A stretch of 64,000 nt of DNA, taken from NCBI GenBank assembly GCA_002591745.1, contig PDLQ01000020.1, positions 1 to 64,000 of the forward strand, written 5' to 3'. The notes beneath the pieces are model-generated. The model made no database searches, had not been told where the DNA came from, and saw only the letters and a program-made list of their open reading frames with translations. Below are positions 1-64,000 of the stretch, piece by piece (positions within the stretch are counted from its first letter, which is position 1; each line of letters opens with the position of its first letter). The stretch comes from Lewinellaceae bacterium SD302 (GTDB taxonomy: Bacteria > Bacteroidota > Bacteroidia > Chitinophagales > Saprospiraceae). Position numbers and translations under genes: made by a program.

Positions 1-195
1 CAGCCGTTCGGATTGGCTGAATTTTTGGCGTCTTTTAGACATAATCAGGTAGATTTATCGTGTTTAAGATAACACGCAATCTGATCTAGCCTACTGTCCG
101 TTATTTTGAGGAGGTCCAGGTCCACTCCCGACTATTCTACTCCCGACTCCCGACTATTCGACTTTCGACTATTCTACTTCCGACTGACAACACTC
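1..195. repeat. Leading intergenic stretch with CCGACTATTC phrase repeats
   Basis: No gene is supported here. From about 115 to 190 the DNA repeats a short phrase, roughly CCCGACTATTCTACT, four to five times with small variations. The stretch lies downstream of the leftward GMC oxidoreductase gene. It has the style of the other phrase-repeat gaps in this window (after mraY, ftsA and ftsZ) but a different phrase. Confidence 0.6.
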
Positions 196-1764
196 TCAAC
201 TAACGTTCGCCTTCACACTATCCGCCATATACATCCCTTCCGTAGGGAAGTTCAGGTTCACGGCATCTTCTTTCAGCCAATCACGTCGTAAGTGCTCCGC
301 TACCCTGATTGCGTTGGCAATGATTGTCAGGGTCGGGTTCGTGGCACCCATACTGGGTTGAAAGCTGGCGTCGACCACGTAGAGATTGTCCAGATCATGG
401 GCTTTGCAGTTGAGGTCGAGAACATTGGTTTTTTTGTCTTCGCCAAAACGACAAGTACCGGCCTGGTGCCAGGCAACGTGATGATCCATCATCCAGGGCA
501 GGAACATATAAAAGCCCTGAGGGCGGAGATACTCATCACGGAAATATGAGATGAGTTCATTGTGAGACTCCACATTGTTGGGGCGGTAATTGAATTTGAT
601 CTTACCGTTTTTCAATTCAATGCGGTTGTGCTCGTCGGGGAGGTCTTCGCTGGTGAAGAAAAAGTCCACGGCGTGATCGGCAATGAATCTTGCCTGTTCT
701 TCGGGAAGGTCACCTTTGACGTCGCCCTGTACCCTGGTCCAGTGGGCCTTGCCCGTTAGCTGAATGGTACCCAGCGGATAATTGTGTTCCGGGCTGCCGT
801 AATAGAAATCGTGGACCCCCAGCGTTTTCTGGAAAACGGTGGGGTTAGGTTTGCTGTGCACACTGGTCAGGCCAGTCTGGTTGTGTTTGATAAAGTTGCG
901 CCCCACCTGACCGGAAGAATTTGCCACTCCGGAACGCAGGAGCAAAGCCGCCGAATTAATGGCCCCGCAACTTACTACGATCAGTCCCGCACTCAGGCTT
1001 TTGATTGCACCTTCGTGGGTAAGCTCCACGCTGCTGATGCGGCCATCTTTTTCGATGAGTTTATCAACGTGGGCGTTGGTCCACATTTCCACGTTATCCC
1101 ATTGTAAAGCGGGGCGGACCATAGCAGTTTCCGCGTCGCTCTTGGCGTGGAGCAGGCAGGGAAAAGGATCACAGGTATTGCAGCGGATACAGGGTCTGCG
1201 CCATGGATCATTATGGTCGCGGTTCAGGGCGAGGGTAGAGTGAAAGGGATTTAAACCTGCCTTTTTCAATTCATCCGCTACTTCCTGAATACGCGGCTCG
1301 TGGCGGAAAGGCCCGAGAGGGTAGGGGCCGCTGGCCCAGCCTTCGGTAGGGTCTTCGCTGCGGTCACCGTTGATTTTCATGATGTGCTCCGCCATGAGGT
1401 AGTAGGGCTCGAATTCATCGTAGCCGACCGGCCAGCCTGGGCTGGTACCTCCCTTGTGCTCCATTTCTGTAAAATCGCCCGGTCGCTGGCGGTGCAGCAG
1501 CGCGCCGTACATTTTGGTATTTCCGCCTACGTTGTAATACATCATGGGGTTATAGGTGACATCGTCGGCGTTCAGCCAGGTCTCGTCGGTTTGGTAGCGT
1601 CTTTCCTTAAAAACTACCTCGGGGTCCCAGTTGCCTTTTTCGCGGGGCAAAAAATCACCGCGCTCCAGGATGAGTATTTTTTTACCGGTATCGGCCAGGG
1701 CGTAGGCCAGGGTGCCACCGCCGGCCCCGGAGCCGATGATGATGATGTCGTAGTCGGAGTTCAT
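196..1764 (-). CDS. GMC family FAD-dependent oxidoreductase
   Basis: A 522-residue flavoprotein that probably oxidises an alcohol or sugar hydroxyl. The N-terminus has the FAD-binding Rossmann motif GSGAGGG at residues 11-17, followed by an ILER strand. The C-terminal GMC domain carries the expected His (about H433 in HQAGTCRFG) and Asn (about N476 in GATNPTLT) pair. A cysteine cluster, CxxCxxCxxxxC at residues 192-203, is unusual for textbook GMC enzymes and could bind metal or form disulfides. No signal peptide is visible, so it is probably cytoplasmic unless exported with a partner. The gene is divergent from a Tat-exported Gfo/Idh/MocA gene across a gap of about 110 bp, which suggests a shared role in sugar or polyol oxidation. 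The substrate cannot be read from the sequence. Confidence 0.9.
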   Translation of the reverse strand: MNSDYDIIIIGSGAGGGTLAYALADTGKKILILERGDFLPREKGNWDPEVVFKERRYQTDETWLNADDVTYNPMMYYNVGGNTKMYGALLHRQRPGDFTEMEHKGGTSPGWPVGYDEFEPYYLMAEHIMKINGDRSEDPTEGWASGPYPLGPFRHEPRIQEVADELKKAGLNPFHSTLALNRDHNDPWRRPCIRCNTCDPFPCLLHAKSDAETAMVRPALQWDNVEMWTNAHVDKLIEKDGRISSVELTHEGAIKSLSAGLIVVSCGAINSAALLLRSGVANSSGQVGRNFIKHNQTGLTSVHSKPNPTVFQKTLGVHDFYYGSPEHNYPLGTIQLTGKAHWTRVQGDVKGDLPEEQARFIADHAVDFFFTSEDLPDEHNRIELKNGKIKFNYRPNNVESHNELISYFRDEYLRPQGFYMFLPWMMDHHVAWHQAGTCRFGEDKKTNVLDLNCKAHDLDNLYVVDASFQPSMGATNPTLTIIANAIRVAEHLRRDWLKEDAVNLNFPTEGMYMADSVKANVS

Positions 1765-1874
1765 GTTCTTGCGAGTTATTACAGATGCTTAAATCCTATT
1801 CCAGGGGGATTGTTTCAAAATGAGGCTATGAGTTAATGATTAAGTCATTTAATCTTTAATTATTATTATACGAG

Positions 1875-3266
1875 ATGAAGAGAAGAGACTTCCTCCGGAC
1901 CTCGGCCGCTTTGTCCATAGCGCCGTCATTATTGTCCGCAACCAGCACTGCTACTTTGTCAGCTAAAAACAAGCGTGTCGCCTTATTGGGCTGTGGCTGG
2001 TACGGGAAAAATGATTTGCTGCGTCTCCTGCAGGTCGCCGATGTGAAAGTGGTCGGACTGTGTGATGTAGACGATCAAATGTTGACGGAGACCCTGGCCT
2101 TACTCAAGGAAAGGCAACCCACCGCTAAACCGCCGGCAGTTTACCGTGATTACCAAAAATTGTTAACCAAAGAAAGGCCCGACCTCGTTCTTATCGCCAG
2201 TCCGGATCACCAACATGCCCTGATGGCAATTGCGGCCATGCAGGCCGGGGCGGATCTGTATTTGCAGAAGCCGGTCAGCCTGGATGTTTTGGAGGGAGAA
2301 GCCGTACTGGCCACCGCCCGCCAGCTGGGGCGTACCGTACAAATAGGTACCCAGCGACGCAGTACACCCCACTTGCTGGAAATGAAAAAACAGGTGCTGG
2401 ATAGTGGTCTGATCGGGAAGATCGGTCACGTGGAAATGTGCTGTTATTACCATATGCGCTTCGGTGGGAACCCATCGGTAAAAGAAGTGCCCGATCATTT
2501 TGACTACGAAGCCTGGACGGGGCCGGCACCGCTCATTCCGTACACCGGCTTGCCCCACCGGCGCTGGCGCGCCAGGCAAGAATACGGCAACGGCATCGTG
2601 GGCGATATGTGTGTTCACATGTTCGATACGGCCCGTTGGTTGCTCGGGCTGGGCTGGCCGGAGCGTATTCACTCCGTTGGTGGAATACGGTATGGTGAGG
2701 GAGAGACCTGGGCCAACATCACCGATACGCAGTTGGCTACCTTCAGCTACCCCGGACTGGACTGCGTCTGGCAACACCGGACCTGGGGGCCGAGCGTAGA
2801 CCCGGATTATCCCTGGGCACTTTTCCTATACGGAGAAAACGGTACGCTGAAAATGGACACCAAAAAGTGGAGCTATACGCCGAATAAGGGTAGGGGGGCT
2901 GACAAAGTAGCAGTGCTGAATGGTGAGCTGAAAAACCAGCCGCTAGCGGGCGAAGCACTCTACGAACGAAAGAAATTCCCCGAAGACCTGGAAGAGAAAG
3001 ACATTGAATTACACGTTGCCTCAGCCACCCGCGCTCACCTGCTGGACCTGGTGGAGGCCATTGACGAAAATCGTAGGCCGGTAGCCGACGTGGAAGAAGG
3101 ACATATTTCCACGGCCAGTTGCATTTTGGCCAACATCTCCCGTGACCTCGGTGGCCGGGTGTTGAGCTACGATTCGGAGCAGCATCTTGTCATCGGAGAC
3201 GAAGAAGCAACCAAGTTGTTGAAAAGGGATTATCGGGATGGGTACCAGCACCCTTATATAGGTTGA
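1875..3266 (+). CDS. Tat-exported Gfo/Idh/MocA family oxidoreductase
   Basis: A 463-residue NAD(P)-dependent oxidoreductase. It begins with a twin-arginine signal (MKRRDFLRTSAALS), so the folded protein is exported to the periplasm. After an Ala/Ser/Thr linker comes a Rossmann fold (VALLGCGWYGKNDLLRLL), then the family's LQKPVSLD-type EKP segment and a C-terminal alpha/beta dehydrogenase domain with WxHRTWGP. Such Bacteroidota proteins typically act on sugars or inositols, often beside GMC oxidoreductases, as here. Two copies of the dispersed CAAAGTAGCA motif lie in this one gene in opposite orientations. One is in the linker after the signal peptide; the other is in a loop (RGADKVAVL). They share an identical 21-bp stretch. 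The exact substrate is unknown. Confidence 0.9.
   Translation: MKRRDFLRTSAALSIAPSLLSATSTATLSAKNKRVALLGCGWYGKNDLLRLLQVADVKVVGLCDVDDQMLTETLALLKERQPTAKPPAVYRDYQKLLTKERPDLVLIASPDHQHALMAIAAMQAGADLYLQKPVSLDVLEGEAVLATARQLGRTVQIGTQRRSTPHLLEMKKQVLDSGLIGKIGHVEMCCYYHMRFGGNPSVKEVPDHFDYEAWTGPAPLIPYTGLPHRRWRARQEYGNGIVGDMCVHMFDTARWLLGLGWPERIHSVGGIRYGEGETWANITDTQLATFSYPGLDCVWQHRTWGPSVDPDYPWALFLYGENGTLKMDTKKWSYTPNKGRGADKVAVLNGELKNQPLAGEALYERKKFPEDLEEKDIELHVASATRAHLLDLVEAIDENRRPVADVEEGHISTASCILANISRDLGGRVLSYDSEQHLVIGDEEATKLLKRDYRDGYQHPYIG
1949..1958 (-). repeat. CAAAGTAGCA motif copy
   Basis: Inside the Gfo/Idh/MocA gene, encoding the linker after the Tat signal. Context GCTGACAAAGTAGCAGTGCT is identical to the copy at 2903. 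Confidence 0.9.
2903..2912 (+). repeat. CAAAGTAGCA motif copy
   Basis: Second copy in the Gfo/Idh/MocA gene, inverted with respect to the first, encoding ADKVAVL. Confidence 0.9.
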
Positions 3267-3330
3267 GGGAGAGAACTATTCTCAAGTTTATCCATTTGAT
3301 CCTTTTATCATTCCGACATTTTATCAGTAG

Positions 3331-4374
3331 ATGCATTACAATCGACTCGGTAACACCGATCTTAAAGTCTCCCGAATTTGCCTGGGCACCATGACCTTCG
3401 GCGAACAAAATACCGAAGCCGAGGGGCACCAGCAACTCGACTACGCAATTGACCAGGGTGTTAACTTCATCGACACGGCAGAACTGTATGCCGTGCCGGC
3501 CCGTAAAGAAACCCAGGGCAGGACCGAGGAAATCATTGGAACCTGGCTCAAAGACCGGAGTGACCGCGACCAATTGATCATTGCCACTAAAATGGCGGGA
3601 GCGCTGCCCTTTACCGCTCATATTCGCGAACCCAAAGATTTTACCAGAGAGTATCTGGACGAAGCTTCTGCCAACAGTCTGCGACGCCTGCAAACGGATT
3701 ATATCGATCTTTATCAATTACACTGGCCGACCAGGAAGACCAATTTTTTCGGTCAACGGGGGTTCCGCCACCACCCGGATGACCCGTGGGAAGATAATTT
3801 TGTAACCATACTGGAAAATATGCAGCGGCTGATTGACGGTGGCCGGATTCGACACTGGGGCGTCAGCAATGAAACGCCCTGGGGCCTGATGCGTATCCTG
3901 CACCTGGCCGATAAGCACGGACTTACACCACCAGTGAGTATCCAGAATCCCTACAGTCTGCTGAACCGGACTTTTGAGGTTGGCTTATCTGAAATTTGTC
4001 TGCGGGAAAACATTGCCGTACTGCCTTATTCGCCGATGGCTTTTGGCTTGCTATCCGGCAAGTTTCATCGCGGAGAAGATAGTCCGGAGAATCGGTTACA
4101 TAAATTTAAAAAGGAACTGCCCCGTTACCAGGGAAAACATAGATTCGAGATTGCCGGCAAGTACCTGGATATTGCCGATAAGCATGGTTTGAGTATGGCG
4201 CAGATGTCACTGGCCTTCGTCAATGAGCGACCCTTTATAACGAGTAACATCATCGGGGCTAGTAGTCTGAAGCAGTTGAAAGAGAATATTGGCAGCGACG
4301 CCGTCAGTCTTTCCGAGGAAGTTTTGAGGGAGATCAACGCAGTGCACGAATTATGGCCAAATCCGGCACCTTAA
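3331..4374 (+). CDS. tas: NADP(H)-dependent aldo/keto reductase, Tas type
   Basis: A 347-residue TIM-barrel aldo/keto reductase. The sequence follows the E. coli Tas protein closely through most of its length: the LGTMTFGEQN opening, INLID-type DTAELY segment, ETQGRTEEIIG, RLQTDYIDLYQLHWP, GVSNETPWG, SIQNPYSLLNR and a C-terminal LKENI segment. Catalytic Asp, Tyr (AELY), Lys (TKMAG) and His (LHWP) positions all appear present. It probably reduces aldehydes or ketones in the cytoplasm; the physiological substrate of Tas proteins is not settled. It follows the Gfo/Idh/MocA gene by 64 bp in the same orientation and may be cotranscribed. The start ATG directly precedes the conserved N-terminal strand. 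Confidence 0.9.
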   Translation: MHYNRLGNTDLKVSRICLGTMTFGEQNTEAEGHQQLDYAIDQGVNFIDTAELYAVPARKETQGRTEEIIGTWLKDRSDRDQLIIATKMAGALPFTAHIREPKDFTREYLDEASANSLRRLQTDYIDLYQLHWPTRKTNFFGQRGFRHHPDDPWEDNFVTILENMQRLIDGGRIRHWGVSNETPWGLMRILHLADKHGLTPPVSIQNPYSLLNRTFEVGLSEICLRENIAVLPYSPMAFGLLSGKFHRGEDSPENRLHKFKKELPRYQGKHRFEIAGKYLDIADKHGLSMAQMSLAFVNERPFITSNIIGASSLKQLKENIGSDAVSLSEEVLREINAVHELWPNPAP

Positions 4375-4488
4375 CCAATGTTTGCATCCGGGCCGTTGAG
4401 CCGGTGAATGAAAGTGTTGCGGTATTGGACTGACCGAAAGAGCTATTCTGAAAATAACCAAACAAGTGTTCCGATCTCGTATAGCTGC

Positions 4489-5190
4489 TTAGCTAAGGAT
4501 CTTCATCATGGCTTTACGGTAAAGCTTTCCGATGGGAATTTCAGATTTGCCGATACGGATACGATTACCTTCGATCATGTCGATGTGGCGCTTGCTAACG
4601 ATGAATGATTTATGAACCCGTATGAAATTACCAGTAGGTAGGCTGACCTCCAGGGTAGAAATTTTTTCCCGGACCTGCATCTCCCGATCAGCGGTGAAGA
4701 GCTTGCAGTAATTACCGTAAGCTTCTACGTATTGAATGGCCTGCAATTCTAGCTGAATGTGCTTACGACCGCTGCGTATAAAGATGCGTTGTTCTTCAAC
4801 ACGGCTTTGTTTGGTAACCGTTATTTCCTGTCTGGCAGTTTCTTCATTGAGTCGGTTAACCGCTTTGACAAAACGCTCGAAGCTAAAGGGCTTTAGCAGG
4901 TAGTCGGTTACATTGAGTTCGTGGCCTTCAAGGGCATACTCCCGGTGAGCAGTGGTGACGATGACTTTTGGTGGGTATTGCAGCGTTTTCAAAAAGTCGA
5001 AGCCCTTGAGTTTGGGCATATTCAGGTCCAGAAACATTAGGTCCACCTGATTTTGCTGGAGACATTCCATGGCTTCGATGGCATCGTAGCAATGTTGGAC
5101 GAGATTGAGATAAGGCAATAAATTACAATACCCTTCAATAATCTCGTGGGCCATGCGCTCATCGTCGACAATAATATAATTGATGGTCAT
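4489..5190 (-). CDS. LytTR family response regulator
   Basis: A 233-residue two-component response regulator. The receiver domain (residues 1-120) has the acidic pair D9-D10, the phosphoacceptor D55 in FLDLNMP, the conserved Thr in VTTAH and Lys in LLKPFSF. The C-terminal LytTR DNA-binding domain (about 135-233) shows the typical IFIRSGRKHIQLEL opening and the IRVHKSFIVSKRHID block. It overlaps the upstream sensor kinase gene by 4 nt (ATGA), so the two are translationally coupled and form a cognate pair. Target genes cannot be inferred, although the divergently transcribed metallophosphoesterase gene is a neighbour. Confidence 0.95.
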   Translation of the reverse strand: MTINYIIVDDERMAHEIIEGYCNLLPYLNLVQHCYDAIEAMECLQQNQVDLMFLDLNMPKLKGFDFLKTLQYPPKVIVTTAHREYALEGHELNVTDYLLKPFSFERFVKAVNRLNEETARQEITVTKQSRVEEQRIFIRSGRKHIQLELQAIQYVEAYGNYCKLFTADREMQVREKISTLEVSLPTGNFIRVHKSFIVSKRHIDMIEGNRIRIGKSEIPIGKLYRKAMMKILS

Positions 5191-6005
5191 AGGCGAGGGA
5201 TGGTGAGGTCCGCGGTGAATACATTGTTTTGCAACGTAGTAGTGAATCGGTGCGATCGCGGGTAGGCAAGCTCTAATCTTTTTCTCAAGTTTTTCAACCC
5301 GATACCGGGAGGACCCTGACGTTTTTCGCCCACGTTATTGGTGATTTTGAGACGAATGTCCGTCGGGGTAGTGAAAAGCGTTAAATGGACGAAAGCACCT
5401 TGGCGTAAGTTCTCCACCCCGTGTTTAAAGGCGTTCTCAACTAGGATGACGAATAGCAGTGGTGTCAGTTTTGCACATTCATCAGTGATTTCCTGTTTAA
5501 AGGTCACTTCTACATTCTTATGATAACGCATTCGGTGGAGATCGGTATAATCCTTAAGAAAGCTGACTTCATCAGCCAGTAGCACAAAATCTTTTTGGCC
5601 GTCGTAGATACTGTAACGCATCATATCGGCGAGTTTAAGGATGATCCGTTGGGCGGTATCCGGGTCTTTTCCCACCCAACCGTAGAGGTTATTGAGTGTA
5701 TTAAAAAAGAAGTGAGGATTCACCTGAGCCTTGAGGTGTAGCAATTCGATTTTGGTTTTCTCTTTTTTTAGCTGAATGATTGCCCTGACTTGTTTAATAA
5801 GCCAGTAGATTGACGTGGAGACCCCTACTATAATCAGTAAAAGATAATAAAGAACGACTAAGCTACCGAGTACGGAGTTAAAGGTTAACTCTATAGAGTT
5901 CTGGTTAGTAAAGATCACCATGTGAGAGATAACCAGAACCGGCGTAATAGCCGAAATCGCCAATAGCGTCAGGGCCGCTTTTTTATACTTCCTCAGATTA
6001 ACCAT
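5187..6005 (-). CDS. LytS/YehU-type sensor histidine kinase
   Basis: A 272-residue inner-membrane histidine kinase. Two hydrophobic segments (about residues 11-32 and 45-72) form the membrane part, followed by a coiled linker rich in Lys/Glu. The His_kinase domain has the phosphoacceptor H98 in the signature QVNPHFFFNTLNNLYGW. The ATPase part has a VENAFKHG N-box and a GIGLKNLRKRLEL G-box. There is no sizeable extracellular sensor domain, as is common in Bacteroidota members of this family. It lies first in a two-gene operon with the LytTR regulator. The signal is unknown. Confidence 0.93.
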   Translation of the reverse strand: MVNLRKYKKAALTLLAISAITPVLVISHMVIFTNQNSIELTFNSVLGSLVVLYYLLLIIVGVSTSIYWLIKQVRAIIQLKKEKTKIELLHLKAQVNPHFFFNTLNNLYGWVGKDPDTAQRIILKLADMMRYSIYDGQKDFVLLADEVSFLKDYTDLHRMRYHKNVEVTFKQEITDECAKLTPLLFVILVENAFKHGVENLRQGAFVHLTLFTTPTDIRLKITNNVGEKRQGPPGIGLKNLRKRLELAYPRSHRFTTTLQNNVFTADLTIPRL

Positions 6006-6080
6006 AGATCAAATGTAAATCGGAGCGAAGGATAGACAATACTTCATTTGCTCAAATACCCCTAGAACGGTACAAACGTC

Positions 6081-6112
6081 TCGTCAATAGTGACGAACGG
6101 GTTTCGTACCCG
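6081..6112. promoter_or_regulatory. Two adjacent small inverted repeats in a divergent promoter region
   Basis: Between the divergent kinase and metallophosphoesterase genes lie TCGTCA-ATAG-TGACGA (6081-6096, perfect 6-bp arms) and, immediately after, CGGGT-TTCGT-ACCCG. Position and symmetry suit an operator. No LytTR-type direct repeat was recognised. Confidence 0.3.
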
Positions 6113-6203
6113 ATGAATATGCGTTGGTCACTTCCTGTGGGCCGTTTCTCCCGCTGATTTTCAGCCTCTTTCCTGGTCGACTAGGTTTGTAAAAAAGCAA
6201 ACC

Positions 6204-7376
6204 ATGAAGACAAGAATTTTCAGATACCTAAAGCACATTTCCGTTACCGTACTGGTCATTTTACTGGCCGGGATAGCCTTCGTTTTATCGCTGCACGGCA
6301 GCTTGCATTATGGAGATGACCCGATCATTAAGCGTTGGAATAATGATGGACCATACGTATTCTTTACGAATGATAGTATCCTGCAAGTCTCATACGTTAC
6401 CGGCAATCGGGACGACGGGTACCGGGATACCAGCTATGACTGTTCTGCGGACTCAAATACCTGGTTATCTAGCCATTTCAACCTGGATGGGTCACATTTT
6501 GATTTTGAAATCACTACCGAAATCGAAACGCCGGCCTTTTACTACGATGATGGTGAAGATATTCTTGCCATTTCCGACATCGAGAGTGGTTATCGAACCT
6601 TCCGTGATTTTCTGATCGCTCAGGAAGTTATCAATGACCGATTGGAATGGATTTTTGGCAAAGGCCACCTGGTACTAAATGGCGATTTCGTTGATCGGGG
6701 ATTTTCAACGACACAGGTTCTTTGGTTGATCTATAAGCTGGAAAAGGAAGCCAGGCTAAAGGGAGGAAATGTACATTTTGTGCTGGGTAACCACGAGATC
6801 AAATTGCTCCAGGGCAATTATGGTAAGTCCTCTCTGAAATATTTTTACGTAGCCGCCATACTGGGAAAGCAGCAGTTCGAATTGTACGATAATAATTCCT
6901 TGATGGGGCGTTGGTTGGCAAGCAAAAATACATTGGAGTTGATCAACGGTAACCTTTTCGTGCACGGCGGTCTGCATCCCGATTTAGCGAACCACCCAAT
7001 CAGTCTGGCATCCGTAAATCAGATCGTACGAGAGAATTACCGTCGGGCCTATTTCCCGAAAAAGGAGGATGCTTTGGAAGATTTGCTAGTCTCTACTACT
7101 AAAGGTCCTTCTTGGTACCGGGGGTATTTTAAAAACGAGATATCTATGACTGAAATTGATGGATGCCTCGATTTATTTGGAGCTAAGGCCGTGATAGTTG
7201 GTCATACGATTCAGGGTAAAGTCAAATCCATGCACGAAGGAAAAGTCTACAGTATCGACGTCAATCACCCTAAGGACTATCAACACCATTGGCCGGTTCG
7301 CGCCTCGGAAGGGCTTTTTATTAGCGGAGGGAAATATTACCGGGCCTTTAGTGATGGAAAAAGAACGGAAATCTAG
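6204..7376 (+). CDS. Membrane-anchored metallophosphoesterase
   Basis: A 390-residue calcineurin-like phosphoesterase. Residues 11-31 form a hydrophobic anchor or uncleaved signal, so the catalytic domain probably faces the periplasm. Metal-binding motifs appear in order: an atypical SDIESGY (about 124) in place of GDIHG, GDFVDRG (160-166), GNHE (195-198), FVHGG (about 253) and VGHT near the C-terminus. This layout resembles bacterial Shewanella-like or PPP-family protein phosphatases. It is transcribed divergently from the LytTR system with about 200 bp between them. Whether the substrate is a phosphoprotein or a small molecule is not visible. Confidence 0.88.
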   Translation: MKTRIFRYLKHISVTVLVILLAGIAFVLSLHGSLHYGDDPIIKRWNNDGPYVFFTNDSILQVSYVTGNRDDGYRDTSYDCSADSNTWLSSHFNLDGSHFDFEITTEIETPAFYYDDGEDILAISDIESGYRTFRDFLIAQEVINDRLEWIFGKGHLVLNGDFVDRGFSTTQVLWLIYKLEKEARLKGGNVHFVLGNHEIKLLQGNYGKSSLKYFYVAAILGKQQFELYDNNSLMGRWLASKNTLELINGNLFVHGGLHPDLANHPISLASVNQIVRENYRRAYFPKKEDALEDLLVSTTKGPSWYRGYFKNEISMTEIDGCLDLFGAKAVIVGHTIQGKVKSMHEGKVYSIDVNHPKDYQHHWPVRASEGLFISGGKYYRAFSDGKRTEI

Positions 7377-7602
7377 CGGCGGAAACACATTTTTGCTTTA
7401 GGGGTTGATACACATCGATCACACTCCCTTCGGGCACAAGAGGTGAAAATTTGACGAGCTGATTTTTTCGGCTGGCAAACTGGCGAGATGAAGGCATAGC
7501 CATAGCTACGGCAAGACTCGGCGGTGAAGTCAGGCGGAAAAAGCGGCCGTCAAAAATCACCTGGTGTGCCCGAGGGGAGTATAGATAAACCGTTTGATTC
7601 AT
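7348..7602 (-). CDS. Small hypothetical protein (84 aa)
   Basis: A short leftward ORF whose 3' end overlaps the end of the metallophosphoesterase gene by 29 nt. It starts with ATG after an AGGA-like sequence, and most of it lies where no other gene is found. Codon use looks like that of the neighbours. The product (MNQTVYLYSPRAHQVIFDGR at the N-terminus) has no recognised domain, signal peptide or membrane segment. It could be a genuine small cytoplasmic protein or a chance ORF. Confidence 0.4.
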   Translation of the reverse strand: MNQTVYLYSPRAHQVIFDGRFFRLTSPPSLAVAMAMPSSRQFASRKNQLVKFSPLVPEGSVIDVYQPLKQKCVSAARFPFFFHH

Positions 7603-7773
7603 CTTATTCCTGGTCTATAATAAGTCAGGATAATATAATCTGCGCTAATTACAGAAATTCATGCCTCGCTCATATGTAAGAGCGGCCAAAAAACCGCGTT
7701 AATTTCCGAAAATCCGCGTCCTTAAAAGAACAGCTATACAAAATCATTACCTTGGGATACAAATCAATTCCTA

Positions 7774-9003
7774 ATGCATAGACAAAAAATTGAGAAGCGG
7801 GGCAACGAGCTTGTCATCTCATGGAAAAATAGCCTCTTCGCTGGAATCATACTGACTTTTATGGGTATGATCTGGACTTTTGTCGGCCTTGTCTTGGGTT
7901 TTGTAGAGAGCGAGCCGGTATTATTTGTTATGCCCTTTATTGGCTTCATGATTCTCTATATGGGACTGGTCTTCATGATAAATCGTACCAAGATTAGGGC
8001 TTCAATGCAAACGATTAAGGTCGAGCAAGGACCTTTGCCGTGGTTTGGAAATAAGGAAGTAAGGACTTCCGACGTCCAACAATTGTTCGTCATTGAAAAT
8101 GGACAAAAGAAGGTCAATAACAAAGTGACGCCACTGTACGCTCTGAAAGCAAAATTGAAGAGCAGCCCGCACAAACCGCTTACCCTGGCTGGTTTGCTCG
8201 ACGGAAAAGCCAAGGCACTGGAAATGGAAAAGGTAATTGAACGTTATCTTAATATTCAGGATGAGGCGATCAACATTCCGGAGGACCCCAGGTTTACGAA
8301 GTTCAAAGAGCGCTTTCCCGCGCTGAAGGATATAAAGTTGCCAGGACCGATAAACGAAGGGAAGAAGGGGGCTATTGAGCGTACCACTTCAACCGGTTAT
8401 AAATTCGATCTCGATACTGGTAACGAATTTGGAGAGTTGCTTTCTTCGGCTCCCGAAGTATCCGGCATGACCTCACGCTTACTGGAAGGCTTTGCTGACC
8501 AAGACGTCTTTGCCAGCCGGATGGGCGATCACGTAGAGATTACCGGAGAGGACCGGGAAATTGTCGGCCACGTACAGTATGACTGGTCCGATGGTCGCAG
8601 CGATGTCGCTTTCCGAATCAGGGGCAACGGTCATTCCACCGACATCTACGGCGAACAGGCCGACGGCCGTAAATACCTTTACTTCGAAGAAAGGTTATTG
8701 GAAGAGGTAGAACACCAACAATTAGGCTTCCAGCGAGACGTAGACCCTCCGAATATCGTGAGAAACGGAGACGAGAAGTACTATCGCCGCAATGAAGTGA
8801 CCGGTTACCGATTTGTAGACCACGGTCGTTCCGTTAATCAAGTAAACCAATGGATTTATTTTACTACGGCCACCCATGACCGCTTCCGAGTGGTCCAGGC
8901 GCCCGGCGGAAAAATGCGGGTGTACATCCAGGAATCGCTGGCGGGCGATAATTTACGGGTAGCTGAGAAAGTGAGCATTAAACGAGGAAAAGGCAGGAAG
9001 TAA
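7774..9003 (+). CDS. Membrane protein with DUF4178-like C-terminal part
   Basis: A 409-residue protein of unknown function. Two transmembrane helices (about residues 20-43 and 49-70) are followed by a soluble region of mixed alpha/beta character. The C-terminal third has two repeats of a pattern seen in DUF4178-like proteins (GHVQYDWSDGRSDVAFR, then YYRRNEVTGYRF and WIYFTT...DRFRVVQ). The DUF assignment is tentative. The gene stands alone and converges on the TonB receptor gene, with a gap of 92 bp that contains a short T-run hairpin and one CAAAGTAGCA motif. Confidence 0.75.
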   Translation: MHRQKIEKRGNELVISWKNSLFAGIILTFMGMIWTFVGLVLGFVESEPVLFVMPFIGFMILYMGLVFMINRTKIRASMQTIKVEQGPLPWFGNKEVRTSDVQQLFVIENGQKKVNNKVTPLYALKAKLKSSPHKPLTLAGLLDGKAKALEMEKVIERYLNIQDEAINIPEDPRFTKFKERFPALKDIKLPGPINEGKKGAIERTTSTGYKFDLDTGNEFGELLSSAPEVSGMTSRLLEGFADQDVFASRMGDHVEITGEDREIVGHVQYDWSDGRSDVAFRIRGNGHSTDIYGEQADGRKYLYFEERLLEEVEHQQLGFQRDVDPPNIVRNGDEKYYRRNEVTGYRFVDHGRSVNQVNQWIYFTTATHDRFRVVQAPGGKMRVYIQESLAGDNLRVAEKVSIKRGKGRK

Positions 9004-9040
9004 GCTTTGTGGATTCTGATCCAGTTGGCAAGCCGAAGAG

Positions 9041-9054
9041 CGTGGCTTTTTTTG
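9041..9054 (+). terminator. Weak candidate terminator after the DUF4178-like gene
   Basis: A short AGCC...GGCT stem followed by seven T residues lies between two convergent genes. The stem is only 4 bp, so confidence is low. Confidence 0.25.
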
Positions 9055-9059
9055 GCTGT

Positions 9060-9069
9060 CAAAGTAGCA
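9060..9069 (+). repeat. CAAAGTAGCA motif copy
   Basis: Intergenic, between convergent genes; context TTTGGCTGT then core then ATGTTTGCC. Confidence 0.9.
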
Positions 9070-9095
9070 ATGTTTGCCACCGTTGAACCAGCTGA

Positions 9096-11618
9096 CTATT
9101 TCCACCTTACACCCACCAGGAAATTACGACCAGCCGCGCTTACCCCGCTGGCAAAGGTTCTGTAGTGAAGATCGAAAATATTCTCTACGCCGATATTGAT
9201 GCTTAGTCGTTCGCCGATCCGTCGTTGTAAGTTTAAATTAAGGGTACTCCAACCATAGGACCCCGTAAACTCGCCGGTATTCGGATCGATGGGGGTCAGT
9301 TCCAGGTTGTCGGAGGTGCCCGTACGGTCCAGTTCGTAACTGTTTTCCAACGTAATGATATTTCCCACGGCGTAATTATCGAATTGCTTGGCCAGTTGAA
9401 AGCGGAAACGGAGGCGCGCTTGCCAGTTCTCACTCGTGAAGCCTAAGGAGAAGTTGCCGTAAACCGGCGGAATATGATCCTGGGGAAGCTTCAGTAGGGC
9501 ACCATCATCGGCCCGTTGATTACGGATGCCTTCCAACCAGTGGACATCGCCACCCAAATATAAGCCGGATTCAAATTGCTTTTTAAAACCCAGGTCGGCC
9601 CCGTAGATCCGGGCGGATTCCGCGTTGACGTTCGCCTGTACCCGCAGCGTATCCCCGAAACTGATGAACAAATCACTACCATTCGGCAGGCTGAAGGCAT
9701 CACGGACGATCACGTTATCCAGCCACGTATGGTAACCGACGGCCCAGAAACGCCACCCGCCGGGTAAGTTGCGCTCGTAACCAAATTCCAGACTGTTACT
9801 ACGCTCACTACCCAGTTCCGGATTGGGGACCTGGATGAAGCCGTTACTTTCGCGAAATTTAGCAAAATCATCCACGTTGGGAGAACGGAAGCCCTGGGCG
9901 AAAAGCAAACGAATCCGGTGGCCACGGTGCTGGTAACGGATACTCGCCGCCCCGGTCAAAGCTCCGGTGGCATTCTTGATACCATCCAGGTAATTTTGTG
10001 GCCATTCCACGGGGTCATCGGCACTGAAAGTCGCCCCCAGCCACTGGCGGTTAAGTCGCAGGCCGGCTTGGGCGATGAATTTTTCACTTAGCGGATGCTT
10101 GTAATCTACGTATGCGCCAATGGTCGTCAGGCTACTACCGCTGCTGGGGTAGCGGGTGGGAATGACTTGATCGATCTCGGCATTGGCATCCACATCAAAA
10201 AGGGAAGCTGTGCTGATCACCCGGTCGTAGCGGGCGTCGATGCCGTATTTCAGTTGACGTTCATTGACAAAGGATTTTGCCAGATCCCACTGAAAGTTGC
10301 TACTGTATACATCTACTTCGCTAATCTCTCGTTCAGCCTGGTCATTGCGGCGGGTTATCCGGTCTTCTTCGATAAATTGCTGAGAAAAAAGGAGACTGGA
10401 GAGGTCGAAGAACTTCCCGCCCCGGCGATCGTCCAACCGTAAACTGGCCAGCAAGCGATTTTGTGGACCGTAATTCCATTCGGCCCAGCGCAGTTCGCCA
10501 TCACTTATTTCCGAAAGATTATCGTAACGGGGAACATCGGAGCTGGTACTGATTTGTAGATTACTACTAAGTTCGACTTTGTCGGCCAGTCGGAAGCGAA
10601 ATTTTTGAAGCAGATCAAATTGACGATAGGCCGTACCGATTTGTACGTTAGGATCTTCGTTGCGCACCACGCTGTCCTGGCCGTTGATCCGTTCGACGTA
10701 GAGATCACGGCGGCCAAAATTCGGGAAATCTTCCCGCCGGTCATCTCCGGCGCGCAGTTCACCAAAATCAGCAAAAGAAAGCTGAGTATAGCTGGCAAAG
10801 TGCTTATTACCGTATTCCAGGTTAAAGCCGGTAAGCTTTGCCTGGGAAGCGGATGCATAATTGATCTGCCCGCCCAATGACCAGCCCGGCTCGACGGTCC
10901 GGAAATCCGGTCTCTTGGTCCGGAAGTGAATGACCCCGCCCAGTGCGTCACTACCATAAGCCAGGGAGCCGGGACCGTAAATCAGTTCCATCCGGCTCAA
11001 GGCGTTTACGTCTACCGTAATGGCGTTTTGCAGATGTCCGTTGCGGTAAATAGCGTTGTTCATACGTACGCCGTCTACCACCAGCAACACCCGGTTAGCC
11101 TCAAAACCCCGTACAATGGGAGAGCCGCCGCCAAATTGGGATTTTTGCACGTATACTCCCGAAAGATCAGCCAGTGCATCGGCAGAATTACTGCTTTGCA
11201 AGAGTTTGATCTCTTTTTCACTCACTGTTTCTACCAAGTAGGGGAGCTCCCGAGCCTGCTCGTTGCGGCGCCCAATCACGGCAACGGTAGTAAGGGTGGC
11301 TGCAATGGGCGTGAGTCGGATCAGATTGACTTGATCTACAACAAGGCCTAGTTCGTTATCGTTGCCAATGATCGTCTCGTAGCCGAGGTACTGAAAATTC
11401 AGTTCCGTTTCTGTTTCAATATCAGACAGGCTTAAATTTCCCGCCGCATCACTCTGTCCTAGAAAATCACCCTCCGCATCGGTAGCCATTACGCCGGTGA
11501 GGGGGTAGCCGTCTTCGTCTTCGAAGGTAAGGTTGTAATCCGCCGTTTGGGCCGCCAGGGATGAGAAGGCAGTCCAGTAAAGAAGGATGATGAGAAAGCT
11601 TTTTGGGGGAAATGACAT
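9096..11618 (-). CDS. TonB-dependent outer-membrane receptor
   Basis: An outer-membrane beta-barrel receptor of about 840 residues. The chosen start is the ATG at 11618, which gives a good signal peptide (MSFPPKSFLIILLYWTAFSS...). A longer reading from TTG at 11636 would translate a dispersed-repeat motif and is less likely. After the signal comes a CarboxypepD_reg-like domain (about 30-110), then a plug domain (about 125-240) with VRGFEANRVLLVVDGVRMNN and IYGPGSLAYGSDALGG, then a barrel ending in FLVGVRWK with the terminal aromatic/basic residues expected of an outer-membrane barrel. The plug resembles the haem/haemoglobin/siderophore receptor group, but the ligand cannot be fixed from sequence alone. 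Confidence 0.92.
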   Translation of the reverse strand: MSFPPKSFLIILLYWTAFSSLAAQTADYNLTFEDEDGYPLTGVMATDAEGDFLGQSDAAGNLSLSDIETETELNFQYLGYETIIGNDNELGLVVDQVNLIRLTPIAATLTTVAVIGRRNEQARELPYLVETVSEKEIKLLQSSNSADALADLSGVYVQKSQFGGGSPIVRGFEANRVLLVVDGVRMNNAIYRNGHLQNAITVDVNALSRMELIYGPGSLAYGSDALGGVIHFRTKRPDFRTVEPGWSLGGQINYASASQAKLTGFNLEYGNKHFASYTQLSFADFGELRAGDDRREDFPNFGRRDLYVERINGQDSVVRNEDPNVQIGTAYRQFDLLQKFRFRLADKVELSSNLQISTSSDVPRYDNLSEISDGELRWAEWNYGPQNRLLASLRLDDRRGGKFFDLSSLLFSQQFIEEDRITRRNDQAEREISEVDVYSSNFQWDLAKSFVNERQLKYGIDARYDRVISTASLFDVDANAEIDQVIPTRYPSSGSSLTTIGAYVDYKHPLSEKFIAQAGLRLNRQWLGATFSADDPVEWPQNYLDGIKNATGALTGAASIRYQHRGHRIRLLFAQGFRSPNVDDFAKFRESNGFIQVPNPELGSERSNSLEFGYERNLPGGWRFWAVGYHTWLDNVIVRDAFSLPNGSDLFISFGDTLRVQANVNAESARIYGADLGFKKQFESGLYLGGDVHWLEGIRNQRADDGALLKLPQDHIPPVYGNFSLGFTSENWQARLRFRFQLAKQFDNYAVGNIITLENSYELDRTGTSDNLELTPIDPNTGEFTGSYGWSTLNLNLQRRIGERLSINIGVENIFDLHYRTFASGVSAAGRNFLVGVRWK

Positions 11619-11628
11619 TGCTACTTTG
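11619..11628 (-). repeat. CAAAGTAGCA motif copy
   Basis: Directly abuts the ATG of the TonB receptor gene (core then ATG), preceded by TTTTGCCTAG. Confidence 0.9.
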
Positions 11629-11761
11629 CTAGGCAAAATGATAAAACATTCTTAATTCAAAATTAGCTGCTTAAACGAGTAAATTAGACGTAAATATTAT
11701 GTTGGTAAATAACCAATACTGAAAGTTGAACGCTGAAGACGAATTACGATTACCGAGCTAA

Positions 11762-12271
11762 TCAAGAATGTTCAGGAACTTCCTCTTCTGGTTGTTTCTG
11801 AAATGCATACCGTAACATGATGCCCATGCCGATCATGATCGCTACGTCGGCGATATTAAAGATGCCGGTTTGGAGATTGCCGACTTTCATGTGCATAAAG
11901 TCAACTACGTAGCCGAAGAGAATACGATCGATGATATTGGACAGACCGCCGCCGACGATGGCCGCTAAGCCGATGACTTGCCAGCGATTGATCCGCTTCT
12001 CCCGCAGGAGATAAACGAACAATACAATCAGTAAAACTGCCGGTACCAGATTGAGCAAGATGTTACGCATCCCCTCGTCCAGCTCCGAGCCGAGACTGAG
12101 AAAAGCACCACGGTTTTTAGCAAAAGTAAGCCGGAAAAACTCACCCAGCACCAATTGATCATCGGCGTTCTGCAGGTGATCTACGGCCAGTTTTTTGGTC
12201 CATTGATCCAAGCCAACGGTAACGATGACCACGGCAAGAATGGTGGTCAAACGGGAAGAAAATGTGTTCAT
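11762..12271 (-). CDS. lspA: Lipoprotein signal peptidase (signal peptidase II)
   Basis: A 169-residue inner-membrane aspartyl protease that cleaves prolipoprotein signal peptides before the lipidated Cys. Four hydrophobic segments are visible. The two catalytic aspartates are D115 (SNIIDR) and D124 (YVVDFMH), and the family motifs NRGAFLSL and GGGLSN are present. It follows a thioredoxin-like gene by only 18 nt in the same direction, so the two probably share a transcript. Lipoproteins encoded at 54542 and 56040 would be among its clients. Confidence 0.97.
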   Translation of the reverse strand: MNTFSSRLTTILAVVIVTVGLDQWTKKLAVDHLQNADDQLVLGEFFRLTFAKNRGAFLSLGSELDEGMRNILLNLVPAVLLIVLFVYLLREKRINRWQVIGLAAIVGGGLSNIIDRILFGYVVDFMHMKVGNLQTGIFNIADVAIMIGMGIMLRYAFQKQPEEEVPEHS

Positions 12272-12289
12272 AAAGGTGTATTTGGGCGT

Positions 12290-13678
12290 TTATTTCCCAC
12301 TAAAAATCTCAGCCAGTTTGGCTTCCAGTTGTTGGCCGCGCAGGCCACGGGCAATGATCTTGCCTTCGGCGTCCAACAGCACGGTATCCGGGATACTGCG
12401 TACGCCGTAGATGGCTGCGTGGGCGCTTTTCCAGTGCTGAAGGTCCGACATGTGCAGCCAGCCAAGGCCATCTTTTTCGATAGCTTGTACCCAGCGTTCC
12501 TTGCTACGATCCAGGCTGACACCCAGTATTTCGAAGCCTTTATCAGCGTACTTATCGTACAGTTTTTTTACGCGAGGGTTCTCCTTGCGGCAGGGGCCGC
12601 ACCAGCTGGCCCAAAAGTCGACCAGCACCACTTTGCCACGTAGATCTTTCAGGTCGACCGTCTCTCCATCGGGCGATGGCCCTACCAGGTTGGGCGCCTG
12701 GGCCCCCGGCGTACTGGTGAGCAATTTGGAGAAGGATTTTTTTACCGTGGCCACGGCCGCGGGCTCGGTTGCTTCGTATTCCGCAACCAGGCGCTCGGCA
12801 ACGGGCAGCGCAGCGGGGCTTTTAGCCTGGTTCAAACCATTGAAGGCGCCGCCCAGGGAAAATAGTCTGGCTTTGCTGCCGGCAGGCCACTTATCGAACA
12901 GTCTATTCAAAACTTCATTGGCCTTATCACCACCCACGGCCCGGCTCAGCGTACTGGCGTAGCCCTGTGCGGCTTCGTAAACGGCATTCATATTTTCGTA
13001 GCCACGGTCGTTGAAGTCAACGTGCTTCCAGAAGGTGTTGACGTAATGCTCGATCTCGTTGCCATAGGGGGTGTCGTCTTCGCCGACAAAACTGGTATAG
13101 GTGCTCAGGGAGGCGATACGGCCCAGAAATGGTGCCTCTTCGCGAAGACTGTTTAACAGGATCATTTTTTTCTTGTCCAATGCTTTAAACTCCGAAGTGA
13201 CCCGCTCGATTTCGGCTTGATCTTTATTCGCACTGGCCTTCCGCAACTCTTGTCCGAGTTTAGAAAAGTCGCTGTTGTTCTGGGCCAGAGCGGCGCGCAT
13301 TTGGCCGTAGCGTTGGTTTAGCTGAGAACCGCTGATGGTTGCTTTATTTATTTTCTTACACTCTGCGGTAATCATTACCCGGGGATCGCCACCAACCACA
13401 ACGGGCAGGTAATTTCGCAAGGACGGGCCGATGTAATAAATGGATGGAGAATTATCTTTTGCTTTCCAGGTGTAGACGTACTTTTCCTCGGTTGTGCCGT
13501 TGGCCAGGGTATCTATCCGGCGATTGGCTTTCAGGCTCTGGAGCTTGTAGTAGCCAGTACCGTTCAGGCCAAAGACGTCCATTTTCTGGCGACAGGCAGG
13601 CGTCTCGATGGTGACGGTGGTCTGGGCCGCCAGCGGCAGGGCAAAAAACAGGGTGAGTAAGAAAATGAATAGCTTCAT
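12290..13678 (-). CDS. TlpA-like thioredoxin-family protein with DUF4369-like N-terminus
   Basis: A secreted or periplasmic thiol:disulfide protein of about 462 residues. The start at 13678 gives a clean signal peptide (MKLFIFLLTLFFALPLAAQ); a longer in-frame start at 13726 would bury it. The N-terminal 100 or so residues look like the DUF4369 domain common in Bacteroidota TlpA proteins, followed by a helical region. The C-terminal 140 residues are a thioredoxin fold of the AhpC/TSA-TlpA type with VDFWASWCGPCRKENP and a cis-Pro loop (GVRSIPDTVLLD). It likely reduces periplasmic or surface disulfides. It lies upstream of lspA in a two-gene unit and divergent from oxyR, which suits a redox role. 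Confidence 0.9.
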   Translation of the reverse strand: MKLFIFLLTLFFALPLAAQTTVTIETPACRQKMDVFGLNGTGYYKLQSLKANRRIDTLANGTTEEKYVYTWKAKDNSPSIYYIGPSLRNYLPVVVGGDPRVMITAECKKINKATISGSQLNQRYGQMRAALAQNNSDFSKLGQELRKASANKDQAEIERVTSEFKALDKKKMILLNSLREEAPFLGRIASLSTYTSFVGEDDTPYGNEIEHYVNTFWKHVDFNDRGYENMNAVYEAAQGYASTLSRAVGGDKANEVLNRLFDKWPAGSKARLFSLGGAFNGLNQAKSPAALPVAERLVAEYEATEPAAVATVKKSFSKLLTSTPGAQAPNLVGPSPDGETVDLKDLRGKVVLVDFWASWCGPCRKENPRVKKLYDKYADKGFEILGVSLDRSKERWVQAIEKDGLGWLHMSDLQHWKSAHAAIYGVRSIPDTVLLDAEGKIIARGLRGQQLEAKLAEIFSGK

Positions 13679-13836
13679 GCCGCAAAAATACGTAAAGCGG
13701 AAGACTATGTGAGTCTGTACCTTCAACTCTGATGGCGCTATTCGGATAATTGTCGTGTTTTGGCTGCAAACTTCGAGGCGCGAAACTGACGATCAGCCTG
13801 GCTAAAGTGCCTATATAGATGCTTGGGACGAAGTCA

Positions 13837-13844
13837 TATCTTTG
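13837..13844 (+). promoter_or_regulatory. TATCTTTG, candidate -7 element for oxyR
   Basis: This is an exact match to the Bacteroidota -7 consensus TAnnTTTG, only 6 nt before the chosen oxyR ATG at 13851. If used, the transcript would be leaderless or nearly so. No well-placed -33 TTTG was found, so the assignment is tentative. Confidence 0.4.
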
Positions 13845-13850
13845 CCCTCA

Positions 13851-14798
13851 ATGACCTTACAACAATTACGATATCTGCTGGCCCTGGATCATCATCGCCA
13901 CTTTGGCCGGGCGGCCGCCAGCTGTTTTGTCGGTCAGCCGACCCTGACCATTCAATTGCAAAAACTGGAAGAGGAGCTGAATGTCCAGCTTTTTGACCGT
14001 AAGGCCAAACCGATTGCACCGACCAGCTTAGGAATTACCGTGATTGCCCAGGCCAGGGCGATCATGAACGAGGTGGATGTATTAAAGGCCCTGCTCGACG
14101 AAGAATCTGACAGCGTAGAAGGAGAGTATACCCTGGGTATCATACCAACCTTATCTCCTTATTTATTACCGCTGTTCATCAAGCAGTTCATCGATGCCTT
14201 TCCTCAGGTGAAACTGCGGATCAAAGAGTTGCAATCCGAAGATATTATTGCCGGACTGGAGCGCAAGACCATTGATGTCGGTCTGTTGGTCACACCATTG
14301 GAGGAAAGGCATCTGCGGGAAATCGTCCTTTTCTATGAGCCCTTCCTGATCTACGCCTCCCCCGAAGAAGATATTCTGCAAAAGAAGCCGCTGCTCCCGG
14401 ACCACGTACAGCGCGAAGACCTTTGGGTCTTACAACAGGGCCATTGCTTCCGTAACCAGGTGCTGAATATCTGCGATGCGGAAACTTATACCGGTAAAGC
14501 CGGCTCCAGTGCGCTGCCTAACCTGAGTTTCGAGGCCGGTTCCATTGAAACGCTCAAACATATGGTGCGCAATAACCTGGGGTACACCATTATTCCGGAA
14601 TTGGCAGTAGACCCGGTGGTAGATGCCAGACTGGTCAAGCGCTTCGCCGAACCCCAACCGGCCCGGGAGGTTAGCCTGGTGGTGAACAAGACCTTTAGTA
14701 AAGAACAGTTGCTGGTGGAATTGCGGGAGCGGATTCTAGCCGTAGTACCACCGGAGTTTCGCAAGAATGATCGTTTCATGGGAGTCAGGTGGCGGTGA
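13851..14798 (+). CDS. oxyR: OxyR, LysR-type peroxide-sensing regulator
   Basis: A LysR-type regulator of 315 residues. An N-terminal winged helix-turn-helix (MTLQQLRYLLAL...AASCFVGQPTLTIQLQKLE) is followed by the substrate-binding domain. The redox motif GHCFRNQVLNIC carries two Cys nine residues apart. Counted from the ATG at 13851 they are C199 and C208, exactly the numbers of the E. coli OxyR disulfide pair, which also supports this start over the TTG at 13842. It probably senses H2O2 and activates antioxidant genes. The gene is divergent from a TlpA-like thioredoxin gene. Confidence 0.95.
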   Translation: MTLQQLRYLLALDHHRHFGRAAASCFVGQPTLTIQLQKLEEELNVQLFDRKAKPIAPTSLGITVIAQARAIMNEVDVLKALLDEESDSVEGEYTLGIIPTLSPYLLPLFIKQFIDAFPQVKLRIKELQSEDIIAGLERKTIDVGLLVTPLEERHLREIVLFYEPFLIYASPEEDILQKKPLLPDHVQREDLWVLQQGHCFRNQVLNICDAETYTGKAGSSALPNLSFEAGSIETLKHMVRNNLGYTIIPELAVDPVVDARLVKRFAEPQPAREVSLVVNKTFSKEQLLVELRERILAVVPPEFRKNDRFMGVRWR

Positions 14799-14819
14799 TG
14801 CCGGTGTTTCCTTAATCTT

Positions 14820-14829
14820 TGCTACTTTG
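14820..14829 (-). repeat. CAAAGTAGCA motif copy
   Basis: In the oxyR-M20 gap, 18 nt before the M20 start codon; context ATTTTGGTTAA then core. Confidence 0.9.
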
Positions 14830-14847
14830 TTAACCAAAATACCAACC

Positions 14848-16128
14848 ATGCGTACATTATTACTGCTCTTGCTGTCAATGGGTTTGTCCAGTATTTTCGC
14901 CCAGACTAATTATGAGGCCACGGCAAAAATGGCCGCCGAACTGGAGGAAAAGGTGATTGAATGGCGCCGCCACATCCACGAGAACCCCGAACTGAGTAAC
15001 CGAGAATTCAAGACCGCCGCTTACGTAGAAAGCCATTTGCGGAAACTTGGGCTGGAAGTGAAAACCGGCGTAGCTCACACTGGGGTAGTCGGCCTGCTGC
15101 GCGGCGGAAAACCCGGCAAGACCATTGCACTGCGGGCGGATATGGATGCATTGCCGGTCGTCGAAAATGTAGACCTCCCTTTCGCTAGTAAAGTGACTGC
15201 CGAATACCGGAACGGTGAGGTGGGCGTGATGCACGCCTGTGGCCACGATACCCACGTGGCAATGTTGATGGGGGCCGCCGAGGTGCTGGCCGCCCGTAAA
15301 GACGAGATCGCGGGCAACATAGTTTTCTTGTTCCAGCCCGCCGAAGAAGGTCCCCCTCCCGGTGAGGAAGGTGGGGCCTGGTTAATGGTCAAAGAAGGCG
15401 CACTCGATGGTGTAGATGCTGCCTTTGGGATCCACATCAATTCTCAAACCCCGGTGGGGGTCGTACGCTATAAAACCGGGGGCTTTTTGGCGGCCAGTAA
15501 CCGCTTTACCATCAAAGTTAAAGGGAAGCAGGCTCACGGTAGCCGACCCTGGGCGGGCGTCGATCCGATTACGGCTGCGGCTCAAATCATTCAGGGGCTG
15601 CAGATGATTGTGGCACGCCAGACCGAATTGACCAAGGAGGCCGCCGTTATAACAGTAGGGAAAATCGAAGGAGGGGTGCGGGAAAACATCATTCCGAATG
15701 AGGTAACTATGATCGGTACCATTCGTACGCTGGACGAGGATATGAAAGCCGAAATTTTTGAGCGCATCAAAACTACGGCCACGCACATCGCCCAGAGTAG
15801 CGGTGCCGAGGCGGAGGTGGAAATTGAAGGCGGAAATCCGGTAACTTACAACGATCCTGAACTGACTCTGCAAATGTTACCGACTCTGCAGGCAACGGCG
15901 GGTAACGAAAACGTAGTGTTGGGCAAGGCCATCACCGGAGCCGAAGATTTCGCGTTCTACGCCCAGAAAGTGCCCAGCCTTTTTGTGTTTTTGGGAGGGA
16001 TGAACCCCGAAACTGACCCCAGTAAAGCTGCCGGTCACCACACCCCCGAATTTTATATCGACGAGCGGGGCCTTAAACTGGGGGTGGAATTGTACACCAA
16101 TATCGCGCTGGACTATTTAAGCCAATAA
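14848..16128 (+). CDS. Secreted M20 family amidohydrolase/peptidase
   Basis: A metal-dependent amidohydrolase of about 426 residues, of the hippurate/IAA-amino-acid hydrolase group. The ATG at 14848 gives a signal peptide (MRTLLLLLLSMGLSSIFAQ); the longer ORF start at 14767 overlaps oxyR and is rejected. Metal-binding segments are visible: ADMDALPV, HACGHDTHVAML and FQPAEEGPP, with a dimerisation insert (KQAHGSRPWAGVDP) and a C-terminal GAEDFAFY. The enzyme would cleave N-acyl amino acids or small peptides outside the cytoplasm. A strong hairpin terminator follows 25 bp downstream. The short gap before the ATG holds one inverted copy of the CAAAGTAGCA motif. Confidence 0.92.
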   Translation: MRTLLLLLLSMGLSSIFAQTNYEATAKMAAELEEKVIEWRRHIHENPELSNREFKTAAYVESHLRKLGLEVKTGVAHTGVVGLLRGGKPGKTIALRADMDALPVVENVDLPFASKVTAEYRNGEVGVMHACGHDTHVAMLMGAAEVLAARKDEIAGNIVFLFQPAEEGPPPGEEGGAWLMVKEGALDGVDAAFGIHINSQTPVGVVRYKTGGFLAASNRFTIKVKGKQAHGSRPWAGVDPITAAAQIIQGLQMIVARQTELTKEAAVITVGKIEGGVRENIIPNEVTMIGTIRTLDEDMKAEIFERIKTTATHIAQSSGAEAEVEIEGGNPVTYNDPELTLQMLPTLQATAGNENVVLGKAITGAEDFAFYAQKVPSLFVFLGGMNPETDPSKAAGHHTPEFYIDERGLKLGVELYTNIALDYLSQ

Positions 16129-16153
16129 TCTTACCCATGCTGAAAATTGCGTA

Positions 16154-16191
16154 GGCCATGATAAGGACCAGTCCTTATCATGGCCTTTTTT
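16154..16191 (+). terminator. Strong rho-independent terminator after the M20 gene
   Basis: A perfect 15-bp stem (GGCCATGATAAGGAC with its complement) and a 2-nt CA loop are followed by a run of T residues. Confidence 0.93.
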
Positions 16192-16506
16192 AGCAATTGG
16201 CAAATGATTTCTCTTCGTCAGCCTGGTGGGGTGTCCGATATAGCCCTATGTTTGTACCAAATACGGAATGCCTCGTTTAAGAGCGACAGTTTTTACGTAA
16301 TGTTCATATCACATTGATTTCTACGTAAGGCATTCCTTAGCATTTTACCCCCTTTCCCCTTTTATCACATGATTATTGTTACCGGCTGTTTCGACTCGTA
16401 TCGAGATTAGCTGGCTGTTTGCGTTTTGGCGCGAACACATGGCCATTTGCCTGCCGGCAAAGGGTGGGGTGGTATTGCCCGTATTTATCTATTGACAAGA
16501 TTAACC
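16192..16506. other. Intergenic region with a long-range inverted repeat
   Basis: No gene is supported. GGAATGCCT (16265-16273) and its exact complement AGGCATTCC (16328-16336) enclose about 54 nt and could fold as the closing stem of a structured RNA. Each side also carries a TACGTA palindrome. The rest shows no clear promoter or coding sequence. Confidence 0.4.
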
Positions 16507-16830
16507 ATGAAACAGTTATTCTCCATTACTGCATTTTTATTTTGTTTGTCGTCCGGAATAGTCGCCCAGGATATGACATTAACTGAAGACCTGGTACTTA
16601 CCGAAACAATGGTCATTCCCGAAAACACAACGATCAACGGAAACGGCTTTAGCATTATTTGTGATGGCTGTGATCCAGTATTTAGCGTGGAAAGAGAAAC
16701 CGAGTTGATGCTCGAAAACGTAAAGTTTCCGAGAGTATACGAAACATGGATCAAAGTAGAAGGCCCCGGCGCACGTGCCGAATGGAATAGTTCCAGAATG
16801 GTCGGGTTCATGGAGTGGGAAGGACAATAG
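16507..16830 (+). CDS. Small secreted protein of unknown function
   Basis: A 107-residue protein. The ATG at 16507 gives a clear signal peptide (MKQLFSITAFLFCLSSGIVAQ); the upstream in-frame start at 16426 adds an unlikely leader. The mature part is short and beta-rich, with alternating hydrophobic strands (LTEDLVLTETMVIPENTTI, then INGNGFSIICDGCDPVFSV) resembling a couple of turns of a right-handed parallel beta-helix of the pectate-lyase style. It could be a stand-alone small exported protein or a relic of a larger beta-helix protein. A good terminator follows. Confidence 0.7.
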   Translation: MKQLFSITAFLFCLSSGIVAQDMTLTEDLVLTETMVIPENTTINGNGFSIICDGCDPVFSVERETELMLENVKFPRVYETWIKVEGPGARAEWNSSRMVGFMEWEGQ

Positions 16831-16868
16831 TCAGCCGCCACGTATCTTTGAATTAAATTACCAGAAAG

Positions 16869-16902
16869 TGGAGTCGCCGGAAACGGTTGGCTCCATTTTT
16901 TT
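16869..16902 (+). terminator. Rho-independent terminator
   Basis: A hairpin TGGAG...CTCCA with inner CCG-GAAA-CGG pairing is followed by seven T residues. It lies 39 nt after the small secreted protein and isolates the dcw cluster from upstream transcription. Confidence 0.85.
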
Positions 16903-17185
16903 GACCTTGTTTAAAAAATGTGTTTAATTTTTAATTATTAAACAAAAAGGTGTATTATTGTGAATGAACATAAAGTTCCCACATTTTACCACCTACTATA
17001 GTCCGTCGTATTATCGGCAATTCGATCAGATTCACCTCGGTCGATTGATTTATGGCTAACAAAGTAGCAAGGTGGAAATTTACAATTGATAGTTGTAATC
17101 ATATAAATGAATTTTTGTAATCAAATAGATGATTTGTGCGCTTATAGGCCAGTATGAGATCGATTTATAGGCCGTTTTAGAAAAT
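16903..17185. other. AT-rich leader upstream of the dcw cluster
   Basis: No gene is supported. This AT-rich stretch must hold the dcw promoter(s), but no unambiguous TAnnTTTG box was found. One CAAAGTAGCA motif (17060) sits in it. Confidence 0.5.
17060..17069 (+). repeat. CAAAGTAGCA motif copy
   Basis: Intergenic, about 120 bp upstream of the MraZ box; context TTTATGGCTAA then core then AGGTGG. Confidence 0.9.
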
Positions 17186-17215
17186 AAAGTGGTAAAAAGT
17201 GGAAATTTGTGGAGA
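17186..17215 (+). promoter_or_regulatory. MraZ box: three GTGG repeats at 10-bp spacing
   Basis: GTGG occurs at 17189, 17199 and 17209, on the same helical face, in the pattern AAAGTGGTAA / AAAGTGGAAA / TTTGTGGAGA. MraZ proteins are known to bind three or four direct repeats with a 10-bp period upstream of mraZ (TGGG or AAAGTGG types). The site ends about 60 bp before the mraZ start and is the probable autoregulatory operator of the dcw cluster. Confidence 0.8.
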
Positions 17216-17276
17216 TTTCCCTTTCCTTTGGTGGGTGATGGGATAACTGTATCCTGTCCGTAAACCCGCCGTACCC

Positions 17277-17756
17277 GTGATAACGCAGGAAATTTTGGGG
17301 GAAAAGCAAGTAACTCTTGATAGTAAGGGGCGCTTTCGTATTCCTACCGGTCTCCTGAAAAATCTGGGTGAGCGCGCCGATCTTGAATTTGTAGTCAATC
17401 GCGGTTTTGAAAAATGTCTGGTCATGTATCCACGGCCACTCTGGGATCAAATCCGTACGGAACTTGACAAACTCAATATGTATAAGAAGCAGAACCGGGC
17501 TTTTGTCCGCTACTTCTACCGGGGCGCTTCGGAGCTGAATCCTGATTCCGCCGATCGTGTCAATCTGCCACAGCAGTTGATCGAGTACGCGGGGATGGAA
17601 AAGGACATCGTCCTGGCCCCGATGAACGGGAGAATTGAAATCTGGGCGAAAGCCGAGTACGATCTACTGCTGGAGGAAGAGCCGGAAGATTTTTCCGACC
17701 TGGCGGAAGTTGTACTTGGTGGTGGCAGCACTGCCGAAGCATCCGATAACGAGTAA
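17277..17756 (+). CDS. mraZ: MraZ transcriptional regulator
   Basis: A 159-residue DNA-binding protein with two AbrB-like MraZ repeats. Each has the conserved DxKGR or DxADR signature (LDSKGRFRIP near residue 15 and PDSADRVNLP near residue 90). The start codon is GTG, which leads directly into the conserved N-terminus. MraZ forms ring oligomers and represses its own dcw operon; the triple GTGG box upstream supports that here. It is the first gene of the cluster and is followed by rsmH after 5 nt. Confidence 0.95.
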   Translation: MITQEILGEKQVTLDSKGRFRIPTGLLKNLGERADLEFVVNRGFEKCLVMYPRPLWDQIRTELDKLNMYKKQNRAFVRYFYRGASELNPDSADRVNLPQQLIEYAGMEKDIVLAPMNGRIEIWAKAEYDLLLEEEPEDFSDLAEVVLGGGSTAEASDNE

Positions 17757-17761
17757 TCCAC

Positions 17762-18679
17762 ATGGACTACCACGTACCGGTACTGGCCGACGAATGCGTC
17801 GAGCAACTTCAAATTCGCCCCGAAGGAGTCTACGTCGACGTAACCTTCGGTGGGGGTGGCCACAGCCGCCTCATCCTTAATAAGGCGGGTGATGACCCCA
17901 TTCGCCTCTTTGGTTTCGACCAGGATGAGGATGCCAGGGCCAACGACCTGACCGAAGACGATCGTTTTACTTTCGTAGCCGCCAATTTTCGTCACCTCAA
18001 GCGCTATCTGCGCCTTTACGGGGTGACGCAAATCGACGGACTGCTGGCTGACCTGGGGGTTTCTTCCCATCAGTTCAACCAGCCGGAACGCGGGTTCAGT
18101 TTTCGCTTCGATGCGGATCTGGATATGCGGATGGGCACGGCCGCTGATCGCTCGGCTGCCGACGTCGTTAATCAGTATTCCGCCGAGGACTTGCAAAAAG
18201 TTTTTGGTGAATACGGCGAAGTCCGAAACTCCCGTACGCTGGCCCAAGCCATTGTACAGGCGCGTGAGGAAAAGTCTATCGCTACGATCAATGACCTGCT
18301 CAACGTCATGGAACCCTACGTGCGCGGACAGCGACCCCGCTATCTCGCCCAGGTTTTCCAGGCATTGCGGATCGAAGTAAACGACGAGATCGGTGCCCTG
18401 CGCGAACTATTCGAACAAGCCACAGAGCTGCTGAAGCCCGGTGGTCGGTTAGTCGTGTTGAGTTACCACTCGCTCGAAGATCGAATGACGAAGAATATAC
18501 TCCGCAGCGGAAACGCGGAAGGGAAGGTGAACAAGGATTTTTACGGCAACATTGACCGGCCGTATAAGATCATTACCAAAAAACCCATCCTGCCAACCGA
18601 AGAGGAGCAAGCCCGTAACTCAAGGTCCCGCAGTGCTAAGCTGAGGGTAGGGGAAAGGGTGCAAGAGCGAAGCTCTTGA
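17762..18679 (+). CDS. rsmH: 16S rRNA (cytosine-1402 N4)-methyltransferase
   Basis: RsmH (MraW), 305 residues, methylates the N4 of C1402 in 16S rRNA using SAM. It starts with the family's HVPVL motif. The SAM-binding motif DVTFGGGGHS lies near residue 27, and LADLGVSSHQ and the C-terminal VLSYHSLEDR block are intact. Full length for the family. It is the second gene of the dcw cluster, 5 nt after mraZ. The gap to the next gene contains a long hairpin. Confidence 0.97.
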   Translation: MDYHVPVLADECVEQLQIRPEGVYVDVTFGGGGHSRLILNKAGDDPIRLFGFDQDEDARANDLTEDDRFTFVAANFRHLKRYLRLYGVTQIDGLLADLGVSSHQFNQPERGFSFRFDADLDMRMGTAADRSAADVVNQYSAEDLQKVFGEYGEVRNSRTLAQAIVQAREEKSIATINDLLNVMEPYVRGQRPRYLAQVFQALRIEVNDEIGALRELFEQATELLKPGGRLVVLSYHSLEDRMTKNILRSGNAEGKVNKDFYGNIDRPYKIITKKPILPTEEEQARNSRSRSAKLRVGERVQERSS

Positions 18680-18682
18680 GTG

Positions 18683-18756
18683 GTCTTACGGTCCTACAGT
18701 CTTACGGGCCGCTTTAGCGTGCCAGAGCGACCCGTGAGACTGTAGGGCCATAAGAC
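18683..18756. repeat. Long imperfect hairpin between rsmH and ftsL
   Basis: Arms at 18683-18708 and 18731-18756 (26 nt each) pair with about three mismatches around a 22-nt loop, and almost fill the intergenic gap. There is no T-run, so it is not a classical terminator. It could be an RNA processing or attenuation element, or a mobile palindromic unit. Confidence 0.75.
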
Positions 18757-18778
18757 TGTAAATACAAGGTGTGATATT

Positions 18779-19123
18779 ATGGCAAAGCGCAAAAAGCCGG
18801 AGGGAATCTTCGGCAGTAACATCCCGGCGCTCATTCTGAGCAACATTGGTTACCTCGCCTTTCTGGGCGGGCTGGCCCTGGTGTACATCGGTAACGCCCA
18901 CTACGCCGAAACAAACGTGCGTAAGATTCAGACACTGGAACGGGAAATTAAAGAACAACGCTGGACATATATGTCGCTCATGAGCGAGAACATGCACAAC
19001 GGGCTTCGCTCCGAGGTGATGGACCGCGTTAAGGACGATGGCCTGCGTCTGCACCGGGGCAAACCTAAAAAGGTAATTGTTCAGCCATCTGATCTGGAAC
19101 CCCTTAAAATCCCTGCGAAATAA
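18779..19123 (+). CDS. FtsL-like septum protein
   Basis: A 114-residue single-pass membrane protein in the position of ftsL. A basic N-terminus (MAKRKKPEG) precedes a transmembrane helix (about 17-41), then a short coiled coil (about 48-72, RKIQTLEREIKEQRW) and a periplasmic tail. Sequence conservation of FtsL/FtsB proteins is poor, so the call rests on topology and on its place between rsmH and ftsI. It would join FtsQ and FtsB in activating the FtsWI synthase. Its stop codon abuts the ftsI ATG (TAAATG). Confidence 0.8.
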   Translation: MAKRKKPEGIFGSNIPALILSNIGYLAFLGGLALVYIGNAHYAETNVRKIQTLEREIKEQRWTYMSLMSENMHNGLRSEVMDRVKDDGLRLHRGKPKKVIVQPSDLEPLKIPAK

Positions 19124-21271
19124 ATGGCACTAACCGTTAAGAACGATGTGTTATTGCGCGTGTACGTAGTACTCGCTGTGCTGATCGGACCGATCGCGGG
19201 CCTGCTTATGTACCGTACCGTAGACATTGCCGTACTCAACAAGGCCGAGAGTCTGGAGGAAAGCGATCTCTACGTCAAAGAGGTGCCCGTGGAAGCCGAA
19301 CGTGGAAACGTTTACAGCCACGATGGTAATCTGTTGGCTACTTCAGTACCATATTTCGAACTTCATTTCGATCCCTTCGTGGCTCCACCCCGCGTTTACT
19401 ACAAAAAGCTGGACTCCCTGGCTTATCTGCTGGCTCACGAATTGAACGACGGTCTTACCGTTGGTGCCTGGCGCGATAGCTTACTCTCCATCCGCGACAG
19501 CACCAGTGCTCGTCCGGTTTCCCGCTACGTGAAACTGGCCAACGCCGTGGATTTCGCCTCTCTGCGCCGAATTCAGGAATTCCCCATTTTTAACCTGGGC
19601 CGCTTTCGGGGTGGATTGATCCCTCAGAAACGAAGCGAGCGCAAACGCCCCTTTGGTATGCTGGGCAGCCGTACGGTAGGTTATTCGACCAAGCCGTCGG
19701 CCCGCTTCCCTAATGGCCGGAAGGTTGGCGTGGAAGGTGCTTTCGACAAAGAGCTGGCGGGCAAAAGCGGAAAGGCCAAAATGTTTCGCGTAGACCCGAA
19801 GAACGACCTCTGGATGCCGGTCGAAGACCTGAGTGTCGTGGAATCGACGGTAGGGGAGGATGTCTACACGACTATCGACGTGAACATGCAGGACATCGCC
19901 GAAAACGCCCTGTTGCGGGCCGCTCGGATTCACAAACCCGAATGGGGCACCGCCATCGTAATGGACGTAAAAACCGGAGCGGTACGCGCCATCGCCAATC
20001 TGGGCGAGACGACCGATGGTAAGAATTACTACGAGATGTTCAACTACGCCATCGCCATGGCAACCGAACCCGGCTCTACCTTTAAGCTGGCCACCATGAT
20101 GGCACTGCTGGAGGATGGCTACGTTACCCTGGACAGCGAAGTGGATATCGAGCATGGCATTAAGGAATTCTATGATCGTACCCTGCGCGATGATAATCCC
20201 CTGAGCAAACGCTGGGACACCATCACCGTGCAAAAGGCCTTCGAGCAATCCTCGAACGTAGGTATGGCTAAACTGGTTGACAGTTTCTACCACTACAATG
20301 AATTCAGCGACCGTCTGAAAAGCTTCCACCTCAACGATCAGCTTGGGCTGGAAATTGAAGGCGAGGCATCCAGCCTGATTTCCGATACCAGCTTTTCCAC
20401 CTTCTCCGGGGTGTCCAAGGCCTGGATGGCCATCGGCTACGAGTCATTGCTGACTCCACTGCAAATGCTCACATTCTATAATGCCGTAGCCAACGATGGC
20501 AAAATGATGAAGCCATACTTCGTAGACCGCGTGGCCAAGGAAGGAAAAGTCTCTCAGCAGTTTGCCCCCACGGTGATCGACGAGCAGATCGCCAGCCGCC
20601 GGACTATCGACCAGCTGCAGCTATTGCTAGAAGGAGTAGTGGAACGCGGCACTGCTAAAAAGCTGAAAACCAACAATTACCGCTTCGCCGGTAAGACCGG
20701 AACCAGTCAGCAGAATTACGGTCGCCGCCGGGGCAAGAAGAAATATCAGGCCAGCTTCGCCGGCTATTTTCCGGCCGATAACCCCCGTTACAGCGCCATC
20801 GTGGTCATCTATAATCCCCGCAGTGGTGCTTACTACGGTGGCGAGGTCGCCGGCCCGGTTTTCCGTGAGATCGCCGACAAGGCCTACAATGCCATGATCG
20901 ATATCCACGAGCCACTCAATCGCGGTCCTAAACCAGTGCTTTACGCGAGCCAGCTGCCTCAGAATGATGCCGGCAAGGCCGAAGAACTGAGCCGGGTACT
21001 TGATTTCGTGAATGTAGAACTGGATACGCTGCCACCCACCAGCATGGCCCGTCTGATAGCCGAAGAAGAAAAAATTGGTTTCCAGGCCATCGTGCCCGCT
21101 AACCAGCAATACCCCAACGTAAAAGGTATGCGCCTACGCGACGCCATCTTCTTGCTGGAAAACAAAGGCTACGTCGTACACCCCAAAGGTGTGGGCCGGG
21201 TCGTCCGCATGGAATGGCACAGCGATGGCCAGGGTGGAAGAGGAAAAGACGTAGACCTCTATCTAAGGTGA
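19124..21271 (+). CDS. ftsI: Septal transpeptidase FtsI (class B PBP) with PASTA domain
   Basis: A 715-residue penicillin-binding protein that cross-links septal peptidoglycan. One N-terminal transmembrane helix (about 9-29) is followed by a PBP dimerisation domain (from about 50, EAERGNVYSHDGNLLA). The transpeptidase domain carries all three active-site motifs: EPGSTFKLA (SxxK, about residue 315), SSNVG (SxN, about 377) and KTGTSQ (about 525). A single C-terminal PASTA domain (about 660-715, PNVKGMRLRDAIFLLENKGY) is present, as in many Bacteroidota FtsI proteins. It follows the ftsL-like gene without a gap and acts with FtsW, encoded downstream. Confidence 0.96.
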   Translation: MALTVKNDVLLRVYVVLAVLIGPIAGLLMYRTVDIAVLNKAESLEESDLYVKEVPVEAERGNVYSHDGNLLATSVPYFELHFDPFVAPPRVYYKKLDSLAYLLAHELNDGLTVGAWRDSLLSIRDSTSARPVSRYVKLANAVDFASLRRIQEFPIFNLGRFRGGLIPQKRSERKRPFGMLGSRTVGYSTKPSARFPNGRKVGVEGAFDKELAGKSGKAKMFRVDPKNDLWMPVEDLSVVESTVGEDVYTTIDVNMQDIAENALLRAARIHKPEWGTAIVMDVKTGAVRAIANLGETTDGKNYYEMFNYAIAMATEPGSTFKLATMMALLEDGYVTLDSEVDIEHGIKEFYDRTLRDDNPLSKRWDTITVQKAFEQSSNVGMAKLVDSFYHYNEFSDRLKSFHLNDQLGLEIEGEASSLISDTSFSTFSGVSKAWMAIGYESLLTPLQMLTFYNAVANDGKMMKPYFVDRVAKEGKVSQQFAPTVIDEQIASRRTIDQLQLLLEGVVERGTAKKLKTNNYRFAGKTGTSQQNYGRRRGKKKYQASFAGYFPADNPRYSAIVVIYNPRSGAYYGGEVAGPVFREIADKAYNAMIDIHEPLNRGPKPVLYASQLPQNDAGKAEELSRVLDFVNVELDTLPPTSMARLIAEEEKIGFQAIVPANQQYPNVKGMRLRDAIFLLENKGYVVHPKGVGRVVRMEWHSDGQGGRGKDVDLYLR

Positions 21272-21316
21272 CCCGCACAAACACTGAACAACTAATATCC
21301 TACATCAAATATTAAA

Positions 21317-22798
21317 ATGCACTTACAGCACCTCATCCAGGACCTCAAACCACTTGCCCACCGCGGCGAGTTGGCTGGTCTGTGGGTCGAGGGAGTAGCT
21401 TTTGATAGCCGTAAAGTGCAGACCGATTTCCTCTTCGTAGCTGTTCCAGGGACCAAAGTAGATGGTTTTGACTTCATAGAAGCAGTGCTTGAGAAAGGAG
21501 CGGCGGTGATTATCACCGAAAGAAAGCTCACCGAAGTACCGGAAAGCGGGGCTACCGTTATTCAGGTAGAGGATGCCGCCGCCAGTCTGGCGATCCTGGC
21601 CGAACGTTGGTACGACCAACCAAGTAAAGGGCTGAAACTTATCGGAGTCACCGGTACAAATGGCAAGACGACGGTAACTACCCTGATGCACGATCTTTTT
21701 ACTGATCTGGGTTATAAATGTGGCCTGCTGTCTACGGTGGAAATAAGGATCGGAACGGAGAAGAGAACGGCTACCCATACCACGCCGGATGCTCTTTCCA
21801 TCAGCGGTAACCTGGCTGAGATGGCTGATTTTGGCGTCGACTACGTATTCATGGAAGTAAGCTCACATGCCCAGTCTCAGAAAAGAACCGCCGGTCTTCA
21901 TTTCACGGGTGGGGTATTCACCAACATGAGCCACGATCACCTGGACTACCATGGCAGCTTCCGGGAATACATCGACGCCAAAAAATCCTTCTTCGACGGG
22001 CTCGGAAAGGAATCTTTTGCCCTGGTAAACATCGACGACAAGCGCGGCGAGGTAATGATTCAGAACAGCAAAGCGAACAAAAAACGCTATAGTCTGCGCC
22101 AGTTAACTGACTTTCACGCTAAAGTGCTGGACAATAGCGCCGAAGGCCTTCATCTGACCATAAATGGTACGGAAGTGTACACCCAGTTGCTCGGTCGGTT
22201 CAATGCCTACAACATCCTGGCCACCTACGGCACTGCTACTTTGCTAGGACAAAACGAGACAGAAGTCCTGACTTCCCTGAGTAAGCTCAAAGCTGCTAGC
22301 GGAAGACTGGACATTCTGCGCCACCCCCAAACCGGGCTGACCGCGGTGGTGGACTACGCCCATACACCTGACGCTTTGGAAAACGTGCTGGAAACCCTGC
22401 GTGACCTGCTGCCCAAGAGCAGTGAGGAACACAAACTGGTCTGTGTTGTCGGAGCCGGTGGTGACCGCGATAAAACCAAGCGCCCCGAGATGGCAAAAAT
22501 TGCCGCCCGCCTCGCCGATTACGTCATTTTGACCAGCGATAACCCCCGCAGCGAAGACCCCAACGCTATTCTGGACGATATGGAAGCCGGACTGACCGGA
22601 GCCCCGAACTGGAATATTCGCCGGGAGGCCGATCGCCGTAAAGCTATCCAGCTGGCGGTGCAGGTAGCCACACCCCGTTCCATCGTATTGGTGGCGGGCA
22701 AAGGGCACGAAACTTACCAGGAAATCAAGGGAGAACGCTTTCCCTTCGATGACAAAGAAGAATTAATCAAGGCTTTCACTCAATATCCCCGGAACTGA
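21317..22798 (+). CDS. murE: UDP-MurNAc-L-Ala-D-Glu:meso-DAP ligase
   Basis: MurE, 493 residues, adds the third amino acid to the UDP-MurNAc peptide. The ATP-binding loop GVTGTNGKTT lies near residue 113. The DNPR motif (TSDNPRSEDP, about residue 408), diagnostic of meso-diaminopimelate-specific enzymes, is present, so the peptidoglycan should be of the meso-DAP type. The stop overlaps the mraY start by 1 nt (TGATG). An inverted CAAAGTAGCA copy encodes part of the loop ATYGTATLLGQNE in the central domain. Confidence 0.97.
   Translation: MHLQHLIQDLKPLAHRGELAGLWVEGVAFDSRKVQTDFLFVAVPGTKVDGFDFIEAVLEKGAAVIITERKLTEVPESGATVIQVEDAAASLAILAERWYDQPSKGLKLIGVTGTNGKTTVTTLMHDLFTDLGYKCGLLSTVEIRIGTEKRTATHTTPDALSISGNLAEMADFGVDYVFMEVSSHAQSQKRTAGLHFTGGVFTNMSHDHLDYHGSFREYIDAKKSFFDGLGKESFALVNIDDKRGEVMIQNSKANKKRYSLRQLTDFHAKVLDNSAEGLHLTINGTEVYTQLLGRFNAYNILATYGTATLLGQNETEVLTSLSKLKAASGRLDILRHPQTGLTAVVDYAHTPDALENVLETLRDLLPKSSEEHKLVCVVGAGGDRDKTKRPEMAKIAARLADYVILTSDNPRSEDPNAILDDMEAGLTGAPNWNIRREADRRKAIQLAVQVATPRSIVLVAGKGHETYQEIKGERFPFDDKEELIKAFTQYPRN
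22234..22243 (-). repeat. CAAAGTAGCA motif copy
   Basis: Inside murE; context GTTTTGTCCTAG then core then GTGCC. Confidence 0.9.
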
Positions 22799-24054
22799 TG
22801 CTGATCTACCTCACAGAATGGTTGCGTGACTTGCTGGGTGATTTGCCCGGGGCCAACCTGTTCCGTTTCCTGAGCTTCCGGGCCGGGCTGGCAATCATCA
22901 TCTCCTTGCTCATCAGTATGGTATCCGGCGGCCGTATCATTGGTTGGCTGCGCCGGATGCAGATGGGCGAGAGTGTTCGTGATCTGGGGCTGGATGGTCA
23001 AAAACAAAAAGAAGGGACCCCCACGATGGGCGGGCTGATTATCATCCTGGCAATCGTGGTGCCTTGTCTGCTGGTCTCTAAGTTGGACAACATCTACGTG
23101 ATCACCATGCTGGTGGCTACCATCTGGATGGCAGGCATTGGCTTTATTGATGATTACCTGAAGATCAAACGCAAGAACAAGGACGGGCTGGCCGGAAAAT
23201 TCAAGATTTTAGGTCAAGTCGGTTTAGGTGTGTTCATCAGTTTGGTCATGCTCTTTAGCGAGCAAATCGTAGTGCGGATGGATGTTAACGAAGCTACCGC
23301 GGCCGGTATTTCCACCGAGCAAATGGTGGGCCAGCCTGCTACGATTCAATTGGATGAAGGCGGTACCGTCACTCGCGCCAATTTCCGCACCCAGCTGACC
23401 AACTTCCCTTTCCTGAAGGGTAGCGTGTTCAACTACGAAAACCTGTTTCACCTGGGCCGCAACCTGGTCTGGATCCTGTTTATACCGTTGATTGTATTCA
23501 TCATTACGGCAATCAGCAACGCCGCCAACCTCACCGATGGTCTGGATGGCCTGGCTACCGGCGTAAGTGCTATCAGTGCTACGGTGCTGACGGTCTTTGC
23601 CTACGTGGGAAGTAACGCCATTATTGCCAATTACCTGGGTATTCTGCATTTGCCGGGCACCGAAGAATTGGTGATCTACAGTGCCTGCCTGGTGGGGGCT
23701 TGCCTTGGTTTTCTCTGGCACAACAGCTTCCCCGCCGCCGTCTTCATGGGCGATACGGGTAGCCTTGCCCTGGGCGGCGTCATTGCCAGTCTGGCCGTAC
23801 TTCTCCGCAAGGAATGGTTGCTGCCGATCCTATGCGGCATTTTCGTACTGGAAAATCTCTCGGTGATCATTCAGGTCACCTATTTCAAATACACTAAACG
23901 TAAATACGGGGAAGGCCGTAGAATCTTCCTGATGTCACCATTACACCATCACTACCAAAAGAAAGGCATGAGCGAGGTCAAGATCGTTACACGCTTCTGG
24001 ATCGTAGCGATTTTGTTTGCGGTGGGGGCGATTTTGTCATTGAAACTGAGATGA
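22798..24054 (+). CDS. mraY: Phospho-MurNAc-pentapeptide translocase
   Basis: MraY, 418 residues, transfers phospho-MurNAc-pentapeptide to undecaprenyl phosphate to make lipid I. It is a polytopic inner-membrane protein with about ten hydrophobic segments. Signature segments are present: TPTMGG (about 78), FIDDYLK (about 121), NLTDGLDGL (about 244), FMGDTGSLALGG (about 317) and the histidine cluster PLHHHY near the C-terminus. It is longer than the E. coli enzyme (360) because of a loop of about 60 residues around 155-215, as is usual in Bacteroidota. Confidence 0.97.
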   Translation: MLIYLTEWLRDLLGDLPGANLFRFLSFRAGLAIIISLLISMVSGGRIIGWLRRMQMGESVRDLGLDGQKQKEGTPTMGGLIIILAIVVPCLLVSKLDNIYVITMLVATIWMAGIGFIDDYLKIKRKNKDGLAGKFKILGQVGLGVFISLVMLFSEQIVVRMDVNEATAAGISTEQMVGQPATIQLDEGGTVTRANFRTQLTNFPFLKGSVFNYENLFHLGRNLVWILFIPLIVFIITAISNAANLTDGLDGLATGVSAISATVLTVFAYVGSNAIIANYLGILHLPGTEELVIYSACLVGACLGFLWHNSFPAAVFMGDTGSLALGGVIASLAVLLRKEWLLPILCGIFVLENLSVIIQVTYFKYTKRKYGEGRRIFLMSPLHHHYQKKGMSEVKIVTRFWIVAILFAVGAILSLKLR

Positions 24055-24082
24055 GATTGGAGATTGGAAATTAGAGATTGGA
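24053..24082 (+). repeat. Left arm of the simple repeat flanking the four-helix-bundle gene
   Basis: GAGATTGG-type phrases are repeated three times starting at the mraY stop codon. The reverse complement matches the right arm at 24563-24600 with few differences. Confidence 0.75.
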
Positions 24083-24123
24083 CTGCTCGTTACACGAGTA
24101 CCCGCTCTCACAAATAAACTAAT

Positions 24124-24561
24124 ATGGCTAAACGACACAACTTCAGAAATCTTAACATCTACAACCAAGGCATTGAGTTGGCGGTGAAGATCTACAATTT
24201 AACTAAGTCTTGGCCGAAGGAAGAAATCTATGGTCTCACTAGCCAAGTCCGTCGGAGTAGTTACTCTATTTCTTCGAACGTTGCGGAGGGTTCAGCTAAA
24301 AGCTCGGATAAAGATTTCAAAAGGTTCCTAGAAATCTCCATGGGAAGTGCTTTTGAAGCAGAGACTCAATTAATTATTGCTGAACGCCTCGGCTTTTGCA
24401 AAGGTGAAGAGTATGAAACCATTATTCAAGAGCTACAGCAAGAGCAAAGAATGCTCAGAGGTATGATTGAAAAACTCAGAAATAAAATCAGTGGTAATAC
24501 GCTGAAAACTATCAGTGCCTCAATTGCCGTAACCAGCACTTTGTGGTATTTCCTGTCATAA
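24124..24561 (+). CDS. Four-helix-bundle protein (S23/IVP family)
   Basis: A 145-residue protein of the four-helix-bundle family first seen as 23S rRNA intervening-sequence ORFs and related in fold to the Avd protein of diversity-generating retroelements. Characteristic segments are NLNIYNQGIELAVKIYNLTK, LTSQVRRSSYSISSNVAEG and RFLEISMGSAFEAETQL. Its cellular role is unknown; a nucleic-acid-binding adaptor is the usual suggestion. It sits inside the dcw cluster between mraY and murD, where no such gene belongs, and is flanked by inverted GATTGGAGA-type repeats. Its sequence is more AT-rich than the neighbouring mur genes. It therefore looks like an inserted cassette. The C-terminal tail (ASIAVTSTLWYFLS) is hydrophobic. 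Confidence 0.93.
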   Translation: MAKRHNFRNLNIYNQGIELAVKIYNLTKSWPKEEIYGLTSQVRRSSYSISSNVAEGSAKSSDKDFKRFLEISMGSAFEAETQLIIAERLGFCKGEEYETIIQELQQEQRMLRGMIEKLRNKISGNTLKTISASIAVTSTLWYFLS

Positions 24562-24562
24562 A

Positions 24563-24600
24563 TCCAATCTCCAATCTCTAATCTCCAACTTCCAATCTCT
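24563..24600 (-). repeat. Right arm of the simple repeat flanking the four-helix-bundle gene
   Basis: TCCAATCTC-type phrases are repeated four times, in inverted orientation to the left arm at 24053-24082, and end 3 nt before the murD start. Confidence 0.75.
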
Positions 24601-24603
24601 TAA

Positions 24604-26070
24604 ATGAAACCAGAAACAATAATCCTCGGAGCCGGTGAATCCGGCGTTGGCGCGGCCCTACTGGCCCGTTGGCTCGGCGAACGTACGTTCGTATCGGATG
24701 CCGGTACGCCGAACGGGCGGTTCATGTCCGAACTGTTCGATGCGGGGATTGAGTATGAGGTGGAAGGACACGATAAAAAACGGATTCTGGAGGCCGGTCT
24801 GGTGATCAAAAGTCCCGGAATTCCGGATAGCGTGGCGTTAATTATAGAACTGCGGACCAAGGGTATTGAAGTGATCTCCGAAATAGAGTATGCTTACCGT
24901 CATTTACCCGGCAACAGTAAGCTGGTGGCCATTACAGGCAGTAATGGTAAAACGACCACGACCATGCTGACGGATCATTTGTTACGCAGCGGCGGCGTAA
25001 ATGTGAAGATGGGGGGCAACGTGGGGGTGAGCTTCGCCAGACTAGTTTTGGAACACCTCCAGGAGGTAGCGCAAACACCGAGCGAGGACACCCAAATCAA
25101 AATTCAGGAATCAGTCTACGTACTGGAACTTTCCTCCTTCCAACTGGACGGCATCGTCAGCTTCCGCCCCGATATCGCTACGGTGCTTAACATCACCCCG
25201 GACCACCTGGACCGTTACGACTATGAACTGAGTAAATACGCCGACAGCAAACTCCGCATCGGTATGAATCAGACGACGGATGATCTACTGTTGGTTCATT
25301 ATAACGACGAGACGACGGTCAACGCCGTCAGACGGGCAGAACTGCTGGCCAGGGTGGATGAAATCCGTGATGACCAGATCGAAGAAAATGGACGCTTGTA
25401 CAGTGACGTCGATAGTTTCAGCTTAGTTAGTACCAAGTTGCGCGGCCGTCATAATGCCTTGAATGCGCTGTTTGCCATTCGGATCGCTCAGGAACTGGAA
25501 CTGGACCAGGCGACCATTCAAACCGGGCTGGATACTTTCGAGCCCGCCGCACACCGTATGGAGGCCGTCGCGATGGTCAATAAAGTACAGTACATCAACG
25601 ACAGCAAGGCGACCAACGTGGACGCTACATTCTTCGCTCTGGATGCCATGACCACCCCGGTGATCTGGATTGCCGGTGGTACGGATAAGGGTAACGATTA
25701 TACACCAATATTACCACTGGCCGCCGAAAAGGTGCGGGCACTGATCTGCCTGGGGGTAGACAACGAAAAAATAATGACCGCTTTCAATGAGAGCGTAGGG
25801 CTTATCTCCGAAGCTAGAAGTATGGGCGCCGCCATTAATCAGGCGCGACAACTCGCACAGGTCGGTGACACGGTACTACTGAGTCCTGCCTGTGCCAGTT
25901 TCGACCTGTTTAACAACTACATCGACCGGGGTGATCAGTTCCGGGAACAAGTGCAGGCCCTGTTGGTCGCAGCGCCGGAAGCAATCACTCCTCCGATCAG
26001 CACTGCTACCCCGTCCGCCTCAACGTCAGGCCGGGCAGGTTTGAAGACCCCTAAAAACCCCGCATCATGA
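24604..26070 (+). CDS. murD: UDP-MurNAc-L-alanine:D-glutamate ligase
   Basis: MurD, 488 residues, adds D-Glu to UDP-MurNAc-L-Ala. The N-terminal Rossmann-like domain starts with ILGAGESGVGAALL. The ATP-binding loop ITGSNGKTTTT lies near residue 114, and ATVLNITPDHLDRYD and the C-terminal domain (YINDSKATNVDATFFAL, LLSPACASFDLFNNY) are intact. It is longer than most MurD proteins because of a Ser/Thr/Pro-rich tail of about 35 residues that has no known function. It overlaps ftsW by 4 nt (ATGA). Confidence 0.97.
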   Translation: MKPETIILGAGESGVGAALLARWLGERTFVSDAGTPNGRFMSELFDAGIEYEVEGHDKKRILEAGLVIKSPGIPDSVALIIELRTKGIEVISEIEYAYRHLPGNSKLVAITGSNGKTTTTMLTDHLLRSGGVNVKMGGNVGVSFARLVLEHLQEVAQTPSEDTQIKIQESVYVLELSSFQLDGIVSFRPDIATVLNITPDHLDRYDYELSKYADSKLRIGMNQTTDDLLLVHYNDETTVNAVRRAELLARVDEIRDDQIEENGRLYSDVDSFSLVSTKLRGRHNALNALFAIRIAQELELDQATIQTGLDTFEPAAHRMEAVAMVNKVQYINDSKATNVDATFFALDAMTTPVIWIAGGTDKGNDYTPILPLAAEKVRALICLGVDNEKIMTAFNESVGLISEARSMGAAINQARQLAQVGDTVLLSPACASFDLFNNYIDRGDQFREQVQALLVAAPEAITPPISTATPSASTSGRAGLKTPKNPAS

Positions 26071-27221
26071 GCATGTCTACGCGCATAGCCGCCGAACTAA
26101 AAGGCGATCGGGTCATTTGGGCCATTGTCATTTTACTGGCCATCGTGTCGGTACTGGCGGTGTACAGTTCCACCGGTTCGCTGGCCCACCGGGAACGTGA
26201 TGGGGCAACGAGTAGTTTCCTGCTCAAGCACCTGATTATACTGGGTGGAGGTATGGGCGTGATCTATCTGGCTCATCTGTTCCACTACGAAAAATACGCC
26301 CGCTGGGCCCCGGCATTACTGATCACGGCCGTGACCATGCTGGGGATCACCATGTGGCTGGGCATCGATATCAATAATGCCCGGCGCTGGCTGAAGGTGC
26401 CGATTATCGGCCTAACCTTCCAGACTTCGGATTTTGCCAAGATCGCGTTGATTATCTACGTGGCTCAATCCATCGGAAAGCACCAGGAGTACATAAAACA
26501 GTTCAAGGAAGCTTTCTTGCCCATCATCATTCCGGTGATCGTGGTCTGCGGGATGATCGCCGTTTCCGACCTCTCCACGGCAGCCATGCTGTTCTTTATC
26601 TGTATGCTGATGATGATCATCGGCCGTGTAGGGTTTCAGTATATCCTGATGTTGCTCTTTACCGGCTTGATGGTCTTCAGCCTGATGGTTGTCGTAGGTC
26701 GCGAACGACCCGATCTGCTGCCCCGAGCCAAGACCTGGGAAAAAAGAATCGCTACTTTCTTCGACCGGGAAACCGCCAGCAAAGATGACACCTGGCAGAT
26801 CGACAAAGCCAAAATCGCAATTGCCGAAGGCGGGCTGGTCGGCAAGGGGCCGGGCAACTCCACCCAAAGAAATTACATTCCACACCCTTACTCGGATTTC
26901 ATCTTCGCCATCATCGTAGAAGAGTACGGTGTCCTGGGTGGCTTCGCCGTGATCGGAATATACCTGCTGCTCTTCTTCCGGGTCGTGCGGCTCATCACGA
27001 AGAGCCCGAAACGTTTCGGAGGCATGGTGGCGCTGGGTATCGCGCTGTTGCTGGTCTTTCAGGCTTATTTCCACATTGGCGTTTGCCTGGATTTGCTGCC
27101 CACTACGGGGTTGCCCCTGCCGCTCGTCAGCATGGGTGGTACCAGTACTTTATTTACCTGTGTGGCCTTCGGAATAATCCTGTCGGTCTCTAAATTCATA
27201 GAAAGCACCTCGCCAGAATGA
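26067..27221 (+). CDS. ftsW: Septal glycosyltransferase FtsW (SEDS)
   Basis: A 384-residue SEDS-family polytopic membrane protein with about ten transmembrane segments. It polymerises lipid II at the septum with FtsI. Conserved segments are NNARRWLKVP (about 93), FQTSDFAKIALI, the IAEGGLVGKGPGNS loop and PHPYSDFIFAIIVEEYG (about 273), then GLPLPLVSMGGTS near the C-terminus. The catalytic Asp of SEDS proteins corresponds to the DFIF/DF segment. It overlaps murD and murG::murC by 4 nt on each side, so translation is tightly coupled. Confidence 0.96.
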   Translation: MSMSTRIAAELKGDRVIWAIVILLAIVSVLAVYSSTGSLAHRERDGATSSFLLKHLIILGGGMGVIYLAHLFHYEKYARWAPALLITAVTMLGITMWLGIDINNARRWLKVPIIGLTFQTSDFAKIALIIYVAQSIGKHQEYIKQFKEAFLPIIIPVIVVCGMIAVSDLSTAAMLFFICMLMMIIGRVGFQYILMLLFTGLMVFSLMVVVGRERPDLLPRAKTWEKRIATFFDRETASKDDTWQIDKAKIAIAEGGLVGKGPGNSTQRNYIPHPYSDFIFAIIVEEYGVLGGFAVIGIYLLLFFRVVRLITKSPKRFGGMVALGIALLLVFQAYFHIGVCLDLLPTTGLPLPLVSMGGTSTLFTCVAFGIILSVSKFIESTSPE

Positions 27222-29821
27222 AGGAAGTGAAGCAGGCACGAAATTTAAGAGTCATCGTGAGTGGTGGTGGAACGGGGGGGCACATCTTCCCGGCTATCGC
27301 TATTGCAGATGAGCTGAAGCGCCGTCTTCCGAATACCGAGTTTCTGTTCGTCGGGGCTGAAGGTAAGATGGAGATGGAAAAAGTTCCCAAGACGGGTTAT
27401 CGCATCGTGGGGCTGCCCATCCGTGGTTTGCAACGGCGTCTGAGCTGGGCAAATTTATCGTTTCCCTTCCGCCTCATCAGTAGCCTGTGGCAGAGCCGTA
27501 AACTCATCAAAGAATTTAAACCGGACCTGGTGATTGGTACCGGTGGCTACGCCGGTGGGCCTATTCTATACGCAGCCGCCAAAGCAGAGATACCTACCCT
27601 TATCCAGGAACCGAACGCCTTCGCTGGCTTGGCCAATAAGTGGGTCGGCCGTTACGTAGACGTGATTTGCGTGGCTTTCGACGGAATGCGAAAGTATTTC
27701 CCCAAGGGCAAGCTTGTCATCACGGGGAATCCGGTGCGGGAGGAATTATTAAATAGAGTAGTTGGACTTCAAAGTAGCAAGGCAGACAAAGACAGAAACA
27801 TCCTGCTCATGGGCGGTTCCGGTGGTGCAAAATCTCTAAACGAAGCCTTGGCAGCCAATACGGAACTGATCGCGGCACAACCCAATATTCATTGGACCTG
27901 GCAGTGCGGCAAGCACTATTACGAGCAATTCAGTGGTTGTGCCACGGCTCAACTTCCTAATGTCACCATTACTGCTTTCCTGGACCAAATGGATGAAGCC
28001 TACGCCAAAGCCGATCTGGTGATTGGCCGCGCTGGTTCTACCACCATCGCTGAGATCGAGTACCTGGGTAAACCGATCATCCTGGTTCCTTCCCCCTGGG
28101 TAACCGAAGATCATCAGACGAAGAACGCCAAAGCGCTCGTCAAAAACGATGCCGGAGTTCTACTACCCGATGCGGAGGCCAAAGAGAAACTGGTACAGAC
28201 CGTCTATGAACTTCTGGCCAATGAAGATTGGCTGAAGCAAATCGGACAAAACGCCAAAGCCCAGGCTAAGCCAGGTGCGGTAGGGCGGATTGTGGAGGAG
28301 GCGCTAAAGCTAGTTGGCGTACAAGATGACTACGAATCCACCACTAATGCAGTAGGGCACGAAGATTTGCTCACCACCTCAGGTAAAGGCATCACATCAG
28401 ATCATTCCACCATTCCACCATTTGATCATTTAGAAGAAGTTTATTTCATCGGCATCGGCGGCATCGGGATGTCGGCCCTGGCTCGTTACTTTAACAGCCG
28501 TGGCATCAAAGTGAGTGGTTACGACCGCACGGATACGAAACTGACCAGGGCGCTAGTAGATGAAGGTATTGGGGTGCACTATGAGGCCAAAGTTGATCAC
28601 ATCCCGGGAGTTGCTGCCGCTTCAGATCCTGGATCCCTGAATTCTTCAATCCTCTACGTCTACACCCCTGCCGTTCCTGCAACCTTCCCCGAGCTCGTCG
28701 CCCTGCGCGAAGCCGGTAAAGAACTCTACAAACGCTCCCAGGTGCTGGGCATGATCAGTCGCGATCAACGCTGTGTGGCTATCGCCGGCACCCACGGGAA
28801 GACAACCACCACTACACTGACGACTCACCTGATGCGTGAGTGCGGTGTGGATGTTTCCGCTTTCCTGGGTGGTATTGCCCGGAACTTTGGAACCAATTAC
28901 GTCCACGGAAAAAGTGACTGGGTGGTTGTTGAAGCAGATGAGTATGATCGTTCCTTCCTGCAATTGCACCCGGAACTGGCCGTCATCCTCAGTACGGACG
29001 CTGATCATTTAGATATCTACGGCGACCACGAAACGATGCTGGAAAGCGGCTTTGGTGCTTTTGCCAGACAGGTTGACGAAACCGGTTTGCTATTGGTTCG
29101 CCACGGACTTACTGGCAGCTACATCGATCAGGTCAATACCTCCGTGCGCTTCTTCGGACTGAACGGTGGTGAGTGCTGCGCTGAGAATATTCGGGTAGAA
29201 GACGGGATGTTTACTTTTGATTACTACAGTCCGGACACCGATCCGCTAATGGGACTGAAACTGCCACTACCCGGCCGTCATAACGTGGAAAATGCCGTTG
29301 CTGCCATAACACTGACCATTGCCGCCGGCGGAGATGCCCGCAAAATCAAAGGTGCTTTGGCGAGTTTTAAGGGTATTGCACGTCGCTTCGAAACGGCCGC
29401 TAAGACTGATGATCTGGTTGTCATCGATGATTACGCTCACCATCCGACGGAACTTACTGCCGCTATCGGTGCAGCCAAAGAACTGTTCCCTGGTCGTAAG
29501 ATAACCGGCGTATTCCAGCCTCACCTGTACAGCAGGACCCGGGATTTTGCCGATGGTTTCGCTACTGCCCTGGACCTTTTAGACGAGGTGGTACTGTTAC
29601 CCATCTATCCGGCGAGGGAGGAAGCCATCCCGGGCGTCAGTAGCCAAATGCTGTTGGACCGGATGCAAAATGATAACAAAGAGCTAGTCCAGAAAAGCGA
29701 ACTGATCCAACGGCTGGTGACCAACCGTCCGGAGGTACTACTCATGCTGGGTGCCGGTGATATTGATGCGTTGGTGCAGCCCGTTGCCGAACAACTCACC
29801 GCCAAAAAACCATCGTTATGA
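27218..29821 (+). CDS. murG-murC: MurG-MurC fusion: lipid II synthase and UDP-MurNAc:L-Ala ligase
   Basis: One 867-residue ORF contains two complete enzymes that are normally separate. MurG occupies about residues 8-365: the GT-B glycosyltransferase with SGGGTGGHIFPA, IGTGGYAGGP, LLMGGSGGAKSLNEAL and GRAGSTTIAEI. MurC occupies about 407-867: GIGGIGMSALARYF, the ATP loop IAGTHGKTTTT, VEADEYDRSFL and the C-terminal DYAHHPTE block. A linker of about 40 residues (nt 28316-28436) rich in Ser/Thr/His joins them. Its DNA contains CATTCCAC/GATCATT phrases like the simple repeats found between genes here, as though an intergenic gap had become coding. MurG acts on membrane-bound lipid I and MurC on soluble UDP-MurNAc, so fusion may tether the first and last cytoplasmic steps. 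Frameshift error seems unlikely because no stop or start is needed at the junction. Confidence 0.95.
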   Translation: MKEVKQARNLRVIVSGGGTGGHIFPAIAIADELKRRLPNTEFLFVGAEGKMEMEKVPKTGYRIVGLPIRGLQRRLSWANLSFPFRLISSLWQSRKLIKEFKPDLVIGTGGYAGGPILYAAAKAEIPTLIQEPNAFAGLANKWVGRYVDVICVAFDGMRKYFPKGKLVITGNPVREELLNRVVGLQSSKADKDRNILLMGGSGGAKSLNEALAANTELIAAQPNIHWTWQCGKHYYEQFSGCATAQLPNVTITAFLDQMDEAYAKADLVIGRAGSTTIAEIEYLGKPIILVPSPWVTEDHQTKNAKALVKNDAGVLLPDAEAKEKLVQTVYELLANEDWLKQIGQNAKAQAKPGAVGRIVEEALKLVGVQDDYESTTNAVGHEDLLTTSGKGITSDHSTIPPFDHLEEVYFIGIGGIGMSALARYFNSRGIKVSGYDRTDTKLTRALVDEGIGVHYEAKVDHIPGVAAASDPGSLNSSILYVYTPAVPATFPELVALREAGKELYKRSQVLGMISRDQRCVAIAGTHGKTTTTTLTTHLMRECGVDVSAFLGGIARNFGTNYVHGKSDWVVVEADEYDRSFLQLHPELAVILSTDADHLDIYGDHETMLESGFGAFARQVDETGLLLVRHGLTGSYIDQVNTSVRFFGLNGGECCAENIRVEDGMFTFDYYSPDTDPLMGLKLPLPGRHNVENAVAAITLTIAAGGDARKIKGALASFKGIARRFETAAKTDDLVVIDDYAHHPTELTAAIGAAKELFPGRKITGVFQPHLYSRTRDFADGFATALDLLDEVVLLPIYPAREEAIPGVSSQMLLDRMQNDNKELVQKSELIQRLVTNRPEVLLMLGAGDIDALVQPVAEQLTAKKPSL
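27770..27779 (+). repeat. CAAAGTAGCA motif copy
   Basis: Inside the MurG half of the fusion, in the loop GLQSSKADKD before the second Rossmann domain; context TTGGACTT then core then AGG. Confidence 0.9.
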
Positions 29822-30627
29822 TTAAAATGAGCCAAAAATTCAGCGGCCTGGTGGAGGGCATTATGAAAGTGCGCAAGTTCGCCTGGGCATTCATGGCGAT
29901 GTTCGTTGCCGTACTCACCGTCAGTGCCATCAATTCCAAAGAAGGTGAATTGATTGAGGGGATCGACGTGGCGATCAGCCCCCTGGCCGAAGGTGACCTG
30001 CTGCTGACGGACGAAGAAGTGATCGACGAACTGGAACGAAGTTTCACCAAGCCGCTGGACGGCCTTTTCCTGGCTGACATCGACGTGGCCCGCGTGGAAG
30101 CTATCCTCGAACGCCACCCGCTGGTGCGTGACGCCGACGCTTACGTAGATACTGAGCAGTTACTGCACGTTCACATCGTACAGCGACAACCCTTGCTGCG
30201 CATCATCAGCAATATTGGCCAGAACTATTACCTGGATGAATTGGGTATTCGAATGCCACTTAGTGAGCAATACACCGCCCGCGTCCTGGTAGCAACTGGC
30301 GAGATCATGGCCTGGAGTAACGATTATCAGGAACGTAAAAAGCACCAGCTCAAAGACCTCTATGACCTGGCACGACTGCTGCAGGCCGACGAGTTCCTGG
30401 ATGCGTTGATCGAGCAAATCCACTTAGATAAAAATGGCGAGATCATTCTCGCTCCCAAAGTAGGAGACCAGGTTATTTACCTGGGCACCTACGATGCTGA
30501 AGAGACTCCTCAGCGGCTGGCGCGGCTGAAGGTCTTTTACCGCAAAGGCCTCCCGTATGAGGGGTGGCAAAAATACAAATCGTTTGATCTGCGCTACGCG
30601 CGGCAGGTGGTTTGTGGGAAGCGTTAA
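29818..30627 (+). CDS. ftsQ: Cell division protein FtsQ
   Basis: A 269-residue bitopic membrane protein. A basic N-terminus leads into one transmembrane helix (about 18-40), followed by a POTRA domain (about 45-125; LADIDVARVEAILERHPLVR) and a beta domain to the C-terminus. It recruits FtsL/FtsB and the FtsWI synthase. The assignment is supported by position between murC and ftsA. It overlaps the murG::murC stop by 4 nt. The start could instead be the Met three codons downstream. Confidence 0.9.
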   Translation: MIKMSQKFSGLVEGIMKVRKFAWAFMAMFVAVLTVSAINSKEGELIEGIDVAISPLAEGDLLLTDEEVIDELERSFTKPLDGLFLADIDVARVEAILERHPLVRDADAYVDTEQLLHVHIVQRQPLLRIISNIGQNYYLDELGIRMPLSEQYTARVLVATGEIMAWSNDYQERKKHQLKDLYDLARLLQADEFLDALIEQIHLDKNGEIILAPKVGDQVIYLGTYDAEETPQRLARLKVFYRKGLPYEGWQKYKSFDLRYARQVVCGKR

Positions 30628-30639
30628 TTCGCTCGAAAA

Positions 30640-30706
30640 AGCTTGCGATCATGACCCGATCGCACCGGACCGATGCAAATCGTACCGGGTCAGCCCGGGG
30701 CTGACC
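30640..30706. promoter_or_regulatory. GC-rich hairpins in the ftsQ-ftsA gap
   Basis: Two inverted repeats precede ftsA. GCGATC...GATCGC spans about 30646-30664. A perfect 9-bp palindromic stem, GGTCAGCCC-G-GGGCTGACC, lies at 30688-30706 and is followed by CTATTTTT. The second resembles an attenuator or a leaky terminator and could set the ratio of ftsA and ftsZ to the upstream genes. Confidence 0.45.
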
Positions 30707-30741
30707 ATCCCTATTTTTCACACTTTTAATCGAATGCAATT

Positions 30742-32109
30742 ATGCAAAAGGAACCCAAAAATCGGATCATTGCCGCCCTGGATATCGGGACGACGAAGGT
30801 CTGCGCCCTGGTTGGACGTCGTGACGCGCACGGCCGACTGGAAATTCTCGGCCTTGGCAAGGTTGAAAGCGCCGGCGTTATGCGCGGCGTAGTTACTAAC
30901 ATCGAAAAGACCGTCCAGGCCATTCGCGAAGCTTGCGAGATTGCCAAGGAACAGGCGGGCGTTACTTTCGATACCGTCCACGTCGGCATCGCCGGCCAGC
31001 ACATCAAGAGCCTCCAGCACCGGGGCATGATGATGCGGGACAACACTACCTCGGAGATCGGTGCCCGCGATATCGATAAGCTGATTGCCGATATGCACAA
31101 GCTTGTATTACCTCCGGGCGACAAAATTCTCCACGTAATTCCCCAGGAATATACCGTGGACAACGAACAAGGGATCGTGGATCCCATCGGTATGTCCGGC
31201 ACCAAGCTGGAAGCCAATTTTCACATCATCACGGGGCAGATCACGGCCAGTAATAACATCCACCGTTGCGTGGAGCGGGCCGGATTGAAAATGGCCAACG
31301 TGACCCTGGAACCCATCGCCAGTGCCGCAAGTGTCCTGTACGAGGATGAAAAGCAGGCCGGAGTCGCACTGGTAGACATTGGTGGCGGCACGACCGACAT
31401 CACCATCTTCCAGGATGGCATCATTCGCCACACTGCGGTAATCCCCTTCGGTGGCCACGTGATCACCAAAGACATCAAAGCAGGCTGTACGGTCATGGAC
31501 CAGCACGCCGAAAAACTCAAGGTCAAGTACGGCAGCGCCCTGGCCAGTGAGGTATTCGAAAATCGCGTCATCGTGATTCCCGGCCTGCGTGGACGGGAGC
31601 CCAAGGAGATCAGCGAAAAGAATCTTTCGCTCATCATCCAGGCGCGGGTGGAAGAGATCATCGAACACGTTAGTTGGGAAATCCGCCGCAGCGGGTTCGA
31701 GAACAAGCTGATCGGTGGTATTGTACTTACCGGCGGTGGTTCTTTGCTGCGGGACATCGAAAAACTCATGGAAGTACAGACGGGGCACAGTACCCGCCTG
31801 GGCACGCCGATTGAGCACCTCAGCCACGGCTACAACGCCAAACTGACCAGCCCCATCTACGCCACCGGAGTAGGCCTGTTACTGCAAGCCTTCGCGGACA
31901 TCGACGCAGGACGCATCCTGCCGGCCGAAGCCAAGAAGAAAGAAGAAGTGGAAGCCGAGGCCAAAGCCAAAGCCGCCGCTGAAGCTGCCGCCAAAGCCCG
32001 GCAAGAAGCCGAAGCACAGCGCGTAGCCGCCGAGGAAGAAGGCTGGTTGGGCAACATCTTCAAAAAAACGAAGGAATGGTTCGAAGCGGAACCGGACGCT
32101 GATTTTTAA
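30742..32109 (+). CDS. ftsA: Cell division protein FtsA
   Basis: A 455-residue actin-like ATPase that anchors FtsZ to the membrane. It shows the phosphate-1 motif (ALDIGTTKVCALVGR), the SHS2/1C region, the phosphate-2 motif (LVDIGGGTTDITIF) and the adenosine motif (VLTGGGSLL). The C-terminus has an Ala/Glu/Lys-rich linker of about 45 residues and then a probable amphipathic membrane-targeting helix (WLGNIFKKTKEWFE). It is somewhat longer than the E. coli protein because of the linker. It lies 114 bp after ftsQ and is separated from ftsZ by an unusual 358-bp gap. Confidence 0.97.
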   Translation: MQKEPKNRIIAALDIGTTKVCALVGRRDAHGRLEILGLGKVESAGVMRGVVTNIEKTVQAIREACEIAKEQAGVTFDTVHVGIAGQHIKSLQHRGMMMRDNTTSEIGARDIDKLIADMHKLVLPPGDKILHVIPQEYTVDNEQGIVDPIGMSGTKLEANFHIITGQITASNNIHRCVERAGLKMANVTLEPIASAASVLYEDEKQAGVALVDIGGGTTDITIFQDGIIRHTAVIPFGGHVITKDIKAGCTVMDQHAEKLKVKYGSALASEVFENRVIVIPGLRGREPKEISEKNLSLIIQARVEEIIEHVSWEIRRSGFENKLIGGIVLTGGGSLLRDIEKLMEVQTGHSTRLGTPIEHLSHGYNAKLTSPIYATGVGLLLQAFADIDAGRILPAEAKKKEEVEAEAKAKAAAEAAAKARQEAEAQRVAAEEEGWLGNIFKKTKEWFEAEPDADF

Positions 32110-32467
32110 TGGATCAATGATCTAATGAAACAATGATTTAATGATCTAATGAAACAATGACTTAATGTAAATATGATTTGGGCTGGCATAGAAGCAATGT
32201 TGGTTGGTTCGATAGCGGAATACTTCGTTCGGACGATCGCCCTGCTACTTTGAAGTCCAAAAAATGATTTAGTGCAGTATTGATCTAATGATCCAATTAC
32301 ATTTTATCATTCAATCATTCAATCATTCAATCATTAGAACATTGCATCATTCTCTACAACACTCAAAACAACCCGGGACCAACTTACTGATACCAAGCAT
32401 TCGATCGAGTCCAAATTAAAAGGTGTGAACTCGCTGAGAACGGTTTTCGGGACCAAAATAATTGACC
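32110..32467. repeat. ftsA-ftsZ gap filled with AATGATCTAATGA / ATCATTCA phrase repeats
   Basis: No gene is supported. At 32112-32170 a phrase close to AATGATCTAATGAAAC is repeated several times. At 32309-32360 the complementary phrase ATCATTCA is repeated in tandem four or five times, so the two blocks could pair into a long AT-rich hairpin. Between them lies an inverted CAAAGTAGCA copy (32243-32252). A separate ftsZ promoter may lie in the last 120 bp, but no clear box was found. Confidence 0.7.
32243..32252 (-). repeat. CAAAGTAGCA motif copy
   Basis: In the ftsA-ftsZ gap between two phrase-repeat blocks; context TTTTTTGGACTT then core. Confidence 0.9.
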
Positions 32468-33943
32468 ATGTTATTCGATATTCCACAGGGCGATGCGCCC
32501 ATTATTAAAGTCATCGGTGTCGGTGGCGGCGGCAGCAATGCTGTGAACCACATGTATAAGCAGGGCATCATTGGTGTCGACTTTGCGATTTCCAATACGG
32601 ACCACCAGGCCATGGAGTTGAGCCCCGTGCCCACTAAAATTCACCTGGGACCGAACCTGACCGAGGGTCGGGGAGCAGGTAGTAAGCCCAATGTGGGCAA
32701 GCTGGCTTGCGAGGAAAGCATCGAGGAGGTGCGCAAGTACCTGAACAACAACTGTAAAATGCTCTTCGTTACCGCCGGAATGGGTGGTGGTACGGGAACC
32801 GGCGCCGCGCCAATCATTGCTAAAACGGCCCGCGAGATGGATATCCTGACCGTGGGTATCGTGACCGTTCCCTTTACTTTTGAAGGTCGCCGGCGCACGA
32901 GCCAGGCCTTTGAAGGATTGGAAGAACTGAAGGCCAATGTGGATACCCTGATTGTCGTGAGCAACGATAAACTGCGTCAAATCCACGGCAATCTGAATCT
33001 GAGTGACGCCTTCAGCCGCGCCGACAATATCCTGACGACGGCCGCCAAGGGGATCGCCGAGATCATTACTGTGCCAGGTTACGTGAACGTTGACTTCGAA
33101 GATGTAAACACCGTCATGCGCAGCAGCGGCGTCGCCATCATGGGGACCTCCCACGCAGAAGGAGAAGACCGTGCCCGTCAGGCCGTCGACCAGGCACTGC
33201 ACAGCCCGTTGTTGGAAGATAACGACATCCGTGGAGCCAAACATATCCTGCTGAACATCACCAGCGGCACCAAGGAGGTAACGATGGACGAGATCTTCGA
33301 GATCACCGAATTCGTCCAGGAAGAAGCCGGCTACGGTACCGACCTGATCTGGGGTAACTGCTACGACGAAAGTCTCGGCGAAGCCATCAGCGTTACGGTA
33401 ATTGCCACCGGATTTGATCACCGCGAACGGGTGAAAAAAGCCACGGAAAACGAGCGCCGGGTGGTACATCTGGATGATGAGTCCACTCCTCCTCGGGCAC
33501 AAGAGCCGCAAGGTGGATCGGGCTTGAAGGACATTACCGGTGAAGATGATCCGGTGGGCTACAATGCTGCGCCGACCTACGAATTCGACGATCTGGAAGC
33601 CAGCAAGCGCCGGGCACGTGATCGTCAGCAGTTCACGAACCCCTACCTCCAGAACGAAGAGGAGCAACGTCGGGAAACCGAGCGCCTGAAGATGGAGGCC
33701 GCCGACCGGGCCCGTCGCCAGGCCATGCAACAGTCAAACCAGCGCAAGCAACTGCCCAAGCTGAGTAACCCGAAAGTAGTGAGTGAACTGGAGAACCAAC
33801 CGGCCTACTTACGTCGCAACATCAACCTGGACAACACCCCGCCCGCCGACGCCAACCCGGAAAGCGGTCGCTGGAATATTACCGACGACGAGGAGATGCC
33901 CCTGAAACGGGACAACAGCTTTCTGCACGATAACGTGGATTAG
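32468..33943 (+). CDS. ftsZ: Cell division GTPase FtsZ
   Basis: A 491-residue tubulin homologue that forms the Z-ring. The start is the ATG at 32468; a TTG two codons upstream is in frame but unlikely. The nucleotide-binding region has GVGGGGSNAVN and the tubulin signature GGGTGTGAAP near residue 106, with the T7 loop (NVDFEDVNTVM) intact. A variable linker follows residue about 320. The usual C-terminal peptide appears as QPAYLRRNI, but about 45 residues before the end rather than at it, followed by an acidic tail (NITDDEEMPLKR...). Internal placement of this peptide is seen in Bacteroidota FtsZ proteins. It is the last gene of the dcw cluster. Confidence 0.98.
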   Translation: MLFDIPQGDAPIIKVIGVGGGGSNAVNHMYKQGIIGVDFAISNTDHQAMELSPVPTKIHLGPNLTEGRGAGSKPNVGKLACEESIEEVRKYLNNNCKMLFVTAGMGGGTGTGAAPIIAKTAREMDILTVGIVTVPFTFEGRRRTSQAFEGLEELKANVDTLIVVSNDKLRQIHGNLNLSDAFSRADNILTTAAKGIAEIITVPGYVNVDFEDVNTVMRSSGVAIMGTSHAEGEDRARQAVDQALHSPLLEDNDIRGAKHILLNITSGTKEVTMDEIFEITEFVQEEAGYGTDLIWGNCYDESLGEAISVTVIATGFDHRERVKKATENERRVVHLDDESTPPRAQEPQGGSGLKDITGEDDPVGYNAAPTYEFDDLEASKRRARDRQQFTNPYLQNEEEQRRETERLKMEAADRARRQAMQQSNQRKQLPKLSNPKVVSELENQPAYLRRNINLDNTPPADANPESGRWNITDDEEMPLKRDNSFLHDNVD

Positions 33944-34020
33944 GTAGTAGGTACTTGGTAGTAGGTATTAGGTACAGGGTACGCGGTACCTGGTACCCTA
34001 TGCCTAGTACCTAAGATTAA
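33944..34020. repeat. GGTAGTAGGTACTTGG phrase repeat after ftsZ
   Basis: GTAGGTAC/TTAGGTAC phrases are repeated four times and then mirrored by GTACC...TAGTACC phrases, giving an imperfect palindrome immediately downstream of the ftsZ stop. Same style as the other phrase-repeat gaps, with its own sequence. Confidence 0.7.
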
Positions 34021-34097
34021 AAAATTGCATTCGATGCTGATTCCGGCACGCCGCGCGCGTTTCGGCCTCAGCAATCACACCTTTTTTAGCTTTGGAT

Positions 34098-34137
34098 GGC
34101 GGATTTCGTGGGGTCAATCACGGGGTCCGCCTTTTTT
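34098..34137 (+). terminator. Terminator closing the dcw cluster
   Basis: The stem GGCGGA...TCCGCC has inner CGTG...CACG pairing and is followed by six T residues. It lies about 155 bp after ftsZ and before the giant adhesin gene. Confidence 0.88.
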
Positions 34138-34271
34138 GGTATTGACGTTTTTAGGCATCATCAGAGAATAAGTGCTAGAGTGATCACCTAAGTGAGGTTT
34201 TAGCAGATTACTACATTTATATTTTATCCTTAACCCCTATCTTAGCATCACTCCGAGTTGCCGGAGCAAGC
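34138..34271 (+). promoter_or_regulatory. Probable promoter region of the giant adhesin gene
   Basis: AT-rich sequence between the dcw terminator and the giant gene. A TATCTTAG sequence near 34240 is one base from the TAnnTTTG -7 consensus, about 30 nt before the start codon. The assignment is tentative. Confidence 0.3.
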
Positions 34272-37200
34272 ATGAAAAACCCTATTAAGATGTTGAAAAA
34301 GTGGTTTTTAACCGTGGCCCTGGCCACTATTGCCCTCGTTACCCTAAGCGGACAGGGTTTTCTAACTTATACGAACTCTTTTTGTGGTATTCCGGGGCAA
34401 GTAACGGTAGACCTAGACGCACTGGATGGTTGGTCGCAATTGCAATTTTCCGACGGGACGGTTGTGGATTATGATAATTATTATTTTGAATTTCCGGCGG
34501 GAGAGTACACTCTTCAGGGACGAGTTAGTGACGACCCCTGGCAAAACCTGATCACATTTACTATTGAGGCCATTCAGGAGGTGACGGTCATTTTTAAAGC
34601 TACTCAACCTACTTGTACCGCAGACGTTGGCAGCATCGACCTTAGCGGTACTTATGGCGATCCAGACGATTATTTATTCAGTTTGGTGCCTCTTGGGCAA
34701 CCGCACGCTTTCAGTTCCCAATTCAGTTACCAAAATTTGGCACCCGGTACCTACGAAGGTGGTATACGCTCCATCTACGATAATTCTGCCACTTGTACCG
34801 ATTATGCCACCTACGAGCTAGTGCCAACGGGCAGTATCGAATTTGCGCTGGACGTTATCCCGGCTTCCCAATGTGGAGCGAGTGATGGTAGCATCACTGT
34901 CATCCCTGCCGCAACAAATGCCTACGAATTTCAACTGAACAACGGTGGCTGGACCACCAACTCCACCTTCTCTGGCCTCGCCAACGGCAACTACATCATC
35001 CGCGCCAGGGGACAAAACGACCCGACACCGAATTGTGTCACGGAGCAATCTGTCCTCGTCGGCCAGGCCCCGCCGGACGATATTCCAGTCGTCCTTCAGG
35101 CGAGTTCTCCTTCGGCTTGCGGGCGATCAGACGGAAGTGTGAATATCGTGAGCCAGCCGCCGGGTAATTATTTGCACCGGATCAATGAAGGTGGTTGGAC
35201 TTCTGCCACCTTTTTCGGAGGCCTTAATTCGGGTAGCTACACGGTTGAAAGCCGCGAAGCCCAACAGCCGACCGATGGTTGTTACTCCTCGCGGACAATA
35301 CAGGTGGTCGGAACGGCTCCACCAACCATTCAACTCGTTTCCCTGGAGCCCACCGTATGTGGCTTTAACGATGGGCGGGTAAACGTCAACCCCAGTCCAC
35401 CACCCGTCAATGGTATTGCTTACCAGTATGAAGTAGAAACCATGGGTACGTTGACTCAGATGCAGGATTTTCAATTTGAAGAACTGCGCAGCGAACAAGA
35501 CTACACTTTTTATGTCCAGCCTACCGGAAGCAGCAATCCGGCTTGTCGGGTATCCGCCAGTATCAATCTGCCCTACAGCAATTTTTTGGAGGTGGAGGCC
35601 GATGTAACCAACCCCACTCTGTGTACGGAGGATAATGGCTCGATCACCCTCTCCGACGCCAATGAAGAACCAATCTGGGCATTTTTGCTGGGGAGCAATC
35701 TTACGCCGATCGGCTCGGGTATGAATGTTACGCTGGACGATATAGGTGAAGGCAATTTTACCTTCGAAATTTTACCAGCAGTACTTGCTTTGGCCACTGC
35801 CCCGGAAGAATGTTACGTATACATCTCGGTAGAGACCACCGATCCTGGCATCGATGAGATCAACTATAATTTTACTTCTCCGTCCGCCTGTGGCGTAGCC
35901 GACGGTACGGTCGAGGTAACCAGCTTCGTTGGCAATCCGGAGCTGGACTATGAGTTTAGTCTGGATGACCAAAACTGGCAAATGGAAACGGAATTTAGCG
36001 GCTTGTTGCCGGGAAATTACAACCTCTACGCTCGCCCAATTGGCGTTCCGGGTAATGAAGACTGTAAGTTCACCTCCGAAGCCCTTGACTTGAGTGCGCC
36101 TCCTTCTCCGGAGGTAGAAGAGGTAGTTGAAAATCCTAGCGCTTGTGGTGTGCCCGATGGCAGTATCACCTTGAATTATTCTGGCCAAATCACCCTGGAG
36201 TTTCGTTTGGACGACGGTGATTACAGCGAATCTAACGTGTTTGCAGACTTGTCGGCTGGTGATTATGAGGTGAGCTATCGCCCCGTCGGCAGTACCCTGG
36301 AAAGCTGTGTACGTACCATCGAATTCGTATTGCTCGCACCCCCGGCCCCCACCTTAAGCCTGGATAGCCTAAACCCAAGCGCCTGTGGCCGGGCCGATGG
36401 TAGCGTGACCTTAATTGCAACCGGAGCCGGTGATTTTGAGTACCAACTCAATAGCGGCTCGTTCACCGGTCAGGTAGAATACGAGGATTTGATAGCGGAC
36501 ACTTACACTTTCTCCGTCAGGCCCGTTGGCAGCACCGAAGCGATTTGCGTGGCTAGCAAAGTAGCCATGCTGGAAGACCCGCCGGCCCCGGAACTGGACG
36601 CCATCGCCGAAGACCCCAGCGCCTGCGGTAGAGCTGATGGCTCCGTCTACCTGGAAGCAACCGGCGCGGGGCAGTTTGAATACGCAATTAATACGGAAAT
36701 TTTCGGCCCCGATCATGAATTTGAGGACTTAATGGCCGGTACATATATTTTCTCCGTCCGCCCAACGAATAGCCTGGACGAAGCCTGTACCACCAGCGAA
36801 ACGGTCACACTAACCGATCCTACCCCACCGAGCCTCACCGCTATGCCCACAGACCCCAGCGCCTGTGGTCGGTCCGACGGCAGCGTCAGCCTCTCCGCCA
36901 GCGGCCAGGGCGGATTTGAATACAACTTTGACGGCGGTGCGTTTAGTCCTCAAACGGATTATGTTGGTTTATCGGCCGGTACTTACACTTTCTCCGTCCG
37001 CCCGACGAATAGCCTGGACGAAGCCTGTACCACCAGCGAAACGGTCACGCTCACGAACCCCGCCGCACCGGTTCTGGCGGCAATCTCCACGACCCCCAGC
37101 GCCTGTGGCCGGGCCGACGGTAGCGTCAACCTCTCCGCCAGCGGCCAGGGCGATTTTGAGTACAGTTTTGACGGTGGTTCGTTTAGCCTTCAGACGGATT

Positions 37201-40200
37201 ACGCTGACTTGTTAGCCGGTACTTACACTTTCTCCGTCCGCCCGACGAATAGCCTGGACGAAGCCTGTACCACCAGCGAAACGGTCACGCTCACGAACCC
37301 CGCCGCACCGGTTCTGGCGGCAATCTCCACGACCCCCAGCGCCTGTGGCCGGGCCGACGGTAGCGTCAACCTCTCCGCCAGCGGCCAGGGCGAATTTGAG
37401 TACAGTTTTGACGGCGGTGCATTTACGCCTCAAACGGATTATATTGGTTTATTGGCCGGTACTTACACTTTCTCCGTCCGCCCGACGAATAGCCTGGACG
37501 AAGCCTGTACCACCAGCGAAACGGTCACGCTCACGAACCCCGCCGCACCGGTTCTGGCGGCAATCTCCACGACCCCCAGCGCCTGTGGCCGGGCCGACGG
37601 TAGCGTCAACCTCTCCGCCAGCGGCCAGGGCGATTTTGAGTACAGTTTTGATGGTGGTTCGTTTAGCCTTCAGACGGATTACGCTGACTTGTTAGCCGGT
37701 ACTTACACCTTCTCCGTCCGCCCGACGAATAGCCTGGACGAAGCCTGTACCACTAGCGAAACGGTCACGCTCACGAACCCCGCCGCACCGGTTCTGGCGG
37801 CAATCTCCACGGACCCCAGCGCCTGTGGCCGGGCCGACGGTAGCGTCAACCTCTCCGCCAGCGGCCAGGGCGAATTTGAGTACAGTTTTGACGGTGGTTC
37901 GTTTAGTCCTCAGACGGATTACGCTGACTTGGCAGCGGGCACTTACACCTTCTCCGTCCGCCCGACGAATAGCCTGGATGAAGCCTGCACTACCAGCGAA
38001 ACGGTCATCCTCACCGATCCTGCGCCACCGAGCCTCACGACAACTTCCACGGACCCCAGCGCCTGTGGCCGGGCTGACGGCAGCGTCAACCTCTCCGCCA
38101 GCGGCCAGGGCGAATTTGAGTATAGTTTTGACGGCGGTGCATTTACGCCTCAAACGGATTATATTGGTTTATTGGCCGGTACTTACACTTTCTCCGTCCG
38201 CCCGACGAATAGCCTGGACGAAGCCTGTACTGCCAGCGAAACGGTCATCCTCACCGATCCTGCCCCGCCGAGCCTCACGACAACCTCTACGGACCCCAGC
38301 GCCTGTGGCCGGGCCGACGGTAGCGTCAGCCTCTCCGCCAGCGGCCAGGGCGATTTTGAGTACAGTTTTGACGGCGGTGCATTTACGCCTCAAACGGATT
38401 ATATTGGTTTATTGGCCGGTACTTACACTTTCTCCGTACGTCCGACGAACAGTTTGGATGAAGCTTGTGTCACCAGCGAAACGGTCACGCTCACGAACCC
38501 CGCCGCACCGGTTCTGGCGGCAATCTCCACGAACCCCAGCGCCTGTGGTCGGGCCGACGGTAGCGTCAACCTCTCCGCCAACGGCCAGGGCGATTTTGAG
38601 TACAGTTTTGAGGGCGGTGCATTCACGCCTCAGACCGATTATACTGGCCTGGTGGCTGGTACTTACATCTTCTCCGTTCGCCCGACGAACAGCCTGGATG
38701 CAGCTTGCGTCACCAGCGAAACGGTCACAATAGCTGATCCTGCCGCGCCGAGCCTCACGACAACCTCTACGGACCCCAGCGCCTGTGGCCGGGCCGACGG
38801 CAGCGTCAGTCTCTCCGCCAGCGGCCAGGGCGAGTTTGAGTTTAGTTTTGACGGCGGTTCGTTTAGCCCTCAAGCGGATTACGCTGGCTTGGCAGCGGGT
38901 ACTTACACCTTGTCCGTCCGCCCGACGAATAGCCTGGATGAAGCCTGCACTACCAGCGAAACGGTCATCCTCACCGATCCTGCGCCACCGAGCCTCACGA
39001 CAACTTACACAGACCCCAGCGCCTGTGGCCGCGCCGACGGTAGCGTCAGCCTCTCCGCCAGCGGCCAGGGCGATTTTGAGTACAGTTTGGATGGCGGCGC
39101 GTTTAGCCCTCAAGCGGATTATACTGGTTTGACAGCTGGTATTTATACCGTCTCCGTCCGCCCGACCAACAGTTTGGATGCGGCTTGTACCACGACTGAA
39201 ACGGTCATGCTAACCGACCCCGCCGCGCCGACTCTATTGGTCTCGCCAACCAATCAAAGTGGCTGTGGGCTTAATGACGGCAATCTTCAGCTTTCCGCGA
39301 CGCCAGGTGATCCGCTGGAGTATTTCGTCACCGGATTCGGCTGGAGTAACCAGACTGTATATCCAGATTTGCCGCCGGGAGGCTACGAAATCATGGTCCG
39401 CCCCATTGGAACTTTAACCCCCGGACTTTGTACCGATAATGCTTTTGAAAATCTCCAACCGCCACCACTACCGGAGCTGCTGACCAGCAGCAGCGATCCA
39501 ACCAGTTGCGGAGCCAGTGACGGCACCATCCAGCTTTCCATCAGCGAGCAAAACCTGGACGTGGAATTCCGGCTCATATTGCCCAGCGGGGGGAGTACGG
39601 AATGGTCAGCTAACGGATCTTTTGATGGATTGGAGCAAGGAGCTTACCTCGGCCAACTCCGTTTGAACGGTGCGGATAACTGCATCGTCGAATCACTCAT
39701 CAATCTGGCGGGTGTAGACGCGCCTCAACTGACCGCCTCCGCTCAATCTCCGACCAGCTGTGGACTAGCGGATGGCGTGATTCTAGCCCAAGGGCCACCG
39801 ACCGGCACTTACGAATATCGCCTTGGGGAGAACGGAGCATGGCAGTCGGGTGCCGAATTTTCCGGTTTATCTGGTAACGCGGTCTATATCGTCTTTATTC
39901 GCAGTAATGGCAATAACGACTGCCTGGGCAGTACCCTGGTCACCGTGCCCGCAGGCCCCCTGGCGGAGCTGACGGTGATTAACGAATTGCCCACCGATTG
40001 TGGAGCCGAGGATGGAGGTTTCACACCTTTGGTTTCCAACGGTTCCCCCCAAGATAGCTACGAGTACCGCGCCGGTATTCTGGGTGGCCCGCTGGGTGAT
40101 TGGCTGCCGATCGGCGCATTTACCAATGCCGCCCCCACAACCTACGCAGTAGAATTGAGAATGAATGGAGCAGATCATTGTGCCGTAACCACCACGACCG

Positions 40201-43200
40201 ATCTAAGCACTATTGTCCCACCCGCAGCGCAGCTGAATACGACTACAGAACCCAGTTTTTGCGGATCGAATGACGGTAGTCTTTCGGTAGTCGTCAATAC
40301 CAATGGCACTTACGAATACGCTCTCAACGATCCAATGGGGAATTATCAACCAACGGGCGATTTTGCGGACTTGAGCGCTGGAGAATACGTTGTTTACATT
40401 CAGCCCGTCAATGGCTACGTACCCGCCTGCCAGGGAAGCATTGTCGTTAATTTGGAGCAGCCCGCGCCCGGTGATTTTACCGTGACAACGGAAGCACCTT
40501 CCAACTGTGGCAGTGCCGACGCTAGCGTAATTATGCAAGCCATAATCGTTGGGCCGGATTACGAATACCAGCTCTTTAACCCGGAAAATGGAACATTACA
40601 GACCTCGGAAAACGGCGTCTTTGAAAACCTGACGGCCGGAAGTTACGAACTGGAACTACTCACCAGCACCGTGGCGGGTTGCTCTACGAGCCAGACCATT
40701 GACATCAACAGCGAGGAAACGCCGCCGTTGGTGGTCAGTACACAGCATGACCCGACCTGGTGCGGCGGACAGGATGGACAGATCATCATTGCCGCCCCTC
40801 CAATCAATGCGAACTACCTCTTCGGAATCGACGGACCCGATGGAGACCTCAGCCCTAATGGCGACTTTAGCAACTTGACAGCTGGAAACTACGAACTGGT
40901 TGTCGTGGGCCAGAGTGGGGGAGCGGAGTGCTTCACCACCCAGTCAATCACCCTGAGCGAAGGAACGATCGCTGGATTCTCTTTGGAGAGTGACTCACCG
41001 ACCGGTTGCGGTAGCAACGATGGTAGCATCCAGGTCACGTCTCAAGGCGGAACGCCCAATCCACTCTTCGAATTGAGGGATTCTTTGAGCCAGGTGATTG
41101 CGAGTAACAGTAGTGGATTCTTCGGAAATCTGCTCGCCGGAACTTACACGGTGAGCCAGTACACCAATCAGGAGTCGTTTTGTGCTTTCACGGAAACGAC
41201 AACGCTCATCGCAGTCGGTGCCCCGGCGGTCATAGTCGGAACCACGAATGAACCGAGCCAATGCGGCTTGAGCGACGGCAGCATCCAACTGGAAAACCTG
41301 GATGGCGGTGATTATCAATATGCGCTCAGCCCGGATGGCCCGTTCGTCGACGAACCAATTTTTACGAATTTGCCGGCTGGAAATTATCAGGTCTACGCCC
41401 GCCGCGCCGAAGCTGATAACAACGATTGCGCCACGGTCATCAGCGTGAGCCTGGAAGCACCGCCGACCCCGGACATTACAGCGGAGGCCGTGCTGAATAA
41501 TCCATTCTGTGTGCAGTCCGACGCCATGATCGTGGTGACGCCTCCAATGGACGAATTCCAGTCCGTTGAATATCGTTTGGTTGATCCGAATGGAAACGTC
41601 AGTGACTGGAGCAATAACACCAATTACGACGGTCTCGACCCCGGAAACTATCTCGTAGAGGTTCGCTTCAACGGCAGTGATGATTGCTTGAGCTTGACCG
41701 CAGTAACGGTAGAATCGGGTAACGGCCAGCAAGCCAGCCCGGCGGTTATCGTTGATCAAATCAATGAGGATATTTGCGGTGGCCAAGTAGCAATGCTAAC
41801 GTTAGCGGCGGCGGACGCTGCGTCCATTTACTTCAGTCTGGACGGAGGGCTAACCTACTCCGCCCAAACCGACTATATTGCTCTGCCGCCCGGAAGTTAT
41901 CAACTCATGACGGCCGTCAGTGCCAGTGGTTGCGGAGCCACGGAGCCGATGACCATTGAAATCGAGTCGATCAATACCATCACACCTCCTGAAATGTTGG
42001 TTACCGACTCCGAAAACTGTTCGGAAGATGACGGCAGCATCCAACTAACGGGCGGAGCGGACTACCTGGAATACAGTATCGAAAACGGAGACAACTGGCA
42101 AACTGAGGCCACTTTCGAAGACCTGCCCACCGGAGCCTACAATATTCTGGTACGTTCTCAGAATGAGGCTTGTGTCTTACCCGAGCCACTCACGGCGGAA
42201 GTGGAGCAATTGAATGAGGTGCTGATCGAAGGCGTTAGTGCGGCCTCTGCAAATATTTGCTCGGGGACGGGAGCCTTTATCGCCATTCAGGCCTCCACCA
42301 GTCCTGCTACTTTGAAGCAATACTCCATCAACAACGGTATCGACTGGAGCGAAATGCCCTTATTCGAAGAGCCCGCCCCCGGCACTTACCAAATCCTGGT
42401 TAGAACGGTAGGGGAGAACGGCGAAATGCTTTGCCAAACCGCCTGGCCCCAGCCCATCACCATCCAGGAAGTAACGCCCGGTGAACCACCGGCCCTGGAA
42501 CTGGTGAGCGAGCAGTTCCCATCCGATTGTGAAAGCGAAGATGGCGCACTGGTCTACGTGGCCACCGGCGGCGAAGCCCTGGAATACAGCATGGACGGCG
42601 GCGAAAACTGGCAAAGCGACGGTAATTTCACCGGCCTCGCGGCGGGATTGTACAGCCTGAGCGTGCGCGAACCCAACGGAGATTGTAGCTTCGAAGCCGT
42701 AGCTACTAACTGGTTACTGGCCCCCGGACAAGCCCTGATCACTGATGCACTGGTAAGCCAGCCCACCGACTGTGGCGTGGCGGACGGCAGCATTACGCTG
42801 GAGGTGGAAAATAACGTGGGCGTCGAGTTTAGTTTTGACGGTGGTATGAGTTGGCAGAGTGACCCCTCACAGGAAAATTTACCACCCGGAACCTACCAGC
42901 CTCAAGTACGCGCCCTGGACGCAAGCTGCCTGAGTAGCTGGGCTGAAAGCATCGTCCTGACCGAGCCGGCAACGGTTGAATTAGGGCAAGTGATGACCAC
43001 TGCGGTCAGCGATTGTGGTACTCAAGACGGTGCTATCCAACTCACGGAAACGCAGCCGGAATGGGAATATCAATTGGAGGGAACGGAAACCTGGAGCTCC
43101 GAAAATGAATTCGAAGCGCTTGCGGCGGGCAGCTATTTCGTCTACACCCGTCACGCTGACCACCCCGGATGTGTAGATAGCCAGTTGGTGGTGGTCGCCC

Positions 43201-46010
43201 AAGAAGTTGCCTTTTTAGCCATTGCACCTGAGCTGGTGACCGCCACTGGAAACGATTGCCTGAATCAGCTGCCGCAACTCGCCATCAGTGGTGGTTTGCC
43301 CAATGGTGGAGATGCCTTCTACCAAATTTCGGGTGACATCCAGTGGTTGGCCGGACCATTAAATCAGGAGTTGCCCGCCGGTAATTATGATATCACAACC
43401 GCCCGCACGGCGGATGGCTGCGGCAGCGGACCCACAACGTCGGTGGCGCTCAGCAGCGAGAGTACACTACCCATTGAGGGTTTGACGGAACTAGCCCCCA
43501 CCCATTGTGACAGCACTAATGGACTTCTGGAAGTCTTGGTGGCCGGTACCGGAAATGCTCCGCTTTCTTACAGTTTGAACGGCGGGCAAGACTGGCAAGC
43601 GAGTCCGGTTTTTAATGGCCTCGGGGCCGGTACTTACGTGGCCACCATCCGCCACGACGACAATGAGACTTGCCTGTCCACGGCAGAACCTGCCACGCTA
43701 ATTGCGGATAACGTAGTGAGTATTACCGACGTAATTGCTACCCAGGCCGACGGCTGCGGAATCGCTCCAGCTATCATTGAGGTAGTCGTAGAAGTTCCCC
43801 TGACTGAGGTGGAATTCAGTATCGACGGCGGCGAAAATTGGCTGTCACAAACAACTTTTTCCGGCTTGAACGCGGGTACTTACAGCGTAGCCGTGCGCCA
43901 CGTGAATGATCCGGACGGCGACTGTGCTACTTTCTGGGGGCCACAGGTAGTCATCGACAGTGTAGTGCTTTACTTGCCACCGGAAATCAGTCTGGAGGGC
44001 CTGATCGTGCCCAGCGGTTGTAGCCAGAGCAACGGAGAGATTAACCTGACTGCCACGGGTAATACGGATTACGAATTCAGTATCGACGGTGGTGAAAATT
44101 GGCAGTTGACTGCTCAGTTCGATGAGTTGCTGCCAGGAAATTATGAACTGTGGGCCAGGCCGCTGGATGAAGAGTGCCTCTTCACCGAACTTTTCGAGAT
44201 CAACCTGGCGGGCAACAACACGCCCTCCATCGCTTCCTACGAACTGACCTCCCAGAGTGACTGTGGTCTGACCGACGGCAGCTTGTTGCTGAACACCGAA
44301 AATGCCACCCCAAGCAGCGAATACAGCATTGATGGTGGCCAAAATTGGCAAGGTGAAAACCTCTTTACCGGACTGGGACCGGACACTTTCCAACTGCGGA
44401 TGCGGGATACTACCCAGAGCTGTCAATTCAATTGGCAGGAAAACATCGTGTTAGATACCATCGCCGTGCCCGTGCTGCTTGGCGAAATGACTTTTACCAG
44501 CCCTACCGATTGTGGCGTTGACGACGGCAGCATCACGATCAACTTTCTGGACAACACCGTAGGCCACGTCTTTGAAGCCAACGGTCCGACTTTTGCCATT
44601 GAGGCCGGAGGAACCGCTGCTGGTCTGGCGGCTGGCAGCTATACGGTGACCATCATGAACCAGAATGGTTTGTGTAGGACGGAACTGGCTAGTGCGCTGC
44701 TGCTGTCTGAACCCGATACGGTAGCCATTGATAGCGTTAGCACAACCGATCCGTCGTCCTGCGGAAGTGCCGATGGTGTGCTCCGGATTTATCCCGCCAA
44801 TACGGATTGGGAATACAGTATCGACGGGGGAGAAAGCTACCAACCGCTGACTCAATTTACCGAACTGGTCGGTGGTGGATACGTGGCCCTGGCCCGCAGT
44901 ACCAGCTATCCGGGATGTCTGGATGAACTCGATGACCTCGAACTCAGCGGTGCTGAATTATTAGTCTCCGAGGAGTTGGCCGCAGATTTTGTGGTGACGG
45001 ATAACTGTAGCATGGCGGCAACGGCTTCCGTGGAAATTGATGGAGTAGGGGAGGGCGATTATCTGTACTCGCTGGATGGTGGAAATAGTTGGTCGGCCGA
45101 GCTGAATTACACTGTTCTGCCAGCGTCAGGTGACTCCATTTACCTGGATGTTGCTGACTTGGATACGGCCTGCCTGAGCCTGAACCACCTGGTCATTGCG
45201 ACCGAACCCATATCTAGTGGAACGGCTATTTTGTTGGACTCTATCCTGGCGGCCAATTGCCAAGATGGGGCCGAAGATGGTCAAGTATGGTTGGACGGTA
45301 TCGGCGAAGGCGATTTGAACTACGTCTGGTCCGATGGACAAACTGGCCCGGAAGCCATAAATCTGGCGGCTGGCTCGTACAGCGTCAGCCTGATCGACGC
45401 GGCGGGTTGCGTAGATTCCCTGACGGTAGAAGTGGACAATGAATTCGCCGGAGAAGTGCCGAGCGACCTTTACTTCCTAATGCCGCAACAAGCGGTTTTG
45501 GGCAATACCGTCCGGTTGATTGACGCCACTACCGGTAATTACGGACCGCCCGAATGGCAGTTAGACGAGAGCAATACCACTTTCGTTCGTGCCCGCGACC
45601 GGTCGATCTTTGTCACTTTCGATGTGCTGGGGTTCATCACCGTTGGGTTGAGCGTGGAGGGGCCGAACGGCTGTCCGCTACTGGTGGAAAAAGAGATCGA
45701 GATCGTGGCTACGGCCGAAGAGTTGGACGTCGACATCATAGACGGTAACGCCTTGGGCTTTCTCAACTTCCTGGTCTATCCGAACCCCACAACTGAGAAC
45801 GTTTGGGTAGAGGCCAGCTTCTCCACGCCGCAATCAGTAAATATCGAACTCCGTGATCCTAACGGTAACCTCATCTTCAGTAATGAGGGTGGTCAAATTG
45901 ACACGGATCATTTTTTTGAAATTTCGCTGGCTGATCAACCCGCCGGGGCCTATCCATTGCTGGCAAATTCGAATGGGGTATTTCAGTATGCTTATTTGAT
46001 TAAACAGTGA
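34272..46010 (+). CDS. Giant SprB-like repeat adhesin with T9SS sorting domain
   Basis: A 3912-residue secreted surface protein. An N-terminal signal peptide (about 1-35) is followed by roughly forty modules of 70-85 residues. Each opens with a CG-x-x-DGS motif (SACGRADGSV and variants), contains an EYSxDGG or EFRL strand and ends with LxAGxYxxxVR and a second Cys. This pattern resembles SprB repeats of gliding-motility adhesins. Modules at about residues 703-1663 are nearly identical at the DNA level (240-bp period). Near the C-terminus lies a PKD-like region, then a type A T9SS sorting domain (VYPNPTTENVWVEAS ... about 3835-3912), so it should be exported through the type IX system and attached to the surface. 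A role in gliding or attachment is inferred from the family. The two Cys per module suggest disulfide-stabilised units. Confidence 0.93.
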   Translation: MKNPIKMLKKWFLTVALATIALVTLSGQGFLTYTNSFCGIPGQVTVDLDALDGWSQLQFSDGTVVDYDNYYFEFPAGEYTLQGRVSDDPWQNLITFTIEAIQEVTVIFKATQPTCTADVGSIDLSGTYGDPDDYLFSLVPLGQPHAFSSQFSYQNLAPGTYEGGIRSIYDNSATCTDYATYELVPTGSIEFALDVIPASQCGASDGSITVIPAATNAYEFQLNNGGWTTNSTFSGLANGNYIIRARGQNDPTPNCVTEQSVLVGQAPPDDIPVVLQASSPSACGRSDGSVNIVSQPPGNYLHRINEGGWTSATFFGGLNSGSYTVESREAQQPTDGCYSSRTIQVVGTAPPTIQLVSLEPTVCGFNDGRVNVNPSPPPVNGIAYQYEVETMGTLTQMQDFQFEELRSEQDYTFYVQPTGSSNPACRVSASINLPYSNFLEVEADVTNPTLCTEDNGSITLSDANEEPIWAFLLGSNLTPIGSGMNVTLDDIGEGNFTFEILPAVLALATAPEECYVYISVETTDPGIDEINYNFTSPSACGVADGTVEVTSFVGNPELDYEFSLDDQNWQMETEFSGLLPGNYNLYARPIGVPGNEDCKFTSEALDLSAPPSPEVEEVVENPSACGVPDGSITLNYSGQITLEFRLDDGDYSESNVFADLSAGDYEVSYRPVGSTLESCVRTIEFVLLAPPAPTLSLDSLNPSACGRADGSVTLIATGAGDFEYQLNSGSFTGQVEYEDLIADTYTFSVRPVGSTEAICVASKVAMLEDPPAPELDAIAEDPSACGRADGSVYLEATGAGQFEYAINTEIFGPDHEFEDLMAGTYIFSVRPTNSLDEACTTSETVTLTDPTPPSLTAMPTDPSACGRSDGSVSLSASGQGGFEYNFDGGAFSPQTDYVGLSAGTYTFSVRPTNSLDEACTTSETVTLTNPAAPVLAAISTTPSACGRADGSVNLSASGQGDFEYSFDGGSFSLQTDYADLLAGTYTFSVRPTNSLDEACTTSETVTLTNPAAPVLAAISTTPSACGRADGSVNLSASGQGEFEYSFDGGAFTPQTDYIGLLAGTYTFSVRPTNSLDEACTTSETVTLTNPAAPVLAAISTTPSACGRADGSVNLSASGQGDFEYSFDGGSFSLQTDYADLLAGTYTFSVRPTNSLDEACTTSETVTLTNPAAPVLAAISTDPSACGRADGSVNLSASGQGEFEYSFDGGSFSPQTDYADLAAGTYTFSVRPTNSLDEACTTSETVILTDPAPPSLTTTSTDPSACGRADGSVNLSASGQGEFEYSFDGGAFTPQTDYIGLLAGTYTFSVRPTNSLDEACTASETVILTDPAPPSLTTTSTDPSACGRADGSVSLSASGQGDFEYSFDGGAFTPQTDYIGLLAGTYTFSVRPTNSLDEACVTSETVTLTNPAAPVLAAISTNPSACGRADGSVNLSANGQGDFEYSFEGGAFTPQTDYTGLVAGTYIFSVRPTNSLDAACVTSETVTIADPAAPSLTTTSTDPSACGRADGSVSLSASGQGEFEFSFDGGSFSPQADYAGLAAGTYTLSVRPTNSLDEACTTSETVILTDPAPPSLTTTYTDPSACGRADGSVSLSASGQGDFEYSLDGGAFSPQADYTGLTAGIYTVSVRPTNSLDAACTTTETVMLTDPAAPTLLVSPTNQSGCGLNDGNLQLSATPGDPLEYFVTGFGWSNQTVYPDLPPGGYEIMVRPIGTLTPGLCTDNAFENLQPPPLPELLTSSSDPTSCGASDGTIQLSISEQNLDVEFRLILPSGGSTEWSANGSFDGLEQGAYLGQLRLNGADNCIVESLINLAGVDAPQLTASAQSPTSCGLADGVILAQGPPTGTYEYRLGENGAWQSGAEFSGLSGNAVYIVFIRSNGNNDCLGSTLVTVPAGPLAELTVINELPTDCGAEDGGFTPLVSNGSPQDSYEYRAGILGGPLGDWLPIGAFTNAAPTTYAVELRMNGADHCAVTTTTDLSTIVPPAAQLNTTTEPSFCGSNDGSLSVVVNTNGTYEYALNDPMGNYQPTGDFADLSAGEYVVYIQPVNGYVPACQGSIVVNLEQPAPGDFTVTTEAPSNCGSADASVIMQAIIVGPDYEYQLFNPENGTLQTSENGVFENLTAGSYELELLTSTVAGCSTSQTIDINSEETPPLVVSTQHDPTWCGGQDGQIIIAAPPINANYLFGIDGPDGDLSPNGDFSNLTAGNYELVVVGQSGGAECFTTQSITLSEGTIAGFSLESDSPTGCGSNDGSIQVTSQGGTPNPLFELRDSLSQVIASNSSGFFGNLLAGTYTVSQYTNQESFCAFTETTTLIAVGAPAVIVGTTNEPSQCGLSDGSIQLENLDGGDYQYALSPDGPFVDEPIFTNLPAGNYQVYARRAEADNNDCATVISVSLEAPPTPDITAEAVLNNPFCVQSDAMIVVTPPMDEFQSVEYRLVDPNGNVSDWSNNTNYDGLDPGNYLVEVRFNGSDDCLSLTAVTVESGNGQQASPAVIVDQINEDICGGQVAMLTLAAADAASIYFSLDGGLTYSAQTDYIALPPGSYQLMTAVSASGCGATEPMTIEIESINTITPPEMLVTDSENCSEDDGSIQLTGGADYLEYSIENGDNWQTEATFEDLPTGAYNILVRSQNEACVLPEPLTAEVEQLNEVLIEGVSAASANICSGTGAFIAIQASTSPATLKQYSINNGIDWSEMPLFEEPAPGTYQILVRTVGENGEMLCQTAWPQPITIQEVTPGEPPALELVSEQFPSDCESEDGALVYVATGGEALEYSMDGGENWQSDGNFTGLAAGLYSLSVREPNGDCSFEAVATNWLLAPGQALITDALVSQPTDCGVADGSITLEVENNVGVEFSFDGGMSWQSDPSQENLPPGTYQPQVRALDASCLSSWAESIVLTEPATVELGQVMTTAVSDCGTQDGAIQLTETQPEWEYQLEGTETWSSENEFEALAAGSYFVYTRHADHPGCVDSQLVVVAQEVAFLAIAPELVTATGNDCLNQLPQLAISGGLPNGGDAFYQISGDIQWLAGPLNQELPAGNYDITTARTADGCGSGPTTSVALSSESTLPIEGLTELAPTHCDSTNGLLEVLVAGTGNAPLSYSLNGGQDWQASPVFNGLGAGTYVATIRHDDNETCLSTAEPATLIADNVVSITDVIATQADGCGIAPAIIEVVVEVPLTEVEFSIDGGENWLSQTTFSGLNAGTYSVAVRHVNDPDGDCATFWGPQVVIDSVVLYLPPEISLEGLIVPSGCSQSNGEINLTATGNTDYEFSIDGGENWQLTAQFDELLPGNYELWARPLDEECLFTELFEINLAGNNTPSIASYELTSQSDCGLTDGSLLLNTENATPSSEYSIDGGQNWQGENLFTGLGPDTFQLRMRDTTQSCQFNWQENIVLDTIAVPVLLGEMTFTSPTDCGVDDGSITINFLDNTVGHVFEANGPTFAIEAGGTAAGLAAGSYTVTIMNQNGLCRTELASALLLSEPDTVAIDSVSTTDPSSCGSADGVLRIYPANTDWEYSIDGGESYQPLTQFTELVGGGYVALARSTSYPGCLDELDDLELSGAELLVSEELAADFVVTDNCSMAATASVEIDGVGEGDYLYSLDGGNSWSAELNYTVLPASGDSIYLDVADLDTACLSLNHLVIATEPISSGTAILLDSILAANCQDGAEDGQVWLDGIGEGDLNYVWSDGQTGPEAINLAAGSYSVSLIDAAGCVDSLTVEVDNEFAGEVPSDLYFLMPQQAVLGNTVRLIDATTGNYGPPEWQLDESNTTFVRARDRSIFVTFDVLGFITVGLSVEGPNGCPLLVEKEIEIVATAEELDVDIIDGNALGFLNFLVYPNPTTENVWVEASFSTPQSVNIELRDPNGNLIFSNEGGQIDTDHFFEISLADQPAGAYPLLANSNGVFQYAYLIKQ
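36381..39260 (+). repeat. Twelve tandem 240-bp coding repeats
   Basis: The sequence GCCTGTGGCC (Ala-Cys-Gly) recurs at 36381 and then every 240 bp without any length change up to 39021. Units from 36861 to about 39260 are the most alike; several share identical tracts of well over 100 bp. The repeat encodes one 80-residue module of the giant adhesin. Strict periodicity and near-identity point to recent expansion or continuing gene conversion. Confidence 0.95.
42305..42314 (-). repeat. CAAAGTAGCA motif copy
   Basis: Inside the giant adhesin, encoding STSPATLKQY at a module edge. Confidence 0.9.
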
Positions 46011-46026
46011 TGGATTTTTTCGGCTT

Positions 46027-46036
46027 CAAAGTAGCA
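46027..46036 (+). repeat. CAAAGTAGCA motif copy
   Basis: Intergenic, 17 bp after the adhesin stop; context TTTTTTCGGCTT then core then ATGCTG. Confidence 0.9.
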
Positions 46037-46045
46037 ATGCTGATC

Positions 46046-46180
46046 GATCTCGTCCGCCGAGGCGGACCGTAGGGCCTGACTCGCCGGCCGAGCGGGTGTT
46101 TTTGGTAATGATTTATACGATTCATTAATCCGCTCGGCGGACGAGTCAGCTCCTGGCGTCGCGCCTCGGCAGACGAGCTC
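46046..46180. repeat. Large imperfect inverted repeat after the adhesin gene
   Basis: Arms of about 50 nt at 46046-46095 and 46130-46180 are imperfect reverse complements around a 34-nt AT-rich loop. Both arms contain GCCGAGCGG/CCGCTCGGC and GTCCGCC-GA-GGCGGAC-like cores. It may act as a terminator for the adhesin transcript or be a REP/MITE-like palindromic element. Confidence 0.75.
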
Positions 46181-46192
46181 AATCAAATTTCC

Positions 46193-46200
46193 TATCTTTA
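46193..46200 (+). promoter_or_regulatory. TATCTTTA, possible -7 element for the toxin gene
   Basis: One base from TAnnTTTG, 27 nt before the ATG at 46227. No clear -33 element was found. Confidence 0.3.
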
Positions 46201-46226
46201 ACCACCCTCTAAAACACCTTTCCCTC

Positions 46227-49200
46227 ATGCCGCAGTTGCGCGCCCTTTTCTGCTTTATTTTTTTTCTGACGATGACCGGCTTATCGGCTCAGTCGGCGAT
46301 CACGGCCAACCTGAACGTGACAGGGGGAAGTGCTACGCTGGAGGGCTACACTGACCCCGGCAAAACTTTCATCACGCTTTTGAGTACGGATGCGGTGCCC
46401 ATTTTCGAGGCGCGGCTGGAGATTCGTTTGTCGGTGGGGCAGCGGACCTATGTGTTGAACCGCAACGGCGAGGCCGGGACGATCAGCTTGGTCAGCAACG
46501 TGCCGACTTTGTTACAGGGCTTAGACCTGGCGGAATACTTTACGCCCAACGCCCTCGATCCTTTTCAGCGGCAGCAGCTGCTGGACGACGGTGGCTTGCT
46601 ACCGGACGGACAAGTGAGTGTCTGCGTGGCGCTCTACGATATACGTTTTCCGGGAGCACCTCCGGCGAGTAACAACGCCTGTGCACTGGCCTATTTCGAG
46701 TACGCCCAGCCGCCGTTGCTGATCGACCAGCCCGATCCGGTGGCCCATAGTATTCCTCAGGCGATCAACTTCCAGTGGATTCCGCAGCAGTTTTTTCCGG
46801 CCAGTTACACGATTGAAATTTGGGATGCCCAGCCCGATCTGGGTTTCGGGCAGCTTTTCATCGTCAATAATACCCCGCCCTTGGTGCAGGAAACGGTGGT
46901 GAGTAGTCAGTTCGTGCTGACCGATTTCTATCCCCTGTTATCGCCGCAGACGGATTACATCTGGCGGGTGCGGGCGGAGGATTTGGTGCAGAACCGACCA
47001 TTCATTAATGACGGCTTTTCGGAGCTGGGCTTTTTCCGGATCGCCTCGGATGTGGTGGCGAATGGCTGCTACTCAATTGAAGACCTGACGATTGAAGGAG
47101 GGGTGGAGAATCCACTCGTCATTAGCTATTCCGCGGCGACTGAGGCATTCAATAATGCCCACAGCATCGAAGTTCGCGACCCAGTTACCGGGTTATTACT
47201 AATTGAGCTGGACATAGACAGTGGAATCCTGTTGCCTTCTAATCACCGGGGGGTACAAGCTTGGACCTCCGGACCGATTACGGAAATTGAACCGACGACA
47301 TTGCCCTTGCGGATCGAAATTTGCGTAAGCTGTGATAATGGGGTCGATGAAATTTGCGAAGTTGTTGTCTACGAAGGGCCACCGTCAAACATCGATATTT
47401 TTAACGACGGCAATCCCTGTCCGCCACCGGTGGATAACCTGAGCTGGGTACTGGCGTCAGAGAACTCGGTAAGCCTGAGCTGGACGCCGGAGCCGACCGC
47501 CACGGGTTACACCATCGACGTCCGTAATCTAAGTATCCCACCGACTACTGCTTCTGACGCTCCACCGGAGATATTTTATGAAACGGAGCAACCGCTGGAA
47601 AATTTAACCCCGGGCGACCAGTACCGGGTGGTCGTTTGCTATCAGTGTAGTGATACGGGAGAAGACCGCTGTGCCACCATCTACTTCGTACTGCCGGATT
47701 TGGCGGACTGCAACCCCGTCCTCTCACCAGTGGACATCGCCGTAACACCCACGACGGCCGGTTTTTCCTGGGATGTGGACTCGGAGTGGGTAGACGGCTA
47801 CAGCTTGCGGGTGGGCGCGGACAGCGTGACGATACCCGTGGGGCAGAACAGCTACCTCTGGGAAGGACTGAACGAAGGAACGGCTTACGCAGCGGAATTG
47901 TGTGTTTACTGCCCCGGTGGAGACAACACATTCCGGAATTGCGTGAACGTTAGCTTCACGACGCCCCAGTTCATTTGTGCGGATGAGCCGATGTTGGATC
48001 AGGGGCTGTCGATTAGCAGTCAGGCTAGTGGAGGAATTTTGGTGGATTGGTCGGGCTTGCCAGCCGAGGTTGCCGTGCAAGGAGGCATCGTGACTTTAAC
48101 CAACACTGCTACATTGTTAACCATAAGCAGCCATACTGTGGAGGACAATCAGTCTTTCCACGTATTCGAAGCTCCGGAGACCGAACCGCCTTATCTGGTC
48201 CGGTTTTGCCTGGAATGTGAGGGACAAACAGCATGTTACGAGCAGGAAATCATACCGCCAGGCTGCGATGACCTGACGATCAGCGGACTGAATGCGGCCG
48301 AAATCGGGAGCGATTTTGTCCAACTTTACTGGGCTGGGCCGAACGGTTTCGCGGTGGATGAATACCGCTTGCGCAAAAGGCTGACCGAAGGTGATGATAC
48401 CGATTTCGAGCCGCTGGGCACATCGACGGAAAGCCAGTTTCGGGTGGAAGGTCTACTGCCGCTGCGGACCTACGAGATCGAAATTTGTTTTGCCTGCGAC
48501 GCCGAAAACCAGCGCTGTGACACCCTGGAAATCACGACGGAGGCGATCAATTGTAGTCAGGCGGCCGAGGAGCCGGTGGCCTATGCCTGTGGCTCCGAGG
48601 CGGACATACCGGAGTTTGGCCAGGTGCCGCTGGTGAGTCATCTGAGTCCGGGCGACAGCGTGGTGGCCGGTGATTTCATCGTGCTGATCACGAACGTGGA
48701 GAGCACTGGATCGCCCTGGCGGGGGAGTGGCCGGATCATGGTGCCCTATCTGAACGAAGTGGAGCTGAGCGTGGATTTCGAGGCCATCGAGGTCAACGAA
48801 AATTGCCGGATGACGAGCGGGGAGATGATCGTCAAACCACCATTCGCCAACCTGCTGGAAGACCTGGGCGACATGATCGACGACGTAACGGACGTGCTAG
48901 GCAGCGTTGATGATATTTTAGGGGATATTCTGGATATTTTGGGAGCTGGAGGAGCCGCCGCCGATTATTTAGGGCCAATTTTGGAGATACTGGAAGTGCT
49001 GGAGGAGCAATTGGACAACAATCCGTTCATCAGTCCGGAGGCGGAGAGCCTGCTGGAAGATGCAATTTTATGTCTTCAAAGTAGCATAGCAACTGGCAAT
49101 CCCGCGGCCTGTACCGAGATTCTGGAAGAACTCCAGGAAGTCCTGGCGGAGACTTACGCGGCGGATTACCAGGTGCCTTTTCACCGGGCGGAAGGGCAGG

Positions 49201-52200
49201 TTTACGGCTACGATACCCTGAGCTACCCGGAGATGGATATTCTGAACTGGTACCCGTCGATCCCGCCGATCGGGGGACGGCCCTACACGGGTGCCTGGGT
49301 GAGTATGCCAGAGGGGACGGGGGATAAGACACGGGCAGTGCGCGTACCCTCCGGCAGCCTGGATTCCATCCAATTTTTCGGGACGGACAGTACGGAGATT
49401 GCCGCGACCATCACCAACGAAGGCTTTGATTTGATGACGGATGAGGCGGCCTCGCCGGTAATTTACGCGGTACACCCCAAGGCGGATTCTACGGGGGAGA
49501 TGAGTGCGAAAATTGCCGGTCAGCTCTCGTTGGTGGCTTACCAACAGAAGTACCTGAACGTGGTATTGGTGCCGGTAAACGGGGCGAACGCGGGCATCAA
49601 TGCCGCCGAAGTGGAGGTTGAATTGCAGCGGATTTTTGGTCCGGCGGTGGTGGAGGTCAGCGTCTCGGCGGACAACAACCTACCGGTACCGGGCGTAGGC
49701 ATTATCCCAGACATTGCCTCGGGAGTACGACAATACCCAGCGGCCTTGCGGCAGATCATCAACACCTACGAAGATGAGCGGCCGGTAGTTGATGAAACCT
49801 ACTACATCTTCCTGGTCGAAGAAGGAGAAAACGAGCGAACGGGCTTTATGCCGCGCAAGAAGCAGTTTGGTTTTTTGTTTCTCAACCGAATTAATGATGC
49901 TCCTGATCCGCCGGGAGAAAACTTATCGGCTTCGGCCAAAGTAGCGCGGTTGGCGGGGCATGAACTGGGGCACGGAGCTTACCATTTGCGCCATACTTTC
50001 GAGGAAGTCGGGGAGCTAGACGCTGGCGATACGGATAATTTGATGGATTATGCGCTAGGGGGAAGGCTGCATAAGTGGCAGTGGGATTTTGTGGAGGATC
50101 CGGTGGGGGTTGTTGGGGTTTTTGAGGGGGATGATGGGGGGAGTGGGGGAGTGGTGGAAACAGCTCTTGATTTAGCTGAAGAATTAATTTATGGATCAGT
50201 TGAAGGGTTGCCGACAGAGAATCCAGAATGCTACTATACACCAGATAATAAAATTTTTTGTCTTCCAATTGGGGCAAAACCATACGTAGCTGTTTGTAAC
50301 AATACTGCTTTGCCTATACCAATCGGTGCACTGGTTGGTTATAGTTCAGGTGGCGTGTATTATACTTCGACGTATTTTTTAGGAGATAGTAGCTTCGTTG
50401 GTTACAAGCAGGTTGTTGGCGGAGAGTTATATGGTGAATATCAAAATAACACCTATCCCAATGACGGACCAGAAGTAGAGGTTTATTTTCATTTATTGAA
50501 CTCGGCAGAAACTGATGGAAGTCAGTCAATATCGAAAGTATTTAAAGTAGAGAATGTAGACGAATTAGGTTTGTCTAACGGTCAAGCTAATTCTGGAGTA
50601 GGTGGAGTACCTATGGTAGCGTCCTTAGCATTAGGAAATTATTTGACACTTGGAGTTACTATTCCTTACACGGGGAATTGTGGCTATCCGACTACGCCAA
50701 ACGTCGAATCCCAGAGTATAAATATTTGTGATGGAATTGATGGAAACGACAATATCTCTTCGGAGTACATAACTGAACTAGCGGAAAAAATAAGCGATGC
50801 TGTTGAAAGGCGAAGCGGGCCAATAGCAAGTACCCTAATCCGCGATAAAGAACGATACTACCACGTTAACGCGACTGAAGGCGTGAGTCAAATTATGTTA
50901 GAAGAAAGGGAAATAGAATTTTTCGAGGAGCAGTTTTATTTATATAAGCACAAGACTGGAAACGAGTTAGTCGTTATTTTTCAGCAAGTAAACGAGTTGC
51001 CAACGAGACAAGCGGCGACGTCTGCACTAGATGATGCGATTCAACAGGCGGGAGTCTTGGCTTCAGATGGCATGTATATTTATCTACCGTATACTGTTAT
51101 GCAAGGAGCACCTGATTGTGCAAATTTCGCTTATCGAGTATTAGGGAGTGCCAGAGTGGGGGAGATCGATTTAGAGCAACCGCAGGGACTAAATAATGCT
51201 AAAGAGATTATAACATACCTCTTTGCACAAATCTTGAAGCCAGTTAATCTAGTTAATATTTTACTGCTTAGTTCTGGCAGTTTTCAATATTACTCAGTAG
51301 AAAGTGATAGTGTTATAGGCCTACCTTATATAAACAACGTAGCGCTTTTATTGAGTAAGGAAATTGCTTTTCAAAGTTCACTTCCAGACTGTTCGGCATT
51401 TGTAGCTGGCGAAGACACTAAATACATTCCTGAAGCTTGGTCTGAATACCTTAATTGTAAAGAGAATTTTGATCAACAAAAGTTGAACTCCGAGCAACGA
51501 GAACTGGACTTCCTGAACGATTTATACAATGCAGACAATGTTGAGGCCAAAATAGCTCTTCTGGCATCAGATAACTGGACACAGGCTCTTCAGAATATTG
51601 AACTTCGACCCGGTTATATAGAAAATAAAGATGTACTGCTGAGCTACATAGATTTTAGTGAGCTTTCAAATTGGTCTGTTTTTGCAGCAAATCTTGATTA
51701 TCATCGAAACCATACATTTGATCCAGATTACGCATTTAACGCAACTCACCATGCCTATACTAATATAGATGCCTTTAGCGTGATTGATCCGCTGGTGTAC
51801 GGTGCCGGTGATTTGCTGAGTCTTGTGCCGGTAGTTGGAGATGTTACGGACGGAGTTTTATTTGTTTACGCAGCCATGAGGAGGGATGAGCTGAATACAG
51901 TTTTATATGGAGCTTCATTTATGGCATTTGGCGGATTGGCTTACATAGTTTCGCCGAGTACGCTTCGAAGGTATGTTGCAGTAGCTAGGTTGGGTGACGA
52001 TGAGGTATATAGATACGTAGCTGTTAGGCTAGAGGATGTAAATCAGACTACGGACAGAGTACGCTATAGTATGCTTACTGATGACTTTGATGAAGCACAG
52101 GCAATATTGCAAGCCAATATGGATGGCGGTTACGTTGTCCCTCCGGGCATGCGTCTACCAACTGATGATATTTATGAAAATGCTTCGTTAAACTTACCTA

Positions 52201-53204
52201 AAAGTACACCTGAAGAAAGGTTGTACTCCAGTAGGATCTCTAGTGAAATTGGCACTCATGCTTTGAGCATAAAAGATGATTTAGTTCCATTACATCGAGA
52301 TATTTTATTGGGCATGCCCGATGCTGAGAATCGGATAGCTTTTCTTAAACAACTGGAAAAACTTAAGGAAGAAGGCTTGCATGATGATTTTGTAGCTGAT
52401 TTTACAGATGCCGGGGAAGAGTTGATTAACTTTTTTCGAGGGCCACCACCGGGGCGGGTGAGGGCGTGGGATGTATTATCTGGTGATGGAAGTAATTCAT
52501 ATCAAATCTATCGAAGCCAAATTTCGAATTTAAATAAGGTCGATGAATACTTAGACTATAACCCAAGTAGGTCGGAAGCTTTAAAAAATGAATTTGTAGA
52601 AGCCGTAAATAAGGACGCGTTTATAGAAGGTTTTATTGGAGGGCCAGTAATGAAAACTGAACTGGAAGAGTTAAACAATCTTTACTATCTTCAAGCTGGT
52701 ACATATGACGACGGTACAGGCGGCACTATTACTTCTTTACAACTAGATAGAATTGATGAGTTGGAGAGTCAACTTGGTAGCTATGAGCACCCGAATAGTT
52801 TAGAAACAGAATCGCCACAATTTATCCCAAATACAAGTAATCTCCCTCAAGGAGCACCCGATGATTTTTGGGCTGATGTTAAAGTGGCAAATGGAAAAAT
52901 TGAAGGACTGATACCAGGTAAAAGGTATGACTATGTTATAACCTATCCTTTCGATGATTCTTCGCCAGAATTGAGATTAGGTTTAGGTCATTACCTTATT
53001 TCTGGAGGAGCATCAGGAGTAAAAGGTGCGGGCTCACTCAGATTTAATGCGGATGGAAAAATATATTATATTAACCGGCAATCTGGCCATTATATATCCA
53101 TGCCAATTTCAAAATTGCCACAAGAACTTGACGAAATAGTTGATATCTTGCAGCAAAATAATCTAACGACTTCTGATGTAGAAATTCACTATGGTCTAAA
53201 CTAG
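46227..53204 (+). CDS. Polymorphic-toxin-like secreted protein with zincin and variable C-terminus
   Basis: A 2325-residue exported protein. A signal peptide (MPQLRALFCFIFFLTMTGLS, about 1-22) precedes an N-terminal region with fibronectin type III-like modules (about 150-780), then a helical linker. Next is a zinc metallopeptidase-like module with HELGHGAYHLRH (H1245) and the Met-turn TDNLMDY (about 1269-1275). This zincin pattern is known just upstream of toxin tips in Bacteroidota polymorphic toxins and is thought to release them. At about residue 1308 (nt 50150) base composition drops sharply to AT-rich. A hydrophobic pre-toxin segment (about 1850-1910, GDLLSLVPVVGDVTDG) and an RAWDVL junction (about 2080) follow. 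The last 200 or so residues end in a module with INRQSGHYISMP and are the likely toxin. I cannot name the activity. There is no T9SS sorting domain at the C-terminus. A small ORF starts 5 nt later and is the likely immunity gene. Confidence 0.8.
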   Translation: MPQLRALFCFIFFLTMTGLSAQSAITANLNVTGGSATLEGYTDPGKTFITLLSTDAVPIFEARLEIRLSVGQRTYVLNRNGEAGTISLVSNVPTLLQGLDLAEYFTPNALDPFQRQQLLDDGGLLPDGQVSVCVALYDIRFPGAPPASNNACALAYFEYAQPPLLIDQPDPVAHSIPQAINFQWIPQQFFPASYTIEIWDAQPDLGFGQLFIVNNTPPLVQETVVSSQFVLTDFYPLLSPQTDYIWRVRAEDLVQNRPFINDGFSELGFFRIASDVVANGCYSIEDLTIEGGVENPLVISYSAATEAFNNAHSIEVRDPVTGLLLIELDIDSGILLPSNHRGVQAWTSGPITEIEPTTLPLRIEICVSCDNGVDEICEVVVYEGPPSNIDIFNDGNPCPPPVDNLSWVLASENSVSLSWTPEPTATGYTIDVRNLSIPPTTASDAPPEIFYETEQPLENLTPGDQYRVVVCYQCSDTGEDRCATIYFVLPDLADCNPVLSPVDIAVTPTTAGFSWDVDSEWVDGYSLRVGADSVTIPVGQNSYLWEGLNEGTAYAAELCVYCPGGDNTFRNCVNVSFTTPQFICADEPMLDQGLSISSQASGGILVDWSGLPAEVAVQGGIVTLTNTATLLTISSHTVEDNQSFHVFEAPETEPPYLVRFCLECEGQTACYEQEIIPPGCDDLTISGLNAAEIGSDFVQLYWAGPNGFAVDEYRLRKRLTEGDDTDFEPLGTSTESQFRVEGLLPLRTYEIEICFACDAENQRCDTLEITTEAINCSQAAEEPVAYACGSEADIPEFGQVPLVSHLSPGDSVVAGDFIVLITNVESTGSPWRGSGRIMVPYLNEVELSVDFEAIEVNENCRMTSGEMIVKPPFANLLEDLGDMIDDVTDVLGSVDDILGDILDILGAGGAAADYLGPILEILEVLEEQLDNNPFISPEAESLLEDAILCLQSSIATGNPAACTEILEELQEVLAETYAADYQVPFHRAEGQVYGYDTLSYPEMDILNWYPSIPPIGGRPYTGAWVSMPEGTGDKTRAVRVPSGSLDSIQFFGTDSTEIAATITNEGFDLMTDEAASPVIYAVHPKADSTGEMSAKIAGQLSLVAYQQKYLNVVLVPVNGANAGINAAEVEVELQRIFGPAVVEVSVSADNNLPVPGVGIIPDIASGVRQYPAALRQIINTYEDERPVVDETYYIFLVEEGENERTGFMPRKKQFGFLFLNRINDAPDPPGENLSASAKVARLAGHELGHGAYHLRHTFEEVGELDAGDTDNLMDYALGGRLHKWQWDFVEDPVGVVGVFEGDDGGSGGVVETALDLAEELIYGSVEGLPTENPECYYTPDNKIFCLPIGAKPYVAVCNNTALPIPIGALVGYSSGGVYYTSTYFLGDSSFVGYKQVVGGELYGEYQNNTYPNDGPEVEVYFHLLNSAETDGSQSISKVFKVENVDELGLSNGQANSGVGGVPMVASLALGNYLTLGVTIPYTGNCGYPTTPNVESQSINICDGIDGNDNISSEYITELAEKISDAVERRSGPIASTLIRDKERYYHVNATEGVSQIMLEEREIEFFEEQFYLYKHKTGNELVVIFQQVNELPTRQAATSALDDAIQQAGVLASDGMYIYLPYTVMQGAPDCANFAYRVLGSARVGEIDLEQPQGLNNAKEIITYLFAQILKPVNLVNILLLSSGSFQYYSVESDSVIGLPYINNVALLLSKEIAFQSSLPDCSAFVAGEDTKYIPEAWSEYLNCKENFDQQKLNSEQRELDFLNDLYNADNVEAKIALLASDNWTQALQNIELRPGYIENKDVLLSYIDFSELSNWSVFAANLDYHRNHTFDPDYAFNATHHAYTNIDAFSVIDPLVYGAGDLLSLVPVVGDVTDGVLFVYAAMRRDELNTVLYGASFMAFGGLAYIVSPSTLRRYVAVARLGDDEVYRYVAVRLEDVNQTTDRVRYSMLTDDFDEAQAILQANMDGGYVVPPGMRLPTDDIYENASLNLPKSTPEERLYSSRISSEIGTHALSIKDDLVPLHRDILLGMPDAENRIAFLKQLEKLKEEGLHDDFVADFTDAGEELINFFRGPPPGRVRAWDVLSGDGSNSYQIYRSQISNLNKVDEYLDYNPSRSEALKNEFVEAVNKDAFIEGFIGGPVMKTELEELNNLYYLQAGTYDDGTGGTITSLQLDRIDELESQLGSYEHPNSLETESPQFIPNTSNLPQGAPDDFWADVKVANGKIEGLIPGKRYDYVITYPFDDSSPELRLGLGHYLISGGASGVKGAGSLRFNADGKIYYINRQSGHYISMPISKLPQELDEIVDILQQNNLTTSDVEIHYGLN
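49077..49086 (+). repeat. CAAAGTAGCA motif copy
   Basis: Inside the toxin-like gene, encoding CLQSSIATG in the helical linker before the zincin. Confidence 0.9.
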
Positions 53205-53209
53205 TAAAA

Positions 53210-53602
53210 ATGGAAAGAAATAACGAAATTATAAAAAAGTATCTCTACAGGTTTAGTGGTTCTCCATGGAGATTTAATTTAGTTATGTTGAAAAATATTG
53301 ATAAATGGAAAGGTTTGACGATGGACGAATTGTTTGACCTCTTAGTCGACATTAGAGATGAAATAGCGTGCCACTATGCTCTTGTACCTTTTTTTGCTAA
53401 TTATTTAGAAATAGATATACGTCCCATGTACGAATCTTTAAAAGATGTTACAGGTTGGTCATATGAAGAGTATGTTCGAACTCTCTCGATTTTTCCTGCA
53501 GTGTTTTCTTTACATAATACTTCATCTCTAAGTAGTTTAGGATTCGAAGATGTGTCACCCAAACTAAAGGAAGTTAAAAAAAGATTGAACTTGTCTATAT
53601 AG
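53210..53602 (+). CDS. Candidate immunity protein
   Basis: A 130-residue, AT-rich ORF starting 5 nt after the toxin gene. The product is predicted cytoplasmic and mainly helical, with aromatic-rich helices (EEYVRTLSIFPAVFSLHN) and no signal peptide. Immediate position after a polymorphic toxin, small size and matching low GC are the hallmarks of a cognate immunity gene. No family was recognised. It would neutralise the C-terminal toxin in the producing cell or its siblings. Confidence 0.65.
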   Translation: MERNNEIIKKYLYRFSGSPWRFNLVMLKNIDKWKGLTMDELFDLLVDIRDEIACHYALVPFFANYLEIDIRPMYESLKDVTGWSYEEYVRTLSIFPAVFSLHNTSSLSSLGFEDVSPKLKEVKKRLNLSI

Positions 53603-53901
53603 GTTAGTCCGTCAGCCTCAGGTAGTATTGTATAAAGTGTGTCACTAATTTTTTCGGAAAAGAAAGAAAAAGAAGAGTAGCTGATTTGAATGAGCCCCGC
53701 GTAGCGGAAAAGGGGGGCATTCAAATTAGCGGATTCTTCGTTTCCGAGCCAATCCCTCAGAGGTCCAGGCGCAATCGATCACCGTAAATGATGGCCAGTT
53801 CTGAAAGGATTCTGTTCTAGTTGTGCATGGGCTTGTTTTCTTTTCTGAGAGTTAGAGTATCCAGCGGAGTGATATCTTGTGCAGGACTTGCCGCATAACC
53901 A
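53603..53901. other. Gap with a long hairpin
   Basis: No gene is supported. GCTGATTTGAATGAGCCCC (53680-53698) pairs with GGGGGCATTCAAATTAGC (53713-53730), with flanking GAAGAG/CTTC extending the stem. This could terminate the toxin-immunity transcript even though no T-run follows. The rest is unremarkable. Confidence 0.5.
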
Positions 53902-54549
53902 ATGACTAAACCAACCCTAACCACCCTTCTCTTTACTCTCCTCCTATCCCTCAACGCCCAGCAGCAATTCAACGTTGGACGGCCCGAATCCATGACGGTA
54001 GCAAGTTCGGTAACGGGACAATTTTTCCTGCTCGATAAGGAGCATCACTTATCCGATGTAAGCCTCCAAAATTTAGATGCTGATCTGAAAGTTCTGGTCG
54101 AGCGAGCAGGCACACTAATCAGCGATAGGCGAAATCTAAAGGTCGAAGAACCTCCACTCCTCCTAAAAGAATTCGCGCAACGGATTTTGAAGAAGGGTGA
54201 TTGTAAATATCTGTCCTGTAGTATGAAATCCGTTTTTTTATTCCAAGGTAGGCATAGATATAAAGGAGTCGTTCTCGAAATGACTAAAGAGAACTCGGGA
54301 TTGTGCTACCGCAGACTGCTTTTCTTTAAAGAGCAGAGCGACGGTCTAGCATTCGTCTCAATGAAAGGAAGCGAGAACCAGAACCTGTGGCGCATTTTTA
54401 AAGTGACGAACTATGATTCTTTCTGGAAACTATCCAATCCTGCTACCACTGAAAATGAAGTGTATCAGGTGGATGGGGTGATTTCACTAAAAAATTTACC
54501 TCAAATCGCAGCTAAGTTCAAAATGCACAAATCCATTTGTAATGAGTAG
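53902..54549 (+). CDS. Secreted hypothetical protein of the toxin-linked island (first copy)
   Basis: A 215-residue protein with a good signal peptide (MTKPTLTTLLFTLLLSLNAQ). The mature part has a helical then beta-rich pattern with no recognised domain. It overlaps the following lipoprotein gene by 8 nt, so the two are cotranslated. A similarly sized secreted protein followed by a paralogous lipoprotein occurs again at 55408-56843, which suggests a duplicated two-gene module. An immunity or accessory role is inferred only from context. Confidence 0.7.
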   Translation: MTKPTLTTLLFTLLLSLNAQQQFNVGRPESMTVASSVTGQFFLLDKEHHLSDVSLQNLDADLKVLVERAGTLISDRRNLKVEEPPLLLKEFAQRILKKGDCKYLSCSMKSVFLFQGRHRYKGVVLEMTKENSGLCYRRLLFFKEQSDGLAFVSMKGSENQNLWRIFKVTNYDSFWKLSNPATTENEVYQVDGVISLKNLPQIAAKFKMHKSICNE

Positions 54550-55375
54550 ACAACTAATTTGTATGATCATTTTGGCGGTTGTAGGACTAGCGTGTTGTGG
54601 CCAAAAGAAAGCCAATAATCCAGTACCTTCTTCGGTGATCAACTCAATTGGTCATGCTCCGGACACCATAAACTTTCATGGATATTGGTATGAAAGTTTA
54701 GAGATAACGCCCTATTCACCAGATACTATTATTTTTGATCATTACTATCGGCTATTCACGGAATCAAAAGCCTTTTTAGGGTACAAACAACTGCCGCACT
54801 TTTTGGCAACCTACATGTTGGCCTACGAAGAAGATCACATTAAACAACTGTATTCCAATCCCGAGAAGCGCAAGAAAATTGGTGTTAGCAAACGCAGCAA
54901 ATGGCTCGATAAGCAGTTCTTTGATGAAAATTACTTTGTGCTCAGCCATTCCGTAGAATTATCTGAATTCTTTAATCGCCCGATTTACGGTATAGTATTT
55001 CGCCTTGTCCGAAATGGCTTGGACCAAGGGCTTCACAGCATCATTGTAGAGCAAAGAGCTGAAAGATACTTTATTGTTAATCAAGACGATTTATTAGCAA
55101 CAAAAGAAAATGAAATACGGTCATTGCTTGGAATGGATTACAACAGCCTAAACCAGTTGAAGAGACTCGGGCCGGACAAAATTTCTAAAAGCCTGAAGCC
55201 CCTATATGCACCGACAAGATATGGCTACCCTGCATTCGAAACGCCAATTTTTGACCTAGAGAAATTGATGGAATTGGCAAAACATCCTTCTGAGCTGAGC
55301 GATTTGGTCAGGAAACAAGTCGTAAGAGAAGTTAGGATTATTGGTCCAGAAGAGCACTGGGCACTTTTAGATTAG
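54542..55375 (+). CDS. Lipoprotein of the toxin-linked island (first copy)
   Basis: A 277-residue predicted lipoprotein. The N-terminus MSRQLICMIILAVVGLACCG ends in a lipobox with Cys. The mature protein shares an order of motifs with the lipoprotein at 56040: DTI..., FDHYYRLF, LATYMLAYEED, LYSNP, NYFVLSHSVEL and LYAPTRYG. The two are therefore paralogues. The function is unknown. A periplasmic or outer-membrane protector against a toxin acting in the envelope is one possibility. Confidence 0.75.
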   Translation: MSRQLICMIILAVVGLACCGQKKANNPVPSSVINSIGHAPDTINFHGYWYESLEITPYSPDTIIFDHYYRLFTESKAFLGYKQLPHFLATYMLAYEEDHIKQLYSNPEKRKKIGVSKRSKWLDKQFFDENYFVLSHSVELSEFFNRPIYGIVFRLVRNGLDQGLHSIIVEQRAERYFIVNQDDLLATKENEIRSLLGMDYNSLNQLKRLGPDKISKSLKPLYAPTRYGYPAFETPIFDLEKLMELAKHPSELSDLVRKQVVREVRIIGPEEHWALLD

Positions 55376-55407
55376 CTAATTTACTTTTCTAATTCAAGTA
55401 AATAGTA

Positions 55408-56040
55408 ATGGTTTTTGACTTCAAAGTAGCAAGGTTGGTAATAGCATTGATTGTTTTTCCCATTTGCCATCTCGCCTCCCAAACCGCCTGGCTAAACAAC
55501 CCCGCCAACAAGCTGATAACGATATCAGAACCAATAAACGGATACATCGTCAAGCCAGCAACTGGTGAAAAAATTGCCACTGACTTCTCGCCAACTTCCG
55601 TGTATACTACCATTCAATCAATGCTGGGAGTAAGTGAAATGGATACGACTGAGTTCACAAAAAACTGGATAAACACCAAGAAGTTGGAAGCCGTGTATGG
55701 AAACAAAGCGGTCACGGCCCATGGAGAATTGACTTTTGTAGCAGATACTGGAGACTACATCAGTGGAGGTGTAGTTTACTGCCTGGACGTTGAGAACGGC
55801 GATAATGTGAGAAATTTTATTCCCTACCGGTTGGAAAAAGATGTGCTTTCTTTAGTGCCGTACAGTGATGAAAACTACGAATTATACAGAGCACTAACTT
55901 TCCTCTGTTTTGGGGATTTCGCCAAAGCCTACGAAGAAAATCTATGCATCGAAAGTGTCAAGGGCGAAAAATCCTTGAATTTGGTGGAACTCTATTTGAA
56001 GAAATGGGAGAGTGGAAGCCTGCAAAGAAAATGTCATTGA
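55408..56040 (+). CDS. Secreted hypothetical protein of the toxin-linked island (second copy)
   Basis: A 210-residue protein. Its N-terminus MVFDFKVARLVIALIVFPIC reads as a signal peptide, but codons 5-8 are written by a copy of the CAAAGTAGCA motif, so the start may have been captured from that element. The mature part has no recognised domain. It is followed by a lipoprotein gene with a 1-nt overlap (TGATG), repeating the arrangement at 53902-55375. Confidence 0.65.
   Translation: MVFDFKVARLVIALIVFPICHLASQTAWLNNPANKLITISEPINGYIVKPATGEKIATDFSPTSVYTTIQSMLGVSEMDTTEFTKNWINTKKLEAVYGNKAVTAHGELTFVADTGDYISGGVVYCLDVENGDNVRNFIPYRLEKDVLSLVPYSDENYELYRALTFLCFGDFAKAYEENLCIESVKGEKSLNLVELYLKKWESGSLQRKCH
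55422..55431 (+). repeat. CAAAGTAGCA motif copy
   Basis: At the extreme 5' end of the 55408 gene, encoding FKVAR; context GTTTTTGACTT then core then AGGTTGG. Confidence 0.9.
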
Positions 56041-56843
56041 TGAAATACTACTTCAAAGTCTTACTTTTTCTTTCCATCATTTCGTGCGGAAAATCCGGTG
56101 AAATCAATGGACAGGTTGATTTAGATGTCGAATCGGGGGAGACTGTGGATACCATCCCCGTCCACGCTATCTGGCAAAACCAATACGTATACAAAGATTA
56201 CGGCAACCGACGTATCCCATTTGACTATTACTACCGAAGCCACGTCAACTGGCCCGATTTTTACGGCTATACAAGTCCGGGAGAAGTACTAGCGGCTTAC
56301 ATGATAGCGGATACCAGAGAAGGACTTGAGTTGCTGTATGAGAATCCAGCGTCAGCCCCTTATTTTGGTGCTGCTTTGGGAAGTAAGCAAGCCTCCCCGA
56401 ATAATTTTGACCAGTACTATTTCATCATCGACCGCTCATTTAAAATTCCAGGACCCAGCCTCGATCTTCACGCCGTAGTTTTTGAGTTAGCCAAAGGAAG
56501 CACAGCGGCTAAAAAGATTATGGTATTACTAAAAAACAAGCACGGAAAATTTAAAATTTACCCAGACCATTCGCTTGAGGTTAAGCAGCTTTTGCCATTT
56601 TTGATGAACGACGAAATCCTACAGGAACTCCGAAAGCCTATTGATAAGGTAGATGAAAAGTTACGTGATTTATATAGAGCCACTAGATTTGGCCCAAGAC
56701 AAGATCACCTAACCATGCTAAACACCCAAGCTCTTATCGAAGTCTGTACCGGAGAAGTGGAGGATAGGTACGAGAGCGTATGTACTAGGCTTCTTCCAGA
56801 AGTATCTTTACTTGATGGGAATAAGTATTGGAGGGCTGAATAG
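56040..56843 (+). CDS. Lipoprotein of the toxin-linked island (second copy)
   Basis: A 267-residue predicted lipoprotein. The start at 56040 gives MKYYFKVLLFLSIISCGKSG, a clean lipobox with Cys16; the longer frame from 55944 lies inside the preceding gene. Motifs shared with the lipoprotein at 54542 are FDYYYRSH, LAAYMIADTRE, LYENP, YYFIIDRSFKI and LYRATRFG. They confirm paralogy despite low overall identity. The function is unknown. Confidence 0.75.
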   Translation: MKYYFKVLLFLSIISCGKSGEINGQVDLDVESGETVDTIPVHAIWQNQYVYKDYGNRRIPFDYYYRSHVNWPDFYGYTSPGEVLAAYMIADTREGLELLYENPASAPYFGAALGSKQASPNNFDQYYFIIDRSFKIPGPSLDLHAVVFELAKGSTAAKKIMVLLKNKHGKFKIYPDHSLEVKQLLPFLMNDEILQELRKPIDKVDEKLRDLYRATRFGPRQDHLTMLNTQALIEVCTGEVEDRYESVCTRLLPEVSLLDGNKYWRAE

Positions 56844-56883
56844 GTGATATAGTTTAGCTTTATGAATACGACGCCAAACGATA

Positions 56884-57069
56884 ATGAGCTTTTACCAATA
56901 CACACTAACAACAAACGAAATAGAAATAATTCGCTCCATGGAGCAAAGCGAAAAGAAAAGGTTAGCAACAAGCTTAGGAAATTTCTATCTTTTCGTGATG
57001 TTTTATTTCGCCAGGAGTTTTAGAAAGCTCTCGGAGATCATGGAATTCGAGGGCGTTTCTGATCTATAG
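56884..57069 (+). pseudogene. Short ORF, possible gene fragment
   Basis: A 61-residue AT-rich ORF (MSFYQYTLTTNEIEIIRSME...) with no recognised domain. It ends shortly before the 57115 ORF in another frame. The open frame of 57115 extends back to 57070, directly after this ORF ends, so the two may be pieces of one gene broken by a frameshift. It could also be a small orphan immunity gene. Confidence 0.35.
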
Positions 57070-57114
57070 AGAGGTGAATCAAGAGCTGGAAACTTAATAA
57101 GCGGTATTGGAGCA

Positions 57115-57489
57115 ATGCTCCACTTCAGATTGTTTTTGCTTCATCAAATCATCACCAAAGAATTTGATTGCCTGCCACTCTATGAGGCGAGCTCAGGAAC
57201 ATACACTTTCGTTAGTAAAGAAGATAAAAACAAATTTTTCCCCTTAACATTCATTCAACTAGCAGAATTGGCTGCTCAAAACGGCAACTCAGAGGCATTC
57301 AACAACGAACGCGATTACAAAAAAACGGCAAATCTCCTCGGACTTTCTCATCATTATGATCAATATGAATTTTTGATCGACTCCAAAGTCCCCGGTTCCA
57401 TGGCAAAGCGCCTCGATCTCATCACCGAATTCGAATACTACCTGACCGCCAAAATCTGCTTACCACCAAAAAGTTCAGACCTTGTATAA
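57115..57489 (+). CDS. Hypothetical protein, possibly the 3' part of a broken gene
   Basis: A 124-residue ORF (MLHFRLFLLHQIITKEFDCL...) with no signal peptide. Codon use is like the rest of the AT-rich island. No family was recognised. It may be intact, or be the C-terminal part of a gene whose start is the 56884 ORF. It lies among candidate immunity genes downstream of a polymorphic toxin, so an orphan immunity role is the leading guess. Confidence 0.4.
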   Translation: MLHFRLFLLHQIITKEFDCLPLYEASSGTYTFVSKEDKNKFFPLTFIQLAELAAQNGNSEAFNNERDYKKTANLLGLSHHYDQYEFLIDSKVPGSMAKRLDLITEFEYYLTAKICLPPKSSDLV

Positions 57490-57532
57490 AGATTGACAGC
57501 CGCCTTGTCTTCTTATAGAAACAATGGGATAA

Positions 57533-57916
57533 ATGAATATGAAAATCATAGGTCTTTGGAAAGAATTTGGGTGGCGTATTCTTAATGAATCAGTTGCCGA
57601 GCGAATCGTGCATTATAACGAGGGGCTATTTGAGACGAATGAAGATGCAATCGCCTACTTACGTTCTGGCTTACCACTTTTAGGTCTGCGATCATTGAAT
57701 TACTGCCCATTTACTCGGGATGAATTAAAAAACTCGATAGTATATACGGATGGCAGGTATGTATGGAGCAGTGATTATATATATTACCTACTTAAAGGAG
57801 CTATTCCTCTAGATGCAGAATTTAAGATTTGGATTACAAAGAATCAATCAAAAATTATTGATCAAGCGAGTATTCAAGCCAATAAAATAAAATTTTTGAA
57901 AGAAAATCTATATTAA
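57533..57916 (+). CDS. Hypothetical protein, candidate orphan immunity protein
   Basis: A 127-residue AT-rich ORF. The predicted product is cytoplasmic and helical (MNMKIIGLWKEFGWRILNES...) and ends in a Lys-rich helix. No domain was recognised. Its size, composition and place at the end of the toxin-linked island match orphan immunity genes that accumulate as toxin tips are exchanged. It ends 15 nt before the endonuclease V reading frame. Confidence 0.5.
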   Translation: MNMKIIGLWKEFGWRILNESVAERIVHYNEGLFETNEDAIAYLRSGLPLLGLRSLNYCPFTRDELKNSIVYTDGRYVWSSDYIYYLLKGAIPLDAEFKIWITKNQSKIIDQASIQANKIKFLKENLY

Positions 57917-57931
57917 TTAAAGTTTGCTCCC

Positions 57932-58645
57932 TTGAATACGATCCCCCACAAACCCCAAACCTCCCGTGAACACAGACCCCAAATTCCTCCCCCAACTAAC
58001 CCAACAAGAAAAATCAAAGCCCATGTCATCCAAACTGACGGCTTGACCAACTGCCAATACGTCGCCGGTGCAGACGTCGCCTACAACGAAATCCAACAAC
58101 GCATGGTCGGTGCCATCGTAGTTTTGAATGCAGAGACGCTGGAAGTTGTAGAAGAATCCACCCACGAAATGGACATCACCTTTCCCTATGTACCAGGATT
58201 ATTCTCCTTCCGGGAGGTGCCACCGCTGATCGAAGCGTATAAAAAACTGAGCACCAAGCCAGATCTCATCGTCTGCGACGGTCACGGCGTCGCTCACCCC
58301 AAGGGCGCGGGGATGGCCAGTCATCTCGGCGTGGAGCTTGGTGTCCCGACCATCGGTTGCGCTAAAAGCCGGTTGGTCGGTGGCTATGAGGAGGTAGGCC
58401 ACGAGCGCAGTGCATCATCTCCGCTACTGATAGGCGATCAAGAAATCGGTCGGGTACTGCGCACCCAGGATGGCATCAAGCCGATGTTCGTTTCCGTCGG
58501 CCATCTGGTATCTTTGGAGACGGCCTGTTCGTGGGTGCTGAAACTCTGCCCCAATTACCGGCAACCGGAGACGACCCGTAAGGCGGATGCGCTGGTACGA
58601 ACGATAATGAAAGAAAGGACGGAGATCGGATATCCAGAGGAGTGA
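57932..58645 (+). CDS. nfi: Endonuclease V (deoxyinosine 3' endonuclease), possible N-terminal frameshift
   Basis: Endonuclease V cuts DNA near deoxyinosine in the repair of deaminated adenine. The conserved core is complete: YVAGADVAY with the first catalytic Asp, the wedge motif PYVPGLFSFREVP with the catalytic Glu, VCDGHGVAHPKGAG with the second Asp, and GCAKSRLVG. The open frame starts at a TTG and its first 29 or so residues (Pro/Thr-rich) do not look like the family. In another frame, GTG at 57966 begins a typical N-terminus ending LPQLTQQEKSK. Joining it to AHVIQTDGL would need one extra base near 58020, and would place the first Asp at about residue 37, close to E. coli D35. So a 1-base deletion, or a sequencing error, is likely. 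The gene may be inactive or begin internally. Confidence 0.85.
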   Translation: MNTIPHKPQTSREHRPQIPPPTNPTRKIKAHVIQTDGLTNCQYVAGADVAYNEIQQRMVGAIVVLNAETLEVVEESTHEMDITFPYVPGLFSFREVPPLIEAYKKLSTKPDLIVCDGHGVAHPKGAGMASHLGVELGVPTIGCAKSRLVGGYEEVGHERSASSPLLIGDQEIGRVLRTQDGIKPMFVSVGHLVSLETACSWVLKLCPNYRQPETTRKADALVRTIMKERTEIGYPEE

Positions 58646-58834
58646 TTTGGAAATTTGAATAGCTGGTTTCCTCACTAGGTGCTTTTGCTCGAAATTCCCA
58701 CCGCTACTTTGTTAGCCAAAATCAAAAATATACCCTCCCACAAAAGCCCTTGAAATCTTACCCAATAATCACCAAAATAACTATCTTTATTACATCACAG
58801 CTAACGGCCGACGGTCCACCCTATTAACCTATTA

Positions 58835-61800
58835 ATGCACTTCTTTTTTTACCAAATATTGCTCCGGTTAGCCGGTGTTTTCCTGCTCTTTTTACTGGCC
58901 AGCCACTTACTAGCCTCCGGACCCGGAAAGCCCTTGCCCACCCACTCGATGCCCGATTTCGTAGCTCAATTAGAAGCGGCGATCGGCAATAACCCAAAAA
59001 TAAAGGCGGATTTTACCGAAGATGAATGGCTGGATGACGAGCCCGTTACGGTGACTGATATTTCTGTCGACGACGTGGCTAAAATCGGAGAATTATCGGG
59101 GGAGATGGCTAGCAAAGTAGCAGAGGCCAGAGCGGTGATCCAGCAGGTGATTGCTTCCGGACGAACAGTTTCCGACTTCCTGAGCGGAGAACTGGCTGAA
59201 ATGCCGATGGGCTTCTCCCGCAACATTGGCGGGGTAGAGATTTACGTGGCCCTGGCCGAAATGCGACTGAAAGCTACCCACAGTGAAGTCGACGTTTTTA
59301 TGCAGGTTAGTTTTCCCGGTGTGGATGATCCACTGATCCTGGGCGCTTACGACGTGGAGTTTAGTCGGCAAGGTGGCTTTGGTGATCTGAACCTGCGGCT
59401 ATTGGGTACCTATGGCATCGATATTGCGAGGGGCAAAAGCCGACTGGTTTTCTATCCCGGCGACCCCGAGGCCAGTACCGGCACCTACGCCCGCGTTACC
59501 TGTGGCGGGGTAGAGGAGCTGAGCCTGGACGCCACTCTGGTTTTGAGTCGTGACTGGGCCGTACCCGTTCGTGGTGGCGAGGCGCTGACCGATTCTATTC
59601 TAGCTTCCCGATTGCCGCTCGGCCCCGGTGGCCTGACGCCCGATTTACCCATGGGCATCCAAAAGGCGGCCCGCGTCCACTGGGATTTTGCGATCAATGT
59701 AGCACCCGGACAACAGGGAGGGGGCTTCCTGATTCAGACCGGTAGTCGGGATACTTTCGCTATTGCCCGTTACTCCGACGTCCACATTTACGCCGATAAC
59801 GTAGCCCTGGACTTCAGTGACCTCGTTAATCCTTCCGGGATGGAAGTTCCGCCAAATTATGAGTCACCCTATCTGATCGGCAGCTCCGGTAATTATTTGA
59901 TGAATTGCTGGCGCGGTGTCTACATCGGCGGCATCGCCATCCAGACGCCAGAGCAGTGGCGGGGCGAAGGAGCCGAACCATTGGTCGTCTACGGCCGCTC
60001 CATCCTGATCGACGAGCTGGGCTTTACTGGCAACCTCGGCGTAGAAAACCTGCTGCCGTTGGATGAAGGCAACGCCGATGGCTGGGCCTTCTCGGTAGAT
60101 AGCCTTGAATTTACCTTCCTGCACAGCCAAGTGCAGCGCTTTGGAATGGCGGGGTTAATCAACGTACCACTACTGGCCAAAGCGACCCCGGAAGACGAAG
60201 ACCCACCCCCGGCCGACGCCCCCCTGGAGCCTGATGACTGCCTGGATTACGTGGCCGTAGTCGAACCCGGCAACCTCTACGCTTTTACGGTGACCACCAA
60301 CGAGCAGTACGATATTCGGATGCTCAAAAAAACGAAGGTGACCATTGACTCCAGTTCGTCTTTGGATTTACGTTACCAGAGCGGGACGTTCACGGCCACC
60401 GCCACCCTGCACGGTTCAGTAAACATCAACTTTGAGGCCGGAGAGGCCTTTAAGCTGGAAGCCAGCGGCATCGGTTTCAATCACCTGACTTTGAGTAACC
60501 AGGGCGGCATAACCGACCCAGGAGACTGGGACCTGGGCGACGGCATCAGCACCGAACTGGGCGCTTTTAGTCTGTTGATTAACGACGGTGGCATGGTCAC
60601 CGAAGACAACGGTCAGCCAGCGATGAACCTGGAAGTGATCCTCAACGTCGGCGTAGATAGTCTTGGACTGACGGCCCAAAGCGCCTGTAAAATATTGGGT
60701 GAGTTTATTGTCAACCCGGAAACCGGCCGCCAGCGTTTTGTCTATCGTGATTTTCAAGTGGATGCCCTAGCCATCGACGCCAGCAACAGCATTTTTAAAC
60801 TCACTGGGAAAGCGGCTTTCTACCGTAACGATCTTAAATTCGGCAGCGGATTTTACGGGGCCGCGGCTCTAAAACTTACCGCTCTGGACAGTGTTGGGCT
60901 GGACGTGGCCATGCAATTCGGCTCCGCATATGACGATGCGGGAGAGAAGTACAAATATTTCTTCGTCGATGCTCTGGCCCGCTTCGGCAGTGCCGCCCCA
61001 CCCATCGGGATGTTCACCCTCCACGGGGCCGGTGGCGGCTTTTGGGTCAATATGCGCGATCAGACCTACGTAGATTCGGAATTACCGGATATTACCACCG
61101 CTGATCAGGCGGAAGTGGCGGCCGAAAATTTTTCGGAGATCAGCGAACTGGCCAACAGTAACGATACGACGGCCCTGGCCAGTTTTATCGGTCAGACCTT
61201 GTCCGGTCGCCAATTGCTGCCCGATGAAGACGTAAATTTCGGCGTAAAACTTACCCTGGTCGTGGCCACAACCTCGCCGAATGAGGAAGCCATGAGCATC
61301 AACGGTACCTTCCAGTTGGAGGTGTTTGAAAATGGCGGTTTCGCGGCGGCCATTTACGGCAACGCCAGTTTCTATGGCCCCATTAACTGGGATAATACGC
61401 CGCCGGAGGAGGGGATCACGGCACTGTTTGATATTAGTTACGTCAGTGATCAGGCGGGTAGGCGGTTCGACGCGTCGATCGACTTGTATTTCCTACTCGA
61501 TCCGTTCCGCGGTACCGCTGATGGAGATGCTACCGATCCTACGGGTCAAAAATGGGTGATGCCGGGAGAAGGGTACGCTGGGTCCATAAAACTTTACGCC
61601 CATTTCGATGATGAAGAGTGGTATCTCTGGCTGGGCGGCACCGGTACGGCCGGGACCATACCGCAGTTATCCATCGGGTTGATCGCGAATGGCGGGCCGG
61701 TACCGGTTAATTTAAGTGCAATCGTTTCAGGTTATTTCATGGTGGGGACTGATATCGGTACTATGCCGCCCTTGCCGGCTTACGTTTCCCAGCTTACCGG

Positions 61801-63724
61801 TGGTGCCAGTAATTTCATGCGTAATGAAAATCAGTACGCCGGTGGTGCGGGAATTGCTTTTGGGGCTTCCATGGATTTAGCAGTGCAGGCCCGGCTACTG
61901 ATCTTCCTGGCAAGAATCGAAGCGGGCTTGGGTTTTGACATTAACCTGCAACAATATTTCAACGCCATCTGCGCCGAAACGGGCGAAGAGATCGGCATCA
62001 ACGGTTGGTTCGCCGCCGGCCAGGCTTGGGCTTATTTGAGCGGAACGGTCAGCATGAATTTCAGGGTGCCATTTATCGGGCGGATTGACCTGGAAATATT
62101 GCACGCGGCTTTGGCGGCAGTGTTGCAGGCTAAGGGCCCTAATCCATTCTGGGGGAGCGGAAGGATAGGTGGTGAGTACCGCCTTTTGGGTGGAATCATC
62201 CGCGGGGATTTCAATATGGACTTTACCGTAGGCCAACAGTGTACGATGGTGGGAGCCGGCGGCGGAGATTTGATGGCGGAAGCTCCACTGATCTCATCCT
62301 TTAATCCAATTGACCAAAGCGAAGAAGTTCCTACCAACGTAGACCTTACGGTTTACACCAACTTTACCTTCGGCTCTCCAAATGTGATCAACGATACGGA
62401 ATATGAGTTATCGGTCGTCTCAATGTCCTTAGTCGGGCCGGACGGCGAACTGTTCGGGGAGATTAGCCAGGATACGGGCTATGCTGCGATGTATCTTTTC
62501 GAAGAAATGTTGCCAGGGAACACGGAATTTGAATTTAGTGTGGAACTGAGCGTGAGGAACCTAAGTACCGGACAAGTGGTAAACACTGAGCAGCGATCCA
62601 TTCAGTTTACAACTGACCAGAATTTCGATCACATTCCTCAAGCTAATATTATCGCCAGTTATCCATTGGCAGGGATGGCCAATTATTTTGTTGAAGAACA
62701 TGATGAGGTGTATGTACTACTCAAAAAAGGCCAGCCAACCCTGCTGGCGGATGAAGTAGAAGCTCATTTTAGATCCGCAGATGGGGAATACTTCACAACG
62801 GTAGTCGCCGACTATGACAATGCAAATAAGACGCTATCGCTTCCTCAACCGAATGATCTTCCCAGAGGGAAAATTATGGAATTGAGTTTTGTCAAGCCGG
62901 GGGCAGGAGTGATCTACAACGATCTTCCAGTCAATCAACAAGGAGGAGATAACCTGATTTATTTGCCCAATATTTTCGAGGCGGTCAATGAATACGATAC
63001 TTTGTTAACCATTCATTATCGCACGAGTACACACCCGACATTCACTAATTTCGCTTGGCTACATTTTCACGATAAGGTGGTGGACGACTTTTACCTGGAT
63101 TACCACATGAGTGAGCAGGAAGAAATTGGGAAAGTGGAATTATTTGGCAGCGGAACTCATCCGCCATTAATTGATTACGCGTTGGCGGAAAATCAACCCT
63201 GGGTAACAGCATATAATTTGCAGGAAGAATTTTTTGATATTGATGTTCCATGGTATGAAATCGTTGGAAATACATACGTGCGAATTTCTAATGAATTCGA
63301 TGAGGATGAGGATGAGGATGTGGAATCCGCGAACAGCTTTAAAATTTATCTGGCTAACCCTAATATGATCATAGACGGGAATAGCTTTATTCAGGGTCAA
63401 ACTACTGCACAATCGGGGCACGACAAGTTTTTCCTAGGTTTTCCCCGAATCATTGAAGGAGGGATCAGGCGGGTAATGAGTGGAATCAATTGGGCTCGGA
63501 CGGCGAAGGAACAAGGGTGTGGATATGCCGGGGCGCAGAACTGTACTTTACCGGATTGGTTTGATGATTACGAAGAATTTTTTGAAGAGATAGAGCCATT
63601 GTTGGATACGCCCGGCTTTTACGCTGATCAGAATTTTTTCGTCGATTTATATTACTACTTGCCAGGTTACCCTGACGATGTAAAGTCTTCATATACCGTT
63701 ACGATAAAGACACCACCCGAATGA
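58835..63724 (+). CDS. Large secreted protein of unknown function (1629 aa)
   Basis: A 1629-residue protein with a signal peptide (about 1-27, ending LLASHLLASG). The first 1150 or so residues are beta-rich, with repeated long beta-hairpin-like segments (for example GFGDLNLRLLGTYGIDIARG, ALKLTALDSVGLDVAMQFG) reminiscent of an amphipathic or lipid-transfer-like beta sheet. A Gly-rich segment (about 960-1140) follows. The C-terminal 480 residues contain one or two Ig-like modules (ISSFNPIDQSEEVPTNVDLT opens the first) and an acidic stretch (EDEDEDVES). No enzyme motif or T9SS sorting domain was recognised. It overlaps the next gene, an FN3-like secreted protein, by 4 nt. The locus around it (FN3-type secreted proteins, polymorphic toxin, immunity genes) suggests a shared surface or secretion role, but this is inference. 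Confidence 0.75.
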   Translation: MHFFFYQILLRLAGVFLLFLLASHLLASGPGKPLPTHSMPDFVAQLEAAIGNNPKIKADFTEDEWLDDEPVTVTDISVDDVAKIGELSGEMASKVAEARAVIQQVIASGRTVSDFLSGELAEMPMGFSRNIGGVEIYVALAEMRLKATHSEVDVFMQVSFPGVDDPLILGAYDVEFSRQGGFGDLNLRLLGTYGIDIARGKSRLVFYPGDPEASTGTYARVTCGGVEELSLDATLVLSRDWAVPVRGGEALTDSILASRLPLGPGGLTPDLPMGIQKAARVHWDFAINVAPGQQGGGFLIQTGSRDTFAIARYSDVHIYADNVALDFSDLVNPSGMEVPPNYESPYLIGSSGNYLMNCWRGVYIGGIAIQTPEQWRGEGAEPLVVYGRSILIDELGFTGNLGVENLLPLDEGNADGWAFSVDSLEFTFLHSQVQRFGMAGLINVPLLAKATPEDEDPPPADAPLEPDDCLDYVAVVEPGNLYAFTVTTNEQYDIRMLKKTKVTIDSSSSLDLRYQSGTFTATATLHGSVNINFEAGEAFKLEASGIGFNHLTLSNQGGITDPGDWDLGDGISTELGAFSLLINDGGMVTEDNGQPAMNLEVILNVGVDSLGLTAQSACKILGEFIVNPETGRQRFVYRDFQVDALAIDASNSIFKLTGKAAFYRNDLKFGSGFYGAAALKLTALDSVGLDVAMQFGSAYDDAGEKYKYFFVDALARFGSAAPPIGMFTLHGAGGGFWVNMRDQTYVDSELPDITTADQAEVAAENFSEISELANSNDTTALASFIGQTLSGRQLLPDEDVNFGVKLTLVVATTSPNEEAMSINGTFQLEVFENGGFAAAIYGNASFYGPINWDNTPPEEGITALFDISYVSDQAGRRFDASIDLYFLLDPFRGTADGDATDPTGQKWVMPGEGYAGSIKLYAHFDDEEWYLWLGGTGTAGTIPQLSIGLIANGGPVPVNLSAIVSGYFMVGTDIGTMPPLPAYVSQLTGGASNFMRNENQYAGGAGIAFGASMDLAVQARLLIFLARIEAGLGFDINLQQYFNAICAETGEEIGINGWFAAGQAWAYLSGTVSMNFRVPFIGRIDLEILHAALAAVLQAKGPNPFWGSGRIGGEYRLLGGIIRGDFNMDFTVGQQCTMVGAGGGDLMAEAPLISSFNPIDQSEEVPTNVDLTVYTNFTFGSPNVINDTEYELSVVSMSLVGPDGELFGEISQDTGYAAMYLFEEMLPGNTEFEFSVELSVRNLSTGQVVNTEQRSIQFTTDQNFDHIPQANIIASYPLAGMANYFVEEHDEVYVLLKKGQPTLLADEVEAHFRSADGEYFTTVVADYDNANKTLSLPQPNDLPRGKIMELSFVKPGAGVIYNDLPVNQQGGDNLIYLPNIFEAVNEYDTLLTIHYRTSTHPTFTNFAWLHFHDKVVDDFYLDYHMSEQEEIGKVELFGSGTHPPLIDYALAENQPWVTAYNLQEEFFDIDVPWYEIVGNTYVRISNEFDEDEDEDVESANSFKIYLANPNMIIDGNSFIQGQTTAQSGHDKFFLGFPRIIEGGIRRVMSGINWARTAKEQGCGYAGAQNCTLPDWFDDYEEFFEEIEPLLDTPGFYADQNFFVDLYYYLPGYPDDVKSSYTVTIKTPPE
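59113..59122 (+). repeat. CAAAGTAGCA motif copy
   Basis: Inside the 1629-residue protein gene, encoding ASKVAEAR in an N-terminal helix; context GATGGCTAG then core. Confidence 0.9.
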
Positions 63725-64000
63725 GCTTAGTGATAGGTAAATTGTTGCAACCTAATTATTTGGTCTCGTTGTTATTTTGCTGCTTACTCGTTAATCCGTT
63801 AAGCGGCCAACAACAAAAAGCCAACGTTCGGATGATCGCCGATGCGCGGGACGGCGAAATTCGGTTGCGTTGGGCTCCGATAGATTTGAAAAACTGGGAA
63901 ATCGGTAATCAATACGGTTATCGCTTATGGCGTACCGACCAAGCTAATGGCCAGGAGATTATTCTATCTGAAAACCTTTTGCCGGCTCCTGTAGAGGCTT
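63721..64000 (+). CDS. Secreted fibronectin type III-like protein, 5' part only
   Basis: The reading frame opens with ATG at 63721, overlapping the preceding stop (ATGA), and runs off the window. It encodes a signal peptide (about 1-30, ending in LVNPLSGQ) and the start of a fibronectin type III-like module (EIRLRWAPIDLKNWE, then GYRLWR). It is translationally coupled with the 1629-residue protein and probably works with it. Total length and C-terminal sorting signals cannot be seen. Confidence 0.8.
   Translation, partial: MSLVIGKLLQPNYLVSLLFCCLLVNPLSGQQQKANVRMIADARDGEIRLRWAPIDLKNWEIGNQYGYRLWRTDQANGQEIILSENLLPAPVEA

Follow-up and report, generated by a model that had tools for sequence, protein, structure and literature searches.

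The window, i.e. the whole 64-kb stretch of DNA analysed here, contains 14 exact copies of the 10-mer CAAAGTAGCA, dispersed on both strands, and all 14 lie where the original prediction had placed them. Two copies share the ORF 1875-3266(+), a GFO/IDH/MocA oxidoreductase, one of them antisense (1949-1958, - strand) and one sense (2903-2912, +). The third (9060-9069, +) lies between the convergent ORFs 7774-9003(+) and 9096-11636(-), and the fourth (11619-11628, -) directly before an ATG at the start of the latter, which encodes a TonB-dependent receptor. The copy at 14820-14829 (-) lies in antisense close to where a peptidase M20 ORF, 14767-16128(+), begins, and the one at 17060-17069 (+) is noncoding. 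Two copies fall in putative cell-wall genes: 22234-22243 (-) is antisense in ORF 21317-22798(+), which is probably MurE, judging from the usual order of the cluster, and 27770-27779 (+) is sense in a length-variable linker of the fused ORF 27218-29821(+), presumably MurG-MurC-like. A noncoding copy (32243-32252, -) is located upstream of ftsZ (32462-33943). The remaining copies are found in or around large ORFs: 42305-42314 (-) is antisense in a 3,912-residue ORF, 34272-46010(+), 46027-46036 (+) is noncoding, between two giant ORFs, and 49077-49086 (+) lies in an fn3 ORF of 2,325 residues, 46227-53204(+). Finally, 55422-55431 (+) is at the 5' end of ORF 55408-56040(+), and 59113-59122 (+) lies in a 1,629-residue ORF, 58835-63724(+).

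This number of copies is far beyond chance, as dinucleotide shuffles of the window contain on average 0.08 and at most 1 (n = 100). Ten further copies differ by one mismatch; the original prediction had listed six and overlooked those at 16752, 30456, 56369 and 59695. Together, exact and one-mismatch matches amount to 24, compared with a shuffle mean of 3.22 and a maximum of 8. According to rough gene calls, four exact copies (9060, 17060, 32243 and 46027) are outside genes. As two more, at 11619 and 55422, sit at gene starts, the earlier count of six intergenic copies is a fair one.

The enrichment is neither restricted to the window nor close to a Markov expectation. The 5.48-Mb genome contains 1,344 copies, 669 on the forward and 675 on the reverse strand, or 245 per Mb, while the reversed word occurs 16 times (7 and 9). 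Thus, CAAAGTAGCA is overrepresented on both strands without a net orientation bias. In 464 kb of this genome, 113 copies are observed and 2.06 are expected from a fourth-order Markov model. The shared flanks described earlier are real, and refinement on 113 and then 315 sites sharpened them: CAAAGTAGCA is the core of an asymmetric motif of about 30 bases, consisting of a T-rich tract, RRCT, a short spacer, the core and RtG. The core is invariant, the flanks are degenerate and the motif is not palindromic. Exact copies are also more frequent than near-misses, with 203 exact and 99 one-mismatch copies in 794 kb, and the flanks accompany only 40 of these 99; for the reversed core the corresponding numbers are 2 and 75.

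Coding regions were called with a simple custom ORF and codon-score caller, so that the coding and noncoding counts are approximate. By these calls, 105 of the 203 copies are noncoding, in the 11.9% of the sequence that remains when 88.1% is coding. Such an excess would fit a regulatory element such as a promoter or terminator, and some facing pairs, 22-120 bases apart, could form hairpins. However, the other 98 copies are within genes, 53 of them in sense and 45 in antisense orientation. Among the noncoding copies the density is lowest between convergent genes, with 5 in 9.8 kb, whereas divergent genes have 30 in the 22.2 kb between them; this is the opposite of what terminators show. The flanks of the motif also fold hardly more than shuffled sequence (-18.8 vs -18.0 kcal/mol). 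A regulatory element is therefore very unlikely.

From alignments to the DNA of relatives it appears that the copies arose mostly by substitution and not by insertion. Of the 98 coding sites 15 could be aligned and 83 could not; 13 of the 15 have one or more relatives that align without a gap, and 2 have none. The copy at 22234 is gap-free in 9 of 9 aligned congeners and the one at 27770, in its variable linker, in 9 of 28 alignments. At the four sites with a local identity above 0.5, all 14 alignments are gap-free. Many of the gap-free motif alignments are low in local identity (mean 0.35, vs 0.66 in controls), and gaps in which the studied genome is the longer are more common around the motif (0.16) than in control windows (0.05).

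The original prediction had mentioned a very small mobile element, and a repeat of this or the REP type, spread by insertion, could explain why the motif is found in one species only, why an invariant core is embedded in degenerate flanks, and why at least one such longer gap occurs at 4 of the 15 sites, at one of them in all relatives. The gap-free sites argue against insertion, as do the lack of a palindrome, the even spacing described below and a strong preference for one reading phase, which holds 70 of the 98 coding copies. The mobile element is thus largely refuted and has hardly any probability left.

The copies are spaced more regularly than random (coefficient of variation 0.745 vs 0.98 +/- 0.066; 0 of 1,000 simulations). 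The longest motif-free stretch is 12.6 kb, compared with a random mean of 22.8 kb, and none of 1,000 simulations gave one as short. On each strand the variance-to-mean ratio is 0.41-0.42 (58 bins of 20 kb), while the longest gap between copies of the same orientation (32.2 kb) is just slightly shorter than random, a value this low being reached in 33 of 1,000 simulations. Below 2 kb there are 13 same-orientation pairs, where 80.1 +/- 9.0 are expected, and below 250 bp a single one, where about 10 are expected, whereas convergent (22) and divergent (12) pairs below 250 bp exceed the approximately 5 expected of each. The same-orientation exclusion extends to about 2-3 kb and is not seen between facing copies. 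Between 1 and 2 kb divergent pairs are rare (6) but convergent ones are not (24). No replication-strand bias is evident, since 1,435 of the 2,836 pairs at 10-60 kb (50.6%) have the same orientation and the correlation of orientation with GC skew is -0.03.

In 20 congeners CAAAGTAGCA is present at chance level, with 1-12 copies each, and the same is true of CAAAGTAGCANNG in 397 other genomes of the family (0-13 copies). K-mer counts in 40-100 kb of each of nine congeners revealed no rival word of comparable strength; the strongest, in 6 bins of one congener (G013), is clearly weaker. The genomes examined provide no sign of sharing or of dialects among relatives, which is a hallmark of uptake sequences.

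These patterns bear on two further explanations. A Chi-like site, i.e. a directional signal at which an end-repair nuclease (AddAB/RecBCD type) changes from degrading DNA to promoting recombination and which marks self DNA, would be asymmetric like the motif, and its density in E. coli is close to the one found here. The same-orientation exclusion and the rarity of divergent pairs at 1-2 kb also fit a one-sided signal. However, the motif lacks a replication-strand bias and has a strong noncoding excess, and while Chi is normally common to a whole genus, the congeners have chance-level counts, so that we consider this explanation unlikely. A site bound by a protein that organises or segregates the chromosome, be it of the nucleoid-associated, SMC-loading or macrodomain type, would agree with the very even coverage of each strand and with the directional exclusion. 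On the other hand, such a protein offers no obvious reason for a sharpness so far above the near-misses, the orientation has no trend along the chromosome, and sites of this kind are usually common to related species, while nothing comparably strong was found in the nine congeners sampled. For the nucleoid-protein site of the original prediction, neither the restriction to one species nor so sharp a motif is a point in favour, and we regard this class of site as quite improbable.

ComEC, DprA and HHH proteins are present in the genome according to domain matches. A lipoprotein with three DUF5689 domains is found in one of the 21 genomes of the genus, the motif-bearing one; with one positive species, the two would coincide by chance in 1 of 21 cases. 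The gene of the lipoprotein (contig C115, 8514-10601) adjoins that of a TonB-receptor-like outer-membrane protein (OMP; 5673-8474). This pair, of DUF5689 and CarboxypepD_reg type, is matched by domain only, with OMP domain hits below the Pfam cut-offs, and the lipoprotein reaches 119.5 of 475 bits against the NCBI model M949_1556, below its cut-off. Among solved structures the DUF5689 protein has no match, and the OMP matches only a T-cell receptor chain (E = 0.3). Within the family the OMP is widespread, with a match at E <= 1e-30 in 233 of 298 genomes, and the pair does not predict the tag, since k-mer counts in 40 kb of each of ten OMP-bearing relatives revealed no similar tag in any. Type IV pilus uptake machinery is another hallmark of uptake sequences, but a search for a type IV pilus/type II secretion ATPase found none in this genome. 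The two weak T2SSE matches, 86 and 45 codons inside frames of 946 and 636 residues, are from their length and position read as UvrA- and MutS2-like.

We suggest, from sequence comparisons, that CAAAGTAGCA with its flanks is probably a self tag resembling a DNA uptake sequence, used by a non-pilus receptor to bias import towards DNA of the own species. Of the readings in the original prediction this is the one that the genomic tests, which are indirect, support. Several published hallmarks of uptake sequences are found here: absence of strand bias, regular spacing, close opposite pairs, a noncoding excess, exact copies in excess of near-misses and an origin mostly by substitution. The same-orientation exclusion is new relative to these hallmarks. 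In the proposed mechanism, a surface receptor would bind the motif in free DNA; DNA of the own species, carrying the motif, would be favoured over other DNA both for import through ComEC and for the subsequent recombination, which would involve DprA and RecA. This import bias would create and maintain copies through point mutation and recombination. We infer that the biased step is uptake and that the DUF5689/OMP pair is a candidate for the receptor. Each copy presumably acts on one side only, probably the T-rich 5' side, as the exclusion over about 2-3 kb affects copies of the same orientation and not facing ones.

So far, uptake sequences have been described in two families of Proteobacteria. 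The species concerned use pili, and their uptake sequences are common to some relatives. The Pasteurellaceae USS, in Haemophilus AAGTGCGGT with AT-rich segments, is described as more regular than random, enriched in noncoding DNA and not inserted (PMC1626085), and shares with our motif a short asymmetric core, an AT-rich flank, many copies and more exact copies than near-misses. It differs in sequence and phylum; our motif is limited to one species, has about a quarter of the density and carries its T-rich tract on the 5' side of the core in the orientation written here, no pilus-type ATPase was found, and the same-orientation exclusion over 2-3 kb is a measurement on this genome. The Neisseriaceae DUS, an overrepresented 10-12-mer with dialects that differ by species (PMC3630211), is likewise a short overrepresented word, but the congeners sampled here have no comparably strong dialect, and again a pilus-type ATPase was not found.

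In Bacteroidota the original prediction knew of no such element, and the open-access literature yielded none either. For Riemerella, proteins annotated with DUF5689 and CarboxypepD_reg/OMP domains are reported to be essential for transformation (PMC8459023). In competition experiments R. columbina favours DNA of its own kind; no clear uptake sequence is reported for it, and the k-mer table has only A/T-rich words (PMC7965970). The Riemerella system (ComEC, DprA, ComF and RecA with DUF5689/CarboxypepD_reg) resembles ours in the adjacent pair of these domain types and in ComEC and DprA, although our pair was matched by domain and not against Riemerella sequences. It can be speculated, tentatively, that the motif belongs to a pilus-free uptake-sequence system, which would be the first one beyond Neisseriaceae and Pasteurellaceae and in which the OMP and the triple-DUF5689 lipoprotein would read a directional tag of about 30 bases and import the DNA on its T-rich side, so that the copies of each orientation would tile the genome separately.

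Several observations count against an uptake tag: the failure to find a pilus-type ATPase, the OMP-bearing relatives in which no such tag was seen in 40 kb each, the confinement to one examined species, the more common own-longer gaps at motif windows, the low identity of many gap-free alignments, the mildly short longest same-orientation gap and a density about a quarter of that in Haemophilus or Neisseria. The origin of uptake sequences is debated. If the tag is real, it would add an independent case, the third, from a different phylum, and its presence in one species whose examined congeners lack it would allow the molecular-drive model to be tested with the initial state known. The spacing within each orientation would provide a new quantitative handle on the direction of DNA entry, and the DUF5689/OMP pair a concrete candidate for the DNA receptor of Bacteroidota.

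In other species, a 20-base form, TGGCTAACAAAGTAGCARTG, has one match among the genomes of 84,980 species, from which the records of this genome were possibly omitted, and a 19-base form has one match in viral contigs; both are ascribed to chance, as each locus has a single core copy. Some words of the ten OMP-bearing family members were considered as tags and rejected. The frequent words of G215 are a local tandem repeat, CCTTTCGGCGA of G071 has four copies in the 40 kb sampled, and GGCACGCCCAA of G124 has 70 copies (57 in G032 and 27 in G213, within a sample of 298 genomes), far fewer than our motif. GGCCGAGCAGAC of G099 is frequent: the four species counted in its genus have 721, 770, 293 and 677 copies, and the reversed word has none. 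Being hairpin-rich, mostly intergenic and of a different build, it was rejected as a dialect of our tag and is read as a structured intergenic repeat, though it may have an uptake role in that genus. The repeat has more than 60 conserved and hairpin bases, 25 of 28 copies lie outside ORFs of at least 150 residues, and it folds more than shuffled sequence (-39.6 vs -34.7 kcal/mol).

The 14 exact copies of the 10-mer CAAAGTAGCA listed in the original prediction are all found at its positions in the window, where dinucleotide shuffles give 0.08. Its six one-mismatch copies are an undercount; there are ten (24 matches with at most one mismatch). In the whole SD302 assembly (5,478,864 bases, 147 contigs) the motif has 669 copies on one strand and 675 on the other, whereas the same word read backwards has 7 and 9. 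Two contigs of about 5.5 kb (L182, L183) have 34% GC compared with 51% for the genome and contain zero copies; they are either a foreign element or stray contigs.

The flanks were profiled on 113 sites from the first 464 kb and on 315 sites from 1.2 Mb. A T-rich stretch 5' of the core (3.5 T of 6 at -12 to -7, compared with 1.7 further out) is followed by RRCT, a spacer, the core and then R, often T, and G at +12. The spacer is two bases in 179 sites and one T in 68, another 68 sites fall outside both classes, and within each of the two spacer classes 96% of sites have the G at +12. The core is nearly all-or-none. In 794 kb, exact copies number 203 and one-mismatch copies 99; the reversed core, which serves as a yardstick, has 75 one-mismatch copies. 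T-rich flank and G are both present in 40 of the 99, and 30 of these 40 flank-supported near-misses have their mismatch at core position 3 or 9 (counted from 0).

In 20 genomes of the same genus, CAAAGTAGCA is present in 1-12 copies per genome, i.e., at chance level, and samples of nine congeners contain no other dispersed word of comparable strength. The word CAAAGTAGCANNG has 1,266 copies in SD302 and 0-13 in each other of 398 family genomes (SD302 included), and a 20-base form of the motif gives one match among 84,980 species, in a collection that possibly excludes the SD302 records. Thus, among the species examined, the motif is specific to its own.

Along the genome, the copies on each strand are distributed more evenly than chance predicts, with a variance/mean of 0.41-0.42 in 20-kb bins, and the spacing has a CV of 0.745 compared with 0.98 +/- 0.066 for random placement. 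The longest motif-free stretch, measured in six contig stretches of at least 100 kb, is 12.6 kb, which is shorter than in all 1,000 random placements. The longest gap between copies of the same orientation (32.2 kb) stands out less, as 33 of 1,000 random placements are as short. Below 2 kb, same-orientation pairs are depleted (13, expected 80.1 +/- 9.0), convergent pairs are in excess (63, expected 39.4 +/- 6.3) and divergent pairs are somewhat few (31, expected 40.6 +/- 6.2); between 1 and 2 kb there are 24 convergent (19.5 expected) and 6 divergent pairs (19.8 expected). Among these 13 same-orientation pairs, two come from one pair, 657 bp apart, present twice about 3.1 kb apart on contig C115 (about 213488-217232; L175), apparently a duplicated segment. 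No large-scale orientation trend was found: among 2,836 pairs separated by 10-60 kb, 1,435 share orientation, and orientation correlates with GC skew at -0.03.

Judging from the sequence, the most likely explanation is import of motif-bearing DNA driven by a receptor. A cell-surface receptor would read the motif and bring in the DNA joined to it, which would favour DNA from the same species, and repeated import and recombination would raise the copy number and purge near-misses. Even tiling would follow if one copy per imported length suffices. Exclusion between same-orientation copies only would mean that each copy acts for the DNA to one side of it only. Because divergent but not convergent pairs are rare at 1-2 kb, this would be the T-rich side, a step based on 30 pairs and noticed after the fact. 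Such a directional step would be new compared with Haemophilus, where uptake was independent of motif orientation in the fragment (PMC1939737).

Redfield and colleagues give evenly spaced copies, close pairs in opposite orientation, a preference for noncoding DNA and more exact copies than mismatches as common attributes of the uptake sequence USS (PMC1626085). Two other attributes of known uptake sequences, presence in relatives and a pilus machinery, were looked for and not found. Therefore, the motif appears to work like an uptake sequence but is not a proven member of that family. No uptake sequence for Bacteroidota was found in searches of an open-access library. R. columbina prefers its own DNA, but the k-mer table of that study contains A/T-rich words only, deferred by the authors to further study (PMC7965970).

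Noncoding sites make up 105 of 203, in sequence that is 88.1% coding, and are rarest between convergent genes; coding sites prefer one phase (70 of 98). Fifteen of the 98 coding sites are alignable with congener DNA, and 13 of these are gap-free through the motif in at least one relative. Every alignment is gap-free at the four sites with local identity above 0.5, namely C1:5759 (3 of 3), C1:40758 (1 of 1), C1:109420 (1 of 1) and window position 22234 (9 of 9). At four aligned sites some of the gaps leave SD302 the longer sequence, at one of these against both relatives, and at one aligned site the sole relative is longer. Motif windows have an identity of 0.35 compared with 0.66 in control windows of the same proteins, and gaps with SD302 longer are commoner in them (0.16 vs 0.05). 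Substitution at tolerant places is thus the main source of copies, although the case is less strong at sites of low local identity. Redfield and colleagues made the same argument for USS (PMC1626085). Within the window, MurG- and MurC-like parts share one 867-aa open frame (27218-29821), unlike in congeners, where the matches are separate but adjacent. Two giant ORFs of 3,912 and 2,325 aa are adjacent at 34272-46010 and 46227-53204, the second with fn3 domains.

ComEC is found in SD302 and all 18 congeners searched, and DprA and HHH proteins in SD302 and 19 of 20 congeners; the remaining congener's genome is 55% complete. No T2SSE-family pilus or secretion ATPase was found in SD302. Two frames, of 946 and 636 aa, gave weak hits, each a short P-loop match, and are read from their length and position as UvrA- and MutS2-like. 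According to a Riemerella transposon screen, transformation needs ComEC, DprA, ComF and RecA as well as four uncharacterised proteins; one of the four is a DUF5689 protein, the predicted operon partner of a CarboxypepD_reg outer-membrane protein (PMC8459023). DUF5689, named in one paper only of the open-access library, was therefore sought in the genus and is present in one of 21 genomes, the motif-bearing one. With one positive species only, motif and DUF5689 would fall in the same genome by chance in 1 of 21 cases. Three DUF5689 domains lie in a 695-aa protein (C115:8514-10601), immediately preceded by a 933-aa protein whose matches to CarboxypepD_reg and Plug do not reach Pfam's cut-offs. 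Motif copies lie upstream of this pair (C115:5538) and at the 5' end of its second ORF as called (C115:8537).

The outer-membrane protein has matches (E<=1e-30) in 233 of 298 family genomes and in none of the five congeners in that sample, and in 26 of 29 loci inspected its neighbour is a DUF5689 relative, the remaining three loci being cut short. However, in 40 kb from each of ten relatives bearing this protein, none has a tag of this build, which disfavours a simple link between the pair and the tag. One such relative, G099, has 721 copies of the word GGCCGAGCAGAC, with 293-770 in each of four species of its genus and 0 of the reversed word. The word lies in a structured intergenic repeat, longer than the tag and hairpin-rich, built as hairpin, AGGGCCGAGCAGACcTGCGAGC, hairpin and often GGCCCCAAAA at the end (L153, L154, L191-L195). 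Its copies are noncoding in 25 of 28 cases, adjacent ones usually point in opposite directions (19 of 26), and stem sequences vary with pairing seemingly preserved, as judged by eye. A weaker dispersed word, GGCACGCCCAA (L163, L164), has 57 copies in family member G032 and 70 in G124, whose GC is 38% in the 40 kb read; the reversed word has 0-1.
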